A DNA stretch of 64,000 nucleotides from Cypionkella psychrotolerans (lineage in GTDB: Bacteria > Pseudomonadota > Alphaproteobacteria > Rhodobacterales > Rhodobacteraceae), in assembly GCF_001294535.1 (NCBI RefSeq), contig NZ_LGIC01000006.1:62001-126000 (forward strand), given 5' to 3'. The translations under genes and the position numbers were made by a program. Of this stretch, positions 1 to 64,000 are shown piece by piece. The notes below the pieces were generated by a model. The model had not been told where the DNA came from, ran no database searches, and saw nothing but the letters and a program-made list of their open reading frames with translations. Each line of letters starts with the position of its first letter. Position 1 is the stretch's first letter.

Positions 1-551
1 AAGGTTTCGATATCGGGGGTGGCGGTACCGTTCAGCGCCAGAATTTTATCGCCGGGTTGGATGGTCTCCCCGACAAAGGGCGAGGCATTGACGTGGCCCA
101 CCACGGGGACTTCGGTGGCAACCCCAGTGTAGGTGATCAGGCCGATGAACACGATCAGGGCGAGGATGAAGTTGAAGACCGGGCCTGCGGCGACGGTCGC
201 GGCGCGGGCCCAAAGCGGTGCGCCGAACATGGTGTGGCGTTTTTCTTCCGGCGTGAGACCCCCCAAAGCCGCCTGATCGGGGGCAGAGGCTGCGTCTTTG
301 TCGCCGAGGAATTTCACATAGCCGCCAATCGGCAGCGCCGCGATCTGCCATCTGGTGCCGCGTTTATCGACCCGAGAATACACCACCGGGCCGAAGCCTA
401 ACGAGAACACCTCGGCATGGATGCCAGACCAGCGCCCGACGATGTAATGGCCGTATTCATGCACCGCGACGATCACCGCCACCGCGACGATGAAGAACAG
501 GCCCGACCAAACCGCACCGCCAAATGACGCCGCAAAGCTGCTGAAATCCAC
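1..551 (-). CDS. rseP: RseP-type site-2 zinc protease, 3' end outside the window
   Basis: Inner-membrane metalloprotease of the M50 family, which cleaves transmembrane segments such as those of anti-sigma factors. Only about the first 183 residues are present because the gene runs off the left edge. The zinc motif HEYGH is at residues 31-35 in the first hydrophobic segment. It is followed by FSLGFGPVVYS, typical of the family, then another hydrophobic stretch, and the sequence stops within the PDZ domain (PGDKILALNG). The GTG start at 551 was chosen because it lies one base after the dxr stop and has AAAGGG about 8 bases upstream. It is the last visible gene of the frr-uppS-cdsA-dxr-rseP run, an order common in alphaproteobacteria. 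Confidence 0.93.
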   Translation of the reverse strand, partial: MDFSSFAASFGGAVWSGLFFIVAVAVIVAVHEYGHYIVGRWSGIHAEVFSLGFGPVVYSRVDKRGTRWQIAALPIGGYVKFLGDKDAASAPDQAALGGLTPEEKRHTMFGAPLWARAATVAAGPVFNFILALIVFIGLITYTGVATEVPVVGHVNASPFVGETIQPGDKILALNGTATPDIET

Positions 552-552
552 G

Positions 553-1734
553 CTAGCTGCCCTTTACCATTTTCACCGCCTCGGCGGCCCTGATCCGTGC
601 CAGATGATCCATTTGCAGCACATCCTCAAGGGTGAGGGCGGCGATTCCAAGGCTGCAATCTGACGAAACACGGTTAAGTGTAGCCTCAACTACGGCAGCC
701 ATCTGCATGAAGCCAAGCCCGCCTGCGATGAAATGATCCAAGGCGATCTCTTTGGCGGCGTTGAAGGCAGCGCCAGCAAGGCCACGGATCGTCATCACGT
801 CGCGCGCCAAACGCAGCGCGGGAAAGCGGGTCTCATCGGGGGCGCGGAAGGTCAGACCGCCCAAAGCGGCAAGGTCAAGACGCGCCACGGGCAGGGTTTG
901 GCGGTGGGGCCAGTGCAAGGCATAGCCGATGGGATGGCGCATATCGGGCGCACCTAGGTGGGCCATCACCGCGCCATCGCGGAAACCGACGAGGGAATGA
1001 ATGATGGATTCGGGGTGAATGATCACCTCGATCTGCGCGGGATCAACCCCGAAAAACTCACGAGTTTCAATAACTTCCAGGGCTTTGTTAAACATCGAAG
1101 CCGAATCGATGGTGATGCGTGCGCCCATGCTCCAGTTCGGATGCGCCAAAGCTTCGGTCACGGTGGCATCGCAGAGGCGCTCCAGCGGCCAATCGCGCAA
1201 CGCGCCACCCGAGGCGGTCAGGATGATGCGTTCTACCGCCGCCAGATCTTCGCCGACCAGCGCCTGAAAGATCGCGGAGTGCTCAGAATCCACCGGCAGC
1301 ACCGTGGCTTCATTGGCCGCCGCCGTCGCCATCAGCAACTGACCAGCCGTCACCAAGCTTTCCTTATTCGCCAGCGCCAGCTTGCCGCCGTGACGCAAGG
1401 CGCGCATCCCCGGCACCAGACCAGCAGCACCCACAATCGCGCTCATCACCCAATCGGCGGGGCGGTCGGCGGCGTCATGCACGGCTTGGGTGCCAGCAGC
1501 GACGGCAATGCCAGTGCCTGCCAGAGCCTCACGCAGCGGGGCCAAGCAATCGTCAAAGGCCGTCACCGCGACTTCGGCGCGCAGGGCAATCGCCATCTGC
1601 GCCAGTCGCGCCACATTGCGCCCCCCTGTCAAAGCGACCGTGCGGTAGGCTTCCGCCCCGCCTTCGCGCATCAGCAGATCAAATGTGCTTTCCCCCACCG
1701 ATCCGGTGGCACCAAAGACCGAAATCGAGCGCAT
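553..1734 (-). CDS. dxr: 1-deoxy-D-xylulose 5-phosphate reductoisomerase
   Basis: Converts 1-deoxy-D-xylulose 5-phosphate to 2-C-methyl-D-erythritol 4-phosphate with NADPH, the committed step of the MEP isoprenoid pathway in the cytoplasm. The 393-residue length is normal. The NADPH loop GATGSVG is at residues 8-14. The metal and substrate motifs LPVDSEHSAIFQ and HPNWSMGARITIDSA follow in the middle, with a typical C-terminal helical domain. The ATG at 1734 directly abuts the cdsA stop codon, so translational coupling is likely. The product pathway feeds the neighbouring undecaprenyl diphosphate synthase. Confidence 0.97.
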   Translation of the reverse strand: MRSISVFGATGSVGESTFDLLMREGGAEAYRTVALTGGRNVARLAQMAIALRAEVAVTAFDDCLAPLREALAGTGIAVAAGTQAVHDAADRPADWVMSAIVGAAGLVPGMRALRHGGKLALANKESLVTAGQLLMATAAANEATVLPVDSEHSAIFQALVGEDLAAVERIILTASGGALRDWPLERLCDATVTEALAHPNWSMGARITIDSASMFNKALEVIETREFFGVDPAQIEVIIHPESIIHSLVGFRDGAVMAHLGAPDMRHPIGYALHWPHRQTLPVARLDLAALGGLTFRAPDETRFPALRLARDVMTIRGLAGAAFNAAKEIALDHFIAGGLGFMQMAAVVEATLNRVSSDCSLGIAALTLEDVLQMDHLARIRAAEAVKMVKGS

Positions 1735-2532
1735 CTAGCCCCCAATCGGCAGATCAAAGAAACGATTGCTGGTGAGGATCATCACCAGCACCATTGCCCC
1801 GGTCAACGCGTCAAAACGATCCAGCACGCCACCATGGCCGGGGATCAGGGCAGAGCTGTCCTTCGCGCCGACCCGGCGTTTCAGCCAGCTTTCCACAATA
1901 TCCCCCATCTGGCCTGCGAAGGAAACAAAGGGAGACAACACAATCAGCCAGACGCTGCCGTGCCCGGCCAGAACGAAGCAAGCGCCCAAAACCGCAGCCC
2001 CGATCCAGCCCGCAATGGTGCCAGACCATGTTTTCTTCGGGCTGATCGCGGGCCAGAATTTCGGCCCGCCCAAGATGCGCCCAGCAAAATAGCCCATCAC
2101 GTCGGACACGATCACCACGCCCAGCAGCCACAGAAAGGCGATAGTGCCCTGCTCGTCGCGCAGCACGAACAAGCCGTGGCCCGAGACCAGAACCGCCACC
2201 GAAATCGCCGCGACTGCTTTTTGTTGGCGGCGCGGTGTGGCCATGAAAGCCAAGGGCACGAGGGGAAATACGATCCACGCCGAAACCGAGGGCCAGCCCT
2301 CATCCGCGATCATGCAGAGGGCGGCAAGCGCGGCGATGGCCAGCGCGAGGCGGGGTTCAGCGGGCTGCGACAGCCGGGCGAGTTCCCAGATCATCACCGC
2401 CGTCAGCAGCGTGATCAGGATCAGGAACCACCAGCCACCCAGCCAAATCTCCACCGCACCCACCGCCAGCATCACCGCCGCCGACAGCACGCGTGGCTTC
2501 AGATCGCCCCATTGCGCGGATTGCAGGCTCAT
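1735..2532 (-). CDS. cdsA: Phosphatidate cytidylyltransferase (CDP-diacylglycerol synthase)
   Basis: Integral membrane enzyme that makes CDP-diacylglycerol from CTP and phosphatidic acid for phospholipid synthesis. The 265-residue protein is strongly hydrophobic with several membrane segments. Near the C-terminus it carries the diagnostic signature, seen as SWLKRRVGAKDSS followed by ALIPGHGGVLDRFD. Its ATG overlaps the uppS stop codon as ATGA, so the two are probably translationally coupled. It is co-oriented with dxr and rseP. Confidence 0.97.
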   Translation of the reverse strand: MSLQSAQWGDLKPRVLSAAVMLAVGAVEIWLGGWWFLILITLLTAVMIWELARLSQPAEPRLALAIAALAALCMIADEGWPSVSAWIVFPLVPLAFMATPRRQQKAVAAISVAVLVSGHGLFVLRDEQGTIAFLWLLGVVIVSDVMGYFAGRILGGPKFWPAISPKKTWSGTIAGWIGAAVLGACFVLAGHGSVWLIVLSPFVSFAGQMGDIVESWLKRRVGAKDSSALIPGHGGVLDRFDALTGAMVLVMILTSNRFFDLPIGG

Positions 2533-3260
2533 GCCGTTGCCACGCCGCCGAAACGGCGGTCCCGATGGCCAAAGCGGGCAAGGATGGCGACCAACTCATC
2601 AATGGTGAAATCCGGCCACAGGGTTTCGGTGAATTCGTATTCGGCATAGGCGGCCTGCCATGGCAGGAAATTCGAGGTGCGGGTTTCTCCGCTGGTGCGG
2701 ATCACCAGATCAGGGTCGGGGATATTGGCGGTATCAAGGTGCTGGCTGATCGTCGCGTCGGTGATCTGGGCCGGGTCAATGCGGCCAGCAGCCGCCTCGG
2801 CAGCAAGCGCGCGGATGGTGCGGGTGATCTCATCGCGGCCCCCGTAATTGATCGCCACGGTGAGGTTCAGCCGGGTGAGGCCAGCGGTGCGCGCCTCAAT
2901 CCCGGTCATCAGGCGTTGCAATTTGGCGTCAAGCTTGCTGCGGTCGCCAATGAAGCGCATCCGCACGCCGTCAGCCGCCAGACGATCGGCCTCACGTTCG
3001 ATGTAACGGGCGAAGATCGACATCAGACCGAGGACTTCTTCGGTCGAGCGTTTCCAGTTCTCGGTGGAAAACGCGTAGATCGTCAGCCATTGGATGCCGA
3101 TTTCGGGGGCGGCGCGGACGATTTGTTTGACCCGTTCGGCACCTTTGCGGTGACCGACCAGCCGGGGCCAGCCGCGATTGGTGGCCCAGCGGCCGTTGCC
3201 ATCCATGATGATGGCGACATGCGCTGCCTCGCGGGTCTTTGTGTCGGATTTATCGCCCAA
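2529..3260 (-). CDS. uppS: Isoprenyl (undecaprenyl) diphosphate synthase
   Basis: Cis-prenyltransferase that extends farnesyl diphosphate to the C55 lipid carrier for peptidoglycan and polysaccharide synthesis. The catalytic motif IIMDGNGRW is near residues 17-25, followed by FSTENWKRS, INYGGRDEI and RTSGETRTSNFLPWQ. The reading frame stays open far upstream into frr, but that part is not family sequence. The likely start is a TTG at 3260 with AGG/GGG-rich sequence 8-14 bases upstream, giving 243 residues, a normal size. No ATG lies between the frame's upstream extension and the catalytic Asp, so a non-ATG start is needed. The stop overlaps cdsA by 4 bases. Confidence 0.93.
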   Translation of the reverse strand: MGDKSDTKTREAAHVAIIMDGNGRWATNRGWPRLVGHRKGAERVKQIVRAAPEIGIQWLTIYAFSTENWKRSTEEVLGLMSIFARYIEREADRLAADGVRMRFIGDRSKLDAKLQRLMTGIEARTAGLTRLNLTVAINYGGRDEITRTIRALAAEAAAGRIDPAQITDATISQHLDTANIPDPDLVIRTSGETRTSNFLPWQAAYAEYEFTETLWPDFTIDELVAILARFGHRDRRFGGVATA

Positions 3261-3348
3261 GGACCGCGCCCTACCTTGTGAAGTCGCCCGAATATGGGCC
3301 GGAAATTTGTACAGAATGTGGCGCGCAGTTGGCCTGCGCGCCAAGGCG

Positions 3349-3912
3349 TTAAACCTGCATGATCTCGGCTTGTTTGTGTTCCAGCGCACGATCCACGGCA
3401 AGGATGGCTTTGTCGGTGAGGTCTTGCACCTCATCCGACCACATCTTTTGGTCATCCTCGCCCATGCCAGCGGCTTTGGCCTTCTTGATCTGGTCCATGC
3501 CATCGCGGCGCACGTTGCGAATGGCGACTTTGGTGTTCTCGGCGTAGCCTGCGGCAACCTTGGTCAACTGCTTGCGGCGTTCTTCGTTCAGCTCCGGGAT
3601 CGGCAGCCGGATCAGCGGGCCATCGGTCACCGGGTTGATGCCGATACCACTTTCGCGGATGGCTTTTTCGACCTTGGAAATCATCGCCTTATCCCAGACG
3701 TTGATCACCACCATGCGCGGTTCCGGCACGTTGACGGTGCCCAGCTGGTTGATCGGGGTCATTTGGCCATAAGCATCGACCATGATCGGCTCGACGATCG
3801 AGGCCGAAGCGCGGCCGGTGCGCAGCGAGGCAAATTCCACCTTCAGCGCGTTCATCGCACCGTCCATCCGGCGCTGGATGGCGTCGAGGTCAATTTCAAG
3901 ATCGTCCGACAT
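3349..3912 (-). CDS. frr: Ribosome recycling factor
   Basis: Works with EF-G to split the post-termination ribosome. The 187-residue length fits the family. The N-terminus contains [18 protein letters not shown] and the middle has [17 protein letters not shown], both characteristic, with a C-terminal helical part that would complete the three-helix bundle. GGAAGA precedes the ATG. It sits 110 bp downstream of pyrH and 88 bp upstream of uppS, the usual pyrH-frr-uppS order. Confidence 0.97.
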
Positions 3913-4004
3913 AGGGTCTTCCTTCGTGTCTTCGGCCCAAAGTGGTTGGGCTTTTGCCGTTCTATAACAGCAAGTGGTTTGGCAGGTATAGGGGTTTAGG
4001 CAGT

Positions 4005-4022
4005 GGCGGGGTGAACCCCGCC
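4005..4022 (-). terminator. GC hairpin directly downstream of pyrH
   Basis: GGCGGGGT-GA-ACCCCGCC forms a perfect 8-bp stem immediately after the pyrH stop. There is no clear U tract, so termination would be partial. A similar element is at 13455-13471, so this may be a short dispersed hairpin rather than a dedicated terminator. Confidence 0.4.
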
Positions 4023-4754
4023 CTACCCGTGCACCCTTGTGTAGGTGCCCTGCCCCGCGAGGATGGTTTTGAAGCCACCGGGTTCGTCCAAGCTGAACAC
4101 GATGATCGGCAGGTCGTTGTCGCGCGCCAAGGCGATGGCAGAAGCATCCATCACGCCGAGGTGTTTTTGCAGCACTTCGTCATAGGTCACGGTGTCGTAG
4201 CGCTTGGCGTCGGCGTGTTTTTTTGGGTCTTTGTCATAAACGCCATCGACCTTGGTGCCCTTGAAGATCGCCTGACAGGCCATTTCGTTGGCGCGCAGGG
4301 TGGCCGCGGTGTCGGTGGTGAAATACGGATTGCCGGTGCCTGCGGCAAAGATGCAGACGCGCTTTTTCTCAAGGTGGCGCACGGCGCGGCGGCGGATGTA
4401 GGGCTCGCAGACCTGATCCATCGGGATGGCCGAGATGACGCGGGTAAAGACGCCGATGGATTCGAGCGCCGATTGCATGGCGAGGGCGTTCATCACGGTG
4501 GCGAGCATGCCCATATAATCGGCGGTCGTCCGCTCCATGCCCTGAGCGCTGCCTGCCAGACCGCGGAAGATATTGCCGCCGCCGATCACCATGCAGATCT
4601 CAACACCCAGATCGCGCACGGATTTGACCTCTTCGGCGATGCGCTGCACGGTGGGCGGATGCAGGCCATAGCCCTGGTCGCCCATCAGCGCCTCACCGGA
4701 GATTTTCAGCATGACCCGGTTGTAGGTCACTTTTGGCTCGCCGGGGTGAGACAT
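4023..4754 (-). CDS. pyrH: Uridylate kinase
   Basis: Phosphorylates UMP to UDP with ATP; bacterial enzymes of this amino-acid-kinase family are hexameric and allosteric. The 243-residue protein opens with [17 protein letters not shown] and has [11 protein letters not shown] and the phosphate-binding [16 protein letters not shown]. The ATG at 4754 is preceded by AAGGAT. It is first in the minus-strand run pyrH-frr-uppS-cdsA-dxr-rseP and is divergent from miaA across a 185-bp spacer. Confidence 0.97.
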
Positions 4755-4880
4755 GGGGTATCCTTAGGTTTAAGAGCAGGAATGGATGGGCCGGATTGAC
4801 TGGCGGCTAAAATGTCGCAAAACGGGGGCGGGTTCAACGGGGGAAGCGACATGGGGCGTCGCTTTGCTGCGCTAGCCGCT

Positions 4881-4931
4881 TGGGGGTTTCACACCCCCAA
4901 ACCCCCGTGGGATATTTATGCCAATGTGAAA
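4881..4931. repeat. Dispersed intergenic repeat, orientation B, with a GGGGG/CCCCC hairpin
   Basis: Hairpin TGGGGG-TTTCACA-CCCCCA is followed by GGGATATTTATGCCAATG, one copy of the repeat family described in the findings. It lies just upstream of miaA, and translation of it would give a spurious N-terminal extension if an ATG at 4880 were used. Confidence 0.75.
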
Positions 4932-4939
4932 GGGCTGAT

Positions 4940-5812
4940 GTGAGTTGTGATGTGAGCCGGATTTCGCGCGAGGCTCCGGTGTTGATTGCCGGACCTACGG
5001 CGAGTGGCAAATCCGCTTTGGCGCTGGAATTGGCGGCACGGGATGGCCGCATCATCGTCAATGCCGATGCGTTGCAGGTTTATGACTGCTGGCGGGTGTT
5101 GTCGGCGCGGCCATCGCGCGCGGATGAGGCGGTGGCGGAACACGCGCTTTATGGTCATGTCGGCCGCGATCAGGCTTATTCGGTGGGGCATTGGTTGCGG
5201 GAAGTGCAGGCGGTGCTGGATCGTCCGGTGGTGATTGTGGGCGGCACGGGCCTGTATTTCGGCGCTTTGACCGAAGGGTTGAGCGAGATACCCGCGACTC
5301 CGGTTGAAGTGCGCGCGCTGGCGGATCGGCGGTTGGCGGAGGAGGGGATTGCGGCGCTGCTGGCCGAGTTGGACCCAGGTACTTCGGCGCGGATTGATCC
5401 GTTGAACCCCGCGCGGGTGCAGCGGGCTTGGGAGGTGCAGGCGAGCACCGGGCGGGGTTTGGCCTCGTGGCAAGATGCAACCGGGCCTGCGGTGTTGCCG
5501 CTAGCCGGGGTGGAAGCGCTGGTGATCCGGCCTGATGTCGCTTGGCTCGATGCGCGAATCGCGCAGAGGTTCGCGGTGATGCTGGCCGAGGGCGCGCTGG
5601 ACGAGGTGCGCGCAGCCCTGCCCCATTGGCAGCCCGCACAGGCTTGGGCGAAGGCGATTGGTGCGCCGGAGTTGGTGGCACATTTGCGCGGCCAGATCAG
5701 CTTGCGCGATGCCGCAGAGGCCGCGACTTTGGCCAGCCGTCAATACGCCAAGCGGCAGCGCACTTGGTTCCGGTCGCGGATGAAACACTGGCGCGAGATC
5801 GCCCTGCCCTGA
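4940..5812 (+). CDS. miaA: tRNA dimethylallyltransferase
   Basis: Transfers a dimethylallyl group to adenosine-37 of tRNAs that read codons starting with U. The P-loop GPTASGKS is at residues 18-25, followed by [11 protein letters not shown] and [13 protein letters not shown], and the C-terminus ends with [15 protein letters not shown], all typical of MiaA. The frame is open back to an ATG at 4880, but that part only encodes the intergenic repeat. The GTG at 4940, preceded by AAAGGG at good spacing, gives 290 residues, the normal length. A second GTG at 4952 is possible. Confidence 0.95.
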
Positions 5813-5859
5813 GCACTTGATTTCCGCCCACAGAGTTCTCCACAGCTTTCCGCGCCCGC

Positions 5860-5868
5860 TGTGGATAA
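5860..5868 (-). promoter_or_regulatory. Perfect DnaA box (TTATCCACA)
   Basis: TGTGGATAA on plus is the exact complement of the DnaA consensus TTATCCACA. It forms one arm of TCCACAGC...GCTGTGGA (5840-5865), and another CCACAG lies at 5829-5834. It is a single perfect box without an AT-rich unwinding region, so a regulatory or chance site is more likely than an origin. Confidence 0.4.
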
Positions 5869-5953
5869 CTTCCGCTGCCTGCCATCTTTTTGCTTGGGTT
5901 GTGTTGCAACCCTCGGTTACATGTTGGAAAAATACAAAAGCAGGCAGCGCATC

Positions 5954-6802
5954 ATGAAGACCCCTCAACCCAAAACTGGCCCGAAAACTGATCTAAAAAC
6001 CGGGCCGAAGTCTGGCCCCGATACCGATCAAATGCGGTTGATCGCGATTCCGCGTCTGGCGGCAGGTGGGCGTTGGCGGGTGGAAGCGATGCGGTCTTTG
6101 TCAGAGGGCTGTTTTCTGTGGTTCACCAAGGGTCAGGGCCGCATCACCATTGCAGGCCAGACCCGGGGCTATACCGCCAACAACGCGATCTACATTCCCC
6201 CCGGCGTGATGCATGGCTTTGAGGTTGGTCCGCAAGTGTTTGGCACAGCGGTATTTTTCGGCAAAAACTCCACCGTTACTTTGCCAGCGGAGCCGCAGCA
6301 TCTGCGCATCCGTGAAGTGCATGCGCAGCAAGAGGTCAATGTCACGCTCGACATGATCCAGCGTGAGATGGACAGCGACACCCCTGCGCATGATCGCGCG
6401 ACGCGGCATTATCTCGGGCTGCTCGGTGTCTGGATTGAGCGCCAAGCCAGCAAAGCCAGCGCTGAAACCCCGCGCCCGGATGCGGCCAAGCGCTTGGTCG
6501 GGCGCTTCACCGCGCTGCTGGAGAAAGAATTTCGTCGCGGCAAGGGCGTGGGCGAATTGGCCTGCGATCTGGGTGTCACGGCCACTCATCTGACGCGCTG
6601 CTGCCGCGAGACCTGCGGGCGCTCGGCAATTGATCTGTTGCAGGATCGCCGGATCTTTGAGGCCCGCCGTCTGCTGGCGGAAACCGACATGGCGGTGGGG
6701 CAGATCGGAGCCAGCCTTGGCTTTACTTCGCCCGCCTATTTCACCCGCGCGTTTCAGCATCTGACCGGGTCTTCCCCCAGCGCTTTTCGCCGCGCGATTT
6801 GA
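5954..6802 (+). CDS. AraC-family transcriptional regulator with cupin sensor domain
   Basis: Residues about 25-140 resemble the AraC cupin effector domain (GCFLWFTKGQGRITIAG and AIYIPPGVMHGFEV). The last hundred residues form the double helix-turn-helix, with VGELACDLGVTATHLTRCCR and IGASLGFTSPAYFTRAFQ. The ATG at 5954 is followed by a low-complexity Lys/Pro/Gly segment with repeated KTGPK units before conserved sequence begins, so the ATG at 6032 is an alternative start. It is co-oriented with and directly upstream of a peptide ABC transporter, which it may control. The effector is not known. Confidence 0.88.
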   Translation: MKTPQPKTGPKTDLKTGPKSGPDTDQMRLIAIPRLAAGGRWRVEAMRSLSEGCFLWFTKGQGRITIAGQTRGYTANNAIYIPPGVMHGFEVGPQVFGTAVFFGKNSTVTLPAEPQHLRIREVHAQQEVNVTLDMIQREMDSDTPAHDRATRHYLGLLGVWIERQASKASAETPRPDAAKRLVGRFTALLEKEFRRGKGVGELACDLGVTATHLTRCCRETCGRSAIDLLQDRRIFEARRLLAETDMAVGQIGASLGFTSPAYFTRAFQHLTGSSPSAFRRAI

Positions 6803-7173
6803 CCCAATCGACGCCTTTGGCGCGAAAGCTGTCGTGACTGCAACGATTCGTCCGCGATGGCGGACAATGTTCCGCGTGGGGCGGAAGTCATGGCACACTA
6901 TGGTATGCCGGGGCGATGCCGGTTTTTGCAGCGGTTTGGGCACCGATTCCGGCAGGGTAATGTCGCTAACGTTACATGCAAGGGCGAATCCAGCCGTTGA
7001 CGGATTGGCGGAAAAGGTGCCGAATAGGGGCGTGAGACGCATCAATGCCGTTGCGGAAGTTTCGGGTGCCCGTCGTGGGGAAGGGCCACCGAAAGCCGCA
7101 TCGGTTCAAGCGCATCGCCAGATTAGAAACGGCCAAAAAAACGTAAAGGCTTTAGCCTTACAGGGAGATACCG
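6803..7173 (+). other. 371-bp upstream region of the first peptide ABC operon
   Basis: No gene is supported here. It holds the twin inverted repeats at 6850-6886 and a possible -35 TTGACG at 6997-7002 without a convincing -10. The imperfect hairpin GTAAAGGCTTTAGCCTTAC sits just before AGGGAGA, the ribosome binding site of the gene at 7174. Confidence 0.5.
6850..6886. promoter_or_regulatory. Twin inverted repeats, candidate operator
   Basis: GTCCGC-GATG-GCGGAC (6850-6865) and TTCCGC-GTGGG-GCGGAA (6870-6886) are adjacent inverted repeats with the shared half-site TCCGC/GCGGA. Their centres are about 20-21 bp apart, two helical turns. They lie 48 bp after the AraC gene and about 290 bp before the binding-protein gene. 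Confidence 0.45.
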
Positions 7174-8868
7174 ATGACCGATACCCGCACCACCGAGCGC
7201 GCCTTGCACCCGGCTGCTTACATGCACGCGCAGGAAGTTCAGGACGGCAAGCTGAGCCGTCGTGAGTTTCTGTCGCGCACCACCGCTTTGGGCGTTTCCG
7301 CCGCTGCGGCCTATGGCCTGCTGGGGCTGTCGGCTCCGGCCCGCGCACAAGACGCCAAGGTTGGCGGCATTCTGCGCTGCGCCATGGAAGTCAAAGCCCA
7401 GAAAGACCCGCGCACCGCGGATTGGCCGCAGATCGCCAACATCTATCGCGGCTGGCTGGAATATCTGATCCAGTATAACGCTGACGGCACCTTCGAGGGT
7501 CGCCTGCTGGACAGCTGGGAAGCCAATGCGGATGCGACCGAATACACGCTGAAAGTCCGTCAGGGCGTCAAATGGAACAACGGCGACGCATTCACGGCTG
7601 ATGACGTGGTGCGGATGTTCACCCGCTGGACCGATGGTTCGGTGGATGGCAACGCGATGGCTTCGCGCTTTGCCGGTCTGGTCGAGTCGGTGGCTGCGAA
7701 GAATGCCGATGGCACCGATAAGAAAGACGAAGCCGGCGCTGCCGTGATGATCAACAAGCTGCGCGATGGCGCTTTGGTCAAAGTGGATGACGCCACAGTC
7801 AAGCTGGTGATGTCGCAGTCTGACATTGCCGTTGTGGCGAACCTTGCCGACTATCCGGCGGCTGTGGTGCATAGCTCCTATGTCGATGGATCGGACCCGT
7901 CCACCAATGCGATCGGCACCGGGCCTTACATCCCGCAAGAAGTCTCGGTTGGCCAAAAGGTCGTGTTGGTGCGCGCGCCGAACCACACTTGGTGGGGTGG
8001 CACTGCTCCGCTTGACGAAGTGCATTACATCGACTTCGGCACCGACCCGTCTGCCATGGTGCAGCTTGCCGGTTCGGATGAGATCGACACCAACTACGAG
8101 ACCACCGGCGACTTCATCGAGCAGATGGATGGTCTGGGTTGGAAGAAAATCGAAGCCGTTACCGCTTCGACCATCGTGGTGCGGATGAACTCGGCCAACG
8201 GCGATCTCTACAAGGACAAAGCCGTTCGTCAGGCGATCCAGAAAGCGGTTGATCCGAAAGTTGTGCTGGAGCTTGGCTATAACGGCCTGGGCACCACCGC
8301 AGAAAACCACCACGCCTGCCCGATCCACCCGGAATACGCCAAGATCCCGGCGCAAGTCATTGATCCGGCTGGTCTGATGCCTGCACTGACCGCTGCTGGC
8401 CTTGACAAGACCGAGTTCGAAATCATCTCGCTGGACGACGGCTTTGAAGCCGCCACCACCGATGCGGTTGCAGCCCAGCTGCGCGACGCTGGTGCTACGG
8501 TGAAGCGCACCGTGATGCCGGGCTCGACCTTCTGGAACGACTGGCAGAAGTACCCGTTCTCCTCGACCACTTGGAACCACCGTCCGCTGGCCGTGCAGAA
8601 CATGTCGCTGGCCTATACCTCGACCGGTTCGTGGAACGAATCCGGCATGGCGAACCCGGATTTCGACGCGGCAATGACCAAGGCTTTGGCGTTGGACAAC
8701 GCTGACGCCCGCCGTGAAGTCATGGTGACACTGGAAACCATCCTGCAAGACGAAGGCTATATCATCCAGCCTTACTGGCGCTCGCTGTTCCGCCACGCCA
8801 AGGAAGGCGTCAACGTCGATATGCATCCGTCGTTCGAGCATCACCACTACAAGTGGTCGCTGTCCTAA
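7174..8868 (+). CDS. Peptide ABC transporter substrate-binding protein, Tat-exported
   Basis: A family 5 (DppA/OppA type) periplasmic binding protein of 564 residues. The N-terminus has a twin-arginine signal ([13 protein letters not shown]), a hydrophobic stretch and a likely cleavage after SAPARA, so export as a folded protein is predicted. Family features include [20 protein letters not shown] and the IGTGPYI region. It is followed by a hairpin and then two permeases and a double ATPase in the same direction. The exact ligand cannot be read from the sequence. The neighbouring FAD oxidoreductase and ArgE-like enzyme suggest amino acid derivatives or small peptides. Confidence 0.92.
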
Positions 8869-8877
8869 GCTGATACT

Positions 8878-8908
8878 GGTCCGGGCGCCTCAGGTGCCCG
8901 GACCTTTT
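8878..8908 (+). terminator. Intercistronic hairpin after the binding-protein gene
   Basis: GGTCCGGGC (8878-8886) pairs with GCCCGGACC (8896-8904), and the inner CCT/AGG extends the stem; TTTT follows. Its position between the binding-protein gene and the permeases fits partial termination or 3'-end protection that gives more binding protein than permease. Confidence 0.7.
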
Positions 8909-9004
8909 CGTCCCGACTACACTCGACCCGGACTTATAAAAGACTGAACGCAGGCAACAACGCACAGTCAGCGGCCCATCGTTTGGCGCATAGGGGAACC
9001 ATTG

Positions 9005-10090
9005 ATGTTGAAATTCGTGGCAAGGCGCTTAGGCGTCATGGTCTTGACTGCGCTGGCGCTGACCTTTGTCGTGTTCTACCTGACCAACCTGCCGCCGAAT
9101 CTTGAGAAGCTGGCCCGCACCGAAGGCTCGGTTCGGATGACCGATCAGGCGGTGGCCTCTTGGATCGAAAACAACGGCCATGGTGGGTCGGTGTTTGGCC
9201 GCTATGCGCAGTGGCTTGGCGTCGCCCCCGGCTGGAAGCTAACCGATGGCAAGGGTGTCACGCGCGGCCGCTGCATCCAGAACAACGCGGACCCCGCCAC
9301 CGCCGCCACATACTGTGGCGTGTTGCAGGGCGAATGGGGCTTTTCTACCGTGTTCAAGAAACCCGTGCTGGAATCTGTGCTGCAAAAGCTGGGCTCCACC
9401 GGTTGGCTGATGATGTGGGTGATGATCGTCATGGTCCCCGTCTCGCTGATCATGGGGGTGTTGTCGGGGATGCGCGAAGGCTCACGGCTTGACCGCAGCC
9501 TGTCGATTGTCGCCATCGCCACCACAGCCACACCGGAATATGTCTCGGGTGTGATCCTGGTGGCGATCTTCGCAAGCGCCACCGCAGGGATATCGCCGCT
9601 TCTGCATGAATGGGGCTGGATCAGCGGCAAAACGCTGTTCCTTGGCACCGCGACAAGCGCCATGGACAAGATCACCTTTTGGAACTTCGCTTTGCCGGTG
9701 CTGACCATCGCGCTTTATGGCATCGGCTATATCGCCCGGATGACCCGCGCCAGCATGACCGAGGTGATGACCCAGCAATACATCCGCACCGCGCGGCTGA
9801 AAGGTGTGCGGTTCCGCGATGTGGTGCTGAAGCACGCGTTGCGCAACGCTTTGATCGCGCCGTTCACTGTGATCATGCTGCAATTCCCGTGGCTGCTGAA
9901 CGGCGTGGTGATCACCGAGGCTTTGTTCAACTACAAAGGCTTCGGCTGGACGCTTGTGCAAGCCGCTGGCAACAATGACATCGACCTGCTTCTCGGCTGT
10001 TCGGTGGTCGCGGTCCTCGTCGTTCTGGTCACACAGCTGATCTCCGACATTGGCTATGTATTCCTGAACCCCCGTATCCGGCTGGCATGA
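9005..10090 (+). CDS. Peptide ABC transporter permease (DppB/OppB type)
   Basis: Inner-membrane permease of 361 residues. The N-terminal segment FVARRLGVMVLTALALTFVV is typical, and the cytoplasmic EAA-type loop is visible as TARLKGVRFRDVVLKHALR. The first periplasmic loop (about residues 25-120) is longer than usual and holds two cysteines (in RGRCIQNN and TYCGVLQG) that could form a disulfide. The ATG at 9005, preceded by GGGGAA, is preferred to the TTG directly before it. It partners the permease at 10098. Confidence 0.9.
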   Translation: MLKFVARRLGVMVLTALALTFVVFYLTNLPPNLEKLARTEGSVRMTDQAVASWIENNGHGGSVFGRYAQWLGVAPGWKLTDGKGVTRGRCIQNNADPATAATYCGVLQGEWGFSTVFKKPVLESVLQKLGSTGWLMMWVMIVMVPVSLIMGVLSGMREGSRLDRSLSIVAIATTATPEYVSGVILVAIFASATAGISPLLHEWGWISGKTLFLGTATSAMDKITFWNFALPVLTIALYGIGYIARMTRASMTEVMTQQYIRTARLKGVRFRDVVLKHALRNALIAPFTVIMLQFPWLLNGVVITEALFNYKGFGWTLVQAAGNNDIDLLLGCSVVAVLVVLVTQLISDIGYVFLNPRIRLA

Positions 10091-10097
10091 GGCAAGA

Positions 10098-11267
10098 ATG
10101 AACACCGAACTGCTATCCTGGGGCCAGATCATTGCCCGCATCCTTCAGCAATTCCTGCCCGTCTGGATTGCGCTGATCATCACCTTCACCGTCTCGATCC
10201 GCTACAAACGCAAGCTGGGGCTTTACGGCAAATTGTTTGACAGCCCGGTGGGCATGGTTGGCTTTATGCTGGTGATGTTCTGGGTCTATACCGCGATCTT
10301 CGCCGATGTCATCGTCACGATGGACCCGATTGCGCAATTTGGCCGGGTGAAAAACCCGTTGCCCGGCACGCCGCTGATTGATCCCAAAGACGGCCAATAC
10401 GCCTACTTCCTGCTGGGCGGCGATCATCTTGCCCGCGATGTGTTCTCTCGCGTGGTGATGGGCGCGCGCCGGGTGCTGACGATTGCGCCAGCCGCCACCA
10501 CCTTCGCCTTCATCATGGGGGTGACGTTGGGCCTGCCTGCGGGCTATTTCGGCGGCAAGCTCGACATCGCTTTGTCGTTCCTCGCCAACCTCGTGCTGGC
10601 CTTCCCGGTGATCTTGCTGTTCTACCTGCTGGTCACGCCGGAAATCCGCAACACGGGCATTCCGGTGGTGCTGGCGGCGGTGCTGTTCATCTTCCCGGTG
10701 ATCTTCTTTTGCACCCTGTTCAACTCGCGCTTCTTCACCAACCCGCCGAAACGCAACCTCTATGTCGGCGTCACACTGGTGATCGGGCTCTGGGCCTATT
10801 TCGGCCTCGCCTTCAACTTGGACCCGTTGGGTGTGTGGTCGATGGACCCGAACCTGCTGAACGTGTTCGTCTCGGTGGTGTTCGTGAACTCGCCCACGGT
10901 GTTCCGCATCGTGCGCGGCATCGTGATGGATCTGAAAGCCCGCGATTACGTCGCCGCTGGCCAGACGAGGGGCGAGTCTGCGTGGTACATCATGCTGTGG
11001 GAAATCCTGCCCAACGCGCGGGGCCCTTTGATCGTCGATTTCTGCCTGCGGATCGGGTATACTACGATCCTGCTCGGGACCCTGGGTTTCTTCGGTCTGG
11101 GTGTGTCGCCGGAAAGTCCGGATTGGGGTTCCACCATTGACGATGGCCGCAAACTGTTGTCGCTCTACCTGCATCCCGCCATCACCCCTGCGCTTGCACT
11201 GATGAGCCTCGTGCTGGGTCTGAACCTGCTGGCCGATGGTCTGCGCGAAGAAAGCCTAAAGGACTGA
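10098..11267 (+). CDS. Peptide ABC transporter permease (DppC/OppC type)
   Basis: Second permease, 389 residues, longer than the usual 290-310. It carries an N-terminal cytoplasmic/membrane part, GGDHLARDVFSRVVMGARR, and an EAA-type loop KARDYVAAGQTRGESAWYI. An additional hydrophobic section at about residues 175-250 separates the usual membrane core and explains the extra length. The start follows GAGGCAAG and lies 7 bp after the first permease, so coupled translation is likely. Confidence 0.9.
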   Translation: MNTELLSWGQIIARILQQFLPVWIALIITFTVSIRYKRKLGLYGKLFDSPVGMVGFMLVMFWVYTAIFADVIVTMDPIAQFGRVKNPLPGTPLIDPKDGQYAYFLLGGDHLARDVFSRVVMGARRVLTIAPAATTFAFIMGVTLGLPAGYFGGKLDIALSFLANLVLAFPVILLFYLLVTPEIRNTGIPVVLAAVLFIFPVIFFCTLFNSRFFTNPPKRNLYVGVTLVIGLWAYFGLAFNLDPLGVWSMDPNLLNVFVSVVFVNSPTVFRIVRGIVMDLKARDYVAAGQTRGESAWYIMLWEILPNARGPLIVDFCLRIGYTTILLGTLGFFGLGVSPESPDWGSTIDDGRKLLSLYLHPAITPALALMSLVLGLNLLADGLREESLKD

Positions 11268-11275
11268 CCTTTTTG

Positions 11276-11327
11276 GTCATCCTCTGTGCTCAAATATCCT
11301 GGGGGTCCGGGGGCTAGCCCCCGGTCC
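11276..11327. repeat. Dispersed repeat, subtype with CCGGGGG hairpin
   Basis: GTCATCCTCTGTGCTCAAAT continues into ATCCTGGGGGT and the palindrome CCGGGGGCTAGCCCCCGG (11307-11324). The same TCATCCTCTG(T/C)GCTCAAATATCC lead occurs at 40480 and 50793. It lies inside the operon, between permease and ATPase genes. Confidence 0.75.
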
Positions 11328-11354
11328 TATCCCTCCCGTCAAAGCGAGGCTGCC

Positions 11355-13442
11355 ATGACTGACACCACCTGGGATCCATCGAAACCGATACTTGAGATCG
11401 AAAACCTCTCGATCAGCTTTTTCACCAGGATGCGCGAAATCCCGGCAGTGATGGATTTCTCCTGCTCAGTGATGGCGGGCGAGTCGATGGGCCTTGTCGG
11501 CGAGTCTGGGTGCGGCAAATCCACCGTCGCCTTGGCGGTGATGCGTGATCTGGGCAAGAATGGCCGCATCGTCGGCGGCACCATCAAGTTCAAAGGCCGC
11601 GATCTGACCCATATGGGCGACGAAGAGCTACGCCACATTCGCGGCTCTGAAATCGCGATGATCTACCAAGAGCCGATGGCCTCGCTGAACCCCGCGATGA
11701 AGATCGGCGCGCAACTGGCCGAAGTGCCGATGATCCATCAGGGCATGGCCAAGGACGAGGCGTGGAAACTCGCGCGTCAAATCGTCGCCGACGTGCGCCT
11801 GCCCGACCCCGACCGTATTCTGCAAGCCTATCCGCATCAGCTTTCGGGTGGCCAGCAACAGCGCATCGTTATCGCAATGGCGCTGATGTCGAAACCCGCC
11901 CTTCTGATCCTCGATGAGCCGACCACCGCCTTGGATGTGACTGTTGAGGCCGGCATCGTCGATCTGGTCAAGGACTTGGGCCATAAATACGGCACCTCGA
12001 TGCTGTTTATCTCCCACAACCTTGGCCTGATCCTCGACGTTTGTGATCGCCTCTGCGTGATGTATTCCGGCGAGGCGGTGGAAACCGGCAACGTGATCGA
12101 AGTCTTCGACAAGATGCGCCACCCCTATACCCAAGCCCTGTTCCGCTCGATCCCGCTGCCGGGGGCTGACAAGAACAGCCACCCCCTCGTCGCCATTCCT
12201 GGCAACTTCCCGCTGCCGCATGAGCGGCCAAAGGGCTGCAATTTCGGCCCACGCTGCGACTACTTCCAAGACGGCCGCTGCAACGCCGCCGAAGTGCCGA
12301 TGTTCCCGGTGCCGGGCGATGACCGTCACGCCACCCGCTGTATCAAATGGACCGAGATCGACTGGGACGCCCCCATGACCTTGAAGGCCAGCAAGCCCAA
12401 GACCCCGATCGGCAAAGTGGTGCTGAAGATGGAGGATCTGAAGAAATACTATTCCGTCTCCTCGGGCGGCTTTGGCAGCGGCACGACGAAAGTGGTGAAG
12501 GCCAATGAAACCCTGTCGTTTGAGGCCCGCGAAGGCGAAACCCTCGCCATCGTCGGCGAATCTGGTTGCGGCAAATCCACCTTCGCCAAGGTGCTGATGG
12601 GGCTGGAAACCGCGACGTCGGGCTCGATCCTACTGTTCGATGAAAACGTGCAATCTACCCCGATCCAGCAGCGCAACACCGATACAGTGTCCTCGGTGCA
12701 GATGGTGTTCCAGAACCCATTCGACACCCTGAACCCCTCGATGAATGTCGGCCGCCAGATCATCCGCGCCTTGGAGATTTTCAAGCAGGGCAAGTCGGAC
12801 GAGGAACGCCACGCCCGGATGCTGGAACTGCTCGATCTGGTGAAACTCCCCCGCGCCTTTGCCGAGCGGATGCCGCGTCAGTTGTCGGGCGGGCAAAAGC
12901 AGCGCGTCGGCATCGCGCGGGCGTTTGCGGGCGGGGCCAAGGTTGTGGTCGCCGATGAACCTGTCAGCGCGCTTGATGTGTCGGTGCAAGCCGCCGTCAC
13001 CGACCTTCTGATGGATATTCAGCGCGAGAACAAAACCACCCTCTTGTTCATCAGCCATGACCTTTCCATCGTGCGCTACCTGTCTGACCGGGTGATGGTG
13101 ATGTATCTCGGCCATGTGGTGGAAATGGGCACCACCGATCAGGTGTTCCAGCCGCCCTACCACCCCTATACCGAGGCTTTGCTGTCCGCCGTGCCGATCG
13201 CCGACACCAAAGTGATTCGCAAGCGCATCGTGCTGGAAGGCGATATTCCGTCGGCGATGAACCCGCCCCCCGGCTGCCCGTTCCAGACCCGCTGCCGTTG
13301 GAAAAGCCAAGTGCCAGGTGGGCTGTGTGATATCGAGATGCCGCCGATGCGGACGCTGGCGGGCGGCCATCAGATCAAATGCCACCTGAGCGACGAATTG
13401 CTGGCCTCGATGGAGCCGGTGATCAAAATCGCGGCGGAGTGA
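11355..13442 (+). CDS. Peptide ABC transporter double ATP-binding protein
   Basis: A single 695-residue polypeptide with two complete ABC ATPases, equivalent to fused DppD and DppF. Each half has a Walker A GESGCGKS, a signature (LSGGQQQR in the first, LSGGQKQR in the second) and Walker B (LLILDEPT and VVVADEPV). Each half ends with the cysteine-rich oligopeptide-transporter tail (GCNFGPRCDYFQDGRC and GCPFQTRCRWKSQ). The ATG at 11355 preceded by GCGAGG is preferred; the frame is open to 11286, but that part encodes the intergenic repeat. It completes the first ABC system. Confidence 0.94.
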   Translation: MTDTTWDPSKPILEIENLSISFFTRMREIPAVMDFSCSVMAGESMGLVGESGCGKSTVALAVMRDLGKNGRIVGGTIKFKGRDLTHMGDEELRHIRGSEIAMIYQEPMASLNPAMKIGAQLAEVPMIHQGMAKDEAWKLARQIVADVRLPDPDRILQAYPHQLSGGQQQRIVIAMALMSKPALLILDEPTTALDVTVEAGIVDLVKDLGHKYGTSMLFISHNLGLILDVCDRLCVMYSGEAVETGNVIEVFDKMRHPYTQALFRSIPLPGADKNSHPLVAIPGNFPLPHERPKGCNFGPRCDYFQDGRCNAAEVPMFPVPGDDRHATRCIKWTEIDWDAPMTLKASKPKTPIGKVVLKMEDLKKYYSVSSGGFGSGTTKVVKANETLSFEAREGETLAIVGESGCGKSTFAKVLMGLETATSGSILLFDENVQSTPIQQRNTDTVSSVQMVFQNPFDTLNPSMNVGRQIIRALEIFKQGKSDEERHARMLELLDLVKLPRAFAERMPRQLSGGQKQRVGIARAFAGGAKVVVADEPVSALDVSVQAAVTDLLMDIQRENKTTLLFISHDLSIVRYLSDRVMVMYLGHVVEMGTTDQVFQPPYHPYTEALLSAVPIADTKVIRKRIVLEGDIPSAMNPPPGCPFQTRCRWKSQVPGGLCDIEMPPMRTLAGGHQIKCHLSDELLASMEPVIKIAAE

Positions 13443-13454
13443 TTGAACGGAGCG

Positions 13455-13471
13455 GTGGGGTAAAACCCCAC
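13455..13471 (+). terminator. Hairpin GTGGGGT-AAA-ACCCCAC after the double ATPase gene
   Basis: Perfect 7-bp stem 12 bases after the stop codon, related to the hairpin at 4005-4022. There is no strong U tract. Confidence 0.4.
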
Positions 13472-13514
13472 CTACGCTGCTTTGGATCGGCTTTCGCGCC
13501 TCACCACGCGTGGA

Positions 13515-13592
13515 TGCCTCCGGCGGGGATATTTAAGCCAATGTGAAATGCTAAGCCATTCATCTTGGCTTAAATATCCCCTGCGGAGCGTT
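13515..13592. repeat. Inverted pair of the dispersed repeat between convergent genes
   Basis: GGGGATATTTAAGCCA (13525-13540) and TGGCTTAAATATCCCC (13566-13581) are a perfect 16-bp inverted repeat made of two opposed copies, with a 25-base loop. The position between the convergent ATPase and oxidoreductase genes suggests a bidirectional terminator. Confidence 0.75.
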
Positions 13593-13615
13593 CTACGCGT
13601 AAACCAGCGCGGTGC

Positions 13616-14959
13616 TTACAAACTCGGCCCCGGCGCGATCTTGCTGCCGTCCGAGAATCGCGACAGCCGGAAGCGCGTCAGATCGTGCACCTCGGTCTTG
13701 CCTGCCACCAGATCAGCCACCACCCGCCCCATGCCGGGGCCGATGCCAAAGCCGTGGCCGCTCATCCCTGTGGCAATCACCAGACCGGGAATCGCTGCAA
13801 CCCGGTCGATGACGGGGACCACGTCGGGCATAGTGTCGATCATCCCAGCCCAGACGGCTTTCAGTTTCGGGCGACCCAATTCCGGCAGCGCTTTGGCGAA
13901 ATTGTCCTGCACATCCGACAGGGCTTTCATATTCGGGCTTGGGTTCAACACCCGGAGACGTTCAAACGGTGATACCTGATCGGCCTGCCATTTGCGCCTT
14001 GTTCCCCAAGCATCCGGGTAATCTTTCGGCGCCGCCGGGCGAAATTTGGTCGAGGTGAAATCCTTTTTCAGCACTGGTATATAGGCCCACATATGCCGGA
14101 AAGCATCCGGGCCGTTGAAGAAATCATGGCTGGCCCCCGGTGCAATCGTATAGCCGCCATCCAAACGGCGGCGGAAGGCAAAGCGGTCGTCGGCCACATC
14201 ACCGGCATAGACTTCGGGCATCGTCTCGGTCGCGGCCACGCTTGCCAGCACCGCCAGTTGCGGAATGGTCACGCCCTCGGCGCGCAGGAACAGCGACGAC
14301 CACGCGCCGCCCGCCACCACCACCTGATCGCAGGCGATGCGGCCCTTTTCGGTATAAACCCCGGTAATCCGCCCGCCAGCCCGGTCCAGACGCCGCACGG
14401 CGCAATCCTCGATCAGCACCGCGCCGCGCGCGACAGCACCTTCCGCCAGCATTGGCACCGCCACCCAAGGCTCGGCCCGCGCATCGGAGGGCGTCAGCAA
14501 GCCGCCAACCCATGGCGCTTCGGCACCTTTGATCGCCGCTTGCACCTGCCCCGGCGTCTGCATCATGGTGTCCAGACCGTGGGCTTTGGCATGAATAAGC
14601 CAATCGGCAAAGCCCTGCATTTCGGCCTCGGATCGGGCGAGATACATCACCCCTTCCTGTCGAAACCCCAAGCCCGCGCCGAACTCTTGCGACAGGGATT
14701 TCCAGATCCGCAGCGATTCGATCATGATCGGCAACTCGCCCAGATCGCGGCCTTGCTGCCTGATCCAACCCCAGTTGCGGCTGCTTTGCTCGCCGGCAAT
14801 CCGGCCCTTTTCGCAGAGCACAACCTTCAATCCGGCCTCGGCCAGATGCCACGCCGTCATGACGCCAATCACACCACCGCCCAGCACCACCACATCGCAG
14901 GCGGCGGGTAACGCACTGGTGAAGCGCGGTTTATTGGCCTCGGAAATCGGAAATCGCAT
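13616..14959 (-). CDS. FAD-dependent oxidoreductase, DAO family
   Basis: A 447-residue flavoprotein of the D-amino acid oxidase/glycine oxidase fold. The dinucleotide motif VVVLGGGVIGVMTAWHLAEA is near residues 23-42, followed by SSRNWGWIRQQGRD. The C-terminal FAD-contact region contains VIATGMSGHGFGIGPGMGR. Substrates are probably secondary or D-amino acids, but the sequence does not decide. The start at 14959 overlaps the stop of the upstream ArgE-like gene (ATGA), so the two form an operon. An upstream extension to 15010 lies wholly in that gene and was rejected. The flanking peptide transporters suggest joint use of imported amino acid derivatives. Confidence 0.88.
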   Translation of the reverse strand: MRFPISEANKPRFTSALPAACDVVVLGGGVIGVMTAWHLAEAGLKVVLCEKGRIAGEQSSRNWGWIRQQGRDLGELPIMIESLRIWKSLSQEFGAGLGFRQEGVMYLARSEAEMQGFADWLIHAKAHGLDTMMQTPGQVQAAIKGAEAPWVGGLLTPSDARAEPWVAVPMLAEGAVARGAVLIEDCAVRRLDRAGGRITGVYTEKGRIACDQVVVAGGAWSSLFLRAEGVTIPQLAVLASVAATETMPEVYAGDVADDRFAFRRRLDGGYTIAPGASHDFFNGPDAFRHMWAYIPVLKKDFTSTKFRPAAPKDYPDAWGTRRKWQADQVSPFERLRVLNPSPNMKALSDVQDNFAKALPELGRPKLKAVWAGMIDTMPDVVPVIDRVAAIPGLVIATGMSGHGFGIGPGMGRVVADLVAGKTEVHDLTRFRLSRFSDGSKIAPGPSL

Positions 14960-16116
14960 CAGGCGAGTTCCTTCAACAGGCCCTGCATAAAGCGCAATCC
15001 GGCGTCCCATTCCGACAGTTCCAGATATTCATCGACCTGATGCGCTTGCGCGATATCGCCGGGGCCGCAGACCACCGCCGAATAGCCCGCCTCTTGGAAT
15101 TGCCCGGCCTCAGTGCCGTAAGATACCACGCCAGTGCTGTTATCACCCGTGAGTTGCCGCACCAGATGTTCGGCAGCGCCGTCGATTTCAGGTTTCAACC
15201 CCGGCACGCCGAAAAACTTTTCCAGATGCACGCCAGCTTCGGGCCGCACGGCTTTCAGCGCTGCGTCCAAGCGGGCGGCTTCGGTCTCAAACTCAGCCGC
15301 CAACGCGTCAATATCCTCACCAGGAACCACCCGCATCTCGACGGCAAATGTGCAATCGCCAGCCGTGATGTTATGCGCGGTGCCGCCTGCAATCATGCCG
15401 ACATGCAACGTGGTGAACGGCGGATAGAAGGTCGCAGCTACGGCGGAGGCCGGGCGGGCCTGAATTTCAGCGTTCTTGGCATTGACCCAAGCGATCAGCC
15501 GCGCGCCCTCCATAATCGCCGAGACGCCGTAAGGCAGCAGCGAGGAATGCACCTCAAACCCCTTCACATGCACATGATAGCCAGTGCCGCCCTTGTGGCC
15601 GTGGATCAGCTTCATGCCGGAAGGCTCGCCGATCACCGCAGCTGAGGCTTGCGGCAACACGCCCTGCATCGCGGCGATCATCGGCGGAGCGCCGGTGCAG
15701 CCGAGTTCCTCGTCATAAGACAGCGCCAGTTGCAAAGGACGGCTGACCCCTTGCTTGTGCGCCCGCACCAAAGCCCAGACCGATTGCGCCACATAGCCCT
15801 TCATGTCGCAGGTGCCGCGCCCGTAAAGCCGCCCGCCGCGTTCCGTCACCACCCAAGGGTCCGACGACCACGCCTGACCATCCACCGGAACCACATCGGA
15901 ATGGCCCGACAGTACCACGCCGCCCGCTTCCCACGGCCCGACATGCGCGAACAAGGCGGCTTTCGTGCGATCTTCATTCCAATGCCGATGCGAGGCGATG
16001 TCATGGCTGGCGAGATAGCCTTCCAGCCAATCAATCAGATCGAGATTGCTGCCGCGACTCACCGTCGGGAAGCCGACGAGGTGGTCCAGCACTTGACGCG
16101 GCGTCAGTTCGATCAT
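14959..16116 (-). CDS. ArgE-type acetylornithine deacetylase / M20 deacylase
   Basis: M20-family metallohydrolase of 385 residues, the usual ArgE length. The metal site is visible as LSGHSDVVPVDG, then GRGTCDMKG, SYDEELGCTGA and a C-terminal H in AQAHQVDEYLELSE. It could hydrolyse N-acetylornithine or another N-acyl amino acid. Co-transcription with a DAO-type oxidoreductase and placement between two peptide ABC systems favour a catabolic deacylase. The ATG at 16116 is preceded by GGGGG six or more bases upstream; the frame's upstream extension is not family sequence. Confidence 0.85.
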   Translation of the reverse strand: MIELTPRQVLDHLVGFPTVSRGSNLDLIDWLEGYLASHDIASHRHWNEDRTKAALFAHVGPWEAGGVVLSGHSDVVPVDGQAWSSDPWVVTERGGRLYGRGTCDMKGYVAQSVWALVRAHKQGVSRPLQLALSYDEELGCTGAPPMIAAMQGVLPQASAAVIGEPSGMKLIHGHKGGTGYHVHVKGFEVHSSLLPYGVSAIMEGARLIAWVNAKNAEIQARPASAVAATFYPPFTTLHVGMIAGGTAHNITAGDCTFAVEMRVVPGEDIDALAAEFETEAARLDAALKAVRPEAGVHLEKFFGVPGLKPEIDGAAEHLVRQLTGDNSTGVVSYGTEAGQFQEAGYSAVVCGPGDIAQAHQVDEYLELSEWDAGLRFMQGLLKELA

Positions 16117-16344
16117 TTCTAGCCCCCATATGTTGTGGGCGAAGGTGGCCTTGGCCACCGCCCCTGTCAATCCCAGCAAAATGCCGTCCAAACGCTACAA
16201 ATCGCCGGAAAAACAATCTGTATCGCGGCGAAAATTCAGGATTGATAGCTAAGACGAAATCGTCAAGACTTGGCGTTACAACTGGGGCGGCAGCGACTGA
16301 CCCCGGACAAAAATAAAGAATAACAACGACCTGGGGAGTTACAT

Positions 16345-17370
16345 ATGCCCGATAGGGCCGCGCCCGTCCTTGATGTGAAGGGGCTGAAAACCGTATTCCG
16401 CACCCGTGGAGGCGAGATTCACGCCGTCAATGATGTCAGCTTCCATTTGGAACGCGGTGAACTTTTGGGCGTTGTCGGCGAAAGTGGTTCTGGCAAGTCA
16501 GTGACCATGATGTCGCTGATCGGTTTGCTGCCCTCGCCGCCCGCAGAAATCCGCTCAGGCTCGGTGATGTTGGGCGATCTTGATCTGCTAAAGATCACGC
16601 CGGAGCAGCTGCGCAATGTGCGCGGCGACAAGGTGGGCTTTATCTTTCAAGACCCGATGACCAGCCTGAACCCGGTGTTCAACATCGGCTTTCAGATTGC
16701 CGAACCCCTGCGCCGCCACATGGGCATGAACAAAGCGCAGGCCAAGGCGCGGGCGGTGGAGCTGTTGGAACTGGTCGGTATCCCCGATGCCGCCAAGCGG
16801 TTGGGCGATTATCCGCATCAGTTTTCCGGTGGGATGCGGCAGCGGGTGATGATCGCGATTGCTTTGGCCTGCGATCCTGACGTTTTGATCGCGGATGAGC
16901 CGACCACAGCGCTGGATGTAACCATTCAGGCGCAGATCCTTGAATTGGTGAAGGAGTTGCGGGTTAAACTCGGCATGGCGATCATCTGGATCACCCATGA
17001 TCTGGGGGTGATCGCCGCCATCGCTGATCGGGTGATGGTGATGTACGGCGGCCAGATCGTCGAGCAGGCCCCGGTGAAAGACCTGTTTGCCAACCCGCAG
17101 CACCCCTACACGCGGGCGCTTTTGAAAACCATTCCGTCGCTGACCGGCGTGCGCGAAAAGCGGTTGCAGGTGATCGAAGGCCAGCCGCCGATCATGACCA
17201 CCGCCCCCAGTGCATGCGCTTTCCGTGCCCGCTGCACCCATGCCTTTGACCGCTGTGAGGTGGAAAACCCCAAGCGCCACGGCATTGACCGGCTGCCCTT
17301 GGGCCAAGGCCATGATGTCGCCTGCCATTGGGTCGCAGCACCCGTCTCAGCGGAGACTGCCCATGTTTGA
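16345..17370 (+). CDS. Oligopeptide ABC transporter ATP-binding protein (OppD type)
   Basis: 341-residue ABC ATPase. Walker A is GESGSGKS, the signature FSGGMRQR, and Walker [13 protein letters not shown]; the C-terminal Opp tail has cysteines around [20 protein letters not shown] precedes the ATG. It opens a second, complete Opp-type operon and overlaps the next gene by 8 bases. The 228-bp spacer to the divergent ArgE-like gene must hold both promoters, but no clear -35/-10 pair was recognised. Confidence 0.94.
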
Positions 17371-18409
17371 TGCCGCTACCGCACCGCTGGTTCAGGTTGA
17401 CGGACTAAAGATGTATTTCCCGATCTATTCCGGCATCCTGCGCCGCCACACCGGCAATGTGAAAGCGGTGGATGGCGTGTCGTTCGACATTCAGGCCGGC
17501 GAGACGCTTGGCCTAGTGGGCGAATCTGGCTGCGGTAAATCTACCGTGGGCCGGGCGCTTTTGCGGCTCTATGAGCCAACCGCGGGCGCTGTGGTGATTG
17601 AGGGCGAGGATATTGCCAAGCTTACGCCGGAAGCTTTGCGCCGCAAACGGCCAACGATGCAGATGGTGTTTCAAGATCCCCAGGCCAGCCTGAACCCCCG
17701 GATGACTTTGGCCGATATTATCTCGGAACCCTTGATCGAGCATACCAATTGGAACGCCGACCGCCGCCTTGAACGGGTCTATGAGTTGATGGATGCCGTC
17801 GGGTTGAACCGCCGTTTCGCCAACCGCTTCCCGCATGAATTCTCCGGCGGGCAGCGTCAGCGCATCGGTATCGCCCGAGCTTTGGCCTTGAACCCGAAGT
17901 TTATCGTCTGCGATGAACCCATCGCCGCGCTGGATGTGTCGATCCAAGCGCAGGTGGTCAACCTGTTGGAAGATCTACAAGAAAAGCTTGGGCTGACCTA
18001 TCTGTTCATCAGCCACGACCTTTCCATGGTCCGCCATATCGCCGACCGGGTGGCGGTGATGTATCTGGGCCGCATCGCCGAACTTAGCCCCCGCGATGCC
18101 TTGTTCGCCAAGCCGCTGCACCCCTATGCCGAGGCTTTGCTGTCAGCGGTGAATGAACCTGATCCTTCGCTGGCCCGCCGTCCCCGCATTATCCTCAAAG
18201 GTGATGTGCCCTCGCCAGCTCGGCCCCCGAAAGGCTGCAACTTTTCCACCCGTTGCCCAAAAGCCTTCGCGCGCTGCCATGAAGAAAAACCCGAATTGCA
18301 AGAGGTTGAACCGGGCCGCCACGTCGCCTGCTTCCTCTACGCCAGCCAAACCGGATCAACCGGAACACTTGAGGCCAAAGAGCACATTCAACAAGGAGAG
18401 TATAAATGA
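17363..18409 (+). CDS. Oligopeptide ABC transporter ATP-binding protein (OppF type)
   Basis: 348-residue partner ATPase, with Walker A GESGCGKS, signature FSGGQRQR and Walker B FIVCDEPIAALD. The Opp C-terminal tail has GCNFSTRCPKAFARC. The ATG at 17363 overlaps the OppD stop. The frame is open to 17210, but that part lies within OppD and is not conserved family sequence. The stop overlaps the ATG of the binding-protein gene as ATGA. Confidence 0.94.
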   Translation: MFDAATAPLVQVDGLKMYFPIYSGILRRHTGNVKAVDGVSFDIQAGETLGLVGESGCGKSTVGRALLRLYEPTAGAVVIEGEDIAKLTPEALRRKRPTMQMVFQDPQASLNPRMTLADIISEPLIEHTNWNADRRLERVYELMDAVGLNRRFANRFPHEFSGGQRQRIGIARALALNPKFIVCDEPIAALDVSIQAQVVNLLEDLQEKLGLTYLFISHDLSMVRHIADRVAVMYLGRIAELSPRDALFAKPLHPYAEALLSAVNEPDPSLARRPRIILKGDVPSPARPPKGCNFSTRCPKAFARCHEEKPELQEVEPGRHVACFLYASQTGSTGTLEAKEHIQQGEYK

Positions 18410-20106
18410 AGCTGAAAACAGCCCTTCTCGGGGCGGCCTGCGCGCTGTCTTTCGCGCCCGCCGCTTTCGCAGATCGTGGCACCGATGGCGAGGTGAAGTT
18501 CACCTTCCCGCAGGCGGTCTCGATCATGAACCCGTTCCTGTCCTCGGGCACCAAGGACGTCTATGCGGCCTCTCTGGTGCTGGAGCCGCTGGCGGGCTTT
18601 GACGCCGATGGCGTTATCATCCCGAAACTTGTTACCGAAATCCCAACACTGGAAAACGGCGGCATCTCGGCCGATCTGACCAGCATCACTTGGAAGCTGC
18701 TGCCCGATCTGAAATGGTCGGATGGCTCGCCCGTCACCGCCGATGACGCCGTGTTCACCGCGGCTTACTGCATGGACCCGGCAGGCGGCTGCGCGCAGCT
18801 TTCCAAGTTCGATGGCGTGGCGAAGGTTGAGGCTGTCGATGCCTCGACCGTGAAAGTTACCTTCACCGGGCCAAAACCGAACCCCTACACCGCTTTCGTG
18901 GGCGCGCTGTCGCCGATCCTGCAAAAGGCACAATTCGCGGCCTGCCAAGGTGCTGCTGCCCCGACCTGCACCGATCCGAACAACATGCCCATCGGCACCG
19001 GCCCGTTCAAAGTCACCGGCTTTACCGTCAATGACACCGTGACCTTGGCGATGAACGAAAACTACCGCGATCCGGCGAAACCGGCGTTTGCTTCCGCTGT
19101 GATCAAAGGCGGCGGCGATGCTGAAGGTTCGGCACGCGCCGTGATGGAAACCGGCGAGTTCGACTACGCCTGGAACACGCAAATTCCGCCCGACAGCCAA
19201 GCCTCGATGACCGCCGCTGGTAAAGGTGAGTTCGTGGTGGCCTTCGGCACGCTTGTCGAGCGCATCGAGATGAACATGACCGACCCCGATCCGGCATTGC
19301 CGGAGGGCGAGCGTGCGACCGCAAAGCACCCCCACCCGATCCTGTCCGATATCAAGGTGCGCACCGCTTTGTCGAAAGCCATCGACCGTCAGATCCTGTC
19401 GGATGTAGGCTATGGCGCAGGCGGCAAGCCGACCTGCAACGTGGTCCCCGCGCCGGACGCTTGGGCCTCGGACAACACCGGTTGCATCGCGCAGGATATG
19501 GAAGGCGCGAAGAAACTGCTGGATGAGGCAGGCTGGGTTCCCGGTGCCGATGGCATCCGTGAGAAAGACGGCAAGAAGCTGCACATCCTCTATCAATCCA
19601 CCGTCAACCCGATCCGCCAAGACTTCCAAGCCTTGGTCAAAGACTGGTGGACCGAGCTGGGTGTGGATGTTGAGCTGAAAGCCATCGACCCGTCGGTGTT
19701 CTTCGGCGGTGATGCAGGCTCGCCCGACACGTTCCAGAAGTTCTATGCCGATGTTGAGATGTATGCCAACAACTCGGACGGCACCGATCCGGAAACCTAT
19801 CTCTCGCAATACCAATGCGTGAACGCGCCTTCGCCTGAGAACCAATGGCAGGGTGAGAACATGAACCGCTACTGTGACCCGGCCTATGATGCCAAGGTCA
19901 AGGTTCTGACCACCACGGTTGATGTGGCCGAGCGTCAGAAAATCGCCAAGGAACTCAACGACATGGTGACGAAAGACTCGATGACCGTGATCCCGTTGGT
20001 GCACCGCGGCACCTTGTCGGCCCATTCCAACACCCTTGGCGGCGTGAAAATCAACGCTTGGGATTCGGAAATGTGGAACGTCGCAGACTGGTTCCGCGTG
20101 AAGTGA
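18406..20106 (+). CDS. Oligopeptide ABC transporter substrate-binding protein
   Basis: Family 5 periplasmic binding protein of 566 residues. A Sec signal peptide is visible (LLGAACALSFAPAAFA), with probable cleavage just before DRGTDGEV. Inside are LKWSDGSPVTADDAVFT and MPIGTGPFKVTGF, typical of the family. A strong AAGGAG lies 6 bases before the ATG. In contrast to the first system's Tat-exported protein, this one uses Sec. Several cysteines (for example CMDPAGGC, CQGAAAPTC, CNVVPAPDAWASDNTGC) suggest disulfides. Confidence 0.92.
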   Translation: MKLKTALLGAACALSFAPAAFADRGTDGEVKFTFPQAVSIMNPFLSSGTKDVYAASLVLEPLAGFDADGVIIPKLVTEIPTLENGGISADLTSITWKLLPDLKWSDGSPVTADDAVFTAAYCMDPAGGCAQLSKFDGVAKVEAVDASTVKVTFTGPKPNPYTAFVGALSPILQKAQFAACQGAAAPTCTDPNNMPIGTGPFKVTGFTVNDTVTLAMNENYRDPAKPAFASAVIKGGGDAEGSARAVMETGEFDYAWNTQIPPDSQASMTAAGKGEFVVAFGTLVERIEMNMTDPDPALPEGERATAKHPHPILSDIKVRTALSKAIDRQILSDVGYGAGGKPTCNVVPAPDAWASDNTGCIAQDMEGAKKLLDEAGWVPGADGIREKDGKKLHILYQSTVNPIRQDFQALVKDWWTELGVDVELKAIDPSVFFGGDAGSPDTFQKFYADVEMYANNSDGTDPETYLSQYQCVNAPSPENQWQGENMNRYCDPAYDAKVKVLTTTVDVAERQKIAKELNDMVTKDSMTVIPLVHRGTLSAHSNTLGGVKINAWDSEMWNVADWFRVK

Positions 20107-20117
20107 TCTGAAATCGG

Positions 20118-20138
20118 CGGGGCCTGTGATTGGCCCCG
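20118..20138 (+). terminator. Hairpin after the second binding-protein gene
   Basis: CGGGGCC-TGTGATT-GGCCCCG is a 7-bp stem 12 bases after the stop. No U tract follows. It probably works as a 3'-end stabiliser or attenuator together with the pyrimidine tract that follows. Confidence 0.5.
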
Positions 20139-20181
20139 TCCCCTTCGGGCATGTGCTGCGAACCCCGCTGCGTTCTCGATG

Positions 20182-20311
20182 GCCTCACCCCTTACCCCCT
20201 CTCCACCGCCCTCGCTGTCCTCCACCTGCTCGTTCCACCCCTCTCAGCGCTTTCCCTTTCGCGAGCACCCTCACCCCCTACCCCTCTCCTCCACCCTCAC
20301 CCCCTCCCCCC
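20182..20311 (+). other. C/T-rich, G-poor spacer with CCTCACCCC repeats
   Basis: About 130 bases in the binding protein-permease gap are dominated by C and T, with CTCACCCC units at about 20184, 20270 and 20295 and several TCC(T)CC blocks. No protein is supported. A C-rich, G-poor, weakly structured transcript is what Rho prefers for loading, so a rut-like attenuator is the leading idea. Confidence 0.5.
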
Positions 20312-20338
20312 AAGATCTGACCAAAGGCGTCGCCGCGT

Positions 20339-21346
20339 ATGCTCACCTTCACGCTCCGCAGGTTATTACTGGCCATCCCGACGCTTTTCGTCATCTCTTT
20401 GGTGATCTTTCTGCTGGTCGATCTCGCCCCCGGCTCGCCGATGTCGGAAATCCCGCTGACCGTCCCGCCCGACGTGCGCCGCAAAATGATTGAGGCTTTG
20501 GGCGCAGATCAGCCCGTGTTCGTGCGCTATGTGCTGTGGCTGCGGCAGTTCTTTTGGGTGGAACCTGCCACTTTGTTCGACGGTTGGTTCGGCACCAACT
20601 GGGCGGGCGGTGAGCAGCGCATCCTGTCATGGCAATCGCGCGCGCCGGTGTTCACCATCATCGGTCAGCGTATCCCGCAGACCCTGACCGTGATCGGCAC
20701 CGCTTATCTTGTCGGCATTCTGATCGCTCTGCCGATCGGCATCTATTCTGCCTACCGTCAATATTCGCTGTTCGACCAGTTGGGCACGCTGTTCGCGATG
20801 ATTGGCTTTTCGGTGCCGACGTTCTTTTCCGGCACCCTGATCATCATCATCTTCGCCGTCACTTTGGGCTGGTTTCCGACCAAGTATGACACCAACCTGC
20901 ATGTCACTGACTGGGCGAGTTTCGTCAAGCAACTGCAACAAATGGCGATGCCGGTGATGACTTTGGGTCTGGCGAATGCCGCCGTGATCAGCCGCTATAT
21001 GCGATCATCTATGCTCGACAATATGGGGATGGATTACGTCCGCACTGCGCGGGCCAAGGGCATGTCTGAACGCGTCGTGGTGCTGAAACATGTGCTGCGC
21101 AACTCGATGATCCCGGTGGTCACGGTGATCGCTTTGGGCATCCCCTCGATTTTCGGCGGCGCGATTATCACCGAAAACCTATTCGGCGTGAATGGCATCG
21201 GCGCCGCGCTGATCGGCGCGATCCATGCCTCTGACCTGCCAATGGTGCAAACCCTCGCCTTCATCTTCGCCGTGCTGATCGTCAGCTTCAACCTGATTGC
21301 CGATGTGCTTTACGGCTTGCTCGACCCAAGGATTCGCTATGACTGA
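20339..21346 (+). CDS. Oligopeptide ABC transporter permease (OppB type)
   Basis: 335-residue membrane permease beginning MLTFTLRRLLLAIPTLFVIS, a standard N-terminus for the family. The EAA-type loop is visible as TARAKGMSERVVVLKHVLR, and the C-terminus LLDPRIRYD is typical. It overlaps the following permease gene by 8 bases. The start follows AAGGCG at a somewhat long spacing. It is separated from the binding-protein gene by the 232-bp spacer with hairpin and C/T tract. Confidence 0.94.
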   Translation: MLTFTLRRLLLAIPTLFVISLVIFLLVDLAPGSPMSEIPLTVPPDVRRKMIEALGADQPVFVRYVLWLRQFFWVEPATLFDGWFGTNWAGGEQRILSWQSRAPVFTIIGQRIPQTLTVIGTAYLVGILIALPIGIYSAYRQYSLFDQLGTLFAMIGFSVPTFFSGTLIIIIFAVTLGWFPTKYDTNLHVTDWASFVKQLQQMAMPVMTLGLANAAVISRYMRSSMLDNMGMDYVRTARAKGMSERVVVLKHVLRNSMIPVVTVIALGIPSIFGGAIITENLFGVNGIGAALIGAIHASDLPMVQTLAFIFAVLIVSFNLIADVLYGLLDPRIRYD

Positions 21347-22250
21347 GGTGATCACCGCCATCGAGAAACCCGAAAGTGCGCTGCGCGCGATCTGGCACCA
21401 ATTTCGCACCCACAAGGGCGCGGTGTTCGGCCTTATCGTGCTGTCCTTGCTGATCATCGCCGTGGTGATCGGCCCCTACCTGTGGCACCCCGAGAAGCTG
21501 ACGGTGGTTGAGGCGCTGAAATCCAAGAACAAGGGCCCCAGCCTGCGCTTCCCGCTTGGCACCGATCAGTTAGGCCGCGACATGCTGCAACGGATGATTG
21601 CAGCGGGCAAAGTGTCGTTGGCCGTGGGCTTTGTCGCCATGATGATCGCCATCATTTTCGGCACCTTGATCGGCGTGCTGGCAGGCTACTACCGCCGCTT
21701 GGACGGCCCGCTGATGCGGCTGACGGATATGTTTCTGGCCCTGCCCTTGGTGCCGCTGCTACTGGTGATCATGATGCTGTTCCGCGACCGCACCGCGAGC
21801 ATCCTTGGCCCGGAACTCGGCGCGTTTACCCTGATCGTGTTCGCCATCGGCATCACCTCATGGATGCAAGCCGCCCGCATCGTGCGCGGCGAGGTGTTGG
21901 CGCTGAAGGAACGCGAATATGTCCTCGCCGCGCGCTCCATCGGTTCGGCTTCAAGACGCATCATCACAAGGCACATCCTGCCCAACGTCGTCTCGCCGGT
22001 GATGGTCGCCGCCACCTTGGGCATTGCTGAGGCAATCATCACCGAATCCGTACTGTCCTTCCTTGGCCTTGGCTTCCCGCCAGATTTCCCAACATGGGGC
22101 CGGTTGCTGTTCGATGGGCTCAGCTACATGCAGGTCTACCCCGAGCGGGTGATCTGGCCCGGCCTTGCGATCTCGTTGACGGTGCTCTCGGTGAACTATA
22201 TCGGAGACGGATTGCGCGACGCTTTGGACCCGCGCATCCGGGGGCGCTGA
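21339..22250 (+). CDS. Oligopeptide ABC transporter permease (OppC type)
   Basis: 303-residue permease. It has PLGTDQLGRDMLQRMIAAGK, a conserved OppC motif, and the EAA-type loop REYVLAARSIGSASRRIITR. The C-terminus is DALDPRIRGR. The ATG at 21339 is taken because conserved sequence starts just after it and it overlaps the OppB stop; the frame is open to 21297 within OppB. It completes the second transporter. Confidence 0.94.
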   Translation: MTEVITAIEKPESALRAIWHQFRTHKGAVFGLIVLSLLIIAVVIGPYLWHPEKLTVVEALKSKNKGPSLRFPLGTDQLGRDMLQRMIAAGKVSLAVGFVAMMIAIIFGTLIGVLAGYYRRLDGPLMRLTDMFLALPLVPLLLVIMMLFRDRTASILGPELGAFTLIVFAIGITSWMQAARIVRGEVLALKEREYVLAARSIGSASRRIITRHILPNVVSPVMVAATLGIAEAIITESVLSFLGLGFPPDFPTWGRLLFDGLSYMQVYPERVIWPGLAISLTVLSVNYIGDGLRDALDPRIRGR

Positions 22251-22256
22251 TATTCT

Positions 22257-23195
22257 ATGAAGTTACTGTTGATCCACACTGGCGGCACCATTGGCATGGT
22301 GGCGACGCCGACAGGTTTCGCGCCCGCTGAAGGCGTGATTGAGGCCGCCTTGGCCGATCTGGGCGCAAGCCATGTCACGCTGCTGCCCTTGCTGCCGCTG
22401 ATTGATTCTTCGCAAGCGACGCCCGCCGATTGGAACCGCATCGCGGCAGCGATCTTCGACAATCACAGCGATTACAATGGCTTCATCGTCACCCATGGAA
22501 CGGATACGCTTGCTTTCACCGCAAGCGCTTTGTGCTTTGCACTGGCAGGCCTGAAACGCCCGGTGATCCTGACCGGGGCGATGCGCCCGCTGACGGTGGA
22601 GAAATCGGACGGGGTGCAGAACCTGTCCGACGCGCTGAAAGCCGCCGAAACCGCCCCGCCCGGCATCTGGGTGCAGTTCTCAGGCCAACTGCTGCACGGC
22701 ACGAGGGTACGCAAAGCCCATAGCTCTGCGCTGGATGCTTTCACCGCCAGCCGCAGCGCGGTCCCGCCGCTGCAACCCGGCAAAACCCCCAGCTTCACCG
22801 CCTACAAGCCCGCCGAGATCGGCATTCTCAGCATGGCCCCCGGCCAGTCCGAAGCGTACCTCGCCCATGCCCTAACCACCCTCGATGCCGTGGTGCTGCG
22901 GGTGTTCGGCGCGGGCACCATTCCCGAAACCCCCGCCCTGCGCGCAGGCCTACTCGCCGCGCAAGCCCGCAACACGCCCGTAATCGCGATCAGCCAATCC
23001 CCCAAGGGCGGCATCGCTTTGGGCACCTATGCCGCTGGAAATCTGCTGCTGGAGGCGGGTGTGATCGACGGCCGCGATATGACCCCCGAGGCCGCCTATA
23101 CCAAACTTGCACATGTGCTGAGCCTGCCTGCAGACCAGCGCCAAGCCGCCCTCGCCCGCACGCTCTGCGGTGAGGTCAGTGCATCCCGGCCTTGA
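22257..23195 (+). CDS. Asparaginase-family amidohydrolase
   Basis: 312-residue cytoplasmic member of the asparaginase/glutaminase family, which hydrolyses L-asparagine to aspartate and ammonia. The first active-site motif HTGGTIGM is at residues 7-14, with the nucleophilic Thr, and the second is IVTHGTDTLAFTA. There is no signal peptide. It starts 6 bp after the permease gene, so it is probably the last gene of the transporter operon and may deamidate imported substrates. Its 3' end overlaps the convergent DUF3422 gene by 20 bases. Confidence 0.9.
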   Translation: MKLLLIHTGGTIGMVATPTGFAPAEGVIEAALADLGASHVTLLPLLPLIDSSQATPADWNRIAAAIFDNHSDYNGFIVTHGTDTLAFTASALCFALAGLKRPVILTGAMRPLTVEKSDGVQNLSDALKAAETAPPGIWVQFSGQLLHGTRVRKAHSSALDAFTASRSAVPPLQPGKTPSFTAYKPAEIGILSMAPGQSEAYLAHALTTLDAVVLRVFGAGTIPETPALRAGLLAAQARNTPVIAISQSPKGGIALGTYAAGNLLLEAGVIDGRDMTPEAAYTKLAHVLSLPADQRQAALARTLCGEVSASRP

Positions 23196-24450
23196 TCCGC
23201 CGAAGCGCGCCCCACACGCCCAGCACCACCAAGGGCGTCAGCACCGCCATCGCGACGCCTTTGGACACTGCAAGCCCCTCGATCAGCGGATAGGCGACAT
23301 AACCCGCCAAAGACACCGCGTAATAGCTGATCGCCACCACCGACAGCCCCTCGACGGTGTGCTGCAAGCGCAGGGCCAGATCCGCGCGCCTATCCATGCT
23401 TTCCAGCAGCTTCTGGTTCTGCGCCGAACGCTCGACATCGACCCGCGTGCGCAGCAATTCCGCCGCCCGTTGCGCCCGCTCCGCCATCGAGCCCAGCCGC
23501 GCCTCGGCAGATTTCACCGTCCGCATCGCCGGATCATAGCGCCGCATCATGAACTCGCCAAAGGTTTGCCGTCCCTGCACGCGCTCCTCACGCAGGGCCG
23601 AAATCCGCTGGTTCACAATCGCCTCATAGGCCCCGGTCGCGCCGAACCGGAAGCTATGCTGCACCGCCAGAGACTCCAATTCCGCCGAAATCGCCAGCAA
23701 TTCATGCAAAGCCGCTTCCGCAGGCCGCGACACCCCGTCCAAGCCTGAAACCAAAGCTGACAGCCGTGGATCCAAAGCGTTCAGCCGCCCCGTCAGCCCG
23801 CGCGCCCGCATCAGCCCCAGCATCGACATGGCGCGATAGGTCTCAACCTCGCACAAACGCTGCACAATCCGGCCAATCCGCCGCGCACCTGCCTCGGGGC
23901 GCACGAACACCGCAAAGCGCATGTTGCCCGCCGGATCAATCCGAAAATCCCCGGCGATCAGCGCAGCACCATCCACCACCCGTGCCACCGCAAGGCTTTC
24001 GGGCACGAACCATTCCTCTAGCTTGGCGAGCATGGCGGCCTCGTCCTCCATTATCTCCACCCGGATCAGCACCGCCGCCACCCGCTTGCCGGGGGCCGCC
24101 TCAACCCAATCCTCAGGAAAAACCTCCATCTCGGCAGGGTCAAACGCCCGCGCCGACAGCACCGGCGTGAAGGCGGAATAGGTGACGAACTCGGTATGGC
24201 TCTCCCATTTCACATCCGCCCGCCCCAAAGGCCCCGAGAAATGCGTCGCATCGGGCTGCGGATGCGCCGATCCATTGCGGTCCAGCAGGGCGAGCAAATG
24301 CGCACGGTCTGCCCCCCGGTCGCGGTTTTGCGCCTCAACGGGTTCCTTGATCGCGATATAGGCCGCCACACAGGGGGCAGCCAATGCCGGGAAAGGACGC
24401 GCGTGCAACTCGTTGACCAAAGCATAGCGCAGGGGGTGATCGGTGGTCAT
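23176..24450 (-). CDS. DUF3422 family membrane protein
   Basis: 424-residue protein that matches my recollection of the DUF3422 family in length and in its N-terminus (HPLRYALVNELHARPFPAL). The family function is unknown. The main part is soluble with long helices; two hydrophobic segments near the C-terminus (VVAISYYAVSLAGYVAYPLI and AMAVLTPLVVLGVWGAL) anchor it in the membrane. It is convergent with the asparaginase gene and is not obviously part of its operon. Confidence 0.85.
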   Translation of the reverse strand: MTTDHPLRYALVNELHARPFPALAAPCVAAYIAIKEPVEAQNRDRGADRAHLLALLDRNGSAHPQPDATHFSGPLGRADVKWESHTEFVTYSAFTPVLSARAFDPAEMEVFPEDWVEAAPGKRVAAVLIRVEIMEDEAAMLAKLEEWFVPESLAVARVVDGAALIAGDFRIDPAGNMRFAVFVRPEAGARRIGRIVQRLCEVETYRAMSMLGLMRARGLTGRLNALDPRLSALVSGLDGVSRPAEAALHELLAISAELESLAVQHSFRFGATGAYEAIVNQRISALREERVQGRQTFGEFMMRRYDPAMRTVKSAEARLGSMAERAQRAAELLRTRVDVERSAQNQKLLESMDRRADLALRLQHTVEGLSVVAISYYAVSLAGYVAYPLIEGLAVSKGVAMAVLTPLVVLGVWGALRRIKAGMH

Positions 24451-24552
24451 AGTTAAGCCTTACGTCAGTAGAGGTGACCCATTTGGGCGCGTCCGCGCCA
24501 CGAGGGCCAGCATTTTCGCAGAATACCGGGGTATGCACCCACGCTGTTGCAG

Positions 24553-24582
24553 AAAAGCAAAACCCCGGCACAAAGGCCGGGG
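24553..24582 (-). terminator. Rho-independent terminator of pntAB
   Basis: Read on minus, CCCCGGC-CTTTGT-GCCGGGG is followed by TTTTGCTTTT. It lies about 40 bases past the pntB stop codon. Confidence 0.8.
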
Positions 24583-24594
24583 CTTCATGGGTAG

Positions 24595-24614
24595 GGTGCG
24601 TGCTTGCACGCACC
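24595..24614. repeat. Hairpin GGTGCGTGC-TT-GCACGCACC
   Basis: Perfect 9-bp inverted repeat with a 2-base loop right after pntB, ahead of the terminator. I recall similar GGGTAGGGTGCGTGC elements between genes in this bacterial group. Confidence 0.5.
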
Positions 24615-24618
24615 TTGC

Positions 24619-26052
24619 TCAATCAATCATCGGCAACAACGCGTCCAACGACTTCTTCGCATCACCATAGAACATCCGGGTGTTCTCTTTATAGAACAAT
24701 GGGTTCTCGATCCCCGAATAGCCGGTGCCTTGGCCCCGCTTGCTGACAAACACCTGCTTTGCCTTCCAGCATTCCAACACCGGCATCCCGGCGATGGGGC
24801 TATTGGGATCTTCCTGCGCCGCCGGGTTAACGATGTCATTCGAGCCAATCACGATCGCCACATCCGTCGTCGGGAAATCCTCGTTGATCTCGTCCATCTC
24901 CATGACGATATCGTAAGGCACCTTCGCTTCGGCCAAGAGCACGTTCATATGCCCCGGCAAACGCCCCGCAACCGGGTGAATGGCAAAGCGCACGGTCTTG
25001 CCCGCCGCCCGCAGCTTCCGCGTCAACTCGCTGACCGATTGCTGCGCCTGCGCCACCGCCATGCCGTACCCCGGAATGATGATAATGCTGTCCGCATCGT
25101 TCAAAGCCGCCGCAACCCCTTCGGCATCAATCGCCACCTGTTCGCCGGTGACTTCCATCGCCGGGCCCGTGGTGCCGCCAAAGCCGCCCAAGATCACCGA
25201 AATGAACGAACGGTTCATCGCTTTACACATGATATAGCTTAGAATTGCACCAGATGAGCCCACCAGCGCGCCCACCACGATCAGCAAATCGTTCGACAGC
25301 GAGAACCCAATCGCCGCCGCCGCCCAACCTGAATAGCTGTTCAGCATCGACACCACGACCGGCATATCCGCGCCGCCGATGCCCATGATCAGATGATACC
25401 CGATGAACAGTGCCGCCACGGTCATGCCCAGCAGCGCCAAGGTCGATCCGGTTTGCAGATACACCACCAGCAGCACCAGCGACACAATCGCCGCCGTCGC
25501 ATTCAGCAAATGCCCGCCCGGCAGCTTTTTCGCCTTGCCGTCAACCTTGCCCGCCAGCTTGCCAAAGGCGACCACCGAGCCGGTAAACGTCACCGCCCCG
25601 ATGAACACGCCCAAGAACGTTTCCACCCGCAGGATCGACACCTCGACCCCGGATTTATGCGCGATGACCGCCGCAAAACCATCCAGCAACGCCCGTGCAG
25701 CCTCATCCAAGCCACCAACCCGCACCATCTCGATATGGGTGTTATAGCCGATGAACACCGCAGCCAAACCAACCAGCGAGTGCATCGCGGCGACCAACTG
25801 CGGCATCTCGGTCATCTGCACGCGCTGCGCGACAACCCAGCCAATTGCACCGCCTGCTGCAATCATAACCAGCGAAATCAACCAGTTACTCGCCCCCGGC
25901 CCATACAAAGTCGCTGCAACCGCCAGCGCCATGCCGACGATGCCGTACCAGACCGCGCGCTTCGCACTCTCCTGCCCCGACAACCCGCCGAGCGATTGAA
26001 TGAACAAAACGGCTGCGACCACATAGGCCGCCGTGGTGAATCCATATTCCAT
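24619..26052 (-). CDS. pntB: NAD(P) transhydrogenase subunit beta
   Basis: Beta subunit of the proton-translocating transhydrogenase, which makes NADPH from NADH using the proton gradient. The 477-residue protein has many membrane segments in its first 290 residues and a soluble NADP(H)-binding domain at the end, with [31 protein letters not shown] and [15 protein letters not shown]. It starts 12 bp after the pntA stop in the same operon. Confidence 0.97.
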
Positions 26053-26064
26053 ATGCCCGCTCCC

Positions 26065-27642
26065 TTACGACTTCTGGAACATGGCAAGCATGCGCCGGGT
26101 GACCATAAAGCCACCGAAAATGTTGATCCCCGCCATGAACACCGCAAGCGCCGCCAGCACCATCACCAGCCAACTGCCTGAGCCGATCTGCATCAGCGCG
26201 CCCAAGATGATGATCGAGGAAATCGCATTGGTGATCGCCATCAGCGGCGTGTGCAAAGAATGGCTGACGTTCCAGATTACCTGTACGCCGACATAAACCG
26301 ACAGCACGAACACGATAAAATGCGACATGAACGCCGCAGGCGCATAAAGCCCCGCGAGCAGGATCAACCCGCCGCCGATCACCAACATCCCAACCTGACT
26401 ACGGGTCTGCGCCTTGAACGCCACCACCTCTGCGGCGCGCTTTTCGTCATGGGTCAATTCCTTGACCTTTTCCTTCGGCTTTTGCACCGCAATCGCCGCG
26501 ATTTTCGGCGGCGGTGGCGGGAAGGTGATCTCGTGATCTTTGGCGACGGTCGCGCCCCGGATCACGTCATCACCCATATTGTGATCAATCACACCGTCTT
26601 TCTTTGGTGTAAGATCGGTCAGCATGTGCCTGATATTGGTGGAATAAAGCGTCGAGGCCTGTGCCGCCATCCGGCTGGGGAAATCGGTGTAGCCAACAAT
26701 CGTCACACCGTTATCCGACACGATCTTCTGATCCATCACCGTCAGATCGCAGTTGCCGCCCCGCTCGGCGGCCAAATCCATCACGACCGAACCCGGCTTC
26801 ATCATCGCCACCATATCGGCGGTCCACAGCTTCGGCGCGGGCCGTCCTGGGATCAGCGCGGTGGTGATCACGATGTCCATCTCGGGGGCCAACTCGCGGA
26901 ACTTCGCCAGTTGCTTGGCCGCAAAGGCCGGGCTAGAGGGCGCCGCGTAACCGCCCGTCGCAGCCCCATCGGGCAATTCGCTGGCATCAAACTCCAGATA
27001 CACAAAAGACGCGCCCATCGACTCGATCTGCTCGGCCACTTCTGGGCGCACGTCAAACGCATGCACAATCGCGCCCAAAGACACCGAGGTGCCAATCGCC
27101 GCCAACCCCGCCACGCCCGCGCCCACAACCAGCACCTTCGCCGGGGGAACCTTGCCCGCCGCCGTCACCTGCCCGGTGAAAAACCGCCCGAAGTTCGATC
27201 CCGCCTCAATCACCGCGCGATAACCCGCGATATTCGCCATCGACGACAAAGCGTCCATCTTCTGCGCGCGGCTGATCCGCGGCACCATATCCATCGCCAC
27301 CACGGTCGCGCCGCGCGCCTTGACGATTTCCAGCAACTCCGGGTTCTGTGCAGGCCAGAACATCGAGATCAACGTCTGGCCTTCCCGCAAAGCCTGCGCC
27401 TCGGCAACTTCCGGCCCACGCACCTTCACCAGCACGTCGGCGGCGGCAACCACATCGGCAGCCGAGGCGAGCACCTCAACCCCTGCCTTGGCATAAAGCG
27501 CGTCGGAAAACCCCGCCTTCGTCCCCGCCCCGGCCTGAATGACGCAAGTATGCCCCAGTTTCACCAGTTGCAGCGCCGAATCCGGGGTCATCGCCACCCG
27601 GTTCTCGCCTGCAAAAATCTCGCTCAACGCACCTATTTTCAC
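26065..27642 (-). CDS. pntA: NAD(P) transhydrogenase subunit alpha
   Basis: NAD(H)-binding alpha subunit, 525 residues. The N-terminal domain resembles alanine dehydrogenase ([20 protein letters not shown]) and has a Rossmann motif ([21 protein letters not shown]). The last 120 residues hold the membrane segments, so this is the fused, E. coli-like form rather than the split PntAA/PntAB form. The GTG at 27642, preceded by GGGGGA, was chosen because the conserved sequence starts there; the frame is open to 27678. Confidence 0.96.
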
Positions 27643-27953
27643 TGTGTTCCCCCGTAGTTTGCGCGGTTCAAGGAGCAACCGTGACCGCCAAATCCCCGCC
27701 GAGCCTTAACATTGAAGTTCAAGAGTTCAACGCCTGATTGCCGCTTCCGGCGAAAAACCTGTCGGCAATAAGCGATTGCGGCGCGAAAACCCACAGCGGC
27801 GACGGCGCAAAGGTCGATTTTTCCGCATCAAGACAGAAGCACAGACATTTTTCCCGAATGCGGTTATGTCGGCAATATCAACGGCATAGGCCTTAGAATC
27901 ATTGATAGCGCAAACATGGACGTTTCCTCGTGCTGCGCATCTCCCCGCAAATC

Positions 27954-27969
27954 ATTTCAAGCTTGAAAT
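27954..27969. promoter_or_regulatory. Palindromic operator ATTTCAAGCTTGAAAT upstream of kynU
   Basis: Perfect 16-bp palindrome 66 bp before the kynU start. The same sequence, extended to 18 bp, lies in the divergent promoter of the anthranilate-CoA cluster (55172-55189), next to which a MarR regulator is encoded. The right half contains TTGAAA, a possible -35 element. Confidence 0.75.
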
Positions 27970-27991
27970 TTTAACCATCCTCGGCTATTGC
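27963..27991 (+). promoter_or_regulatory. Candidate kynU promoter overlapping the operator
   Basis: TTGAAA (27963-27968), 17 bases, then TATTGC (27986-27991). The -10 match is weak (three of six), but the -35 lies within the palindrome, the expected layout for repression by occlusion. Confidence 0.4.
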
Positions 27992-28035
27992 CTCGCGCAA
28001 AGCAAACCTGCAACCTGCTCGAAACAGAGGCCGCC

Positions 28036-29229
28036 ATGACCGATTTCGCCACCACCAAAGCCCAGTTCCAGCTGCCTGCGGGCATGATCTATCTGGACGG
28101 CAACTCGCTGGGCCCCCTGCCGCGCGCAACCGCCGCTCGGGTGGCGCAGACGGTCGAGGCTGAATGGGGCGATTTGCTGATCACCGCTTGGAACAAGGCG
28201 GCGTGGATGGACAAACCGATGCGCGTCGGCGACCGCATTGCGCGGCTGATCGGGGCCGAGGCTGGCCATGTGGTGATGGGCGACACTTTGTCGATCAAGG
28301 TCTATCAGGCGCTTGCCTCGTGTTTGGAGATGAACCCGACCCGGAAAGTGATCCTGTCCGACACCGGCAACTTCCCCTCTGATCTCTACATGGCCGAGGG
28401 GCTCTGCCGCACCTTGGGCAACGGCTACACGCTGAAAACCGTCGCCCCCGAGGACGTTCTGGACGCAATCGACGACAGCGTGGCCGTCACCATGATCACC
28501 GAAGTCGATTACCGCACCGGACGCCGTCACGACATGGCCGCGATCACCGCCCGCGCCCACCAGCATGGCGCGCTCACCATCTGGGATCTGGCGCACTCCG
28601 CAGGGGCCTTCCAAGTCGAACTGGCCAAATGCAACGCCGACTTCGCGGTCGGCTGCACCTATAAATACCTCAACTCCGGCCCCGGCGGCCCGGCGTTTAT
28701 CTACGTCGCCCCCCGCCATGCCGATACCGCCCGCCCGGCGCTTTCGGGCTGGCAAGGCCACGCCGCGCCCTTCGCCTTCGATCTCGACTACCGCCCCGCA
28801 ACCGGGGCCGAACGGATGCGCGTCGGCACCCCGCCGATCCTGCAACTGGCAGCGCTAGAGGCCTCGCTGGATATCTGGGACACGGTGGATATGCAGGACC
28901 TGCGGGCAGCCTCTCTCAAACTACAAGACCAATACATCGCAGGCATTGAAGCCGCCTGCCCCAGCCTGACCCTCGCCACGCCCCGCAACCACCAAGATCG
29001 CGGTAGCCAAGTCTCGTTCCGTCACCCCGAAGGCTACGCCATCATGCAAGCCATGATTGCCCGCGGCGTGATCGGCGATTTCCGCGCCCCCGACATCATC
29101 CGCTGCGGCTTCACACCCTTGTTCATTGACGCCGCCGACGTTGAAAAGGCGATCAAAATCATCGCCGACATCATGCAAAACAACCTCTGGGACCGCCCAG
29201 ACTACAAAACCCGCGCGAAAGTCACCTGA
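28036..29229 (+). CDS. kynU: Kynureninase
   Basis: PLP enzyme that hydrolyses L-kynurenine to anthranilate and alanine. The 397-residue protein opens with IYLDGNSLGPLPRAT, a kynureninase hallmark, and has ITEVDYRTGRRHDM, WDLAHSAGAF and the PLP-lysine region GCTYKYLNSGPGGPAFIYV. The ATG at 28036 follows AGAGG; the frame is open to 27988 without conserved content. It is the first gene after the palindromic operator and is followed, after a hairpin of repeats, by kynA. No kynurenine formamidase gene is present between them. Confidence 0.96.
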   Translation: MTDFATTKAQFQLPAGMIYLDGNSLGPLPRATAARVAQTVEAEWGDLLITAWNKAAWMDKPMRVGDRIARLIGAEAGHVVMGDTLSIKVYQALASCLEMNPTRKVILSDTGNFPSDLYMAEGLCRTLGNGYTLKTVAPEDVLDAIDDSVAVTMITEVDYRTGRRHDMAAITARAHQHGALTIWDLAHSAGAFQVELAKCNADFAVGCTYKYLNSGPGGPAFIYVAPRHADTARPALSGWQGHAAPFAFDLDYRPATGAERMRVGTPPILQLAALEASLDIWDTVDMQDLRAASLKLQDQYIAGIEAACPSLTLATPRNHQDRGSQVSFRHPEGYAIMQAMIARGVIGDFRAPDIIRCGFTPLFIDAADVEKAIKIIADIMQNNLWDRPDYKTRAKVT

Positions 29230-29241
29230 TGCCTTCGGCTT

Positions 29242-29325
29242 TCATCTTGGCAAAAATATCCCCGCCGGAGGCTCCTCGGCCCATCGCCGAAGCCTCCGGC
29301 GGGGATATTTTGACCAATGTGAAAG
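29242..29325. repeat. Inverted pair of dispersed repeats forming a long hairpin between kynU and kynA
   Basis: Two opposed copies create a perfect 21-bp inverted repeat (29253-29273 with 29291-29311). The loop itself has a further TCGGC/GCCGA stem, and TTCATCTTGG and CCAATGTGAAAG flank the pair. It is the most stable structure seen in the window and lies between two co-directional genes. Confidence 0.85.
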
Positions 29326-29468
29326 CCACAAGTGCAGCCCTCTGCCGCCCCGCTGGCTGGATCGCCCAGTGGCGCACCATTGGCAATCTTTCGGTGCTGA
29401 ACTGCCAAACTCATTCCTGCGCCTGACGCCCCATTCGGGGAAAACCCAAATGACAGGAGAGAATGACC

Positions 29469-30368
29469 ATGACCCCCAATCCAAAATCTGGCGATCCCAA
29501 ATCCACCGACGAAAAATCCGGCTGCCCGATACACGCGGCCCCCTACAACCCGGCAACCGAAGGCGCGCAAATGTCGTTCGACGGCCGGATGTCCTACGGC
29601 GACTATCTGCACATCGACCAGATCCTATCCGCCCAGCGGCAACTCACCCCGGCGCATGACGAGATGTTGTTCATCATCCAGCACCAAACCTCCGAGCTCT
29701 GGATGAAGCTGGCGCTGCACGAGTTGAACGCCGCCCGCCAAACCATCGCCGCAGGCCGCGCGCCGGAAGCGTTCAAGATGCTCGCCCGGATTTCCCGGAT
29801 TTTTGAGCAGTTGAACAACGCCTGGGACGTGCTGCGCACCATGACGCCGTCGGATTACACCACGTTCCGCGAAGGTTTGGGGCAGTCGTCGGGGTTTCAG
29901 AGCTGGCAATACCGCCTGATCGAATACGCCGTCGGCAACCGCAACCTGGCGATGCTGAAACCGCACGCCCACCGCGCCGACCTCACCGCCCTGTTGGAAG
30001 CCGAACTCGCCCGCCCCAGCCTGTACGACGAAGCCCTGCGCCACCTCGCTCGCGCGGGCCTGCCGGTGCCCGAAGACGTGCTGAACCGCGATCTGCGCCA
30101 GCCTTGGGTGGTGCATGAAGGTGTGCAGCGGGTGTGGGAAACCGTCTACCGCGATCCCACGCAATACTGGCAGGCCTATGAACTGGCCGAGAAACTGGTC
30201 GATTTCGAAGATTATTTCCGCCGCTGGCGCTTCAATCATGTGACCACGGTTGAACGCGTCATCGGGTTGAAACGCGGTACAGGTGGAACTGGCGGCGTGA
30301 GTTACCTGCGCCGGATGCTGGATGTAGAGCTGTTCCCCGAACTCTGGCATCTGCGCACGACTCTGTAA
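29469..30368 (+). CDS. kynA: Tryptophan 2,3-dioxygenase
   Basis: Heme enzyme that opens the indole ring of L-tryptophan to N-formylkynurenine. The family heme and substrate regions are visible: [25 protein letters not shown] with the distal His, and [16 protein letters not shown] with the proximal His, followed by [13 protein letters not shown]. Two in-frame ATGs lie at 29463 and 29469. The second was chosen because AGGAGA at 29455-29460 is then 8 bases away; it gives 299 residues. The Cys-containing N-terminal extension (about 30 residues) is variable in the family. It acts before kynU in the pathway. Confidence 0.96.
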
Positions 30369-30457
30369 CGGCGCACCATATGCTCGAGCCTGTGGCGCGG
30401 CCCTGATGCAAGCAATCCCACGACCTTGTGATTATACATATATTGGAAACAAGGGCT

Positions 30458-30486
30458 TTGACCTTGCTTTTCAGCTCCACTAGCGT
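30458..30486 (+). promoter_or_regulatory. Candidate sigma-70 promoter of the L,D-transpeptidase gene
   Basis: TTGACC (30458-30463), 17 bases, then TAGCGT (30481-30486), about 60 bases upstream of the start codon. Confidence 0.45.
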
Positions 30487-30502
30487 CTTTACAAGAGAAT
30501 CT

Positions 30503-30528
30503 GGGCGGCACCTCTCTGCCGCCCCATT
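30503..30528 (+). terminator. Terminator-like hairpin in the leader of the L,D-transpeptidase gene
   Basis: GGGCGGCA-CCTCTC-TGCCGCCC followed by CATTTTG. It may end kynA transcription or attenuate the next gene, since it sits between the predicted promoter and the start codon. Confidence 0.5.
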
Positions 30529-30545
30529 TTGTGATAGGCTGACGG

Positions 30546-31625
30546 ATGCGTTTTTTGACGGTTAAACTTCTGGCAGCGACAGCTTTGTCGCTGACACTCG
30601 CGGCCTGCGTGCCGGGCACAACCCTTCCCGGAGCGCCCGCCGCTGTCGCACAAGCCCCGGTGCCAACCGACAATGCGCTGCATTATGCGGGCGTCAGCGA
30701 TGACGGCAAAACTGTGCCGACGGTGCCGGTCGAGAAAGTGCCGCCGGAATTCCAGGTGCAGCAGGTCGATTATACCAGCGCCGAAGCGGTCGGCACCATC
30801 ATCATCGCGCCGTCAGAGCGCCACCTCTATTATGTCAACGGCAAGAACACCGCGCTGCGCTACGGCATCGCTGTCGGTCGGGCGGGCTTCCAATGGGCAG
30901 GCGTCGCCAATATCACCAGCCGCACGCATTGGCCGAAATGGACGCCGCCGCCAGAAATGATCGACCGTCACCCCGAGCTTGCGAAATGGGAAAAGGGCCA
31001 GCCCGGCGGGCCGACCAACCCGCTGGGCGCGCGGGCTTTGTATCTGACCACCAATGGGGTGGATTACGGCTACCGCATCCACGGCACACCCGAATGGTTT
31101 TCGATCGGCAAAAACGCCTCGTCCGGCTGTATCCGCATGATCAACCAAGACGTGATGGATCTCTACAACCGCGTGCAGGATGGCGCCAAGGTTGTGGTGC
31201 TGAACGCCGACGGCAGCTATCCCGACAAACTGAAACTGCCGCCGCCTGCGCCGAAGAAGAAAAAACCCGCACCCGCCCCGGTTGAGGCCGTGGCCCCCGT
31301 GCTGAGCGCGACCCCAACCATGCTACCGGGTGCCACGACCTTGCCCGCAGCACCTGCGGCGACAATTACCCCGGCTGAGGCATCGCCTGCCGCAACCGTG
31401 GCCCCGGATGCGACCATGGCTCCCGCCGCGACGATGGCCCCTGCGGCAGCGACCACCGCTCCGGCGGCAACTGCTCCAGTGGTTACAGCGCCCGATGCAA
31501 CCGCTCCCGTGGCGACAACGCCAGCAGTGACCGCTCCGGCAGCGACAACAGCGCCTGCGGTGACGGCTCCAGCCCCTGCCGTCTGCGCCGTGCCCTTGGT
31601 CAACGGCCTCTGCCCACAGCCGTAA
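30546..31625 (+). CDS. L,D-transpeptidase (YkuD family), probable lipoprotein
   Basis: Periplasmic enzyme that cross-links peptidoglycan stems or attaches proteins to them. Residues 1-20 form a lipoprotein-type signal with the lipobox LAAC. The YkuD domain spans about residues 80-225 and ends with the catalytic motif seen as HGTPEWFSIGKNASSGCIRM, containing the His and Cys. The last 130 residues are an Ala/Pro/Thr-rich low-complexity tail after a KKKKPAP stretch, probably a flexible wall-spanning linker. The final residues contain two cysteines (CAVPLVNGLC). A strong terminator follows. Confidence 0.9.
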   Translation: MRFLTVKLLAATALSLTLAACVPGTTLPGAPAAVAQAPVPTDNALHYAGVSDDGKTVPTVPVEKVPPEFQVQQVDYTSAEAVGTIIIAPSERHLYYVNGKNTALRYGIAVGRAGFQWAGVANITSRTHWPKWTPPPEMIDRHPELAKWEKGQPGGPTNPLGARALYLTTNGVDYGYRIHGTPEWFSIGKNASSGCIRMINQDVMDLYNRVQDGAKVVVLNADGSYPDKLKLPPPAPKKKKPAPAPVEAVAPVLSATPTMLPGATTLPAAPAATITPAEASPAATVAPDATMAPAATMAPAAATTAPAATAPVVTAPDATAPVATTPAVTAPAATTAPAVTAPAPAVCAVPLVNGLCPQP

Positions 31626-31644
31626 GCGGAACACCCCAGCCAAC

Positions 31645-31679
31645 AAAAAAACCCGCCTCAGACTGAGGCGGGTTTTTTC
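31645..31679. terminator. Strong bidirectional Rho-independent terminator
   Basis: AAAAAA then CCCGCCTCA-GAC-TGAGGCGGG then TTTTTT. It lies between the convergent L,D-transpeptidase and lyxose isomerase-like genes and has A and T tracts on both sides. Confidence 0.92.
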
Positions 31680-31700
31680 ATGCTTAGATTTCCGACAGGC

Positions 31701-32384
31701 TCACAACCACTTATCGTAATCGCTGACCAGCAGATGCGTCGGCGCGACGTCTTCCTCAATATCGGCAAAGCGCCCAATCGGTTCGCGGAACACGTTGTCA
31801 GTGACATCGTCGTTCACCGTCGAGACCTCGCCGATCAACACATCACCGCCCTCGCCCCAGAACGCATGCCAATCGCCCGGCATCAGCGTCACAGATTCCC
31901 CCGGCGCGAGTTTCAGCTTGTCGCCCGGCTTGTAAGGCCGCTCAATACCATCGCAATGCACCAGCCCACCGCGATCCGCCGCCCAGTTGCCTTTGTCGTC
32001 CGAACCATAAAGTTCAACCACCAAAGTCGCCCCGCCCCGGTTGATGATATCCTCGGCCTTAATGACATGGGTGTGCATCGGCGACAGCTGATCCTGCCGC
32101 GAAATCAATAGCTTCTCGGCATAGCACATGCCGCCGCCGCGTTGCAGATCAGCGAGTGAGCCGTTGCGCAAGGTGAACAAAAATAGCCCCATCTGATCAA
32201 AGCGGCCTTGGCCGTAATCGGTGATGTCCCAGCCACAACGGCCCTCAATCACCCGCGATGCAATCGGTTTATTCGCCTTGAACTCATTCGGCGACCAGTT
32301 GGCAAACGGCGGCAAGACAAAGCCATAATGGCGCACCATATCCTCTGCCCCAGCCATAATCTCATTAATACGCGACCGCTTCAT
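31701..32384 (-). CDS. D-lyxose ketol-isomerase-like cupin protein
   Basis: 227-residue single-domain cupin resembling D-lyxose isomerases, which interconvert D-lyxose and D-xylulose. Metal-ligand regions are visible as LSPMHTHVIKAEDIINRGG (His and Glu) and LMPGDWHAFWGEGGD. The ATG at 32384 is preceded by GGAGGG; the frame is open to 32444 without conserved content. No sugar transporter or kinase is adjacent, so the physiological substrate is open. The upstream spacer carries two striking palindromes. Confidence 0.82.
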   Translation of the reverse strand: MKRSRINEIMAGAEDMVRHYGFVLPPFANWSPNEFKANKPIASRVIEGRCGWDITDYGQGRFDQMGLFLFTLRNGSLADLQRGGGMCYAEKLLISRQDQLSPMHTHVIKAEDIINRGGATLVVELYGSDDKGNWAADRGGLVHCDGIERPYKPGDKLKLAPGESVTLMPGDWHAFWGEGGDVLIGEVSTVNDDVTDNVFREPIGRFADIEEDVAPTHLLVSDYDKWL

Positions 32385-32452
32385 CTTCACCCTCCCAAGA
32401 ATCTGCCCGCAGTATACCGCCAATGTTTGCGCCAACAACGGCAAACCGGGCG

Positions 32453-32495
32453 CGGAATTCGCGCGAATTCCGGCACGATTTTCGCGCGAAAATCG
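32453..32495. promoter_or_regulatory. Twin 20-bp perfect palindromes, candidate operators
   Basis: CGGAATTCGCGCGAATTCCG (32453-32472) and CGATTTTCGCGCGAAAATCG (32476-32495) are both perfect and share the core TTCGCGCGAA. The centres are 23 bp apart. They lie about 70-110 bp upstream of the lyxose isomerase-like start and directly after the stop of the small gene at 32497, so they may be operators or tandem terminator hairpins. Confidence 0.6.
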
Positions 32496-32496
32496 C

Positions 32497-32724
32497 CTAC
32501 GTTAAACGCCGGATCGGTTCATTGTTGCAGAAAATCACAAACTGCCCGGCATTTTCTACCACCGGAAATCCCCGCCGCTTGGCTTCGCTCAGAAATGCCT
32601 CACGTCCAATGTAACGCTCGACATCCCGAACCTTACGCCGGACAATCGCGCCACTCATCGCAGCTTGAGAGCCAAACAGCTCCAAGAAAAATTGCTGAGG
32701 ACTGATCGGGGGCAAAGCGGACAT
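32497..32724 (-). CDS. Small conserved-looking protein of unknown function
   Basis: 75 residues, basic centre (VRRKVRDVERYIGREAFLSE) and an end resembling GFPVVENAGQFVIFCN. I recall similar small proteins in Rhodobacterales, sometimes misnamed phosphoribosylanthranilate isomerase, but I cannot assign a function. Codon use looks coding and the GC distribution matches neighbours. It lies 33 bp downstream of the end of no obvious partner: the amidotransferase-like gene upstream starts at 33534 and ends at 32758, so the two could be co-transcribed. Confidence 0.65.
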   Translation of the reverse strand: MSALPPISPQQFFLELFGSQAAMSGAIVRRKVRDVERYIGREAFLSEAKRRGFPVVENAGQFVIFCNNEPIRRLT

Positions 32725-32757
32725 GCAAACATCCTGCCGCGCTTTGGTTAAAAATCC

Positions 32758-33534
32758 CTAAACGCGCACCGCCCAAGCCCGCACCGCATCACCAAACGCG
32801 GTGAACAACGGCCGCGACACCGGATCATTCGCCGCATTCCACTCCGGGTGCCACTGCACCGACAGCGTAAACCCCGGCGCGCCCTGCACATACAAAGCCT
32901 CCGGCGTGCCATCCGGTGCCACGCCGTCAATCACAATCCGGCCGCCCACCCGCGCCACACCCTGCCCGTGCAGCGTATTGGTCATCACCTCAGACGCCCC
33001 CATCAGCCGCGCAAACACCCCGCCTTCGGTGAATTTCACCACATGGCGGTGCGCGAACACCTCCTCCATCGTGCCATCCGGCGGCATCCGGTGGTTCAAC
33101 CGCCCCGGCAGATCGCGGATCTCGGGGTAAAGCGAGCCGCCCATCGCCACATTGACCTCTTGAAACCCCCGGCACACACCCAAAAACGGCTGGCCACTTT
33201 CCACACAAGCCCGGATCAGCGGCAACGTGATCGCATCACGCCCGCGGTCAAAGGCGCCATGCGCCGGGGTTTCCGGCTCGCCATATTCATCGGGATGCAC
33301 ATTGGGCCGCCCGCCGGTCAACAAAAATCCATCACAGACCGCCATCAGATCAGCGACCGAGACAAACCTAGGATCAGCCGGCACGATAAGCGGCACACAG
33401 CCCGCCACCTCCGCCACCGCTTCCGAGTTGATATGCCCGGCGGCATGCACCTCATAGCGCTCATTCATGGTATGGGCGTTGCCGATGATCCCGACAACGG
33501 GGCGGCGCGCGGCATTTGACGTAGCGGAGGGCAT
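32758..33534 (-). CDS. Class-I glutamine amidotransferase-like hydrolase (PuuD/peptidase C26 type)
   Basis: 258-residue enzyme of the gamma-glutamyl hydrolase type, which in PuuD releases GABA from gamma-glutamyl-GABA in putrescine breakdown. The nucleophile elbow is FLGVCRGFQEVNVAMGGSLY and the His/Glu part SVQWHPEWN; LLTGGRPNVHPDEYG is typical of this subfamily. The ATG at 33534 is where conserved sequence starts; the frame is open to 33681. No other Puu genes are nearby, so the substrate is not certain. Confidence 0.85.
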   Translation of the reverse strand: MPSATSNAARRPVVGIIGNAHTMNERYEVHAAGHINSEAVAEVAGCVPLIVPADPRFVSVADLMAVCDGFLLTGGRPNVHPDEYGEPETPAHGAFDRGRDAITLPLIRACVESGQPFLGVCRGFQEVNVAMGGSLYPEIRDLPGRLNHRMPPDGTMEEVFAHRHVVKFTEGGVFARLMGASEVMTNTLHGQGVARVGGRIVIDGVAPDGTPEALYVQGAPGFTLSVQWHPEWNAANDPVSRPLFTAFGDAVRAWAVRV

Positions 33535-33811
33535 GACGGGCCTGCATTGCAATTTCACCCTATCATAGCAGCGCCCCCGGCAGGGTGAAGGCCGAAACTC
33601 CCCGCAACCGGGCTCCATCCGCAAATCCGCGTGATTTTTAAGCAGACCGCCCGAAACCGTAGCACAACAGCCATCCGCCACAACCGGAACCTATAGTCTC
33701 AACCCAAGCCCATCCCCGGCAGAATGTCGCAAACAGGCTGGACCGCCGCAGCCCGCGCCCCTAGACAGAACCAAACGCCCCTCCGGGCAATCCGCTGCAG
33801 GACGCCAGACC

Positions 33812-34643
33812 ATGCCCCGCCCGCCCACCGCGCCGCTGATTGGCGTTGCCTTCATGCTGGGGGCGATGGCCAGCCTGCCTTTCATCGACGTGTTCGCCAA
33901 GTTCCTCGGCCAGCAAGGCGTGCCGGTGCTGCAAATAGTCTGGGCCCGGCTCAGCGTCGGCGCGCTGGTGGCCCTGCCCTTCGCGCTCAGCCATCGCGGC
34001 CCAAAAGGCCTGATCCCCGACCGCCCAGTCTATCACGGATTGCGCGCCACCTTCCTGATCCTCGCCACCTTCTGCTTCTTTCTATCGCTGAAATTCCTGC
34101 CGATCGCCGATGCGCTGGCGATCTTCTTCGTGCAGCCGCTGGTGGTTACGGTGCTGTCGGCACTGGTGCTGAAAGAAGCCGTGCCGCGCAACCGCTGGGC
34201 CGCCGTCGCCGTGGGCTTTGCGGGCACCTTGATCATCATCCGCCCCGGCTTTGTCGCCCTCAATCCCGGCAGCCTGTTGGCCCTCGCCGCAGGCACCTTC
34301 CTTGCGATCTATTTCGTGATGACCCGCCACATCTCGGGCCGCGCCCCCGCCATGGTCACCACCTTCCAAACCAATGCGGTGGGTGCGGTGTTTCTCAGCC
34401 TCGCGATGCCCTTCATCTGGCACACTCCAACGCCCGGCCAATGGCTGATGTGCGCAGGCCTCGCTGCTCGCCCCATTGGCTTATACTGAGATGGTGGTCG
34501 CCACCGTCGTCGGCTGGTATTTCTTCGGCGATTTCCCCGATTCCCTGACCTTCCTCGGCGTCGCCGTGCTGATCGCCTGCGCGCTTTACATCACGCTGAC
34601 CGAGCGCAACCGCACCACACCCGATGCGATAGAGCAGCCGTGA
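33812..34643 (+). pseudogene. EamA/DMT-family transporter, disrupted by an internal deletion and frame change
   Basis: The first 218 or so codons encode a normal ten-helix EamA-type permease (PRPPTAPLIGVAFMLGAMAS onwards) up to QWLMCAGLA, after which the frame reads ARPIGLY and stops at 34489. The last part of the family continues in another frame from about 34464 (LLAPLAYTEMVVATVVGWYF) to a stop at 34643. About 25-30 residues that normally connect these parts, roughly membrane helix 9, are missing. This points to a deletion of non-triplet length near 34455-34470. The product would lack its C-terminal membrane part and is probably non-functional. Confidence 0.8.
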
Positions 34644-34725
34644 TTTCTTCATGTAATAGATGAGTTTCTGGCAACAAGATACTGATGTAGAACAACCATA
34701 TCCGATCATCCAATGCACTTCCGGC

Positions 34726-34758
34726 TTTCACATTGGCTTAAATATCCCCGCCGGAGGC
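34726..34758. repeat. Dispersed repeat, orientation A
   Basis: A full-length copy: TTTCACATTGGCTTAAATAT followed by CCCCGCCGGAGGC. It lies between the EamA pseudogene and the convergent sulfotransferase gene. The rest of this 172-bp gap shows nothing else. Confidence 0.8.
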
Positions 34759-34815
34759 GCACATCTCCGCAAACACTGCATTAGAATACCATTCCCCCAG
34801 CACCATAAACCTGTG

Positions 34816-35571
34816 CTAGCCCTGCGCCGCCAGATCCAGCCGATACTGCCGCATCCAGTCCGTACTCACCGCATCCGCCAGTTTCGCTACCCCCGGTCGC
34901 AAACTGGCCGCGACAGGCTCCACCACGCCCAAAGCCGCACAAATCCGCGCCACCTCTGCCACCGGATCGGCAGCGAGGCTGTCATAGGAAATCCGCAACG
35001 GCGCAATGCCCTGCGCTGCAAACCAGTGCAACCAAGCCGCATCGAGCGCCTGCAACTCCGCCACCACCGCCCTGATCCGCGCGAAATCATACCGAGGCTT
35101 TTGCGGCGGCGACAGCCGCTCCGCCTCCGACCCATCCGGCCCGATATGCCACAACCCGCTCTGCTCGGCTTTGATCAAGGACACCGCCTGCGCCAGCTTG
35201 TCCGCACGGCTCAGATGCACAAACAGCACCTCGCCAAACGCCGCCCGCAGCCGTGCGCGGTCCGAAGCCAGCCCCGGATAAACCGCGCCAATCATCCGCG
35301 CCACGTCGCCCAGATTCTCCCGCATCAACCGCAAGCCAAACACTCCGGTCTGCCCCGAACCCGCCTTGATCGCAGCGGCCAAATACGCCGCACCATAAGC
35401 CGCGTCGCTCAGATCACTACGCTCCGGCAAGTCCCAAGCCCGTGCCCAAACCGGGTCCACATCGCGCATAAAAAACGAATCCGGCGCGCCCGCCGCTTTC
35501 GTCGCCGCCAACACATCACACAGCAACGTGCTGCCACTGCGCGGCGTGCCACAGATGATATAGCTTTTCAC
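34816..35571 (-). CDS. Stf0-type sulfotransferase
   Basis: 251-residue protein with the PAPS-binding 5'-phosphosulfate loop IICGTPRSGSTLLCDVL at the N-terminus and a 3'-phosphate region near LFVHLSRADKLAQAVSLIKA, as in Stf0 (trehalose 2-sulfotransferase-like) proteins. It would transfer sulfate from PAPS to a sugar or other hydroxyl acceptor in the cytoplasm. The acceptor cannot be predicted. No sulfation genes are adjacent. Confidence 0.82.
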   Translation of the reverse strand: MKSYIICGTPRSGSTLLCDVLAATKAAGAPDSFFMRDVDPVWARAWDLPERSDLSDAAYGAAYLAAAIKAGSGQTGVFGLRLMRENLGDVARMIGAVYPGLASDRARLRAAFGEVLFVHLSRADKLAQAVSLIKAEQSGLWHIGPDGSEAERLSPPQKPRYDFARIRAVVAELQALDAAWLHWFAAQGIAPLRISYDSLAADPVAEVARICAALGVVEPVAASLRPGVAKLADAVSTDWMRQYRLDLAAQG

Positions 35572-35670
35572 CAGAACTTGCCTCTCTCTGCAGGCTCCCA
35601 GATACGCCGCCAGCCTGACAGTTGAAGACCTGTATCGCTGCCCGGAAAAACCAACTCCAGGAGTTGCTCT

Positions 35671-35699
35671 CTTAGAAATACTCCCGCCGGAGGCTCCCC
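35671..35699. repeat. Dispersed repeat, variant AAATACTCCCGCCGGAGGC
   Basis: Orientation A variant in the gap between the sulfotransferase start and the GFA gene end. A small hairpin CAACTCC-A-GGAGTTG lies just before it. Confidence 0.7.
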
Positions 35700-35777
35700 C
35701 ATGACGTCAAAGCCCCTCGCTCCGCAGCCATCGCCCGGCAGCGCGGCCGAGGCCGCCCCGCCGTCTCAAACACCCGC

Positions 35778-36203
35778 TCAGGTCTTTGAGAACCGCAACA
35801 CCCCCGCCACCCGGTCGCCGCCGCCAGCATCCGAAGGGTGCGCCACCCCGTTCATCACCAAAACCTCAGCGAAATCAAATAGCGACATCCCCGCAATGCA
35901 GGCCACATTGACGCCAAACTGTCCGGGGTCCGACCTGCGCTGATGATGGGTATAGATGCCGCAGGTCTTGCAGAAATAATGCCGCGCCACCTTGGTGTTG
36001 AACTGGTAAAGGCTCAAATTTTCCTCGCCCTGCACAAACACAATCTCGCCAACCTGCGCCGAGACCACAACCGCCCCGCGCATCCGACACAGCGAACAAT
36101 CACAGCGCCGCGCGCTGGCAACCCCATCGCTCAGCCGCAGCCGAAACTGCACCGCCCCGCAATGGCAGGCCGCATCCAACATCCCGCCCGCTTCATGAGT
36201 CAT
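35778..36203 (-). CDS. GFA family (Mss4-like) zinc protein
   Basis: 141-residue member of the family named after glutathione-dependent formaldehyde-activating enzyme (DUF636). Zinc-ligand cysteines are visible as CHCGAVQFRL, CDCSLCRMRGA and FCKTCGIYTHHQ. Many members have no proven activity, so a formaldehyde role is not claimed. An ATG 7 codons downstream is an alternative start. Confidence 0.85.
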   Translation of the reverse strand: MTHEAGGMLDAACHCGAVQFRLRLSDGVASARRCDCSLCRMRGAVVVSAQVGEIVFVQGEENLSLYQFNTKVARHYFCKTCGIYTHHQRRSDPGQFGVNVACIAGMSLFDFAEVLVMNGVAHPSDAGGGDRVAGVLRFSKT

Positions 36204-36595
36204 CGCACCAACTGCCCTTGCGTGCCAACAGGTTAGAGCGGTTGAGGATTCTCAGAAATCGAAAAACGCGGCCCCGCACGCCCCGCGACCGCATTTTTCG
36301 ACCCCTGTGCTTTCCGTGAAACCCAAAGCCGCCCAGCCCGACACAATAAAACCAAAGCCCTCAATCTCGCCAGCATTTGCTCTTTGTCAAATACTCCCCG
36401 CGGAGCGGCCTCCATCAATGCCAATCACAAGGCCGCAAACCCGCCCTCCGGCAGCGCGGTCGAGCGCCCCCTCGATGGGGGCCGAGACCGCCCCCGGTTC
36501 AGGCCACGCCCAGCAAAGGTTAAGACTATGTGAACGACCCAAGGCTAACCCCTTGAAATCCCATACGCACAAACCTGTCCACGCGCGGACAGCCC
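36204..36595. other. 392-bp intergenic region with one repeat copy
   Basis: No gene is supported. One variant repeat copy (AAATACTCCCCGCGGAGCGG) lies at about 36389-36408. The rest shows no promoter or RNA gene that I can recognise; overlapping open frames have unconvincing composition. Confidence 0.6.
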
Positions 36596-37804
36596 TCAAA
36601 CCCCGGCCCCCGCCGCAACCACCCGCGCCGCTGCCGCCAAGGCCCCGCCCCCATGCGGGATATCCAAGGCGATCATCCCGGCCTCCATCACTGCCAGCGC
36701 CCCCAAAGTCATATGGGCGTTCACATGCCCCATATGCGCCACTCGCAGAAAACCGTGATAAGCTGGGTCCGAACTCGGAGCCATGCCAAGCCCGATCCCC
36801 AAAGTCACCCCGGCGCGGTGCTCGCACCATTCCCGCAGCCGCGTCGCATGGGGTGCGCCAAACCGCGCCGCCGTCACCGACCGCCCGCGATCCGCAGGAT
36901 CGGCCACATTCATCCCGATCGCCGGATTTCCCGCCGCCCAACAGTCAAACGCCGCCCAAACCGTCCGCGCCAGACAATCATGCCGCGCCCAGACCGCAGG
37001 CAGCCCCTCCTCGCCAATCATCGTCAAAGCCTCGCGCAGCCCATAAAGATGATGCGTCGGCGCGGTGCCGTTCCAAAGCTGCCAGAACTCCTCACCATCA
37101 GCCCGAGGTTCCCAATTCCAATACGGCGTGCGCAAATCCGCCCCCACCGTCATCGCCCGCGCCTTGTCCGAGAACCAGATGAACCCCATCCCCGGCGGCG
37201 TCATCAGCCCCTTCTGGCTGGCCGCCACCGTGACATCGACACCCCAATCATCCATCCGATATTCATCGCACCCCAGAGACGCGATGCAGTCCACCGCCAG
37301 CAGAGCGCCATGCCCGGCAGCGTCCATCACCGCCCGCAACTCTGCCACATCCGTCCGAATGGTCGAGGCCGTATCCACTTGCGTCGTCAGCACCGCCTTG
37401 ATCCGGCCCGCCTTATCCGCCCGCAGAACCGCCTCTACCCGCGCCATATCGACCGGTGTGGATTTGCCGAAGTCCAGCACTTCCACATCAATCCCCATCG
37501 CCCGCGCCGAATTCGCCCAGCTGAGCCCAAACTGCCCGGTCGCAAGCACCAACGCCTTCTCGCCGCGCGAAAACATATTGGCGTTCGCCGCCTCCCAGAC
37601 CGCATGGCCATTGCCGATATAGGCCGCAACCGAAGCTTTGGTCCCCGCCAGCGCCTTCAGATCGGGCCAAAGCGAGGCCACCAGATCATACAAAGCCCCC
37701 TCATAGATGTTCGGCGCCGCCCGGTGCATCGCGGCCAACACCCGGTCGGGCATCACGGAAGGGCCCGGAATGGCAAGGTAAGGACGGCCGTTGGCTAGGG
37801 TCAT
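36596..37804 (-). CDS. Class-V aminotransferase (alanine/serine-glyoxylate type)
   Basis: 402-residue PLP enzyme of the AGT/SGT type. It opens with RPYLAIPGPSVMPDRVLAAM, has the core YIGNGHAVWEAANANMFSRG, and the PLP lysine in VAASQKGLMTPPGMGF. The product probably transfers amino groups between alanine or serine and glyoxylate. The ATG at 37804 was chosen because family sequence begins directly after it. It is divergent from the ABC exporter gene at 37951. Confidence 0.88.
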   Translation of the reverse strand: MTLANGRPYLAIPGPSVMPDRVLAAMHRAAPNIYEGALYDLVASLWPDLKALAGTKASVAAYIGNGHAVWEAANANMFSRGEKALVLATGQFGLSWANSARAMGIDVEVLDFGKSTPVDMARVEAVLRADKAGRIKAVLTTQVDTASTIRTDVAELRAVMDAAGHGALLAVDCIASLGCDEYRMDDWGVDVTVAASQKGLMTPPGMGFIWFSDKARAMTVGADLRTPYWNWEPRADGEEFWQLWNGTAPTHHLYGLREALTMIGEEGLPAVWARHDCLARTVWAAFDCWAAGNPAIGMNVADPADRGRSVTAARFGAPHATRLREWCEHRAGVTLGIGLGMAPSSDPAYHGFLRVAHMGHVNAHMTLGALAVMEAGMIALDIPHGGGALAAAARVVAAGAGV

Positions 37805-37950
37805 GTCAGGCTCCAAATACAAACCTGACATGGCTACCCGGACCGATATGCCGCGTCAATCGCCAGCGGCAACGCCCCGCCCGCAGCCGCAGCTACGCTT
37901 GCCCTCACCGCCTGCGCAAGCTAGACCAAACCAGCCATTCGCAATCGAAA

Positions 37951-39711
37951 GTGCCTGTCTTGACCAAAACCAATCCCAGTCAGCATGGGCCCAGCCTGCT
38001 CCGGCGATTTTGGTCAAGCTATATCCATCAGCACACATGGGGCATCCTGCTGTGTCTCTTGCTGATGATCATCGAGGGCAGCGCGCTTGGCGGCCTATCT
38101 TACCTGCTGAAACCGCTGTTTGACGTGGTGTTCACCCCGGGGGGCGAGGCGGCGCTCTATGGCGTCGGCTTTGCGATTTTTGGCCTGTTTGCCACCCGCG
38201 CCTTCACCGTGGTGGTGTCGCGCACGCTGATCTGGTCGATCTCGCAGCGGGTTTCTGCGGCAATGCAATCCGACCTTTTGCGCCATATCCTGACACTGGA
38301 TGCGCCGTTCTTTCAAACCAACCCGCCCGGCGTGCTGATCGAGCGCGTACAGGGCGACACAGGTGCGGTGCAAGGCATCTGGAGCGCCTTGGTCACCGGC
38401 ATTGGCCGCGATCTTTTGGGGCTGATCACATTGCTGGCCGTGGCAGTCTCGATTGATCTGCGCTGGACACTGGCAGCGCTGATCGGCGCACCCTTGCTGA
38501 TCCTGCCCGCCGCGATGTTGCAGCGCTATGTCCGGCGCAAATCAAATGAGTTGCGCGATCAGGCAGGCCAGCGCGCCACAAGGTTGGACGAGATTTTTCA
38601 CGGCATCAATGCGGTCAAGCTGAACCGGATGGAAGATTACCAAACCGGGCGCTTCCGCACGGTGTTGAAGTCGATCCGCCGCGCCGAGGTACGCTCGATC
38701 TTCGCGCGCAGCCTGATGCCGGGGATGATTGATCTGGTCACGGGCCTTGGCTTTTTCGCTGTGCTGCTGATGGCGGGGGATGAGATTTCCTCGGGCCAGC
38801 GCACCACCGGCGATTTCATGTCGTTCTTCACCGCGATGTCGCTGACCTTCCAACCGCTGCGCCGCCTGGGTGAGATGTCTGGCACCTGGCAAGTCGCCTC
38901 CGCCAGTCTGGAGCGGATCTACGCGCTGTTTGACGCCCGCCCCGCCTATCCCCGCCCCGCAGTCAGCCTTGCGCTGCCCGCCCCCGGGGCGCCGGAAATC
39001 CGCTTCGAGGACGTCAGCTTCGCGCATGGCGACCAAGCCGTGCTGCGCGGTCTTTCGTTCACCGCCGAGGCGGGCAAGACCACAGCGCTGGTCGGCTCGT
39101 CTGGGGCAGGCAAGAGTACGGTGTTCCACCTGCTGACTGGCCTTTTGGAACCCGCCAGTGGCCTCATCCGCATCGGCGGTGTGGCCGCTTCTGGCCTCGC
39201 TTTGGCCGATCAACGCGCGCTGTTTGCCACCGTGACGCAAGACTCGGCGCTGTTTGATGAGACTTTGGCAGAGAACATCGCTTTGGGCCGCATAGTCGCG
39301 CCCGATGCGCTGGACGCCGCCCTGCGCGCCGCCCATGTCGCGGATTTTCTGGCCTTGCTGGCGCGCGGCGTTGATACCCCGGTCGGCCCGCGCGGCTCTG
39401 CCCTGTCGGGCGGCCAGCGTCAGCGCGTGGCGATTGCCCGCGCTTTGGTGCAGGATGCGCCGGTTCTGCTGCTGGATGAGGCCACCTCGGCCTTGGATGC
39501 GCAATCGGAATCCATCGTGGCCGAAGCCCTCGCGCTTGGCAGCCAAGGCCGCACCACTTTGGTGATCGCCCACCGCCTCGCCACCGTCCGAGATGCCGAC
39601 AAAATCGTGGTGATGGACCATGGCAGGGTTGCGGAAACCGGCACACATGACCAACTTCTGGCACAGGGCGGGCTTTATGCCGGGCTCTACCGCTTGCAAT
39701 TCAAGGACTAA
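37951..39711 (+). CDS. MsbA-like ABC exporter (fused membrane and ATPase domains)
   Basis: 586-residue half-transporter with a six-helix membrane domain in the first 320 residues and an ATPase after. Walker A is GSSGAGKS, the signature LSGGQRQR, Walker B VLLLDEATSALD, and the H-loop VIAHRLATVRDADK. It resembles lipid A flippase MsbA and other lipid or drug exporters; the substrate is not determined. The start is a GTG at 37951; a TTG three codons later is possible. The next gene starts 3 bp after its stop. Confidence 0.9.
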   Translation: MPVLTKTNPSQHGPSLLRRFWSSYIHQHTWGILLCLLLMIIEGSALGGLSYLLKPLFDVVFTPGGEAALYGVGFAIFGLFATRAFTVVVSRTLIWSISQRVSAAMQSDLLRHILTLDAPFFQTNPPGVLIERVQGDTGAVQGIWSALVTGIGRDLLGLITLLAVAVSIDLRWTLAALIGAPLLILPAAMLQRYVRRKSNELRDQAGQRATRLDEIFHGINAVKLNRMEDYQTGRFRTVLKSIRRAEVRSIFARSLMPGMIDLVTGLGFFAVLLMAGDEISSGQRTTGDFMSFFTAMSLTFQPLRRLGEMSGTWQVASASLERIYALFDARPAYPRPAVSLALPAPGAPEIRFEDVSFAHGDQAVLRGLSFTAEAGKTTALVGSSGAGKSTVFHLLTGLLEPASGLIRIGGVAASGLALADQRALFATVTQDSALFDETLAENIALGRIVAPDALDAALRAAHVADFLALLARGVDTPVGPRGSALSGGQRQRVAIARALVQDAPVLLLDEATSALDAQSESIVAEALALGSQGRTTLVIAHRLATVRDADKIVVMDHGRVAETGTHDQLLAQGGLYAGLYRLQFKD

Positions 39712-39714
39712 CCT

Positions 39715-40464
39715 ATGTTGGGCGAAACCGCCGCCGACCGTCGCGTCTATACCGTCACCGGGGCGGATCGGCTGACCTTCCTGCAAGGCATGGTCAGCAA
39801 TGACGTGCTGCCTTTGGCGCGCGGCGATGGCATGGTTTGGGCGGCGCTGTTGACACCGCAAGGCAAGTACCTCGCCGATTTCCTGCTGGTGGCGCAAAGC
39901 GACCGCCTGCTGTTGGACATCAAAGACAGCATTGCCGAGACCACAATTCGCCGCCTCTCGATGTACCGCCTGCGCGCCGATGTACAGTTTGCGGCCACCG
40001 AACTGAGTGTGACGCGCGGCTTGGGTGAGGCCCCAGCGGATGCCCTCCCCGACCCGCGCCACCCCGCCCTCGGCTGGCGTGCTTACGGGCCCTCAGGCAG
40101 CGCCCCCAGCATCGACTGGGACGCCATCCGCGTCGCCCATTGCATCCCCGAAACTGGCATCGAGCTGGTCCCCGACGACAGCTACCTGCTGGAATCCGGC
40201 TTTGAACGCCTGCACGGCGTCGATTTCCGCAAAGGCTGCTATGTCGGCCAAGAAGTCACCGCCCGGATGAAGCACAAGACCGAGCTGAAAAAGGGCCTGA
40301 TCACCGTCAGCATTGAGGGCGAGGCCCAGGCAGGCACGCCGATCCTGCAAGGCGAGAAACCCGCAGGCACTTTGTTCACGCAAAGCCAAGGCCGCGCCAT
40401 TGCCTACCTGCGCTTTGATCGCGCCGAAAACCTCACCGCAGGCAGCGCCAAAATCTCGCTATAA
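39715..40464 (+). CDS. YgfZ/GcvT-domain folate-binding protein
   Basis: 249-residue member of the YgfZ family, which supports maturation of iron-sulfur enzymes using folate. The signature KGCYVGQEVTARMKHK is clear at about residues 176-191, and the N-terminus (RRVYTVTGADRLTFLQGMVS) is typical. It starts 3 bp after the exporter gene, so the two are co-transcribed; a functional link is not obvious. Confidence 0.9.
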   Translation: MLGETAADRRVYTVTGADRLTFLQGMVSNDVLPLARGDGMVWAALLTPQGKYLADFLLVAQSDRLLLDIKDSIAETTIRRLSMYRLRADVQFAATELSVTRGLGEAPADALPDPRHPALGWRAYGPSGSAPSIDWDAIRVAHCIPETGIELVPDDSYLLESGFERLHGVDFRKGCYVGQEVTARMKHKTELKKGLITVSIEGEAQAGTPILQGEKPAGTLFTQSQGRAIAYLRFDRAENLTAGSAKISL

Positions 40465-40477
40465 AATCCTGCCCTGA

Positions 40478-40513
40478 GGTCATCCTCTGTGCTCAAATAT
40501 CCCCGCCGGAGGC
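40478..40513. repeat. Dispersed repeat with TCATCCTCTGTGCTC lead
   Basis: GTCATCCTCTGTGCTCAAAT followed by ATCCCCGCCGGAGGC, between convergent genes. The lead is identical to the one at 11276, while the tail is the GCCGGAGGC type. Confidence 0.75.
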
Positions 40514-40541
40514 ACCTTAGGCCACAGCCAGCGTCCAAGCC

Positions 40542-41357
40542 TCAACCCGCCAACGCCGCATAATCCGTTGCCACCCGGCTCCAAGTCGCTTCCGAATTGG
40601 CCACCAGCAACACCCCAGCCCTGCGCGCCAGATCATACGCGGCGCCATCCAGAAACCGCGCCACGCCGCCCGCCGCCTGCACCGCCAGCACGCCTGCGGC
40701 ATGGTCCCACGGATGCGGCTGGGGCCCCGAGATCACAAACTCGACATGCCCCTGCGCCATCAGCCGATACTCATGGCACGAACAGCGCAAACTGGTCACG
40801 CGGCCATAAGACAACCCCGCCAGCACCGCCGCCCGCTTTCGATCCGCCGCAAACAGCCCCACCGGAATGAAGCCGCACATCTGCGCCGGATCGCTGACCC
40901 CAGACACCGCCAACACCTGCGCCCGCCCATCCGCCTGTACGAACCGCGCAGGCCCGCCCGCCCTCACCTCAACCCAATCATCCAGCAAAGGATCATACAG
41001 CAGCCCATATTGCGCCACGCCGTCCTGCACCGCCACCGCGATCATGCCAAAGGTCGAGATGCCCTTGGCGAAATTCCAAGTGCCATCGACCGGATCGACG
41101 ATCACCTGCCACCCCGCACCCGCCATCGCAGCGCGAAGGCTTGGATCAGCCGCAACCGCTTCTTCGCCCAGCACCCGCGCCTCTGGCCAAGTTTCTGCCA
41201 AAATCGCCCCAATCAAAGCCTCGGCTTCGGTATCCGCCACCGTCACCAGATCGGCAAAATCGGTTTTCTGAGAAATCTGATCCGCGCCCAAGGTCCGAAA
41301 TCGCGGCAACACCGCCGCCTTGCCCGCCGCCCGCACCGCTTGCAAAATCACATCCAT
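40542..41357 (-). CDS. Inositol monophosphatase family protein
   Basis: 271-residue Mg-dependent phosphatase-fold protein. Metal-binding motifs are VIVDPVDGTWNFAKG and PHPWDHAAGVLAVQAAGG, with the preceding Glu in VLGEEAVAAD. It could dephosphorylate inositol phosphate, histidinol phosphate or PAP, all substrates in the family. The ATG at 41357 marks the start of family-like sequence; the frame is open to 41417 into the efp terminator. Confidence 0.87.
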   Translation of the reverse strand: MDVILQAVRAAGKAAVLPRFRTLGADQISQKTDFADLVTVADTEAEALIGAILAETWPEARVLGEEAVAADPSLRAAMAGAGWQVIVDPVDGTWNFAKGISTFGMIAVAVQDGVAQYGLLYDPLLDDWVEVRAGGPARFVQADGRAQVLAVSGVSDPAQMCGFIPVGLFAADRKRAAVLAGLSYGRVTSLRCSCHEYRLMAQGHVEFVISGPQPHPWDHAAGVLAVQAAGGVARFLDGAAYDLARRAGVLLVANSEATWSRVATDYAALAG

Positions 41358-41367
41358 CGCAGCCCCC

Positions 41368-41398
41368 AAAACAAAAGGCCGCCCCAAAAGGACGGCCC
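41368..41398 (-). terminator. Rho-independent terminator of efp
   Basis: On minus, GGCCGTCC-TTTTGG-GGCGGCC (one G-U pair) followed by TTTTGTTTTGG, 30 bases after the efp stop and just before the next start. Confidence 0.75.
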
Positions 41399-41427
41399 CA
41401 AATCCTTCACCAAACAATCGCCAGACC

Positions 41428-41991
41428 TTACGCCCGCTCAGAATATTCCATCAACTCGGTATGCACGATGATATCTTCATCCGGGCCGATGAACGGCGGG
41501 ATCATGATGCGCACGCCGTTGTCCAAGATCGCGGGCTTGAAGCTGTTCGCCGCGGTCTGGCCCTTTTGCACAGGCTCGGTATCGACCACCTTGCAGCGCA
41601 CCTTCTGCGGCAGGCTGACGTTCAGCGGCTCTTCGCCGTAATAGTTCACCGTCGCCATCATGCCATCTTGCAAGAAGGGGCGACGGTCGCCCAGCAATTC
41701 GGCATCAATTTCAACTTGCTCGTAAGTCTCAGAGTCCATGAACACCAAGCGGCCGTCGGTCTCATACAGAAACTGCTGGTCCTTATTCTCCAACTCGACC
41801 CTTTCAACCTTGTCTTCCGAACGGAACCGCTCGTTCAACTTGCGGCCATCGCGCAGGTTTTTCAGCTCTACCTGAGCGAAAGCGCCACCCTTACCCGGTT
41901 TGACATGGTTGACCTTGACCGCAGCCCAAAGTCCGCCGTCATGCTCCATGATGAAGCCCGGTTTGATTTCGTTTCCGTTGATCTTCGGCAT
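41428..41991 (-). CDS. efp: Elongation factor P
   Basis: 187-residue factor that relieves ribosome stalling at polyproline stretches. The loop [18 protein letters not shown] holds the conserved Lys modified in many bacteria. The C-terminus has [19 protein letters not shown], typical of domain III. It has its own promoter candidate and terminator. No epmA or epmB gene is nearby. Confidence 0.97.
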
Positions 41992-42037
41992 TTGTGGTAA
42001 AACCTTATCAAAAGGTTGAAGTTAAAGAAGCGCCCCC

Positions 42038-42065
42038 TATATAGCGTGTTACGTTTGCAAGCAAG
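42038..42065 (-). promoter_or_regulatory. Candidate efp promoter
   Basis: On minus, CTTGCT (42065-42060), 16 bases, then TATATA (42043-42038), giving a leader of about 40 bases before the efp start. Confidence 0.5.
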
Positions 42066-42207
42066 ACGACTAGATACGGTAGATACTCTCGACAGCCATG
42101 CTGTTAGCGCATGACAGATATGCGAAAGTTGACCCCCCGAATCGTTATCAAAACGTTACAAGCGCGGAAGTTACGGAAATACAAGAGCAAGAAAAAAGGA
42201 CGATGTG

Positions 42208-42534
42208 ATGTTGGATACGGTTGACAGCACAGCCTTCAACTTTGAGCAAGGCCAGCGGGCGCGCAAGCTTTTTGCGGCGGTGGTTTTGGCTGCTTTGGAT
42301 GATGCCATTGCAGATGACAAGAAATATGGCAACGGCCCCGATCAAATCGCCCGTTGGGCACGTTCGCGCGATGGCCGCGAAGTGTTGTCCTGTTCTGGCA
42401 TTGACCCGAACGAACGGGTGGTCAAAGGGCTGATGGAATTTGTCTCGAAGGGCGTGCGCACCTCGGTTGCGCTGTCGCGCGAAGAATCCGAGCGCCGTCA
42501 TGCGCTGGAGCTGGAACATGCAGAAGCGGCGTAA
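42208..42534 (+). CDS. Small conserved protein of unknown function (possibly DUF6280)
   Basis: 108-residue helical protein with no signal peptide. Recognisable stretches are FEQGQRARKLFAAVVLAALD and GPDQIARWARSRDGREVLSC; from memory these match a Rhodobacterales-restricted family called DUF6280, a name I could not verify. AAGGA lies 7 bases upstream of the ATG at 42208. It is monocistronic, with a strong terminator after, and divergent from efp. Confidence 0.82.
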   Translation: MLDTVDSTAFNFEQGQRARKLFAAVVLAALDDAIADDKKYGNGPDQIARWARSRDGREVLSCSGIDPNERVVKGLMEFVSKGVRTSVALSREESERRHALELEHAEAA

Positions 42535-42556
42535 GCCGTCTCTGCCTTAAGAATAC

Positions 42557-42584
42557 AAAAACGCGCCTTTTGGCGCGTTTTTTA
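42557..42584 (+). terminator. Rho-independent terminator
   Basis: AAAA-ACGCGCC-TTTT-GGCGCGT-TTTTTT, about 25 bases after the stop of the small gene. A tracts on the left would also allow function on minus. Confidence 0.9.
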
Positions 42585-42646
42585 TTTAGCATCATTGGGT
42601 TGCGGTCAGCCCCAGCCTATTCAAACTTGGCCTGCTCAACCTGAGC

Positions 42647-43486
42647 CTATTCAAACTCTTGCGCCGCCAGCGCCCGTGCGATTTCCGCCCGCACCAGCTT
42701 GCGAATATTCCGGGTGATCCGCCCGCCCATTTTGCCCGCAAGTTCTTCGCGCAGCATGTCGCGCACCAATTCGCGCAGCACATCTTCGTCAAACCGCATC
42801 GCCTGATCGAACGAGTCGTCGTCCGCCGCATCCGGCTCGGCGAGTGCCGCCAGCACGCTGGCTTCGGCAGCATCGGCCCAGACCGGATCAGGCTCTACCG
42901 TGCCGTGCAGCGGCGCGGCGGCGGCCTCAGCCTCATCGTCCTGCGCGATCTCATCTTCTTGCGCCCAAGCCGGAGTTTGCGCAGGGGCCGCCGTCTCAGC
43001 CGCGTGATACTCAAAGTGATCATTCAGCGCGGCGTCTTGCCTATCCGTCGCCAGAAGCGCCTCGGCATCATCCAAAGTGTCCTCAGCAGGCAACGACCAT
43101 GGATTGGCTAAAGCCATATCCGGCTGTGGCGCAGAGTCGCCGATTTCCGCTTCCCAATCATCCGGGCTTGCGTCGACCGCAGCACCTACGCTGGCCACAA
43201 CATCGCCCAAACCACTGCGGGGGGTATCAAGTGGGGCATTCATCAGGTTTGAGCGCGGCACCGCCACGAACATCGGCAGCGGGTCGGCCACAACGGCAGG
43301 CATCGGGGCTGCAACAGGATCGGGCAGCTCGGCCTCGGTCTGCACCACCCGCAACGCCGGGGTCAGGATCAGTTTATCCCCCGCAGCCACTGCCAGCTTT
43401 GGGGCGGGCCGCATGTCATCCGACACCAGCCTGCGGATAGAGGACAACACATCCTCAATCTCGGTCGAACTCAACGGCTCTGACAT
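42647..43486 (-). CDS. PopZ-like acidic protein (DUF2497 type)
   Basis: 279-residue protein with three parts: a short N-terminal helix (SSTEIEDVLSSIRRLVSDD), a long acidic Ala/Pro/Asp-rich middle of about 200 residues, and a C-terminal helical block (LRELVRDMLREELAGKMGGR and NIRKLVRAEIARAL). This plan matches the polar organising protein PopZ of alphaproteobacteria, though the C-terminal sequence is only loosely similar. The ATG at 43486 is preferred to one at 43504. A 30-bp segment at the 3' end, including the stop, is duplicated downstream. Confidence 0.68.
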   Translation of the reverse strand: MSEPLSSTEIEDVLSSIRRLVSDDMRPAPKLAVAAGDKLILTPALRVVQTEAELPDPVAAPMPAVVADPLPMFVAVPRSNLMNAPLDTPRSGLGDVVASVGAAVDASPDDWEAEIGDSAPQPDMALANPWSLPAEDTLDDAEALLATDRQDAALNDHFEYHAAETAAPAQTPAWAQEDEIAQDDEAEAAAAPLHGTVEPDPVWADAAEASVLAALAEPDAADDDSFDQAMRFDEDVLRELVRDMLREELAGKMGGRITRNIRKLVRAEIARALAAQEFE

Positions 43487-43612
43487 CAACGGCGCCCTAC
43501 GCATTTCAAACTCAGCTATTCATCGTCAGTCTAGCGACAGAAGCCACGCATGACAAGGAATTGGCGCATTACCGAGAACGATCAAGCGGATAGACTGCCG
43601 ACGAGTTTAACG

Positions 43613-43647
43613 AAAACGGCCCCCGCACCGCATCCGGGCAGGGGCCG
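43613..43647 (-). terminator. Terminator downstream of the TolC-like gene
   Basis: On minus, CGGCCCC (43647-43641) pairs with GGGGCCG (43623-43617), followed by TTTTCG. It lies about 30 bases after the stop. Confidence 0.7.
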
Positions 43648-43675
43648 CTTACACCTTAAGCAGATCTGAAACGGC

Positions 43676-45067
43676 TCAGTTGCCGATTTTCTCCAGAATC
43701 TTGTCCAGCCGCTTGCCGCGCGTCGAGGTCAGCGGGGCTTTCTTGACGGCGTTGTAATAGGCTTCTGGATCGTAGGTGGTGATGCCAAGGTTCAACTGAT
43801 CCGCCGTCAACTGCCCCATGGTGGACAGCAGTTGATACACACCAACATAGCGGCTGGCTTCCGATTGTAGCTTGGCCGCCCGCGCGTTCAGCAATTCCTG
43901 TTCGGCGTTCAGCACGTCCAAAGTGGTACGCGCGCCCAAAGTGGCTTCCTCGCGCACGCCGTCAAACGCCTTTTGCGCCGCCGTCACCTGCAAGCCACCG
44001 GCTTGGATTGAGGCCTGCTGCACCATCACGTTCGACCATGCTTGGCCGACCCCTTCGGACACATCAACCACGGCCTGCAACTGCGCCGCAGCGGATGCTT
44101 CTTTGCCCGCCAGAGCCTGCCGATACAAAGCCGAGCGTTCGCCGCCCTGATAGATCGTGTCGCTGAACTTGACGCCCGCGACGGTATTGCCCGACCCCGA
44201 CTGCCAGTCCTCGCTGACAGTGAGAGAGCTGCTGACCGTTGGCAGGAACGCAGCTTCGGCGATCTTGACCCGAATGTCCGAGATTTTCACCTCATGCCCG
44301 GCCTGTTTGATCACCGGATGGTTGCGCACCGCAATCGCGCGCGCGGCATCTTCCGATTTGGCGGCAAACGGTAGCTTCGGCAGGCCAGCCAGCTTGCCGG
44401 GATAATGACCAATCGCCGCCTTATAGCGCTCGCGCGCCACTTCCAGCGCGCCTTGCGCCGCAGCCAGACCCGATTGCGCCGCAGCCCGCCGCGCTTCGGC
44501 CAAAGACACATCGGTCAGCGTGACTTCGCCCACGTCAAAACGGTCTTTTGCCGCCTGCAATTCTTGGCTGATCAGCCGCACGTTGGATTCGCGCAATGCC
44601 ACGATTTCCGCCTGCAAGCGCATGTCGACATAGGCCGAAACCGCGGCCAACAACACTTGTTGCTCGACATTCACCAAAGCTTCACGCGTCGACAGCACAC
44701 TTTCCCGCGCCACATCGACCGCCATCTTGCCGCGCCCGCCCGCATAGATCAGGAACGTCGCACTCAGCTGCGCCGAAGCATCGGTGGATGCGGTATAAAA
44801 CGGCCCGCGCGTGCCAAAGCGGTCGGTAGAAAAGGCGTAATCCAGCTTGGTCCATGTCGCCTGCGTCGCAAAGCTGATCACCGGACGCAGCTGCGCCAAG
44901 GCCACCGCAGCGCTTTCATCCGCAGCCCGCAGCACCGCCTGATTTTTATCCAGCAAATGCGAGGTTTTATAGGCCGAGATCAGCGCATCCGCCAAAGTCT
45001 CGGACCGTGCGGCGGGGGCCGCCATCATCGCCGCCGTCACCGCCACTGCTGCCCAGAACTTCTGCAT
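43676..45067 (-). CDS. tolC: TolC-family outer membrane efflux protein
   Basis: 463-residue outer membrane channel component for type I secretion and efflux. A signal peptide is visible (AAVAVTAAMMAAPAARSE). The family repeat structure gives two similar halves, with LADALISAYKTSHLLDKNQA near the start and VREEATLGARTTLDVLNAEQ in the second half. The ATG at 45067 is preferred to the GTG one codon before. It lies downstream of and co-oriented with a Pcm-like gene across 76 bp; no export ATPase or adaptor is adjacent. Confidence 0.93.
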   Translation of the reverse strand: MQKFWAAVAVTAAMMAAPAARSETLADALISAYKTSHLLDKNQAVLRAADESAAVALAQLRPVISFATQATWTKLDYAFSTDRFGTRGPFYTASTDASAQLSATFLIYAGGRGKMAVDVARESVLSTREALVNVEQQVLLAAVSAYVDMRLQAEIVALRESNVRLISQELQAAKDRFDVGEVTLTDVSLAEARRAAAQSGLAAAQGALEVARERYKAAIGHYPGKLAGLPKLPFAAKSEDAARAIAVRNHPVIKQAGHEVKISDIRVKIAEAAFLPTVSSSLTVSEDWQSGSGNTVAGVKFSDTIYQGGERSALYRQALAGKEASAAAQLQAVVDVSEGVGQAWSNVMVQQASIQAGGLQVTAAQKAFDGVREEATLGARTTLDVLNAEQELLNARAAKLQSEASRYVGVYQLLSTMGQLTADQLNLGITTYDPEAYYNAVKKAPLTSTRGKRLDKILEKIGN

Positions 45068-45143
45068 CACGACCTCATATTTAGCTGCGCGTTTTGCGCT
45101 TGTTGTCAGCGGCCAGACCCGGTCCGGCCGCCACGTCTATTGT

Positions 45144-45782
45144 TCACAGCGCAAAGGCCGCAGCCTTGGCAAATCCCGGCAAGATCGGCGCCGTGGCGTT
45201 AAATGAAAACCGCCACGTCACCCGACCCTCAGCCTTATGGCCGATCTTCACCGATCCCAGCGCGCCCTGCATGAAGATCGCGGCAATCCGACCGCCTTCG
45301 GCGAGCTGCGCGAGCAGGGCCTCGGGCACATCCTGCACCCCGCCTTCGATCAGGATCACATCATACGACCCCGCCGAGCCCGCCTCCAGCGGTCCCGTGA
45401 CGACCGAGACATTGCCCGCGCCCAAAGTCGCCTGCGCCGCACCCGCCAGCCCCGCATCGGCCTCAACCATCACCACCGAGGCCAGCATCCGCCCCAGCAC
45501 CGCAGCGCCATAGCCCAAACCACCCGCGATATACAAAGCGCGATCGGTGGGTTGCACGTCCAGCGCGTCCAGCATCTTGGCCAAAGTGCGGGCTTCCACC
45601 ATCACCCGACCCGCGCCAATCTCAAGGTTTTCCCCGACATACGCCGCCTCGGATTTTGAGTGCGGCACATAGGCCTCGCGCGGCACCGCAAGCATCGCTG
45701 CGATAATCGGAAATTTTGTGACATCGGAGGGGCGCACCTGAGTGTCGACCATCATCACGCGGCGGGCAGAAAAATCGCTCAT
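45144..45782 (-). CDS. Protein-L-isoaspartate O-methyltransferase family protein
   Basis: 212-residue SAM-dependent methyltransferase of the Pcm family. The N-terminus MMVDTQVRPSDVTKFPIIAA and EAAYVGENLEIGAG fit. Motif I, usually GTGSGY, reads IAGGLGYGAAVLG, and the SAM-binding region is otherwise conserved. The altered motif leaves the activity open. It is followed by the TolC-like gene. Confidence 0.85.
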   Translation of the reverse strand: MSDFSARRVMMVDTQVRPSDVTKFPIIAAMLAVPREAYVPHSKSEAAYVGENLEIGAGRVMVEARTLAKMLDALDVQPTDRALYIAGGLGYGAAVLGRMLASVVMVEADAGLAGAAQATLGAGNVSVVTGPLEAGSAGSYDVILIEGGVQDVPEALLAQLAEGGRIAAIFMQGALGSVKIGHKAEGRVTWRFSFNATAPILPGFAKAAAFAL

Positions 45783-45891
45783 ATGGCTAAACTCACCAGT
45801 CTAGATTGCGTCTCTTTTGTCTTGCCACATCTGACCCGACAGAGCAACGCCCCATCGCATCCGCGCATAGATTGTGACGGGGTGTTGCCCG

Positions 45892-46878
45892 TTAGACTGC
45901 GGGTGTGCCGCTAAATTTGGCACCCGCCCAAGTTGCCGCCCGTGTGCCCAACTCTTTGAATTTCACAGTTGCAGCCTCCAATTTGCCCCGCCAAACCGGA
46001 TCAGGCTGCTGGCCTTTGGTCACCTCGAAGAACACCTGCAACAGACACGCAATCGCAAACGGCTCAATCAGCGCCGCTTTCACCGCCCAAGCGAACAGAA
46101 TGGCAAACACAAATCCGCCCGCCGACCATGATCCGGGGATCAGATAAACCACCACAGCCGCCGGGGCCAGCATCACCAGAAACACCACGAACGACAGCCC
46201 ATAGCTGAACAGGGTCAGCCAAGCCGCATTGATCAACAAGGGCTTGGCGTTCTACGCGTAAAGCACCAAACCATCCTGCGCCGAGGCCCAAGGATCTTCG
46301 GCGCGCGTCTTGATCCCATGCGCCAAAATCACCTCATCGACCAGCCCGACCGAGACTTTCAGATAGGCGCGCACCACCCCCATCATCTGATCAACCCCGG
46401 GGATCGGTAGGATATTCAGGATGCCTTGGATCAGCCCGGTGATCACCCCGACCACGCCTTTGATCAGCCGATCCAGCGCAAAAAGCGCCGAGGCTTCGCC
46501 AAACCGCGCCTTCACCACCGCCGTCGCGTGTTCAATCTGCCCGCGCCCGCCCGGCACCTGCCCGCCCTGCATGATCTCGACCATCACCGCGATGTGGCCC
46601 GCCTTCACGATGTAAAGAATGTAGTCGCGCAGGAAAAACAGCACCCCCGCCGCCGCCGCAAAGCCAAACAACCCGCCGTAAAAGGTCGAATTGATCTGAA
46701 AATCGCCATCGCCAAACGCGCCGACACCCCAACCAATCCCCGCCCCCGTGCCCGTCGCCAGAATGAACGCTGCCGAGATGCCAAAATACACGATCACTCG
46801 GAACAGCACAAAAGGTGCTGTCTTGCGCATCAGGCCAAGCGCCTGCGTCATCGAAAAATCCCACATATCCGTCTCCAA
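45892..46878 (-). pseudogene. Membrane protein gene split by an in-frame amber codon
   Basis: A single frame of 329 codons is interrupted by TAG at 46254-46252. Before it are 208 residues with several membrane segments (SMTQALGLMRKTAPFVLFRV and FGFAAAAGVLFFLRDYILYI), ending GLVLYA. After it the same frame continues NAKPLLINAAWLTLFSYGLS for about 120 residues to a normal stop at 45892. A C-to-T change of CAG to TAG would explain this. The downstream half could start at TTG 46239, but no good ribosome binding site is seen. The family is not known to me. Confidence 0.75.
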
Positions 46879-47043
46879 ATGAACTGCCTAAAACCGGGCC
46901 AGAATTTGCCGAGCAGGCCTGCAATGCAAGGAAATTTATCGACGGCTGTTTCAAAGAAATTTTTCCGGTAAGCCCGGATCGCAACCCATGATTAACCCAT
47001 CCGCCTCCATCCTCTCCCTGCACAGCCGCAACAGGAGAATCCG

Positions 47044-47214
47044 ATGCAAAACCTCAGCCCCGCCGATGAACTCTGCGAAATCCGCGCCGCCGTCGCGCGC
47101 CTGCAGGCGCGCGAGGCCAGCCTTTGCGCCGTGTTACAACAAGCTGCGCAAAACCCATCGCGGCCTATCCCGCGCCCCGGCTGGCCGATCCGGCGCGAAG
47201 CCGCCCTGCACTAA
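47044..47214 (+). CDS. Small helical protein of unknown function
   Basis: 56 residues beginning MQNLSPADELCEIRAAVARL, with a coiled-coil-like heptad pattern and a basic, Pro-rich end. A good AGGAGA lies 5 bases before the ATG. From memory, similar short proteins with PADEL.EIRAEI..L.ARE occur in Rhodobacteraceae. The 3' end overlaps the convergent CoA ligase gene by 4 bases. Confidence 0.5.
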   Translation: MQNLSPADELCEIRAAVARLQAREASLCAVLQQAAQNPSRPIPRPGWPIRREAALH

Positions 47215-48845
47215 GCCCCGTCGCGCAGCCGGAACCGCTGGATTTTGCCAGTCTGCGTCTTCGGCAAAGCCTGCACGAACTGCACGGAACGCGGATATTT
47301 ATACGGCGCAATCACTCGTTTGACGTGATCTTGCAACGTCTTCACCATCAAAGCATCGCCCAAACGGCCCTGCGCCAGCACCACATGCGCTTCGACAATT
47401 TGGCCGCGCTCTTCATCCGCCCGCCCGATCACCGCGCACTCCAGCACATCGGGATGCGACAGCAGTGCCGCCTCTACCTCTGGCCCGGCAATGTTATAGC
47501 CCGCCGAGATAATCATATCATCCGAGCGCGCCGCAAAATGAAACCGCCCGTCCTCGTCCTGCCAAAAGCTGTCCCCGGTCAGGTTCCAGCCGTCCTTCAC
47601 GTATTTCGCCTGCCGATCATCCGCCAGATAGCGACACCCGGTCGGCCCGCGCACCGCCAGCCGCCCCACTTCGCCGCGCGGCAGTTCTGCCATATCGGGT
47701 CCCACAATCCGCGCTTCATAGCCGTTGACCGGACGCCCGGTGCAGCCCGGCCGATGATCCTCAAACCGATTGGTCAGGAAAATATGCAGCATCTCCGTGG
47801 CGCCAATGCCATCCAGCATCGGCTTACCGGTCTTCGCCATCCACTCCTCATACACCGGCGCTGGCAGCGTTTCCCCCGCGCTGACCGCCGCCCGCAGCGA
47901 CGATAAATCCGCCCCCTCCGCCATCGCCTTCAGCATCACCCGATACGCCGTCGGAGCCGTAAAACACACCGTCGCCTTATGGGTCTGGATCAACTCAATC
48001 ATATTGCCGGGCGTCGCCTGCTCCAACAACGCTGCCGCCGCGCCAAACCGCAACGGAAACACCGCGAGCCCCCCCAGACCAAAGGTGAACGCCAACGGCG
48101 GCGAGCCTACAAACACATCCTCGGGCACGACATTCAGCACTTCCTTCGCGTAGCCATCCGCAATAATCAGAATATCGCGGTGAAACGCCATCGCGCCCTT
48201 CGGCTCGCCAGTCGTTCCCGAGGTAAACCCGATCAGCGCCACATCATCGCGCCCCACCGGCGGCGGGTTAAACCGCACCGATTTCGACAAAGCCGCGCGA
48301 TCCAGTTCCGCGTCATGGTTCGCCGTGCCATCAAACCCCACCACGGTTTTCAGAAAGCGCGAGGTCTTGGCGCAAGTCACCAATTCCTCCATCAACCGCG
48401 TGTCGCACAGGGCCAAAGCGATCTCAGCCTTATCGACAATCTGCGCAAGCTCCCCAGCTCGCAGCATCGGCATGGTGTTGACCACCACCGCCCCGGCCTT
48501 GGTCGCGGCCAACCAGCACGCCACCATCGCTGGGTTATTGGCAGATCGAATAAGCACACGATTACCGGGTCTTACGTCGTAATCCTCAACCAACACATGA
48601 GCCAGGCGGTTCGACCAATCGGTCAGTTCTTTATAGGTGCGTTGCCGCCCGTTGCCGATCAACGCCGTGTTGTCCCCAAAGCCCTTTTCGACCATTTTAT
48701 CGGTCAACTCGACAGCAGCATTCAGATATTCGGGGTAGTCAAAACCTTCCAACAGAAACTCGGGCTGCTGATCGAGGCGCGGCAGACGATCCCGCGTGAA
48801 CGTATCGCTATGTCCTGACGGCCCGAGTTTTGAGTGTTCGGACAT
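47211..48845 (-). CDS. 2-aminobenzoate-CoA ligase (benzoate-CoA ligase family)
   Basis: 544-residue AMP-forming acyl-CoA synthetase that would activate anthranilate to 2-aminobenzoyl-CoA. Core motifs are FTSGTTGEPKGAMAFHRDIL, the acyl-site GIGATEMLHIFL, LTGDSFWQDEDGRFHFAARS and the C-terminal lysine in PKTQTGKIQRFRLR. Family membership is clear from sequence; the anthranilate substrate is inferred from the cluster. The ATG at 48845 follows GGAGGG by 6 bases and overlaps the RidA stop. It is the last gene of the eight-gene operon. Confidence 0.88.
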   Translation of the reverse strand: MSEHSKLGPSGHSDTFTRDRLPRLDQQPEFLLEGFDYPEYLNAAVELTDKMVEKGFGDNTALIGNGRQRTYKELTDWSNRLAHVLVEDYDVRPGNRVLIRSANNPAMVACWLAATKAGAVVVNTMPMLRAGELAQIVDKAEIALALCDTRLMEELVTCAKTSRFLKTVVGFDGTANHDAELDRAALSKSVRFNPPPVGRDDVALIGFTSGTTGEPKGAMAFHRDILIIADGYAKEVLNVVPEDVFVGSPPLAFTFGLGGLAVFPLRFGAAAALLEQATPGNMIELIQTHKATVCFTAPTAYRVMLKAMAEGADLSSLRAAVSAGETLPAPVYEEWMAKTGKPMLDGIGATEMLHIFLTNRFEDHRPGCTGRPVNGYEARIVGPDMAELPRGEVGRLAVRGPTGCRYLADDRQAKYVKDGWNLTGDSFWQDEDGRFHFAARSDDMIISAGYNIAGPEVEAALLSHPDVLECAVIGRADEERGQIVEAHVVLAQGRLGDALMVKTLQDHVKRVIAPYKYPRSVQFVQALPKTQTGKIQRFRLRDGA

Positions 48846-49249
48846 CACATACCCTCCGGGATAACGGCGGTCGCCTCAATCTCAACTTTCGCGCGATCCT
48901 CGACCAAAGCCACCACCTGCACCAGCGCCATCGCCGGATAGTGCCGCCCGATCACGTCTTTATAGACCGCGCCCAAGCCCTTCAGGTTGCTGAGATATTC
49001 ATTCTTGTCGGTGACATACCAGGTCAAACGTACAAGATGCTCTGGCTTGGCCCCGGCACAGGCCAGCACCTCAGCAATGCCCCGCAAAGCCGCTTCAACC
49101 TGGCCTACGAAATCATCGGTTTCAAACTCTTGATCCGCGTTCCAACCGATCAGCCCGCCAGTGAACACCATCCGCCCCGAGGCGGCCATGCCATTGGCAT
49201 AGCCCCGCGCCGGCTTCCAGTTTTTCGGGTGCAACACCTCATGACTCAT
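48845..49249 (-). CDS. RidA/YjgF family enamine/imine deaminase
   Basis: 134-residue RidA-type protein. The family region RGYANGMAASGRMVFTGGLI and the C-terminal YPAMALVQVVAL and EDRAKVEIEATAVIP are clear. RidA hydrolyses reactive enamines and imines. In this cluster the dearomatised product of 2-aminobenzoyl-CoA is an enamine, so a pathway deamination role is a good inference. The ATG at 49249 overlaps the thioesterase stop by 4 bases. Confidence 0.92.
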   Translation of the reverse strand: MSHEVLHPKNWKPARGYANGMAASGRMVFTGGLIGWNADQEFETDDFVGQVEAALRGIAEVLACAGAKPEHLVRLTWYVTDKNEYLSNLKGLGAVYKDVIGRHYPAMALVQVVALVEDRAKVEIEATAVIPEGM

Positions 49250-49656
49250 GCCGCGTCCTCCATATATGCCACCAGCCGCGCCCGCATCGCGTCGGGCCAA
49301 GTCGCCGATTTCATGCCGTCAATCCACACCAAAGTCAGCGCCACCCGCAGCCGCAATTCCGCGCCCATATGGCCCTCGATCATAAGGCTGATCGAAGATC
49401 GCCCCAACTTCTCAATCCCAAGCGAAAACAACACCTTATCGCCCAGACGCGAGGGTGCGACAAACTCCGCCGCAAGCGCCACAGTTGGCACGCCATTATC
49501 CGCCCCCCGATGCATCGAGGCAAAACTGCGCCCGACCACATCGTTGAAAAAGTTCTCAACGACCGAGTTGGTCATCTCAAAATAGCGCGGATAAAACACG
49601 ATCCCGGCCGGGTCGCAGTGGTTGAACTCAATCTGAATTTCGCGGGTGTATGTCAT
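49246..49656 (-). CDS. Acyl-CoA thioesterase (4-hydroxybenzoyl-CoA thioesterase-like)
   Basis: 136-residue hot-dog-fold protein with the catalytic-loop motif [18 protein letters not shown] near residues 11-28. The usual Asp in this position is present. It would release stalled or toxic aryl- or acyl-CoA esters formed in the pathway. It overlaps its neighbours on both sides by 4 bases in the operon. Confidence 0.9.
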
Positions 49657-50789
49657 CCCAAAATACTCCGCGCGATCACGATGCGCTGCACATCTGACGC
49701 GCCCTCATAAATCCGCAACGCCCTGATTTCGCGGTACAAAGCCTCCACCGCGAAACCATGCCGCACGCCGTCGCCACCATGCAGTTGCACCGCCATGTCG
49801 ATGACTTTTTGCGCTGCTTCGGTGGCATACAGCTTGGCCATCGCGGCTTCCCTGCTGACCCGCGCCGCGCCCTGATCCTTCACCCAAGCCGCCCGGTAAA
49901 TCAGCAAGGCACTGGCATCCACCTGCAACGCCATATCCGCCAAATGCCCCTGCACCATCTGCAACTCGCTCAAGGCGCTGCCCTGAATCCGCCGCGATTG
50001 CACCCGTGCCAAAGCCTCATCCAGCGCCCTGCGTGCAAAGCCCAAAGCCGCCGCGCCAACGGTGGAGCGGAACACATCGAGCACCGACATCGCGATCTTA
50101 AAGCCATCCCCCGCCCGCCCAATCAGCGCGGTTTCCGGCAACATCACATCGCGCAACGCCAGATGCGCCAAGGGATGCGGTGCGATCACCTCAATCCGCT
50201 CCACCACAGACAGCCCCGGCGTATCCGCAGGCAGCAAAAACGCCGATAACCCCTTCGCCCCCGGAGCCTCGCCCGTGCGCGCGATGATCACATAAACATC
50301 GGCAATCCCGCCGTTCGAGATATAGGTTTTCTCGCCGTTCAGCACCCAACCCTGCGGCCCCAGAACCGCAGTGGTGGAGGTCGCCGCCACATCCGACCCC
50401 GACGCAGGCTCGGTCAAAGCAAAGCCCGAAATCGCCGTCCCCGCCCGCGTCCGCACCAGCCATTCGCGCTGTAAGTCCGAGCCGAACAGCGACACCGCCC
50501 CCATGCCAAGTCCCTGCATCGCGAAGGTAAAATCTGCCAGCCCATCATGCCGCGCCAAAGTCTCGCGGATCAGGCACAGGCTCCGCACGTCCAGCTTTTC
50601 GCCTAGCGCAGCCCCCGAGTGCTGCAACCATCCGCCCGCCCCCAGCATCGCCACCAGCCCCCGGCAAGCCGCATCGACATCGCCATGATCGACGGGCAGA
50701 TGCGCCCCTGCCCAAGCCTCCAAAGCCACCACCAACGCCCGGTGGCGGTCTTCAAAAAACGGCCAGCTTAGGAAACTCTGATCCGACAT
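49653..50789 (-). CDS. Acyl-CoA dehydrogenase
   Basis: 378-residue FAD enzyme that introduces an alpha-beta double bond in an acyl-CoA. The family signatures [18 protein letters not shown] and [20 protein letters not shown] are present. In the cluster it probably acts on ring-opened acyl-CoA intermediates. It overlaps the thioesterase gene by 4 bases; the 66-bp gap before it is the only sizeable one in the operon and holds a repeat copy. Confidence 0.92.
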
Positions 50790-50791
50790 AG

Positions 50792-50841
50792 CTCATCCTC
50801 TGCGCTCAAATATCCCGGGGTCCGGGGCAGCGCCCCGGGGC
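50792..50841. repeat. Dispersed repeat, subtype with CCGGGGC hairpin, inside the operon
   Basis: TCATCCTCTGCGCTCAAATA followed by TCCCGGGGT and CCGGGGCAGCGCCCCGG. It is the same subtype as at 11276-11327 and lies between the enoyl-CoA hydratase stop and the acyl-CoA dehydrogenase start. Confidence 0.75.
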
Positions 50842-50855
50842 TTGCAGCAAGCGCC

Positions 50856-51665
50856 TTAATTCCCCGCGAAAACCGGCTTTTCCTTAGCTACAAACGCTCG
50901 ATAAGCGCGCTCAAAATCTTTCGTCTGCATACAGATCGCCTGCGCCTGCGCTTCCGCTTCTATCGCCGCCAGCAGCCCCATATCCCATTCCTGCAGCAGT
51001 TGCGTCTTGGTCACGCCATGCGCAAAGCACGGTCCCGCCGCCAAGCGCCGCGCCAGAACCAGCGCCTCGGCTTCCAACGCATCCGCCCCGTGCAAAGCGT
51101 TCCAGAACCCCCAGCGTTCACCCTCGGCAGCCGTCATCACCCGGCCAGTATAGAGCAATTCCGCCGCCCGCCCCTGCCCGATGATCCGTGGCAGCATCGC
51201 ACAAGCCCCCATATCGCAGCCCGCCAGTCCCACCCGGGTGAACAGGAATGCGCATTTCGCTTCCGGCGTCGCCAGCCGCAGATCAGCCGCCATCGCAAGG
51301 ATCGCCCCCGCTCCGACAGCCACGCCATCCACCGCCGCAATCACCGGTTTCCCGCAGGAAATCATCGCCTTAACCAGATCCCCGGTCATCCGGGTGAACG
51401 CCAGCAAGTCTTTCATCGGCAGCCCGATCAGCGGCCCGATGATGTCATGCACATCGCCGCCCGAGCAGAAATTGCCGCCATTGGACGCGAAAACCACCAC
51501 ATCGACATCCTCCGCATAAACCAGATCGCGGAACAGATCGCGCAACTCGGCATAGCTCTCAAACGTCAAAGGGTTCTTGCGCTCGGGCCGGTTCAGCCGC
51601 AGCACCGCCACCCGGTCGGTGACTTCCCACAGAAAATGCGCAGGCTTAAAATCCGCCAGTTTCAT
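50856..51665 (-). CDS. Enoyl-CoA hydratase family protein
   Basis: 269-residue crotonase-fold protein. The oxyanion-hole parts are [14 protein letters not shown] and [20 protein letters not shown], followed by [15 protein letters not shown]. It could hydrate an enoyl-CoA or catalyse a ring-opening C-C hydrolysis, as related enzymes do. The ATG overlaps the MarR stop by 4 bases. Confidence 0.92.
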
Positions 51666-52093
51666 GCCTTAGCCATCCTTTTCAAAATCTCGGTCAGCGC
51701 GTCCAAATCCGCCTCGGTCAGCCCAGAAAACATCCGATCCACCGCGCGCTCATGATCCGCCGCCAACCCCTCAAAATCCGCCAAACCGCGTGGCGTCAGC
51801 GCCACAAACACCGTGCGGCGGTCCTGATCGCTTTGGGTCCGCAGAACGAGGCCGTCTTTTTCCAGCCGGTCCACCACCGCCGTCGCATTGCCATTCGAGA
51901 CCAGCAGCATCCGCGACAATTCACTCATCGTCACACCATCGCGCCGCCGATACAGCGCCGCCAGCACGTCAAAACGCGGCAACGTGGTGTCGTGCTTCAC
52001 CCGCAAAAACTCGCGCAGATGCGACTCCGAGGCCCGAGTCACCCCCAGCATCCGGATCCACATCTTCAGACGGCGTTTCGACAACTCGCTCAC
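51662..52093 (-). CDS. MarR-family transcriptional regulator
   Basis: 143-residue winged helix-turn-helix protein. The recognition part is [20 protein letters not shown] and the wing [19 protein letters not shown]. Members that control aromatic-acid pathways often bind aryl-CoA and dissociate from palindromic operators. It is encoded within the operon it probably controls, overlapping both neighbours. The best candidate site is the palindrome at 55172-55189, with a second at 27954-27969 before kynU. Confidence 0.93.
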
Positions 52094-52845
52094 AATTCGC
52101 CCCCCGCAATGGTTAACGCCTGCCCGTTCACGCCCTCCGACCCCGCCCCACAGAGAAACAACGCCATCGCCGTGACTTCCGAGGGCGCAATCAGCCGCCC
52201 CTGCGGGTTCATTCCGGCCAAAACCGCCCGCGACTCGACCAAGGTTTTCCCGGTCTTCTCGGCAATCACCTCAACCGAGTGATCCGTCATCGGCGTATCC
52301 AGAAAACCCGGACAGATCGCATTCACCGTCACCGGGCGCTTGGCGATTTCCAAAGCCAAAGACCGCGTCAACCCAACCACCCCATGCTTTGCCGCCGCAT
52401 AGGGCGCGACCTTGGCATAGCCCTTCAACCCTGCCGTTGAGGCCACCGAGATCAACCGCCCCCAGCCCGGCATCTGGTTCAAACCATCGCGCAGGGTCAA
52501 AAATACCCCCGTTAGATTGACCGCCAGCATCGCGTTCCACTGGGCAAGCGAGGTCTTCGCCATCACCGTCGAATCCGCGGCCCCGGCATTGGCGATCACC
52601 ACATCACAAGGCCCAGCAGCGGCGAACATCGCCCGAACCGAGGCTTCATCCGTCACATCCGCCTGCACCGCGCGGATCCCCGGCACCTGTGCAACAACCG
52701 CCTGCAACGCCTCCAGCCTGCGCCCGGCGATCACCACCTCGGCCCCGGCTTGCGCAAAGCCCAAAGCAAGATTTTCCCCCGCACCGGAACCGCCGCCGGT
52801 GATCAGAACGCGTTTGCCTGCAAGAGTCATACCCGGCCCACTCAT
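52090..52845 (-). CDS. SDR-family oxidoreductase
   Basis: 251-residue short-chain dehydrogenase. The cofactor motif [20 protein letters not shown] is near residues 13-32, the NAG-type motif is [10 protein letters not shown], and the catalytic [11 protein letters not shown] follows a Ser in [10 protein letters not shown]. It probably oxidises or reduces a hydroxy/keto group of a pathway intermediate. The ATG overlaps the stop of the monooxygenase/reductase gene as ATGA. Confidence 0.92.
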
Positions 52846-55124
52846 ACCCGGATCACGCCTTCCGATTTCTGCACCAACCGCCGGGCCTGATCACGCCCGG
52901 CAAGGTAGGGCTTCGGCCATTCCGTGCCGCTATCGCCCAGCGCCACCGACTGATGCAGTGTCCAATAGGGGTCCGCCAGATGTGCCCGCGCGAGGCAGAC
53001 CAAATCCGCCCGCCCTGCCAACAAGATCTGGTTCACCTGATCGGCCTCGGTGATATTGCCCACCGCCATCGTCGCCAATCCGGCCTCATTCTTGATCCGG
53101 TCCGAGAACGGCGTCTGGAACATCCGGCCATACACAGGCTTGGCATCCGTCGAGGTCTGCCCCGCCGATACGTCAATAATATCAGCGCCTTCCGCAGCAA
53201 ACATCTGTGCAATCTGCACCGCCTCGACAGGCGTCACGCCGCCTTCCGCCCAGTCATGCGCAGAAATCCGCACCGACATCGGCTTATGCCCCGGCCAATA
53301 GCGTCGCATCTCGCGGAACACTTCCAGCGGATAACGCATCCGGTTTTCCAAGCTGCCGCCGTATTCATCTTCCCGCATATTCGACAATGGCGAGATGAAG
53401 GACGAGATCAAATACCCATGCGCTGCATGCAGCTCGATCATGTCGAAATCCGCGCCCTCGGCCATTTCCGTGGCCTTGATGAACTGACGCAACACCGCGT
53501 CCATATCGTCACGGTCCATCGCCTTCGGCACCTGATTGCCCGCCTGCCACGGGATCGCCGAAGCCGACAGCAGCGGCCAATTGCCCGACACCAACGGTGC
53601 ATCCGCATCCGCCCAGCCAACTTGCGTCGAGCCTTTGCGGCCCGAATGGCCAATCTGGCAGCAGGTCTTGGCCTTCGTCTCGGCATGGATGAAATCGTTG
53701 ATCTTCTTCCAAGCCAGTTCATGCTTCGGCGTATAAAGCCCGGTGCAGCCCGGCGTGATCCGGCCATGCGCCGACACACAGGTCATCTCGGTATAAACCA
53801 GCCCAGCGCCGCCCTTGGCGCGTTCGGCGTAATGGACAAAATGCCAATCGGTCGGAACACCTTCGACCGCGCGATACTGCGCCATCGGCGACACCACCAC
53901 GCGGTTTTCCAGCGTCATGCCGCGCAACTGAAACGGCGTGAACATCGGCGTGCGCCCCGGCGCGCCACCATATTGCGCCGCAAACCAATCCTCGGCAGAA
54001 CGCAGCCAAGCCGGATCGCGCATCCGCAGGTTCTCATGGCTGATCCGTTGCGAACGGGTCAGCAGCGAATAGGCAAACTGCGGCGCGGGCATGTCCAGGT
54101 AACGCTCGACCTCTTCAAACCACTCCAGCGAATTGCGCGCCGCCGATTGCAGCCGCAACACTTCCACGCGGCGCTCTGCCTGATAGCGCTCAAACGCCGC
54201 CTGCATCGTCGATTCCGAGTGCAGGTATTCCGCCAAAGCAATCGCACTATCAAACGCCAAACGGCTGCCGGATCCAATCGAGAAATGCCCCGTCGCCGCC
54301 GCATCCCCCATCAGCACCACGTTTTCATGATACCACTGCTGGCAAATCACCCGCGGGAACTGCATCCACACCGCCGAGCCGCGCAAATGCGCTGCATTCG
54401 ACATCAGATCATGGCCGCCCAAATGCCGTTCAAAGATCTTGCGGCAAGTCTCAACGGTTTCCTCTTTGGTCATCGTCTCAAAGCCCCACAGCTCCCATGT
54501 GTCGGGATGGCATTCGACGATGAAGGTCGCGGTATCCTTGTCAAACTGGTAGACATGCGCCCAAACCCAGCCGTATTCGGTCTTCTCGAAGATGAAACTA
54601 AAGGCGTCGTCGAACTTGGCATGGGTGCCAAGCCAAACGAACTTGCACTTGCGCACATCAATATCCGGCTTGAACACATCCGCATATTCGCGGCGCACGA
54701 GACTGTTGATGCCATCCGTCGCCACCACCAGATCATAGTCTTTGCGGTATTCTTCGGCTGACTTGAACTCGGCCTCAAACCGCAGATCGACGCCCAACTC
54801 CCGCGCCCGCGCTTGCAGCAAGACCAGTAGCGCTTTCCGCCCGATCCCGGCAAAGCCATGCCCACCCGAAACCGTGCGCACGCCATTATGCACCACCGCA
54901 ATGTCGTCCCAATAGGCGAACTGGCTGCGGATCGCTTCGGTGCTGACCGGATCATTCTTCGCCATCCGCCCCAGCGCGTCATCCGACAGCACCACGCCCC
55001 AACCGAAGGTGTCATTGGCCTTGTTGCGCTCCATCACCACAACCTCGTGGCTGGCATCGCGCAGCTTCATCGAGATCGCGAAATACAAGCCCGCCGGACC
55101 ACCGCCCAAACACAGAACCTTCAT
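52842..55124 (-). CDS. 2-aminobenzoyl-CoA monooxygenase/reductase (two-domain flavoprotein)
   Basis: 760-residue fusion. Residues 1-385 form an FAD aromatic hydroxylase related to salicylyl-CoA 5-hydroxylase ([15 protein letters not shown] at 7-21, [29 protein letters not shown]). Residues about 395-750 form an old-yellow-enzyme-type FMN reductase ([50 protein letters not shown]). This arrangement is that of the Azoarcus enzyme that hydroxylates and then reduces 2-aminobenzoyl-CoA, destroying aromaticity without ring oxygenation. GGAGGGG precedes the ATG. It is the first gene of the eight-gene minus operon, 48 bp from the palindromic operator. Confidence 0.9.
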
Positions 55125-55171
55125 GGCAACCCCTCCAATGCGTTTGGTTTAGCCTGCCACCAGACCAAAAC

Positions 55172-55189
55172 AATTTCAAGCTTGAAATT
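55172..55189. promoter_or_regulatory. Palindromic operator AATTTCAAGCTTGAAATT in the divergent promoter
   Basis: Perfect 18-bp palindrome, with a third half-site CTTGAAATTTT at 55195-55205. Its core is identical to the kynU site at 27954-27969. On both strands the outer part supplies TTGAAA, a possible -35 element for each divergent operon. It is the likely target of the MarR regulator encoded at 51662-52093. Confidence 0.78.
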
Positions 55190-55195
55190 TCTCGC

Positions 55196-55223
55196 TTGAA
55201 ATTTTCCGCCCACCCCGCATAGT
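55196..55223 (+). promoter_or_regulatory. Candidate promoter giving a leaderless transcript
   Basis: TTGAAA (55196-55201), 16 bases, then CATAGT (55218-55223). Transcription would start about 7 bases further on, at or next to the ATG at 55230, which has no ribosome binding site. Confidence 0.4.
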
Positions 55224-55229
55224 GCAGTG

Positions 55230-55988
55230 ATGGAAAACCTGATCGTCACCCAGCACCCATTCTGGCTGCACATCGCGCTGAACCGCCCCGCGGCGAAGAA
55301 CGCGCTGAACACCGCGACGCTTGCGGCTTTGGCCCACGCGCTGACCCAAGCCGCCACCGACCCCAATATCCGCGCCGTCCTCCTCTCCGGCACCGAAGGT
55401 AATTTCGCCGCAGGGGCAGATATCACCGAGATCGAATCCAAAACCACGCTTGAGGCCGCAACCGACCCCCGCAAAGCCCATTGGGCCACCATCCGCGCCT
55501 TCCCAAAACCGCTGATCGCCGCCATTGACGGCTTCGCCTTGGGCGGAGGCTTAGAACTCGCCCTGATGGCTGACCTAATCGTCCTCGGCGAGACCGCCAA
55601 ACTCGGCCTGCCCGAAACCAACCTCGGCCTAATCCCCGGCGCAGGCGGCACCCAGCGCCTGCTCGCCCTGATAGGTCGCGCCCGCGCCTCCCGCATGATC
55701 CTGACGGGTGAGATCATCGACGCCCAAACCGCCCACCAATGGGGCATCGCCGCCTATCTCGCTACAGGTTCCGCCCTGCCGGATGCCACCACCCTCGCCA
55801 GCAAAATTGCCCTCCGCGCGCCCCTCGCGCTGCAAGCCGCCAAAGCCGCGCTCATAGCAGGCGACGAAGCCCCCCGCGCCTTCGCGCTGGAACGCGCCAA
55901 CTTCGAGTCCCTAATGGATACCACCGACAAGGCCGAAGGCATCTGCGCCTTCCGCGACAAACGCAAACCCAGTTTCACAGGCGCATGA
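55230..55988 (+). CDS. Enoyl-CoA hydratase family protein, second copy
   Basis: 252-residue crotonase-fold protein. It has AALRPAAK-like N-terminal sequence (LNRPAAKNALNTATLAALAH), the oxyanion region GTEGNFAAGADITEIES, AIDGFALGGGLELALMADLI and the catalytic-Glu region GLPETNLGLIPGAGGTQRL, as in true hydratases. It is distinct from the hydratase at 50856. The ATG at 55230 lacks an upstream AGG-type site. It opens the plus-strand operon and overlaps the next gene by 4 bases. Confidence 0.93.
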   Translation: MENLIVTQHPFWLHIALNRPAAKNALNTATLAALAHALTQAATDPNIRAVLLSGTEGNFAAGADITEIESKTTLEAATDPRKAHWATIRAFPKPLIAAIDGFALGGGLELALMADLIVLGETAKLGLPETNLGLIPGAGGTQRLLALIGRARASRMILTGEIIDAQTAHQWGIAAYLATGSALPDATTLASKIALRAPLALQAAKAALIAGDEAPRAFALERANFESLMDTTDKAEGICAFRDKRKPSFTGA

Positions 55989-57112
55989 TGCCCCCCAACA
56001 CCAGCCCCAAAATCGGCATCATCGGTCTCGGCACAATGGGCTTAGGGATCGCGCAAATCTTTGTACAGGCTGGTTTTTTCACCGTCGCCACCGATGCCCA
56101 GCCGCCTGCCCGCGCCAGTGCACGTCAACGCATGTCCGACGCCCTGAACGCTCGCGTCACTGCCGGAAAGCTCACCCCAGAGGCCCGCGATGCGACGCTG
56201 TCCAATCTGCACATCACCGCAAGCCTCGCCGAGCTCGCGCCCTGCGATCTGGTGATCGAGGCCATCATCGAGCGCCTCGATGCCAAAGAGGTGCTGTTCA
56301 GCGAACTCGAAACCATCCTGGCGCCAAATGCCATCCTCGCCACCAACACCTCCTCGATTCCTGTCGCCGCCATAGCCAGCACCGCGCAACACCCAAACCG
56401 CATCCTCGCCCTACACTTCTTCAACCCGCCCACCGCGATGAAGCTGGTCGAACTCGCACCCCACGCGGGCACCTCGACAGCAGCCCTGACCCTCGCCCGC
56501 GAAATCACCGAGGCCGCAGGCAAAACCGTGATCCAATGCCCCGACCGCCCCGGATTCATCGTCAACCGCTGTGCGCGACCCTATTACGGCGAAGCCCTCG
56601 CCCTGCTGGAAGAAGGCCACCCTGCGGAAGAAATCGACGCCGCGATGATGGCCGCTGGATACCGTCTCGGCCCCTTCGCGTTGATTGATCTGATCGGCGC
56701 TGACATCAACCTTGCGGCCACCGAGGGCCTCAGCGCGGCTATGCAAAACCACCCCCGCTACCACGTCTTCGCAGCCCTCAAAGCCCAAGCCGCCAGCGGA
56801 AACTTAGGCCGCAAATCCGGCCAAGGCTTCCTATACCCCGCGCAAACCACTGCAAAAGCCAACCCCGAAATCGCCCTTCGCATTGAGGCAACTCTAATAA
56901 ACGAAGCCGCATGGCTGCTCAATGAAGGCGGCACCACGCCCGAAGGCATCGACACCGCAATGAAATTGGGCCTCAACTTCCCGCGCGGCCCGTTCGTTGC
57001 CCTAGCCCTTCACACAACCCCAAAAGTCCTCACCACCCTACAATCCCTCGCAGCAAAAGCCCCCGAGGCCCTAAAATCCCGCTACGCCCCCGCCCCTTAT
57101 CTCACCCGGTGA
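55985..57112 (+). CDS. 3-hydroxyacyl-CoA dehydrogenase
   Basis: 375-residue NAD-dependent dehydrogenase. The Rossmann motif IGIIGLGTMGLGIAQIF is near residues 11-27, the catalytic region is ILALHFFNPPTAMKLVELAP, and NRCARPYYGEALALLEEG is typical of the C-terminal domain. The extra length compared with 280-290 residues comes from a second C-terminal 3HCDH-like module (EGIDTAMKLGLNFPRGPFVA). The ATG at 55985 overlaps the hydratase stop; the frame is open upstream within that gene. Confidence 0.93.
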   Translation: MMPPNTSPKIGIIGLGTMGLGIAQIFVQAGFFTVATDAQPPARASARQRMSDALNARVTAGKLTPEARDATLSNLHITASLAELAPCDLVIEAIIERLDAKEVLFSELETILAPNAILATNTSSIPVAAIASTAQHPNRILALHFFNPPTAMKLVELAPHAGTSTAALTLAREITEAAGKTVIQCPDRPGFIVNRCARPYYGEALALLEEGHPAEEIDAAMMAAGYRLGPFALIDLIGADINLAATEGLSAAMQNHPRYHVFAALKAQAASGNLGRKSGQGFLYPAQTTAKANPEIALRIEATLINEAAWLLNEGGTTPEGIDTAMKLGLNFPRGPFVALALHTTPKVLTTLQSLAAKAPEALKSRYAPAPYLTR

Positions 57113-57117
57113 TCCCC

Positions 57118-58242
57118 ATGTCTGACGCCTATTTCCTCTACCACTCCATCGGCATGTATCCCGGCAAAACCGCCGATCTGGCCGCAGCGATGACCGAATT
57201 TGCCGGGGTCTGGGGCAAGCCAGATGACAGCCAATGGGCCTATGCGCTAGGCAAACGCCAGAATTTCATCGATCGCTGGCGTGCGATCCTGAACGCCCCG
57301 GCGCAGTCGATCACCGCCACCGAAAACGTCACCGCCGCCTTCCATGCGTTGCTGACCTCATTGCCTCAATCTCACCTTAAAGGTCGCAAAGTGCTGGTCG
57401 GAGCCGATTGCTTCCCCTCCAACCATTTCCTGTTGAATGGCATGGCCGAGAAATACGGTTTCACCCTGCACACCGTGCCCCTGCGCCAAGGCATGGGCTA
57501 TGTCGAAGATGAAGACTTTATCGAAGCATGGACCCCAGACGTTGGCCTCGCCTTACTGACATGGGTGTCCTCACTTACCTCGCACCGTATTGATCTCAAA
57601 CGCATGGTCGCCCACGGTCGCCGCATGGGCAGCCTGATCGGCACCGATATCACCCAAGCCGCAGGCCTGATCCCCTATGACGTGATGGCCCCCGAGGTTG
57701 ATTTCACCGTCTCGACCAGCCTCAAATGGATGTGTGGCACCCCCGGCGCAGGTATCCTATATGTCAGCCCCCGCCTGACCCCGCATTGCCACCCCGAGCA
57801 GCGCGGCTGGTTCAGCCAATCCAACCCGTTCAACTGGGACATCACCGCGTTCCAATACGCCCCCGACATTCGGCGCTACGACAGTGGCACTCCCGGCACG
57901 ATGGCCGCCCTCGCCAGCCTGCCCGCGTTGGACTGGCACGCCACCCAAGACCAAAGCGCGCTCCTAGCCCACAACCGCCAACTGACCGCCCGCCTCATTG
58001 AGGCCGCCGACGCGCTCAACCTCACCTTACTCACCCCCCGCGCGCCCGAAAAACGCGGCGGCTCGATCATGCTGCGCCTGCCCGACAGTCATAACGCCGC
58101 CGAAGTGGTCAACAAACTGCGCGCCCAAGGCATCACCACCGATGCCCGCAGCCAAACCCTGCGGCTCTCTCCCGGCAACCTGACCACGCTGGCAGGCACC
58201 GAAACCCTGATCGCGGCGCTTACGAACCTGCTGCGCCCTTAA
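57118..58242 (+). CDS. Kynureninase-like class-V PLP enzyme
   Basis: 374-residue PLP-dependent protein related to kynureninase. The PLP aspartate region is IGTDITQAAGLIPYDVM and the Schiff-base lysine is in STSLKWMCGTPGAGILYV; WFSQSNPFNWDITAFQYA and RRYDSGTPGTMAAL match the kynureninase plan. It differs strongly from KynU at 28036 in the N-terminal substrate region (no YLDGNSLG motif). Its place at the end of the anthranilate-CoA operon suggests either a second kynureninase or an enzyme acting on a pathway amino intermediate. The ATG at 57118 is preferred to a GTG at 57109. Confidence 0.82.
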   Translation: MSDAYFLYHSIGMYPGKTADLAAAMTEFAGVWGKPDDSQWAYALGKRQNFIDRWRAILNAPAQSITATENVTAAFHALLTSLPQSHLKGRKVLVGADCFPSNHFLLNGMAEKYGFTLHTVPLRQGMGYVEDEDFIEAWTPDVGLALLTWVSSLTSHRIDLKRMVAHGRRMGSLIGTDITQAAGLIPYDVMAPEVDFTVSTSLKWMCGTPGAGILYVSPRLTPHCHPEQRGWFSQSNPFNWDITAFQYAPDIRRYDSGTPGTMAALASLPALDWHATQDQSALLAHNRQLTARLIEAADALNLTLLTPRAPEKRGGSIMLRLPDSHNAAEVVNKLRAQGITTDARSQTLRLSPGNLTTLAGTETLIAALTNLLRP

Positions 58243-58249
58243 CCATTCG

Positions 58250-58321
58250 CCTTGGCAGAAATACTCCGCTGGATTGCGTTTCTATCGCTTTCATCTTGGC
58301 TCAAATATCCCCACCGGCGGC
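58250..58321. repeat. Two tandem dispersed-repeat copies, orientation A
   Basis: CCTTGGCAGAAATACTCCGC at about 58252-58271 and TTTCATCTTGGCTCAAATAT followed by CCCCACCGGCGGC at about 58289-58321. Both lie just after the kynureninase-like gene. Confidence 0.7.
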
Positions 58322-58431
58322 ATCGGCCCTTCCCGCGAAAGCCCCCGGCGCAGAACAAACCGCATCCGCCAAAGCCTTAACAAACCCTAAACGTCTAAAA
58401 CCACTCCATTGAAAAACAACAATTTTCCAAA

Positions 58432-58450
58432 CGGTCCCAACGCGGGACCG
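58432..58450 (+). promoter_or_regulatory. Leader hairpin upstream of metY
   Basis: CGGTCCC-AACGC-GGGACCG is a 7-bp stem 71 bases before the metY start. CAACGCGGGA in it could alternatively pair with TCCCGTTG at about 58461-58468, giving a competing fold. It does not match any SAM or SAH riboswitch consensus I can recall. Confidence 0.35.
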
Positions 58451-58520
58451 CGTCATTCTTTCCCGTTGCCCGACTCTGCTGGCCAGCCTACCCTGCGCCC
58501 ATTCATTCCCGGAGGACACC

Positions 58521-59807
58521 ATGACCGCACCCCTAGGCTTCGACACCCTTGCCATCCACGCAGGCACCGCCCCCGACCCCGCGACGGGCGCGCGGCAGGT
58601 TCCGATCTATCAAACCACCGCTTACGTTTTCCGCGACGCCGAGCACGCCCGCAAACTTTTCGGCCTGCAGGAAGTCGGCTACATCTACTCCCGCCTGACC
58701 AACCCCACCGTCTCGGCGCTGGCCGACCGGGTCTGCGCCCTAGAAGGCGGCGCGGGAGCGATTTGCTGCTCCTCGGGCCATGCAGCCCAAATCATGGCGC
58801 TGTTTCCGCTGATGGGGCCGGGCCTGAACATCGTCGCCTCCTCGCGGCTCTATGGCGGCACGATCACCCAGTTCAGCCAGACCATCAAACGCTTCGGCTG
58901 GTCGGCAAAATTCGTTGACACCGAAGACCTGCTGGCCGTCGAACACGCCATCGACGCCAACACCCGCGCGATCTTTTGCGAGACTATCGCCAATCCCGGC
59001 GGCTATGTCTCTGACCTCGACGCCCTCGCCCGTATCGCGGATCAAGCTGGTATCCCCCTGATCGTCGACAACACAACCGCCACGCCTTACCTCTGCAAAC
59101 CCATCGAGCATGGCGCCACCCTCGTGGTCCATTCGGCCACCAAATACCTGACCGGCAACGGCACGGTCACCGGCGGGGTCGTGGTGGATTCGGGCAAATT
59201 CGACTGGTCGGCGTCGGATAAATTCCCCAGCCTCAGCCAGCCCGAACCCGCTTATCACGGCCTCACCTTCCACGCCGCCTTGGGGTCGATGGCCTTCACC
59301 TTCCATTCCATCGCCGTCGGCTTGCGCGATCTGGGCATGACGATGAACCCGCAAGGCGCGCATTATACGCTGATGGGGATCGAAACCCTCGGCCTACGCA
59401 TGCAGCGCCATGTTGAGAACGCCAAGATCGTCGCGGAATATCTGGAGCAAGATCCTCGGGTGGAGTTCGTGACCTATGCGGGCCTGCAGTCCTCGCCCTA
59501 TCGCAAACGGGCCGAGTCGATCACCCCGAAAGGCGCGGGGGCCTTGTTCACCTTCGCGGTGAAGGGCGGCTATGATGCCTGCGTCAAGCTGGTGGACAGT
59601 GTGAAACTGTTCAGCCATGTCGCCAACCTTGGCGACACCCGCAGCCTGATCATCCATCCGGCCTCGACCACTCACAGCCAGTTGGACGATGAGGCAAAAA
59701 TCCGCTCGGGCGCCGCGCCGAATGTGGTGCGGCTGTCGATCGGGATTGAGGATGTGAAAGATATCATCGCCGATCTGGATCAGGCCTTGGCGGCGGCTAC
59801 GTCGTAA
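58521..59807 (+). CDS. metY: O-acetylhomoserine aminocarboxypropyltransferase (sulfhydrylase)
   Basis: 428-residue PLP enzyme of the Cys/Met metabolism family that makes homocysteine from O-acetylhomoserine and sulfide. It begins GFDTLAIHAGTAPDPATGAR, has IYSRLTNPTVSALADRV, and the PLP lysine is in VVHSATKYLTGNGTVTGGV. The C-terminus NVVRLSIGIEDVKDIIADLD is typical. GGAGGA precedes the ATG. It is monocistronic, with a terminator and a repeat pair following. Confidence 0.95.
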   Translation: MTAPLGFDTLAIHAGTAPDPATGARQVPIYQTTAYVFRDAEHARKLFGLQEVGYIYSRLTNPTVSALADRVCALEGGAGAICCSSGHAAQIMALFPLMGPGLNIVASSRLYGGTITQFSQTIKRFGWSAKFVDTEDLLAVEHAIDANTRAIFCETIANPGGYVSDLDALARIADQAGIPLIVDNTTATPYLCKPIEHGATLVVHSATKYLTGNGTVTGGVVVDSGKFDWSASDKFPSLSQPEPAYHGLTFHAALGSMAFTFHSIAVGLRDLGMTMNPQGAHYTLMGIETLGLRMQRHVENAKIVAEYLEQDPRVEFVTYAGLQSSPYRKRAESITPKGAGALFTFAVKGGYDACVKLVDSVKLFSHVANLGDTRSLIIHPASTTHSQLDDEAKIRSGAAPNVVRLSIGIEDVKDIIADLDQALAAATS

Positions 59808-59813
59808 GAACCG

Positions 59814-59853
59814 GCAAGCCCAGACCGCTATCCAGTCCGGGCTTGCTCTTTTT
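59814..59853 (+). terminator. Terminator of metY
   Basis: GCAAGCCC (59814-59821) pairs with GGGCTTGC (59839-59846), followed by TCTTTTT, starting 6 bases after the stop. Confidence 0.85.
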
Positions 59854-59854
59854 G

Positions 59855-59926
59855 AAATACTCCCGCCGGAGGCTTCTGAGGCTAATGTCGGACGCCTCCG
59901 GCGGGAATATTTATGCCAATGTGAAA
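59855..59926. repeat. Inverted pair of the dispersed repeat between convergent genes
   Basis: AAATACTCCCGCCGGAGGC (59855-59873) and GCCTCCGGCGGGAATATTTA (from 59894), continuing to TGCCAATGTGAAA. Thirteen bases pair perfectly (59861-59873 with 59894-59906). It lies between metY and the convergent SIMPL gene. Confidence 0.8.
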
Positions 59927-59933
59927 CGCAAGA

Positions 59934-60623
59934 TCACTCGATGATCTCGTAGGTGATCGTCACCGAAGCCGTCATGCCGATTTGACCCGAGGCCACGGGC
60001 ACCGCCGAAGCCGCTTTAGCCTCGTCGCGGAACATCGGCATCGGCGCGCCATAGCCTGCGCTTTCGGTGATTGACTCGATCTTGCCCAGTTTCACCCCAG
60101 CAGCGACAGTCAGCAATTCAGCGCGGGCCTTCGCGTCAGCCACAGCGGCTTTGCGGGCTTCATCTTGCGCCGGGCGCGGGGCCGCGAGATCGAAGGTGAT
60201 GCCGTTCAGCGTGTTCGCGCCATCGGTGATGCTGGCATCCAGCACGGTGCCCAAGGTGTCCAATGCGCGCACCCGCACGCTCAGCATGTTCGAGGCGACA
60301 TAGCCCGCGATTTTCGGGGTTTGGCCTGCGTCATAGCCGACCCAGTTCGGGTTCAGTGACAGGTTTGAGGTTTGCAGATCGCGGTCTTCGATCCCCGCCG
60401 ATTTCAGCCGATCCATCACAGTTTGCAACGCCTTGGAATTGGCGGCCATTGCCTCGGCTGCCGATGGGCCATCGGTCGTGACCCCAAGCGAAATTGTCGC
60501 CATGTCGGGCGTGACCTGAACGGTGCCCTCACCCGTGACAGTGATCACATTATCGGCAAGTGCTGGTGCCGCAATCGGCAAAACGAGGGCAGCAGACAGC
60601 AGCAGGGCATTAAGAACACGCAT
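59934..60623 (-). CDS. SIMPL domain (DUF541) periplasmic protein
   Basis: 229-residue protein with a Sec signal (LNALLLSAALVLPIAAPALA) followed by the family start NVITVTGEGTVQVTPDMATI. The rest (IEDRDLQTSNLSLNPNW, AVADAKARAELLTVAAGVKL) fits the SIMPL/YggE family of unknown or stress-related role. GGAGG lies 5 bases upstream of the ATG at 60623. Confidence 0.92.
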   Translation of the reverse strand: MRVLNALLLSAALVLPIAAPALADNVITVTGEGTVQVTPDMATISLGVTTDGPSAAEAMAANSKALQTVMDRLKSAGIEDRDLQTSNLSLNPNWVGYDAGQTPKIAGYVASNMLSVRVRALDTLGTVLDASITDGANTLNGITFDLAAPRPAQDEARKAAVADAKARAELLTVAAGVKLGKIESITESAGYGAPMPMFRDEAKAASAVPVASGQIGMTASVTITYEIIE

Positions 60624-60795
60624 GGGAACCTCCAAATGTTATGCGTCTTAGGTGTAATGCTATGACGTTGACCGCAAGCCATTCCTTGGCGGCACGCCTG
60701 CCTTTTTCTTTCCTTCGGCAAAAAGCTGCTATAGGAAGGGCAAAACCAGCCGTAGAGCGTTTCCGGCGGTGCCCCCAATGTGCTAGACCCGTGAA

Positions 60796-63700
60796 ATGAA
60801 ACCAGCTTTTGCACTCGACTTCCGGGATGAAACCATCAGCTTGCTGCACCGCTCTGGCGGTGGTTGGCAGTTGGTGGGGGCTGTTCCGCTTGACACGCCC
60901 GATCTGACCGAGGCTTTGGGCTATCTGCGCGCCACAGCCCTTGGCCTGTCGCCACGCGGGATGACCACCAAGCTGGTGATCCCGAATGACCAGGTCCTGT
61001 ACCTGACCGTCCATGCACCGGGGCCGGATGAGGCCACGCGCCACGCGCAGGTTGTGGCGGCGCTTGAAGGCCGCACGCCCTATGATGTCGCCGATCTGGC
61101 GTTTGATTACACCGGCTCCGGGCCAGAGGTGCAGGTGGCGGTGATCGCCAAAGAGACCTTGGCCGAGGCGGAAGGTTTTGCCGCCGAGCATCGCCTAAAC
61201 CCGATTGCCTTCGTCGCGGCCCCCGAGCCGGACAGCTTTGCGGCAGAGCCTTGGTTTGGCCTGTCGTCGCTGGCCCCTTCGCTGATCCCGAAAGGCGCAA
61301 AGGTCGAGCGCGACAGTCGCCCGGTGATGATCGTGGCGCGCAGCTTTGGCGCTGCGGCGCAAGTGGTCGAAGCTGTTGTTGAGACGCCGGTTGAAGCGCT
61401 CGCACCGATACTGCGGGGTGCGCCAGAGTCTGAGGTTGTGAGTGAGCCTGAGGTTTTGGAGCCTGTGGTTGCGGAACCTGTGGCTGAGGTTGAGCCGGAA
61501 GTTGTGGTTGAGCCGGAAACTGTCATCACACCAGACGATCTGTCCGAGACGGAAATTAGCCCCGAGCCCGAAGATCTGCTTGCGGCGGAGGCTGTGTTAG
61601 CCCCCGAAGCCTATGTTGCAGCCGCCGATGATATCCCGCCTGCAGCGGTTGCGGCGGAAGAAACTTGGCTGCCTGCCGATTATGCGTCGCGCGCCGCCTA
61701 TGAAGATGACGCGCCGCATATGCCATCGCTGCCCGCCTCGCCACTAGATGACGACAATGCATTGATTGCGGCCCTCGCCGATACGCTGTCGGCGCCGATC
61801 CCGCAGCCTGCGCCACCATCCCCCGCTCCGCCTGCGCCGCGCAAGCCGGTGGTCGAGGTGGAAGAAGCGCCGATGGCTTTGGATGTCTCTGATGATGCGG
61901 CTGAGGCTGATGAGGTCGAGCCGCAGGGCGCTGATGCGATCCGGGCCGCGATTTCGGCCAAGGCGGCACGGGTGATTGATCCGATCATCGCCGATGATTT
62001 GCCGCCGATGCCTGCGGCTGCGGCTTTGGGTGCGTTCTCCAGCCGCCGTCAGGGCAATGAGACGCTGCTGAACAAAGCCCCGGCGCTCGGGGCGGCAAAA
62101 GCTGGAGTGCCGCGCCCGACCGCTGCAAAGCCGCTGGCTGCGATTCAAGGCTTTGGGGCGCAAGGCTTGGAGACGCAAGGACCGGGGATCGCGCGCGCGC
62201 CAATCGCAAAACCGGATCTGGCGGCGAAACCGACAAAGCCCGGCAAACCCGGTTTGCGCGGTCTGTCGGCTTTGGTCTCGGGCTCAAGTGCCGCTGCGAC
62301 CAAACCCCGCACCAAGGTCGCGATCCCTTCAGCCCTGCCGCCACTGAAATCCACCGATGCTGCGGGTGCAGGCCTGCCCAAGCCGCAAGTGACGCGCCCC
62401 GCCGCGGCTCGCGGCCCCGGTGGCTTTGCGGCCCGCGAACCGGTGCGCGGCAAACCGCGTTATCTTGGGCTGCTGCTGACGGTGGTCTTGCTGTTCCTGT
62501 TGGCGATGATTGCGGCTTGGTCTTCCTATTCGCTTGGCGCTTGGAACACCGGGGCAGAAGCGCCGGTGCAGGTTGGCGCGGACAATCCAGACGGCACGGA
62601 CGTTCCTGCGGCAGAGATGCCGGATGCCAATGATGAGATGTTGGCCGATATGCAGGACCCGGCAGAGTTGTCGGATACCGCTTCGGCCAGCGATCCAGCC
62701 GTGCCTTCGGTTGAAGGCGCAGTGGCCTCGCCCGATGCGGCGGATTTGAGTGGCCCCAGCGCCGAGCCTGCGCCGGCGCTGGATGTCGCCGCTGAGACCA
62801 CAGCCCCTGTGAACCCGACGGCTGGCACCGATGATGAGATTTTCCTCGCCTCGATGGATGCCGCACCCCTGCCGCCCGATCCGCTGTCGCTGGTGCAACC
62901 ACTGGCGCAGGGCGACCAGATGCCCGCCGCACAGCCTGCGCCGCCGCCGTTTGGCACGGTGTATCAGTTTGAAGCCAATGGCGCGATCACGCCAACGCCC
63001 GAGGGGATCATCACGCCCGAGGGCGTTTTTCTACGGGCGGGCAAGCCGTCTCGGGTGCCAACCGCGCGCACCGAAGCGGTGATCGCGGCGGCGGCGGCGA
63101 CAAACCCAACGGTTGCAGCAGCAGCCCAGCCCGATGCGGCGGCGCCCCCCGCAGCTGCGCCGCCTGTTTATGCTGATCCCGCCTTGGCGGGCAAAAAGCC
63201 AAAAACCCGGCCCGCGGGGCTGACGCCGCCCGCTGCAGCCGGTCAGGGCGCCTTGGCACCCGAGGTCGATAGCCGCCTTGCTGGGCTGCGCCCAACCGCC
63301 CGCCCCACCAGCATCCTGTCGGCGGGACGCCAAGCGCAGCAAGCCTCGGCTGCAGCGTCGCTGACCGCACAGGCCGAAGCGCTGAACCAAGAGGCGGCCT
63401 TAACCAGCGGGTCGAAGCTGGCAGTGGCGATCAGCCGCAAGCCTGCCGCGCGCCCGCGTGACCTGAGCCGCGCCGTGGAAGCCGCTGTCGCAGCCGTCGC
63501 CCGCGAACCGCAGCCGGAGCCAGAACCCGCCGCAGAACCGCAGCCGCGACTAGCGGCGATCCCCGACAAAAGCTCTAGCGCCGAAGCTGATGGTGAGCCT
63601 GATGTGGTTTCAGCAGCACCAAAGATCCCGACCAAGGCCACGGTGGCAAAGCAGGCAACATTCAAGAACGCCATCAACCTGTCAAAACTGAACTTGATCG

Positions 63701-63879
63701 GGGTTTATGGCACGCAATCAAAGCGTTACGCTTTGGTGCGCACGGCAGCGGGGCGCTATAAGAAAGTGCGTGTTGGCGATACGATTGACGGTGGCGGCCG
63801 CGTCGCTGCAATCACCGCGACCGAAGTACGTTACCAAAAAGGCGGTCGTTTGGTGGCCTTGGCGATGCCCAAGGGCTAG
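60796..63879 (+). CDS. Large protein with PilM/GspL-like and GspC/PilP-like ends
   Basis: 1027 residues in four parts. Residues 1-180 look like the actin-fold cytoplasmic part of GspL or PilM (FALDFRDETISLLHRSGGGW, RHAQVVAALEGRTPYDVADL). Residues about 190-550 are Pro/Ala/Glu-rich and probably disordered. One membrane helix follows (LGLLLTVVLLFLLAMIAAWS, about 557-576). Then comes a long Ala/Pro-rich periplasmic part with a compact C-terminal domain resembling the GspC HR or PilP domain (LNLIGVYGTQSKRYALVRTA, KKVRVGDTIDGGGRVAAITA). No other secretion or pilus gene is seen in the window. The function is unknown; the domain calls rest on pattern recognition. Confidence 0.7.
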   Translation: MKPAFALDFRDETISLLHRSGGGWQLVGAVPLDTPDLTEALGYLRATALGLSPRGMTTKLVIPNDQVLYLTVHAPGPDEATRHAQVVAALEGRTPYDVADLAFDYTGSGPEVQVAVIAKETLAEAEGFAAEHRLNPIAFVAAPEPDSFAAEPWFGLSSLAPSLIPKGAKVERDSRPVMIVARSFGAAAQVVEAVVETPVEALAPILRGAPESEVVSEPEVLEPVVAEPVAEVEPEVVVEPETVITPDDLSETEISPEPEDLLAAEAVLAPEAYVAAADDIPPAAVAAEETWLPADYASRAAYEDDAPHMPSLPASPLDDDNALIAALADTLSAPIPQPAPPSPAPPAPRKPVVEVEEAPMALDVSDDAAEADEVEPQGADAIRAAISAKAARVIDPIIADDLPPMPAAAALGAFSSRRQGNETLLNKAPALGAAKAGVPRPTAAKPLAAIQGFGAQGLETQGPGIARAPIAKPDLAAKPTKPGKPGLRGLSALVSGSSAAATKPRTKVAIPSALPPLKSTDAAGAGLPKPQVTRPAAARGPGGFAAREPVRGKPRYLGLLLTVVLLFLLAMIAAWSSYSLGAWNTGAEAPVQVGADNPDGTDVPAAEMPDANDEMLADMQDPAELSDTASASDPAVPSVEGAVASPDAADLSGPSAEPAPALDVAAETTAPVNPTAGTDDEIFLASMDAAPLPPDPLSLVQPLAQGDQMPAAQPAPPPFGTVYQFEANGAITPTPEGIITPEGVFLRAGKPSRVPTARTEAVIAAAAATNPTVAAAAQPDAAAPPAAAPPVYADPALAGKKPKTRPAGLTPPAAAGQGALAPEVDSRLAGLRPTARPTSILSAGRQAQQASAAASLTAQAEALNQEAALTSGSKLAVAISRKPAARPRDLSRAVEAAVAAVAREPQPEPEPAAEPQPRLAAIPDKSSSAEADGEPDVVSAAPKIPTKATVAKQATFKNAINLSKLNLIGVYGTQSKRYALVRTAAGRYKKVRVGDTIDGGGRVAAITATEVRYQKGGRLVALAMPKG

Positions 63880-63906
63880 AACGGTCATGCGTTTATCTTG
63901 TACGAT

Positions 63907-63932
63907 ACTGCGCGCCAATATCTGCGCGCAGT
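63907..63932 (+). terminator. Hairpin downstream of the large protein gene
   Basis: ACTGCGCGC-CAATATCT-GCGCGCAGT is a perfect 9-bp stem 28 bases after the stop. No U tract follows, so it may only be a partial terminator. Confidence 0.5.
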
Positions 63933-64000
63933 GTGATGTTTCGACGTCAGATAGAACCAAACCGCTCTGATCATCCAGCCGTCAGCACGCCTCGATCAAT

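Follow-up and report, generated by a model that had tools for sequence, protein, structure and literature searches.

Among described systems, the nearest to the one considered here are MarR-family regulators of catabolic pathways. BadR of Aromatoleum sp. CIB and Rhodopseudomonas palustris represses a CoA-thioester pathway, that of cyclohexane carboxylate, and has the first CoA intermediate as its effector; in Aromatoleum its palindromic operators lie between two divergent operons, over predicted -35 boxes (PMC9795900, in the parts available to us). CouR and FerC are released from DNA by CoA thioesters, and with HcaR, likewise of the MarR family, they belong to hydroxycinnamate pathways with other substrates (PMC5487221, available parts). 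IacR and other MarR proteins of auxin catabolism also regulate the breakdown of an indole-derived aromatic, from gene clusters that differ from ours (PMC9613470, available parts).

The stretch of DNA that we analysed, the window, is 64,000 nucleotides of the Cypionkella psychrotolerans genome. It holds perfect copies of the palindrome ATTTCAAGCTTGAAAT at 27954-27969, before the kynureninase gene kynU, and at 55173-55188, between the divergent operons of an anthranilate-CoA cluster, where the symmetry continues to 18 bp (55172-55189). The sequence-only reading had located both exactly; its statement that the palindrome occurs nowhere else in the 64 kb holds for perfect copies, but missed an imperfect one, ATTTCTCGCTTGAAAT at 55187-55202, with two mismatches and overlapping the 55173-55188 copy. 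We call these putative operators O1 (27954-27969; 29.9 bits with a matrix from the ACMS promoters of other genera), O2 (55172-55189) and O3 (55187-55202; 15.7 bits), the centres of O2 and O3 being 14 bp apart. An overlapping second copy is readable at all eight Cypionkella ACMS sites listed. With BadR the locus shares a MarR gene, a CoA-thioester pathway and palindromes between divergent operons over -35 boxes, as proposed here from sequence; the operator core is CAAN4TTG for BadR but CAAGCTTG here, and the available parts of the BadR paper show no link to amino-acid catabolism (PMC9795900). Here and in many relatives, the palindrome is very probably an operator read by a repressor encoded in the anthranilate-breakdown cluster; since the same operator also stands before kynU, the two pathway halves probably come on at the same time. 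Open-licence PMC text yielded no description of this regulator or operator, nor any mention of the operator sequence in three spellings; subscription papers may hold one. As far as we found, the MarR regulator has no name in the literature. The regulon is new, and its kind is already known.

The minus-strand operon of the cluster runs from the gene that we call ACMS, for a bifunctional aryl-CoA monooxygenase/oxidoreductase of the 2-aminobenzoyl-CoA monooxygenase/reductase type (52842-55124; NF006101, 1254 bits, cut-off 1078), through a short-chain dehydrogenase (52090-52845), the MarR-family regulator proposed to bind O1-O3 (51662-52093), an enoyl-CoA hydratase (50856-51665; NF006107, 468.5 bits, cut-off 330), an acyl-CoA dehydrogenase (49653-50789; family-library scan), a 4HBT thioesterase (49246-49656; PF03061, PF13279) and a RidA/L-PSP family protein (48845-49300; PF01042) to an aryl-CoA ligase, probably a 2-aminobenzoate-CoA ligase (ACBL; 47211-48848; TIGR02262, 358 bits, just under the cut-off of 375). 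On the plus strand follow a second enoyl-CoA hydratase (55230-55988), a 3-hydroxyacyl-CoA dehydrogenase (55985-57112, start codon inferred) and a kynureninase-like class-V PLP enzyme (57109-58242; PF00266; TIGR01814, 85.8 bits, below the cut-off of 246). The ACMS protein combines PF00724, an OYE-type reductase, with FAD_binding_3, that is, a flavin monooxygenase plus reductase, and the cluster has its own benzoate-CoA ligase-like enzyme, both as in the aerobic 2-aminobenzoyl-CoA pathway. The NCBIfam name of the ACMS family is salicylyl-CoA 5-hydroxylase, so that the substrate assignment rests on gene linkage; kynA and/or kynU lie within the operon in 19 genomes, which favours anthranilate, as 2-aminobenzoyl-CoA, over salicylyl-CoA.

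Elsewhere in the window, on the plus strand, are kynU, for the kynureninase that makes anthranilate (28036-29229; TIGR01814, 293 bits, cut-off 246), and kynA, for tryptophan 2,3-dioxygenase (29463-30368; TIGR03036, 420.7 bits, cut-off 390.7). These assignments, and those of the MarR and pathway genes, agree with the sequence-only reading and are borne out by family-library profile matches. Between kynU and kynA lies a very stable, terminator-like plus-strand hairpin (29235-29330; -71.3 kcal/mol, z -12.4), a dispersed repeat that was found by eye at the same place in other Cypionkella and has further copies within the window. Because this strong, conserved hairpin separates the two genes, control of kynA from O1 is doubtful here. 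Among 32 window ORFs scanned against family libraries, no formamidase gene was found.

The right half of O1, TTGAAA, can be read as the -35 box of a kynU promoter at 27963-27991 (plus strand), with a 17-bp spacer and TATTGC at 27986-27991. A half-site of O2 is likewise the proposed -35 of the minus-strand ACMS promoter, and the right half of O3 is the -35 of a plus-strand promoter for the divergent operon, TTGAAA-16-CATAGT at 55196-55223. Within 54900-55400 a consensus scan returned this last as the sole promoter-like site (shuffled sequences gave a mean of 0.0, sd 0.2), and it listed neither the proposed kynU nor the proposed ACMS promoter, thus picking up one of three. Across the ACMS promoters of 89 loci, a hexamer starting with TA lies 16 or 17 bp past the TTGAAA half-site in 46%, and in no more than 4% at any other single spacing between 10 and 27. 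By consensus, then, the operator overlaps the -35 of its target promoters, as in BadR/CouR-type repressors; an operator over the -35 is the classic repressor position, and half-sites that double as -35 boxes point towards repression.

We consider it likely that the cluster-encoded MarR represses kynU and the 2-aminobenzoyl-CoA operons through the shared palindrome, and that 2-aminobenzoyl-CoA releases it. The MarR of the anthranilate operon would bind the palindrome WTTTYAAGCTTRAAAW at one dimer site before kynU and at two overlapping sites between the cluster's divergent operons, one per promoter; as the TTGAAA half-sites serve as -35 boxes, MarR sitting on them should keep RNA polymerase off each of the three promoters. 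The CoA ligase encoded in the operon would convert anthranilate from tryptophan to 2-aminobenzoyl-CoA, and this thioester (less likely free anthranilate) would release MarR, whereupon the cluster and additional kynureninase would be expressed together. Site conservation, MarR co-occurrence, operon rearrangements and the -35 overlap by consensus were computed; binding, repression and ligand are inferences.

The MarR protein matches PF01047 with 55 bits (cut-off 24.6) and has an AlphaFold pLDDT of 93.4; the 50 fold matches listed are all MarR-type by title (query TM 0.56-0.85). Its recognition-helix motif VSNGNxT and wing motif DRR both reach 94% identity or more over 155 MarR proteins, and the conserved residues W12, E23, R27 and H114 may line a pocket. 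The closest solved relative by sequence is the Silicibacter pomeroyi MarR 3boq (E 5e-17; profile E 1.4e-36), which is 26% identical in the structural alignment among the matches listed, too distant to be an orthologue within this group; we know of no function for it. Chains of CouR match weakly (6c28, E 6e-6; 5cyv, E 4e-5), and with 3boq far closer, orthology to CouR is unlikely. The position of the gene, inside a CoA-thioester pathway cluster, fits regulators of the BadR/CouR type, and from the function of the operon 2-aminobenzoyl-CoA is the favoured inducer. A serious possibility, though one that we do not think probable, keeps the shared operator and its MarR as proposed and makes free anthranilate, kynurenine or tryptophan the inducer rather than the CoA thioester. 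Binding of free aromatic acids is common in the MarR family, and the 50 listed fold matches include Variovorax and Pseudomonas MarRs whose structures were determined with salicylic, benzoic or indole acids. The MarR gene, however, follows the CoA-pathway genes rather than the kyn genes: kynU is present in 227 of 244 genomes of the order, two genomes (G171, G184) have ACMS and MarR and lack kynU, and the nine genomes without ACMS that were examined hold no close MarR, which speaks against kynurenine or tryptophan as the inducer. CouR, FerC and BadR, moreover, sense CoA thioesters in similar jobs (PMC5487221, PMC9795900, available parts).

The proposed pairing of this MarR with the palindrome was followed through Cypionkella, where all 16 exact core sites precede either kynU (8) or ACMS (8). 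The palindrome is found in all eight genomes with the MarR, against two of seven without it. O1 is present in the seven genomes with MarR whose kynU locus was analysed, with a one-base change in G011. Among genomes in which MarR was not found, the kynU palindrome persists in G008 (an assembly of 270 contigs, 95% complete) and in G014 (520 contigs, 82% complete), G013 has a remnant, and G001, G002, G009 and G010 have no site. A degenerate pattern at up to two mismatches gave 16 forward matches in the window's own genome against 8 for the reversed control. Eight other loci among these matches were inspected, and two looked useful, those of an ABC-transporter binding protein (P0006) and a cupin protein (P0007); the site recurs in 5 of the 14 Cypionkella genomes holding the former gene and in 7 of 13 for the latter (14 hold the gene, but the misplaced upstream region of G009 was left out). 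Both are candidate regulon members only, and a wider regulon from the weak matches was dropped.

Beyond the genus, de novo palindromic EM on the upstream regions of the 89 ACMS loci, with Cypionkella left out, recovered ATTTCAAGCTTGAAAT (LLR 948, against 62-73 in five shuffles). The same core came from 57 kynU upstreams of genomes with ACMS, the window's included (LLR 295 against 28-37 shuffled), and nothing resembling the palindrome from 33 kynU upstreams of genomes without ACMS (LLR 42 against 23-26). The exact 14-mer has 22 sites in 18 of the 244 genomes of the order, and its reversed control none; of these, 12 stand 45-68 bp in front of ACMS, four before kynU and one before kynA. Three fall in genomes where no MarR was found (G045, G105, G162), two of them (G105, G162) inside what reads as one shared coding sequence and therefore taken as chance. 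The ACMS-trained matrix, at a threshold of 15 bits picked after the scores were seen, matched 27 of 57 kynU loci in genomes with ACMS against 1 of 33 without, and at 20.6 bits 17 of 57 against 1 of 33; true sites were excluded from its random-window control. The single match without ACMS (G242) is in a genome that carries the MarR. The site thins outside close relatives, with 9 of 20 named loci reaching 15 bits where ACMS identity is below 60%. The MarR gene lies within 87 of the 89 ACMS loci, and in two (L070, L094) it has been relocated to face ACMS with the operator in between; where the cluster is split (G192, G016), the MarR-bearing piece retains operator and kyn genes. Of the 69 genomes that have both gene sets, 50 place kynA or kynU under the operator or within a pathway operon headed by it, a count that takes in G234 (site before kynA), G232 and G249; no link was found in the other 19. 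The palindrome is thus conserved in most of the relatives that keep both gene sets and tracks the MarR. That one MarR operator unites the kyn genes and the cluster, as the sequence-only reading proposed, is supported by the conserved site, the tracking and this joining; that it controls tryptophan breakdown "end to end" is too strong, given the hairpin, the lack of a formamidase among the 32 ORFs and the 19 unlinked genomes.

It seems unlikely to us that the kynU site is read by some other protein, whether a paralogue of the MarR or something unrelated, while the cluster MarR reads its own operon alone. Two genomes (G008, G014) do keep the site with no MarR found, and binding by the cluster MarR is putative; yet the kynU site disappears or decays along with MarR, 32 of the 33 loci without ACMS have no site, and a matrix made from ACMS promoters picks up kynU sites. 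A shade less likely again is that the MarR is an activator, or the palindrome a promoter element selected in its own right, with no repression. Since the proposed -35 box coincides with the TTGAAA half-site, some of the conservation of the site is that of a promoter, and the matrix, having been made symmetric, is no test of conservation past that arm. The palindrome nevertheless stands out on its other side too, exact 16- and 14-mers that include both arms recurring at these promoters, and the overlap is where a repressor would classically sit.

The proposed operator is rare in the whole genome (5.08 Mb), placed at the kynU and ACMS promoters rather than common at unrelated ones: perfect ATTTCAAGCTTGAAAT occurs in exactly the two window copies, where base composition predicts about 0.0001. 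A single copy with one mismatch (C33:50557; 22.6 bits), downstream of a probable exonuclease gene by ORF reading, was set aside as a regulon site, no tryptophan gene being found in its 3-kb piece. Although two copies in 64 kb, taken alone, could be thin evidence, an origin of the palindrome by chance or as a dispersed repeat is refuted by the window shuffles (three matches at up to three mismatches; shuffle mean 0.18, 0 of 100 reaching three), the genomic expectation and the fact that all 16 sites in the genus fall at the kynU or ACMS promoter.

It could well be, although we stop short of calling it probable, that the regulator uses 2-aminobenzoyl-CoA as a checkpoint, opening the supply from tryptophan to anthranilate only once the downstream CoA route runs. 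Such coupling would have evolved by several routes (an operator captured before kynU or kynA, kyn genes inserted in the operon, a shared divergent operator, or a split cluster with an operator on each piece), and the Cypionkella regulon would add the ABC-transporter binding protein and the cupin as a system for scavenging tryptophan or anthranilate. The MarR regulator gains a predicted operator, testable by a single gel-shift, and if the inducer is 2-aminobenzoyl-CoA it might find use as an anthranilate or tryptophan biosensor. The linkage also hints at the substrate of the bifunctional monooxygenase that NCBIfam names for salicylyl-CoA. The shared operator and repeated operon fusion are evidence from genomes that, in many Cypionkella relatives, kynurenine and anthranilate-CoA genes act together as a single pathway.

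The palindrome, a 16-bp mirror-image site, occurs perfectly before kynU (27954-27969) and between the divergent operons of the cluster (55173-55188, where it extends to 18 bp), as the sequence-only reading had claimed; no further perfect copy exists in the 5.08 Mb genome, where about 0.0001 would be expected from base composition. That reading had also seen it nowhere else in the 64 kb, which holds for perfect copies but overlooked a copy with two mismatches at 55187-55202, overlapping the first cluster operator and 14 bp from it centre to centre. When the window was scored with a position matrix built solely from other genera, these three sites came out highest (29.9, 29.9 and 15.7 bits; next match 9.4).

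kynU (28036-29229, plus strand) and kynA (29463-30368, plus) both score above the curated cut-offs of their family profiles. The minus-strand operon of the cluster encodes a bifunctional flavin monooxygenase/OYE reductase (here ACMS, 52842-55124; above cut-off for NF006101, a family that NCBIfam names salicylyl-CoA 5-hydroxylase), a short-chain dehydrogenase (SDR), the MarR-family regulator (51662-52093), an enoyl-CoA hydratase (ECH), an acyl-CoA dehydrogenase (ACAD), a thioesterase, a RidA-like protein and an aryl-CoA ligase, with gene ends that mostly overlap. The divergent operon encodes an enoyl-CoA hydratase, a 3-hydroxyacyl-CoA dehydrogenase and a kynureninase-like class-V PLP enzyme (57109-58242). 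From established knowledge and the linkage to kyn genes, we take the set to be the aerobic 2-aminobenzoyl-CoA pathway.

We searched 244 genomes of the order, evenly drawn from a larger group and at least 95% complete, for the exact 14-bp core, and found 22 copies in 18 genomes; the reversed core gave none. Of these, twelve sit 45-68 bp upstream of an ACMS orthologue, four upstream of kynU and one just upstream of kynA (genome G234); two are in G225, near the paired genes of a PLP enzyme and an enoyl-CoA hydratase and near that of an ABC-type binding protein, and three are in genomes where no MarR gene was found. The G225 PLP enzyme (locus L085) is 63% identical to that at 57109-58242 and has its own exact palindrome. 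Unseeded motif discovery before ACMS (89 loci) returned the same palindrome, with a log-likelihood ratio of 948 vs 62-73 for five local shuffles. Separate discovery before kynU in 57 loci of ACMS-bearing genomes, the window's included, returned the same core (295 vs 28-37), with the consensus GTTTCAAGCTTGAAAC for a 16-bp motif and TTTTAAGCTTAAAA for a 14-bp one; before kynU in 33 loci of genomes lacking ACMS, it found no comparable motif (42 vs 23-26). At a threshold of 15 bits, fixed after the scores were seen and with a control-window rate of 0.34%, all 89 ACMS loci score, these being the matrix's own training set. So do 57 of 60 named loci with ACMS at least 60% identical, among them Maritalea, Phyllobacterium, Nitratireductor and Halomonas records, and 9 of 20 below 60%; these 80 come from another collection, in which some genomes are probably the same. 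Related genomes are non-independent samples, and the counts carry no phylogenetic correction. By this conservation we judge the palindrome a real, conserved operator.

The nearest named records are Cypionkella (C. aquatica ACMS is 92% identical). Ten of 15 Cypionkella genomes hold 16 copies of the core, eight before kynU and eight before ACMS. All eight genomes with the MarR gene have at least one copy; of the seven others, five have none (G001, G002, G009, G010, G013) and two, both fragmented assemblies, keep the kynU copy (G008, G014; one-sided Fisher 0.007, uncorrected for relatedness). MarR absence is weaker evidence in several of the 15, since their assemblies are incomplete (75-89%). In the alignment of kynU promoters, G013 retains a degenerate trace of the site (8.8 bits), and G001, G002, G009 and G010 have no trace.

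Across the order, 87 of the 89 ACMS loci contain MarR (at least 40% identical), bearing out the expectation that the palindrome tracks MarR orthologues; in the exceptions it is elsewhere on the same contig (G255) or in a second operator-led operon (G192). Nine genomes lacking ACMS gave weak paralogues (at most 36%) or no match. At two loci (L070, L094) the MarR gene has relocated to face ACMS, with the operator between them. Among 155 MarR sequences, the residues VSNGNxT of the helix that we presume, from knowledge of the family, to read DNA and the wing DRR are each at least 94% identical. The operator thus very probably belongs to the MarR regulator of the 2-aminobenzoyl-CoA pathway. The closest solved relative is a Silicibacter pomeroyi MarR (PDB 3boq). 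A 20.8-bit operator-like site in G242 (L224, position 1913) lies near a MarR paralogue (31-32% identical), possibly a sister regulator using the same site.

TTGAAA, which forms the palindrome's right half, would serve as the -35 element. It stands 17 bp from TATTGC at kynU and 16 bp from CATAGT at the divergent operon; a consensus promoter scan matched only the latter, the proposed kynU promoter not being listed. Of the 89 ACMS promoters, 46% have a hexamer beginning with TA at spacer 16 or 17; at any other single spacer between 10 and 27 the share is at most 4%. At 12 measurable kynU loci the best -10 match is at spacer 17 (TA in 25%). Given this spacing, each of the overlapping cluster operators appears to lie over the -35 element of one of the two divergent promoters. 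Since MarR travels with CoA-pathway genes even where no kynU was found (G171, G184), we infer that the inducer is a metabolite at or below anthranilate.

Between kynU and kynA lies a hairpin (29235-29330; -71 kcal/mol, z -12.4). Of 13 Cypionkella loci, 9 had the two genes on one fetched piece, and in these 9 the hairpin, as read by eye, is again present between them. It belongs to a dispersed GC-rich repeat with GCCTCCGGCGGGGATATTT arms (nine matches at up to two mismatches, shuffle mean 0.00), with copies just after gene ends at 13516, 34740, 35676, 40495, 58303 and 59855-59912, probably a recycled terminator. Because kynA lies behind the hairpin, direct operator control in the window is supported for kynU only; for kynA it is doubtful, and the proposal of one repressor acting from end to end goes too far.

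Two further genes of this genome are candidate members. P0006 (C35:16237-17424; L338 165-1352), a branched-chain-type ABC substrate-binding protein, is preceded at -164 by an operator-like site in 5 of 14 Cypionkella genomes, each of the five with MarR; in G225 an exact site stands about 160 bp upstream of the gene for an ABC-type binding protein that shares only 25% identity with P0006. The P0006 gene is near a GbdR-like AraC regulator gene. P0007 (C65:23289-24356; L335 1578-2645), a cupin protein whose N-terminal part looks VOC-like and has no Pfam match, carries such a site between -49 and -77 in 7 of 14 genomes (six with MarR, plus G014), with one of the 14 not properly placed.

Kyn data were available for 69 of the 89 ACMS genomes (88 and the window's), the other 20 being left out. 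kynU has its own operator in 26, and in 19 the ACMS operon itself includes kynA and/or kynU (on the same strand, with no gap above 900 bp). In two, kynA is divergent from ACMS, 96 bp apart with a common operator; G234 has a site before kynA, and G232 and G249 have operator-CoA ligase-kynA-kynU. Kyn genes are thus linked to the operator in 50 of 69, in line with its predicted conservation in relatives keeping both gene sets; no link was found in 19, for eight of which kynA was not seen on the pieces first fetched. Of the 33 kynU loci from genomes lacking ACMS, one has a site (G242, which has MarR and an ACMS homologue of 49% identity). Two genomes with a split arrangement are informative. In G192, operator-ACMS-kynA and operator-SDR-MarR-ECH-ACAD-ligase-kynU stand at separate places; G016 carries operator-SDR-MarR-ECH-ACAD-ligase-kynA-kynU, and its ACMS homologue, located elsewhere, is only 49% identical. 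No published description of a MarR-kyn/2-aminobenzoyl-CoA regulon was found in the literature searched; the regulon itself is new, its kind already known. As these gene arrangements indicate, the 2-aminobenzoyl-CoA regulon has taken in the kynurenine genes by several different ways.
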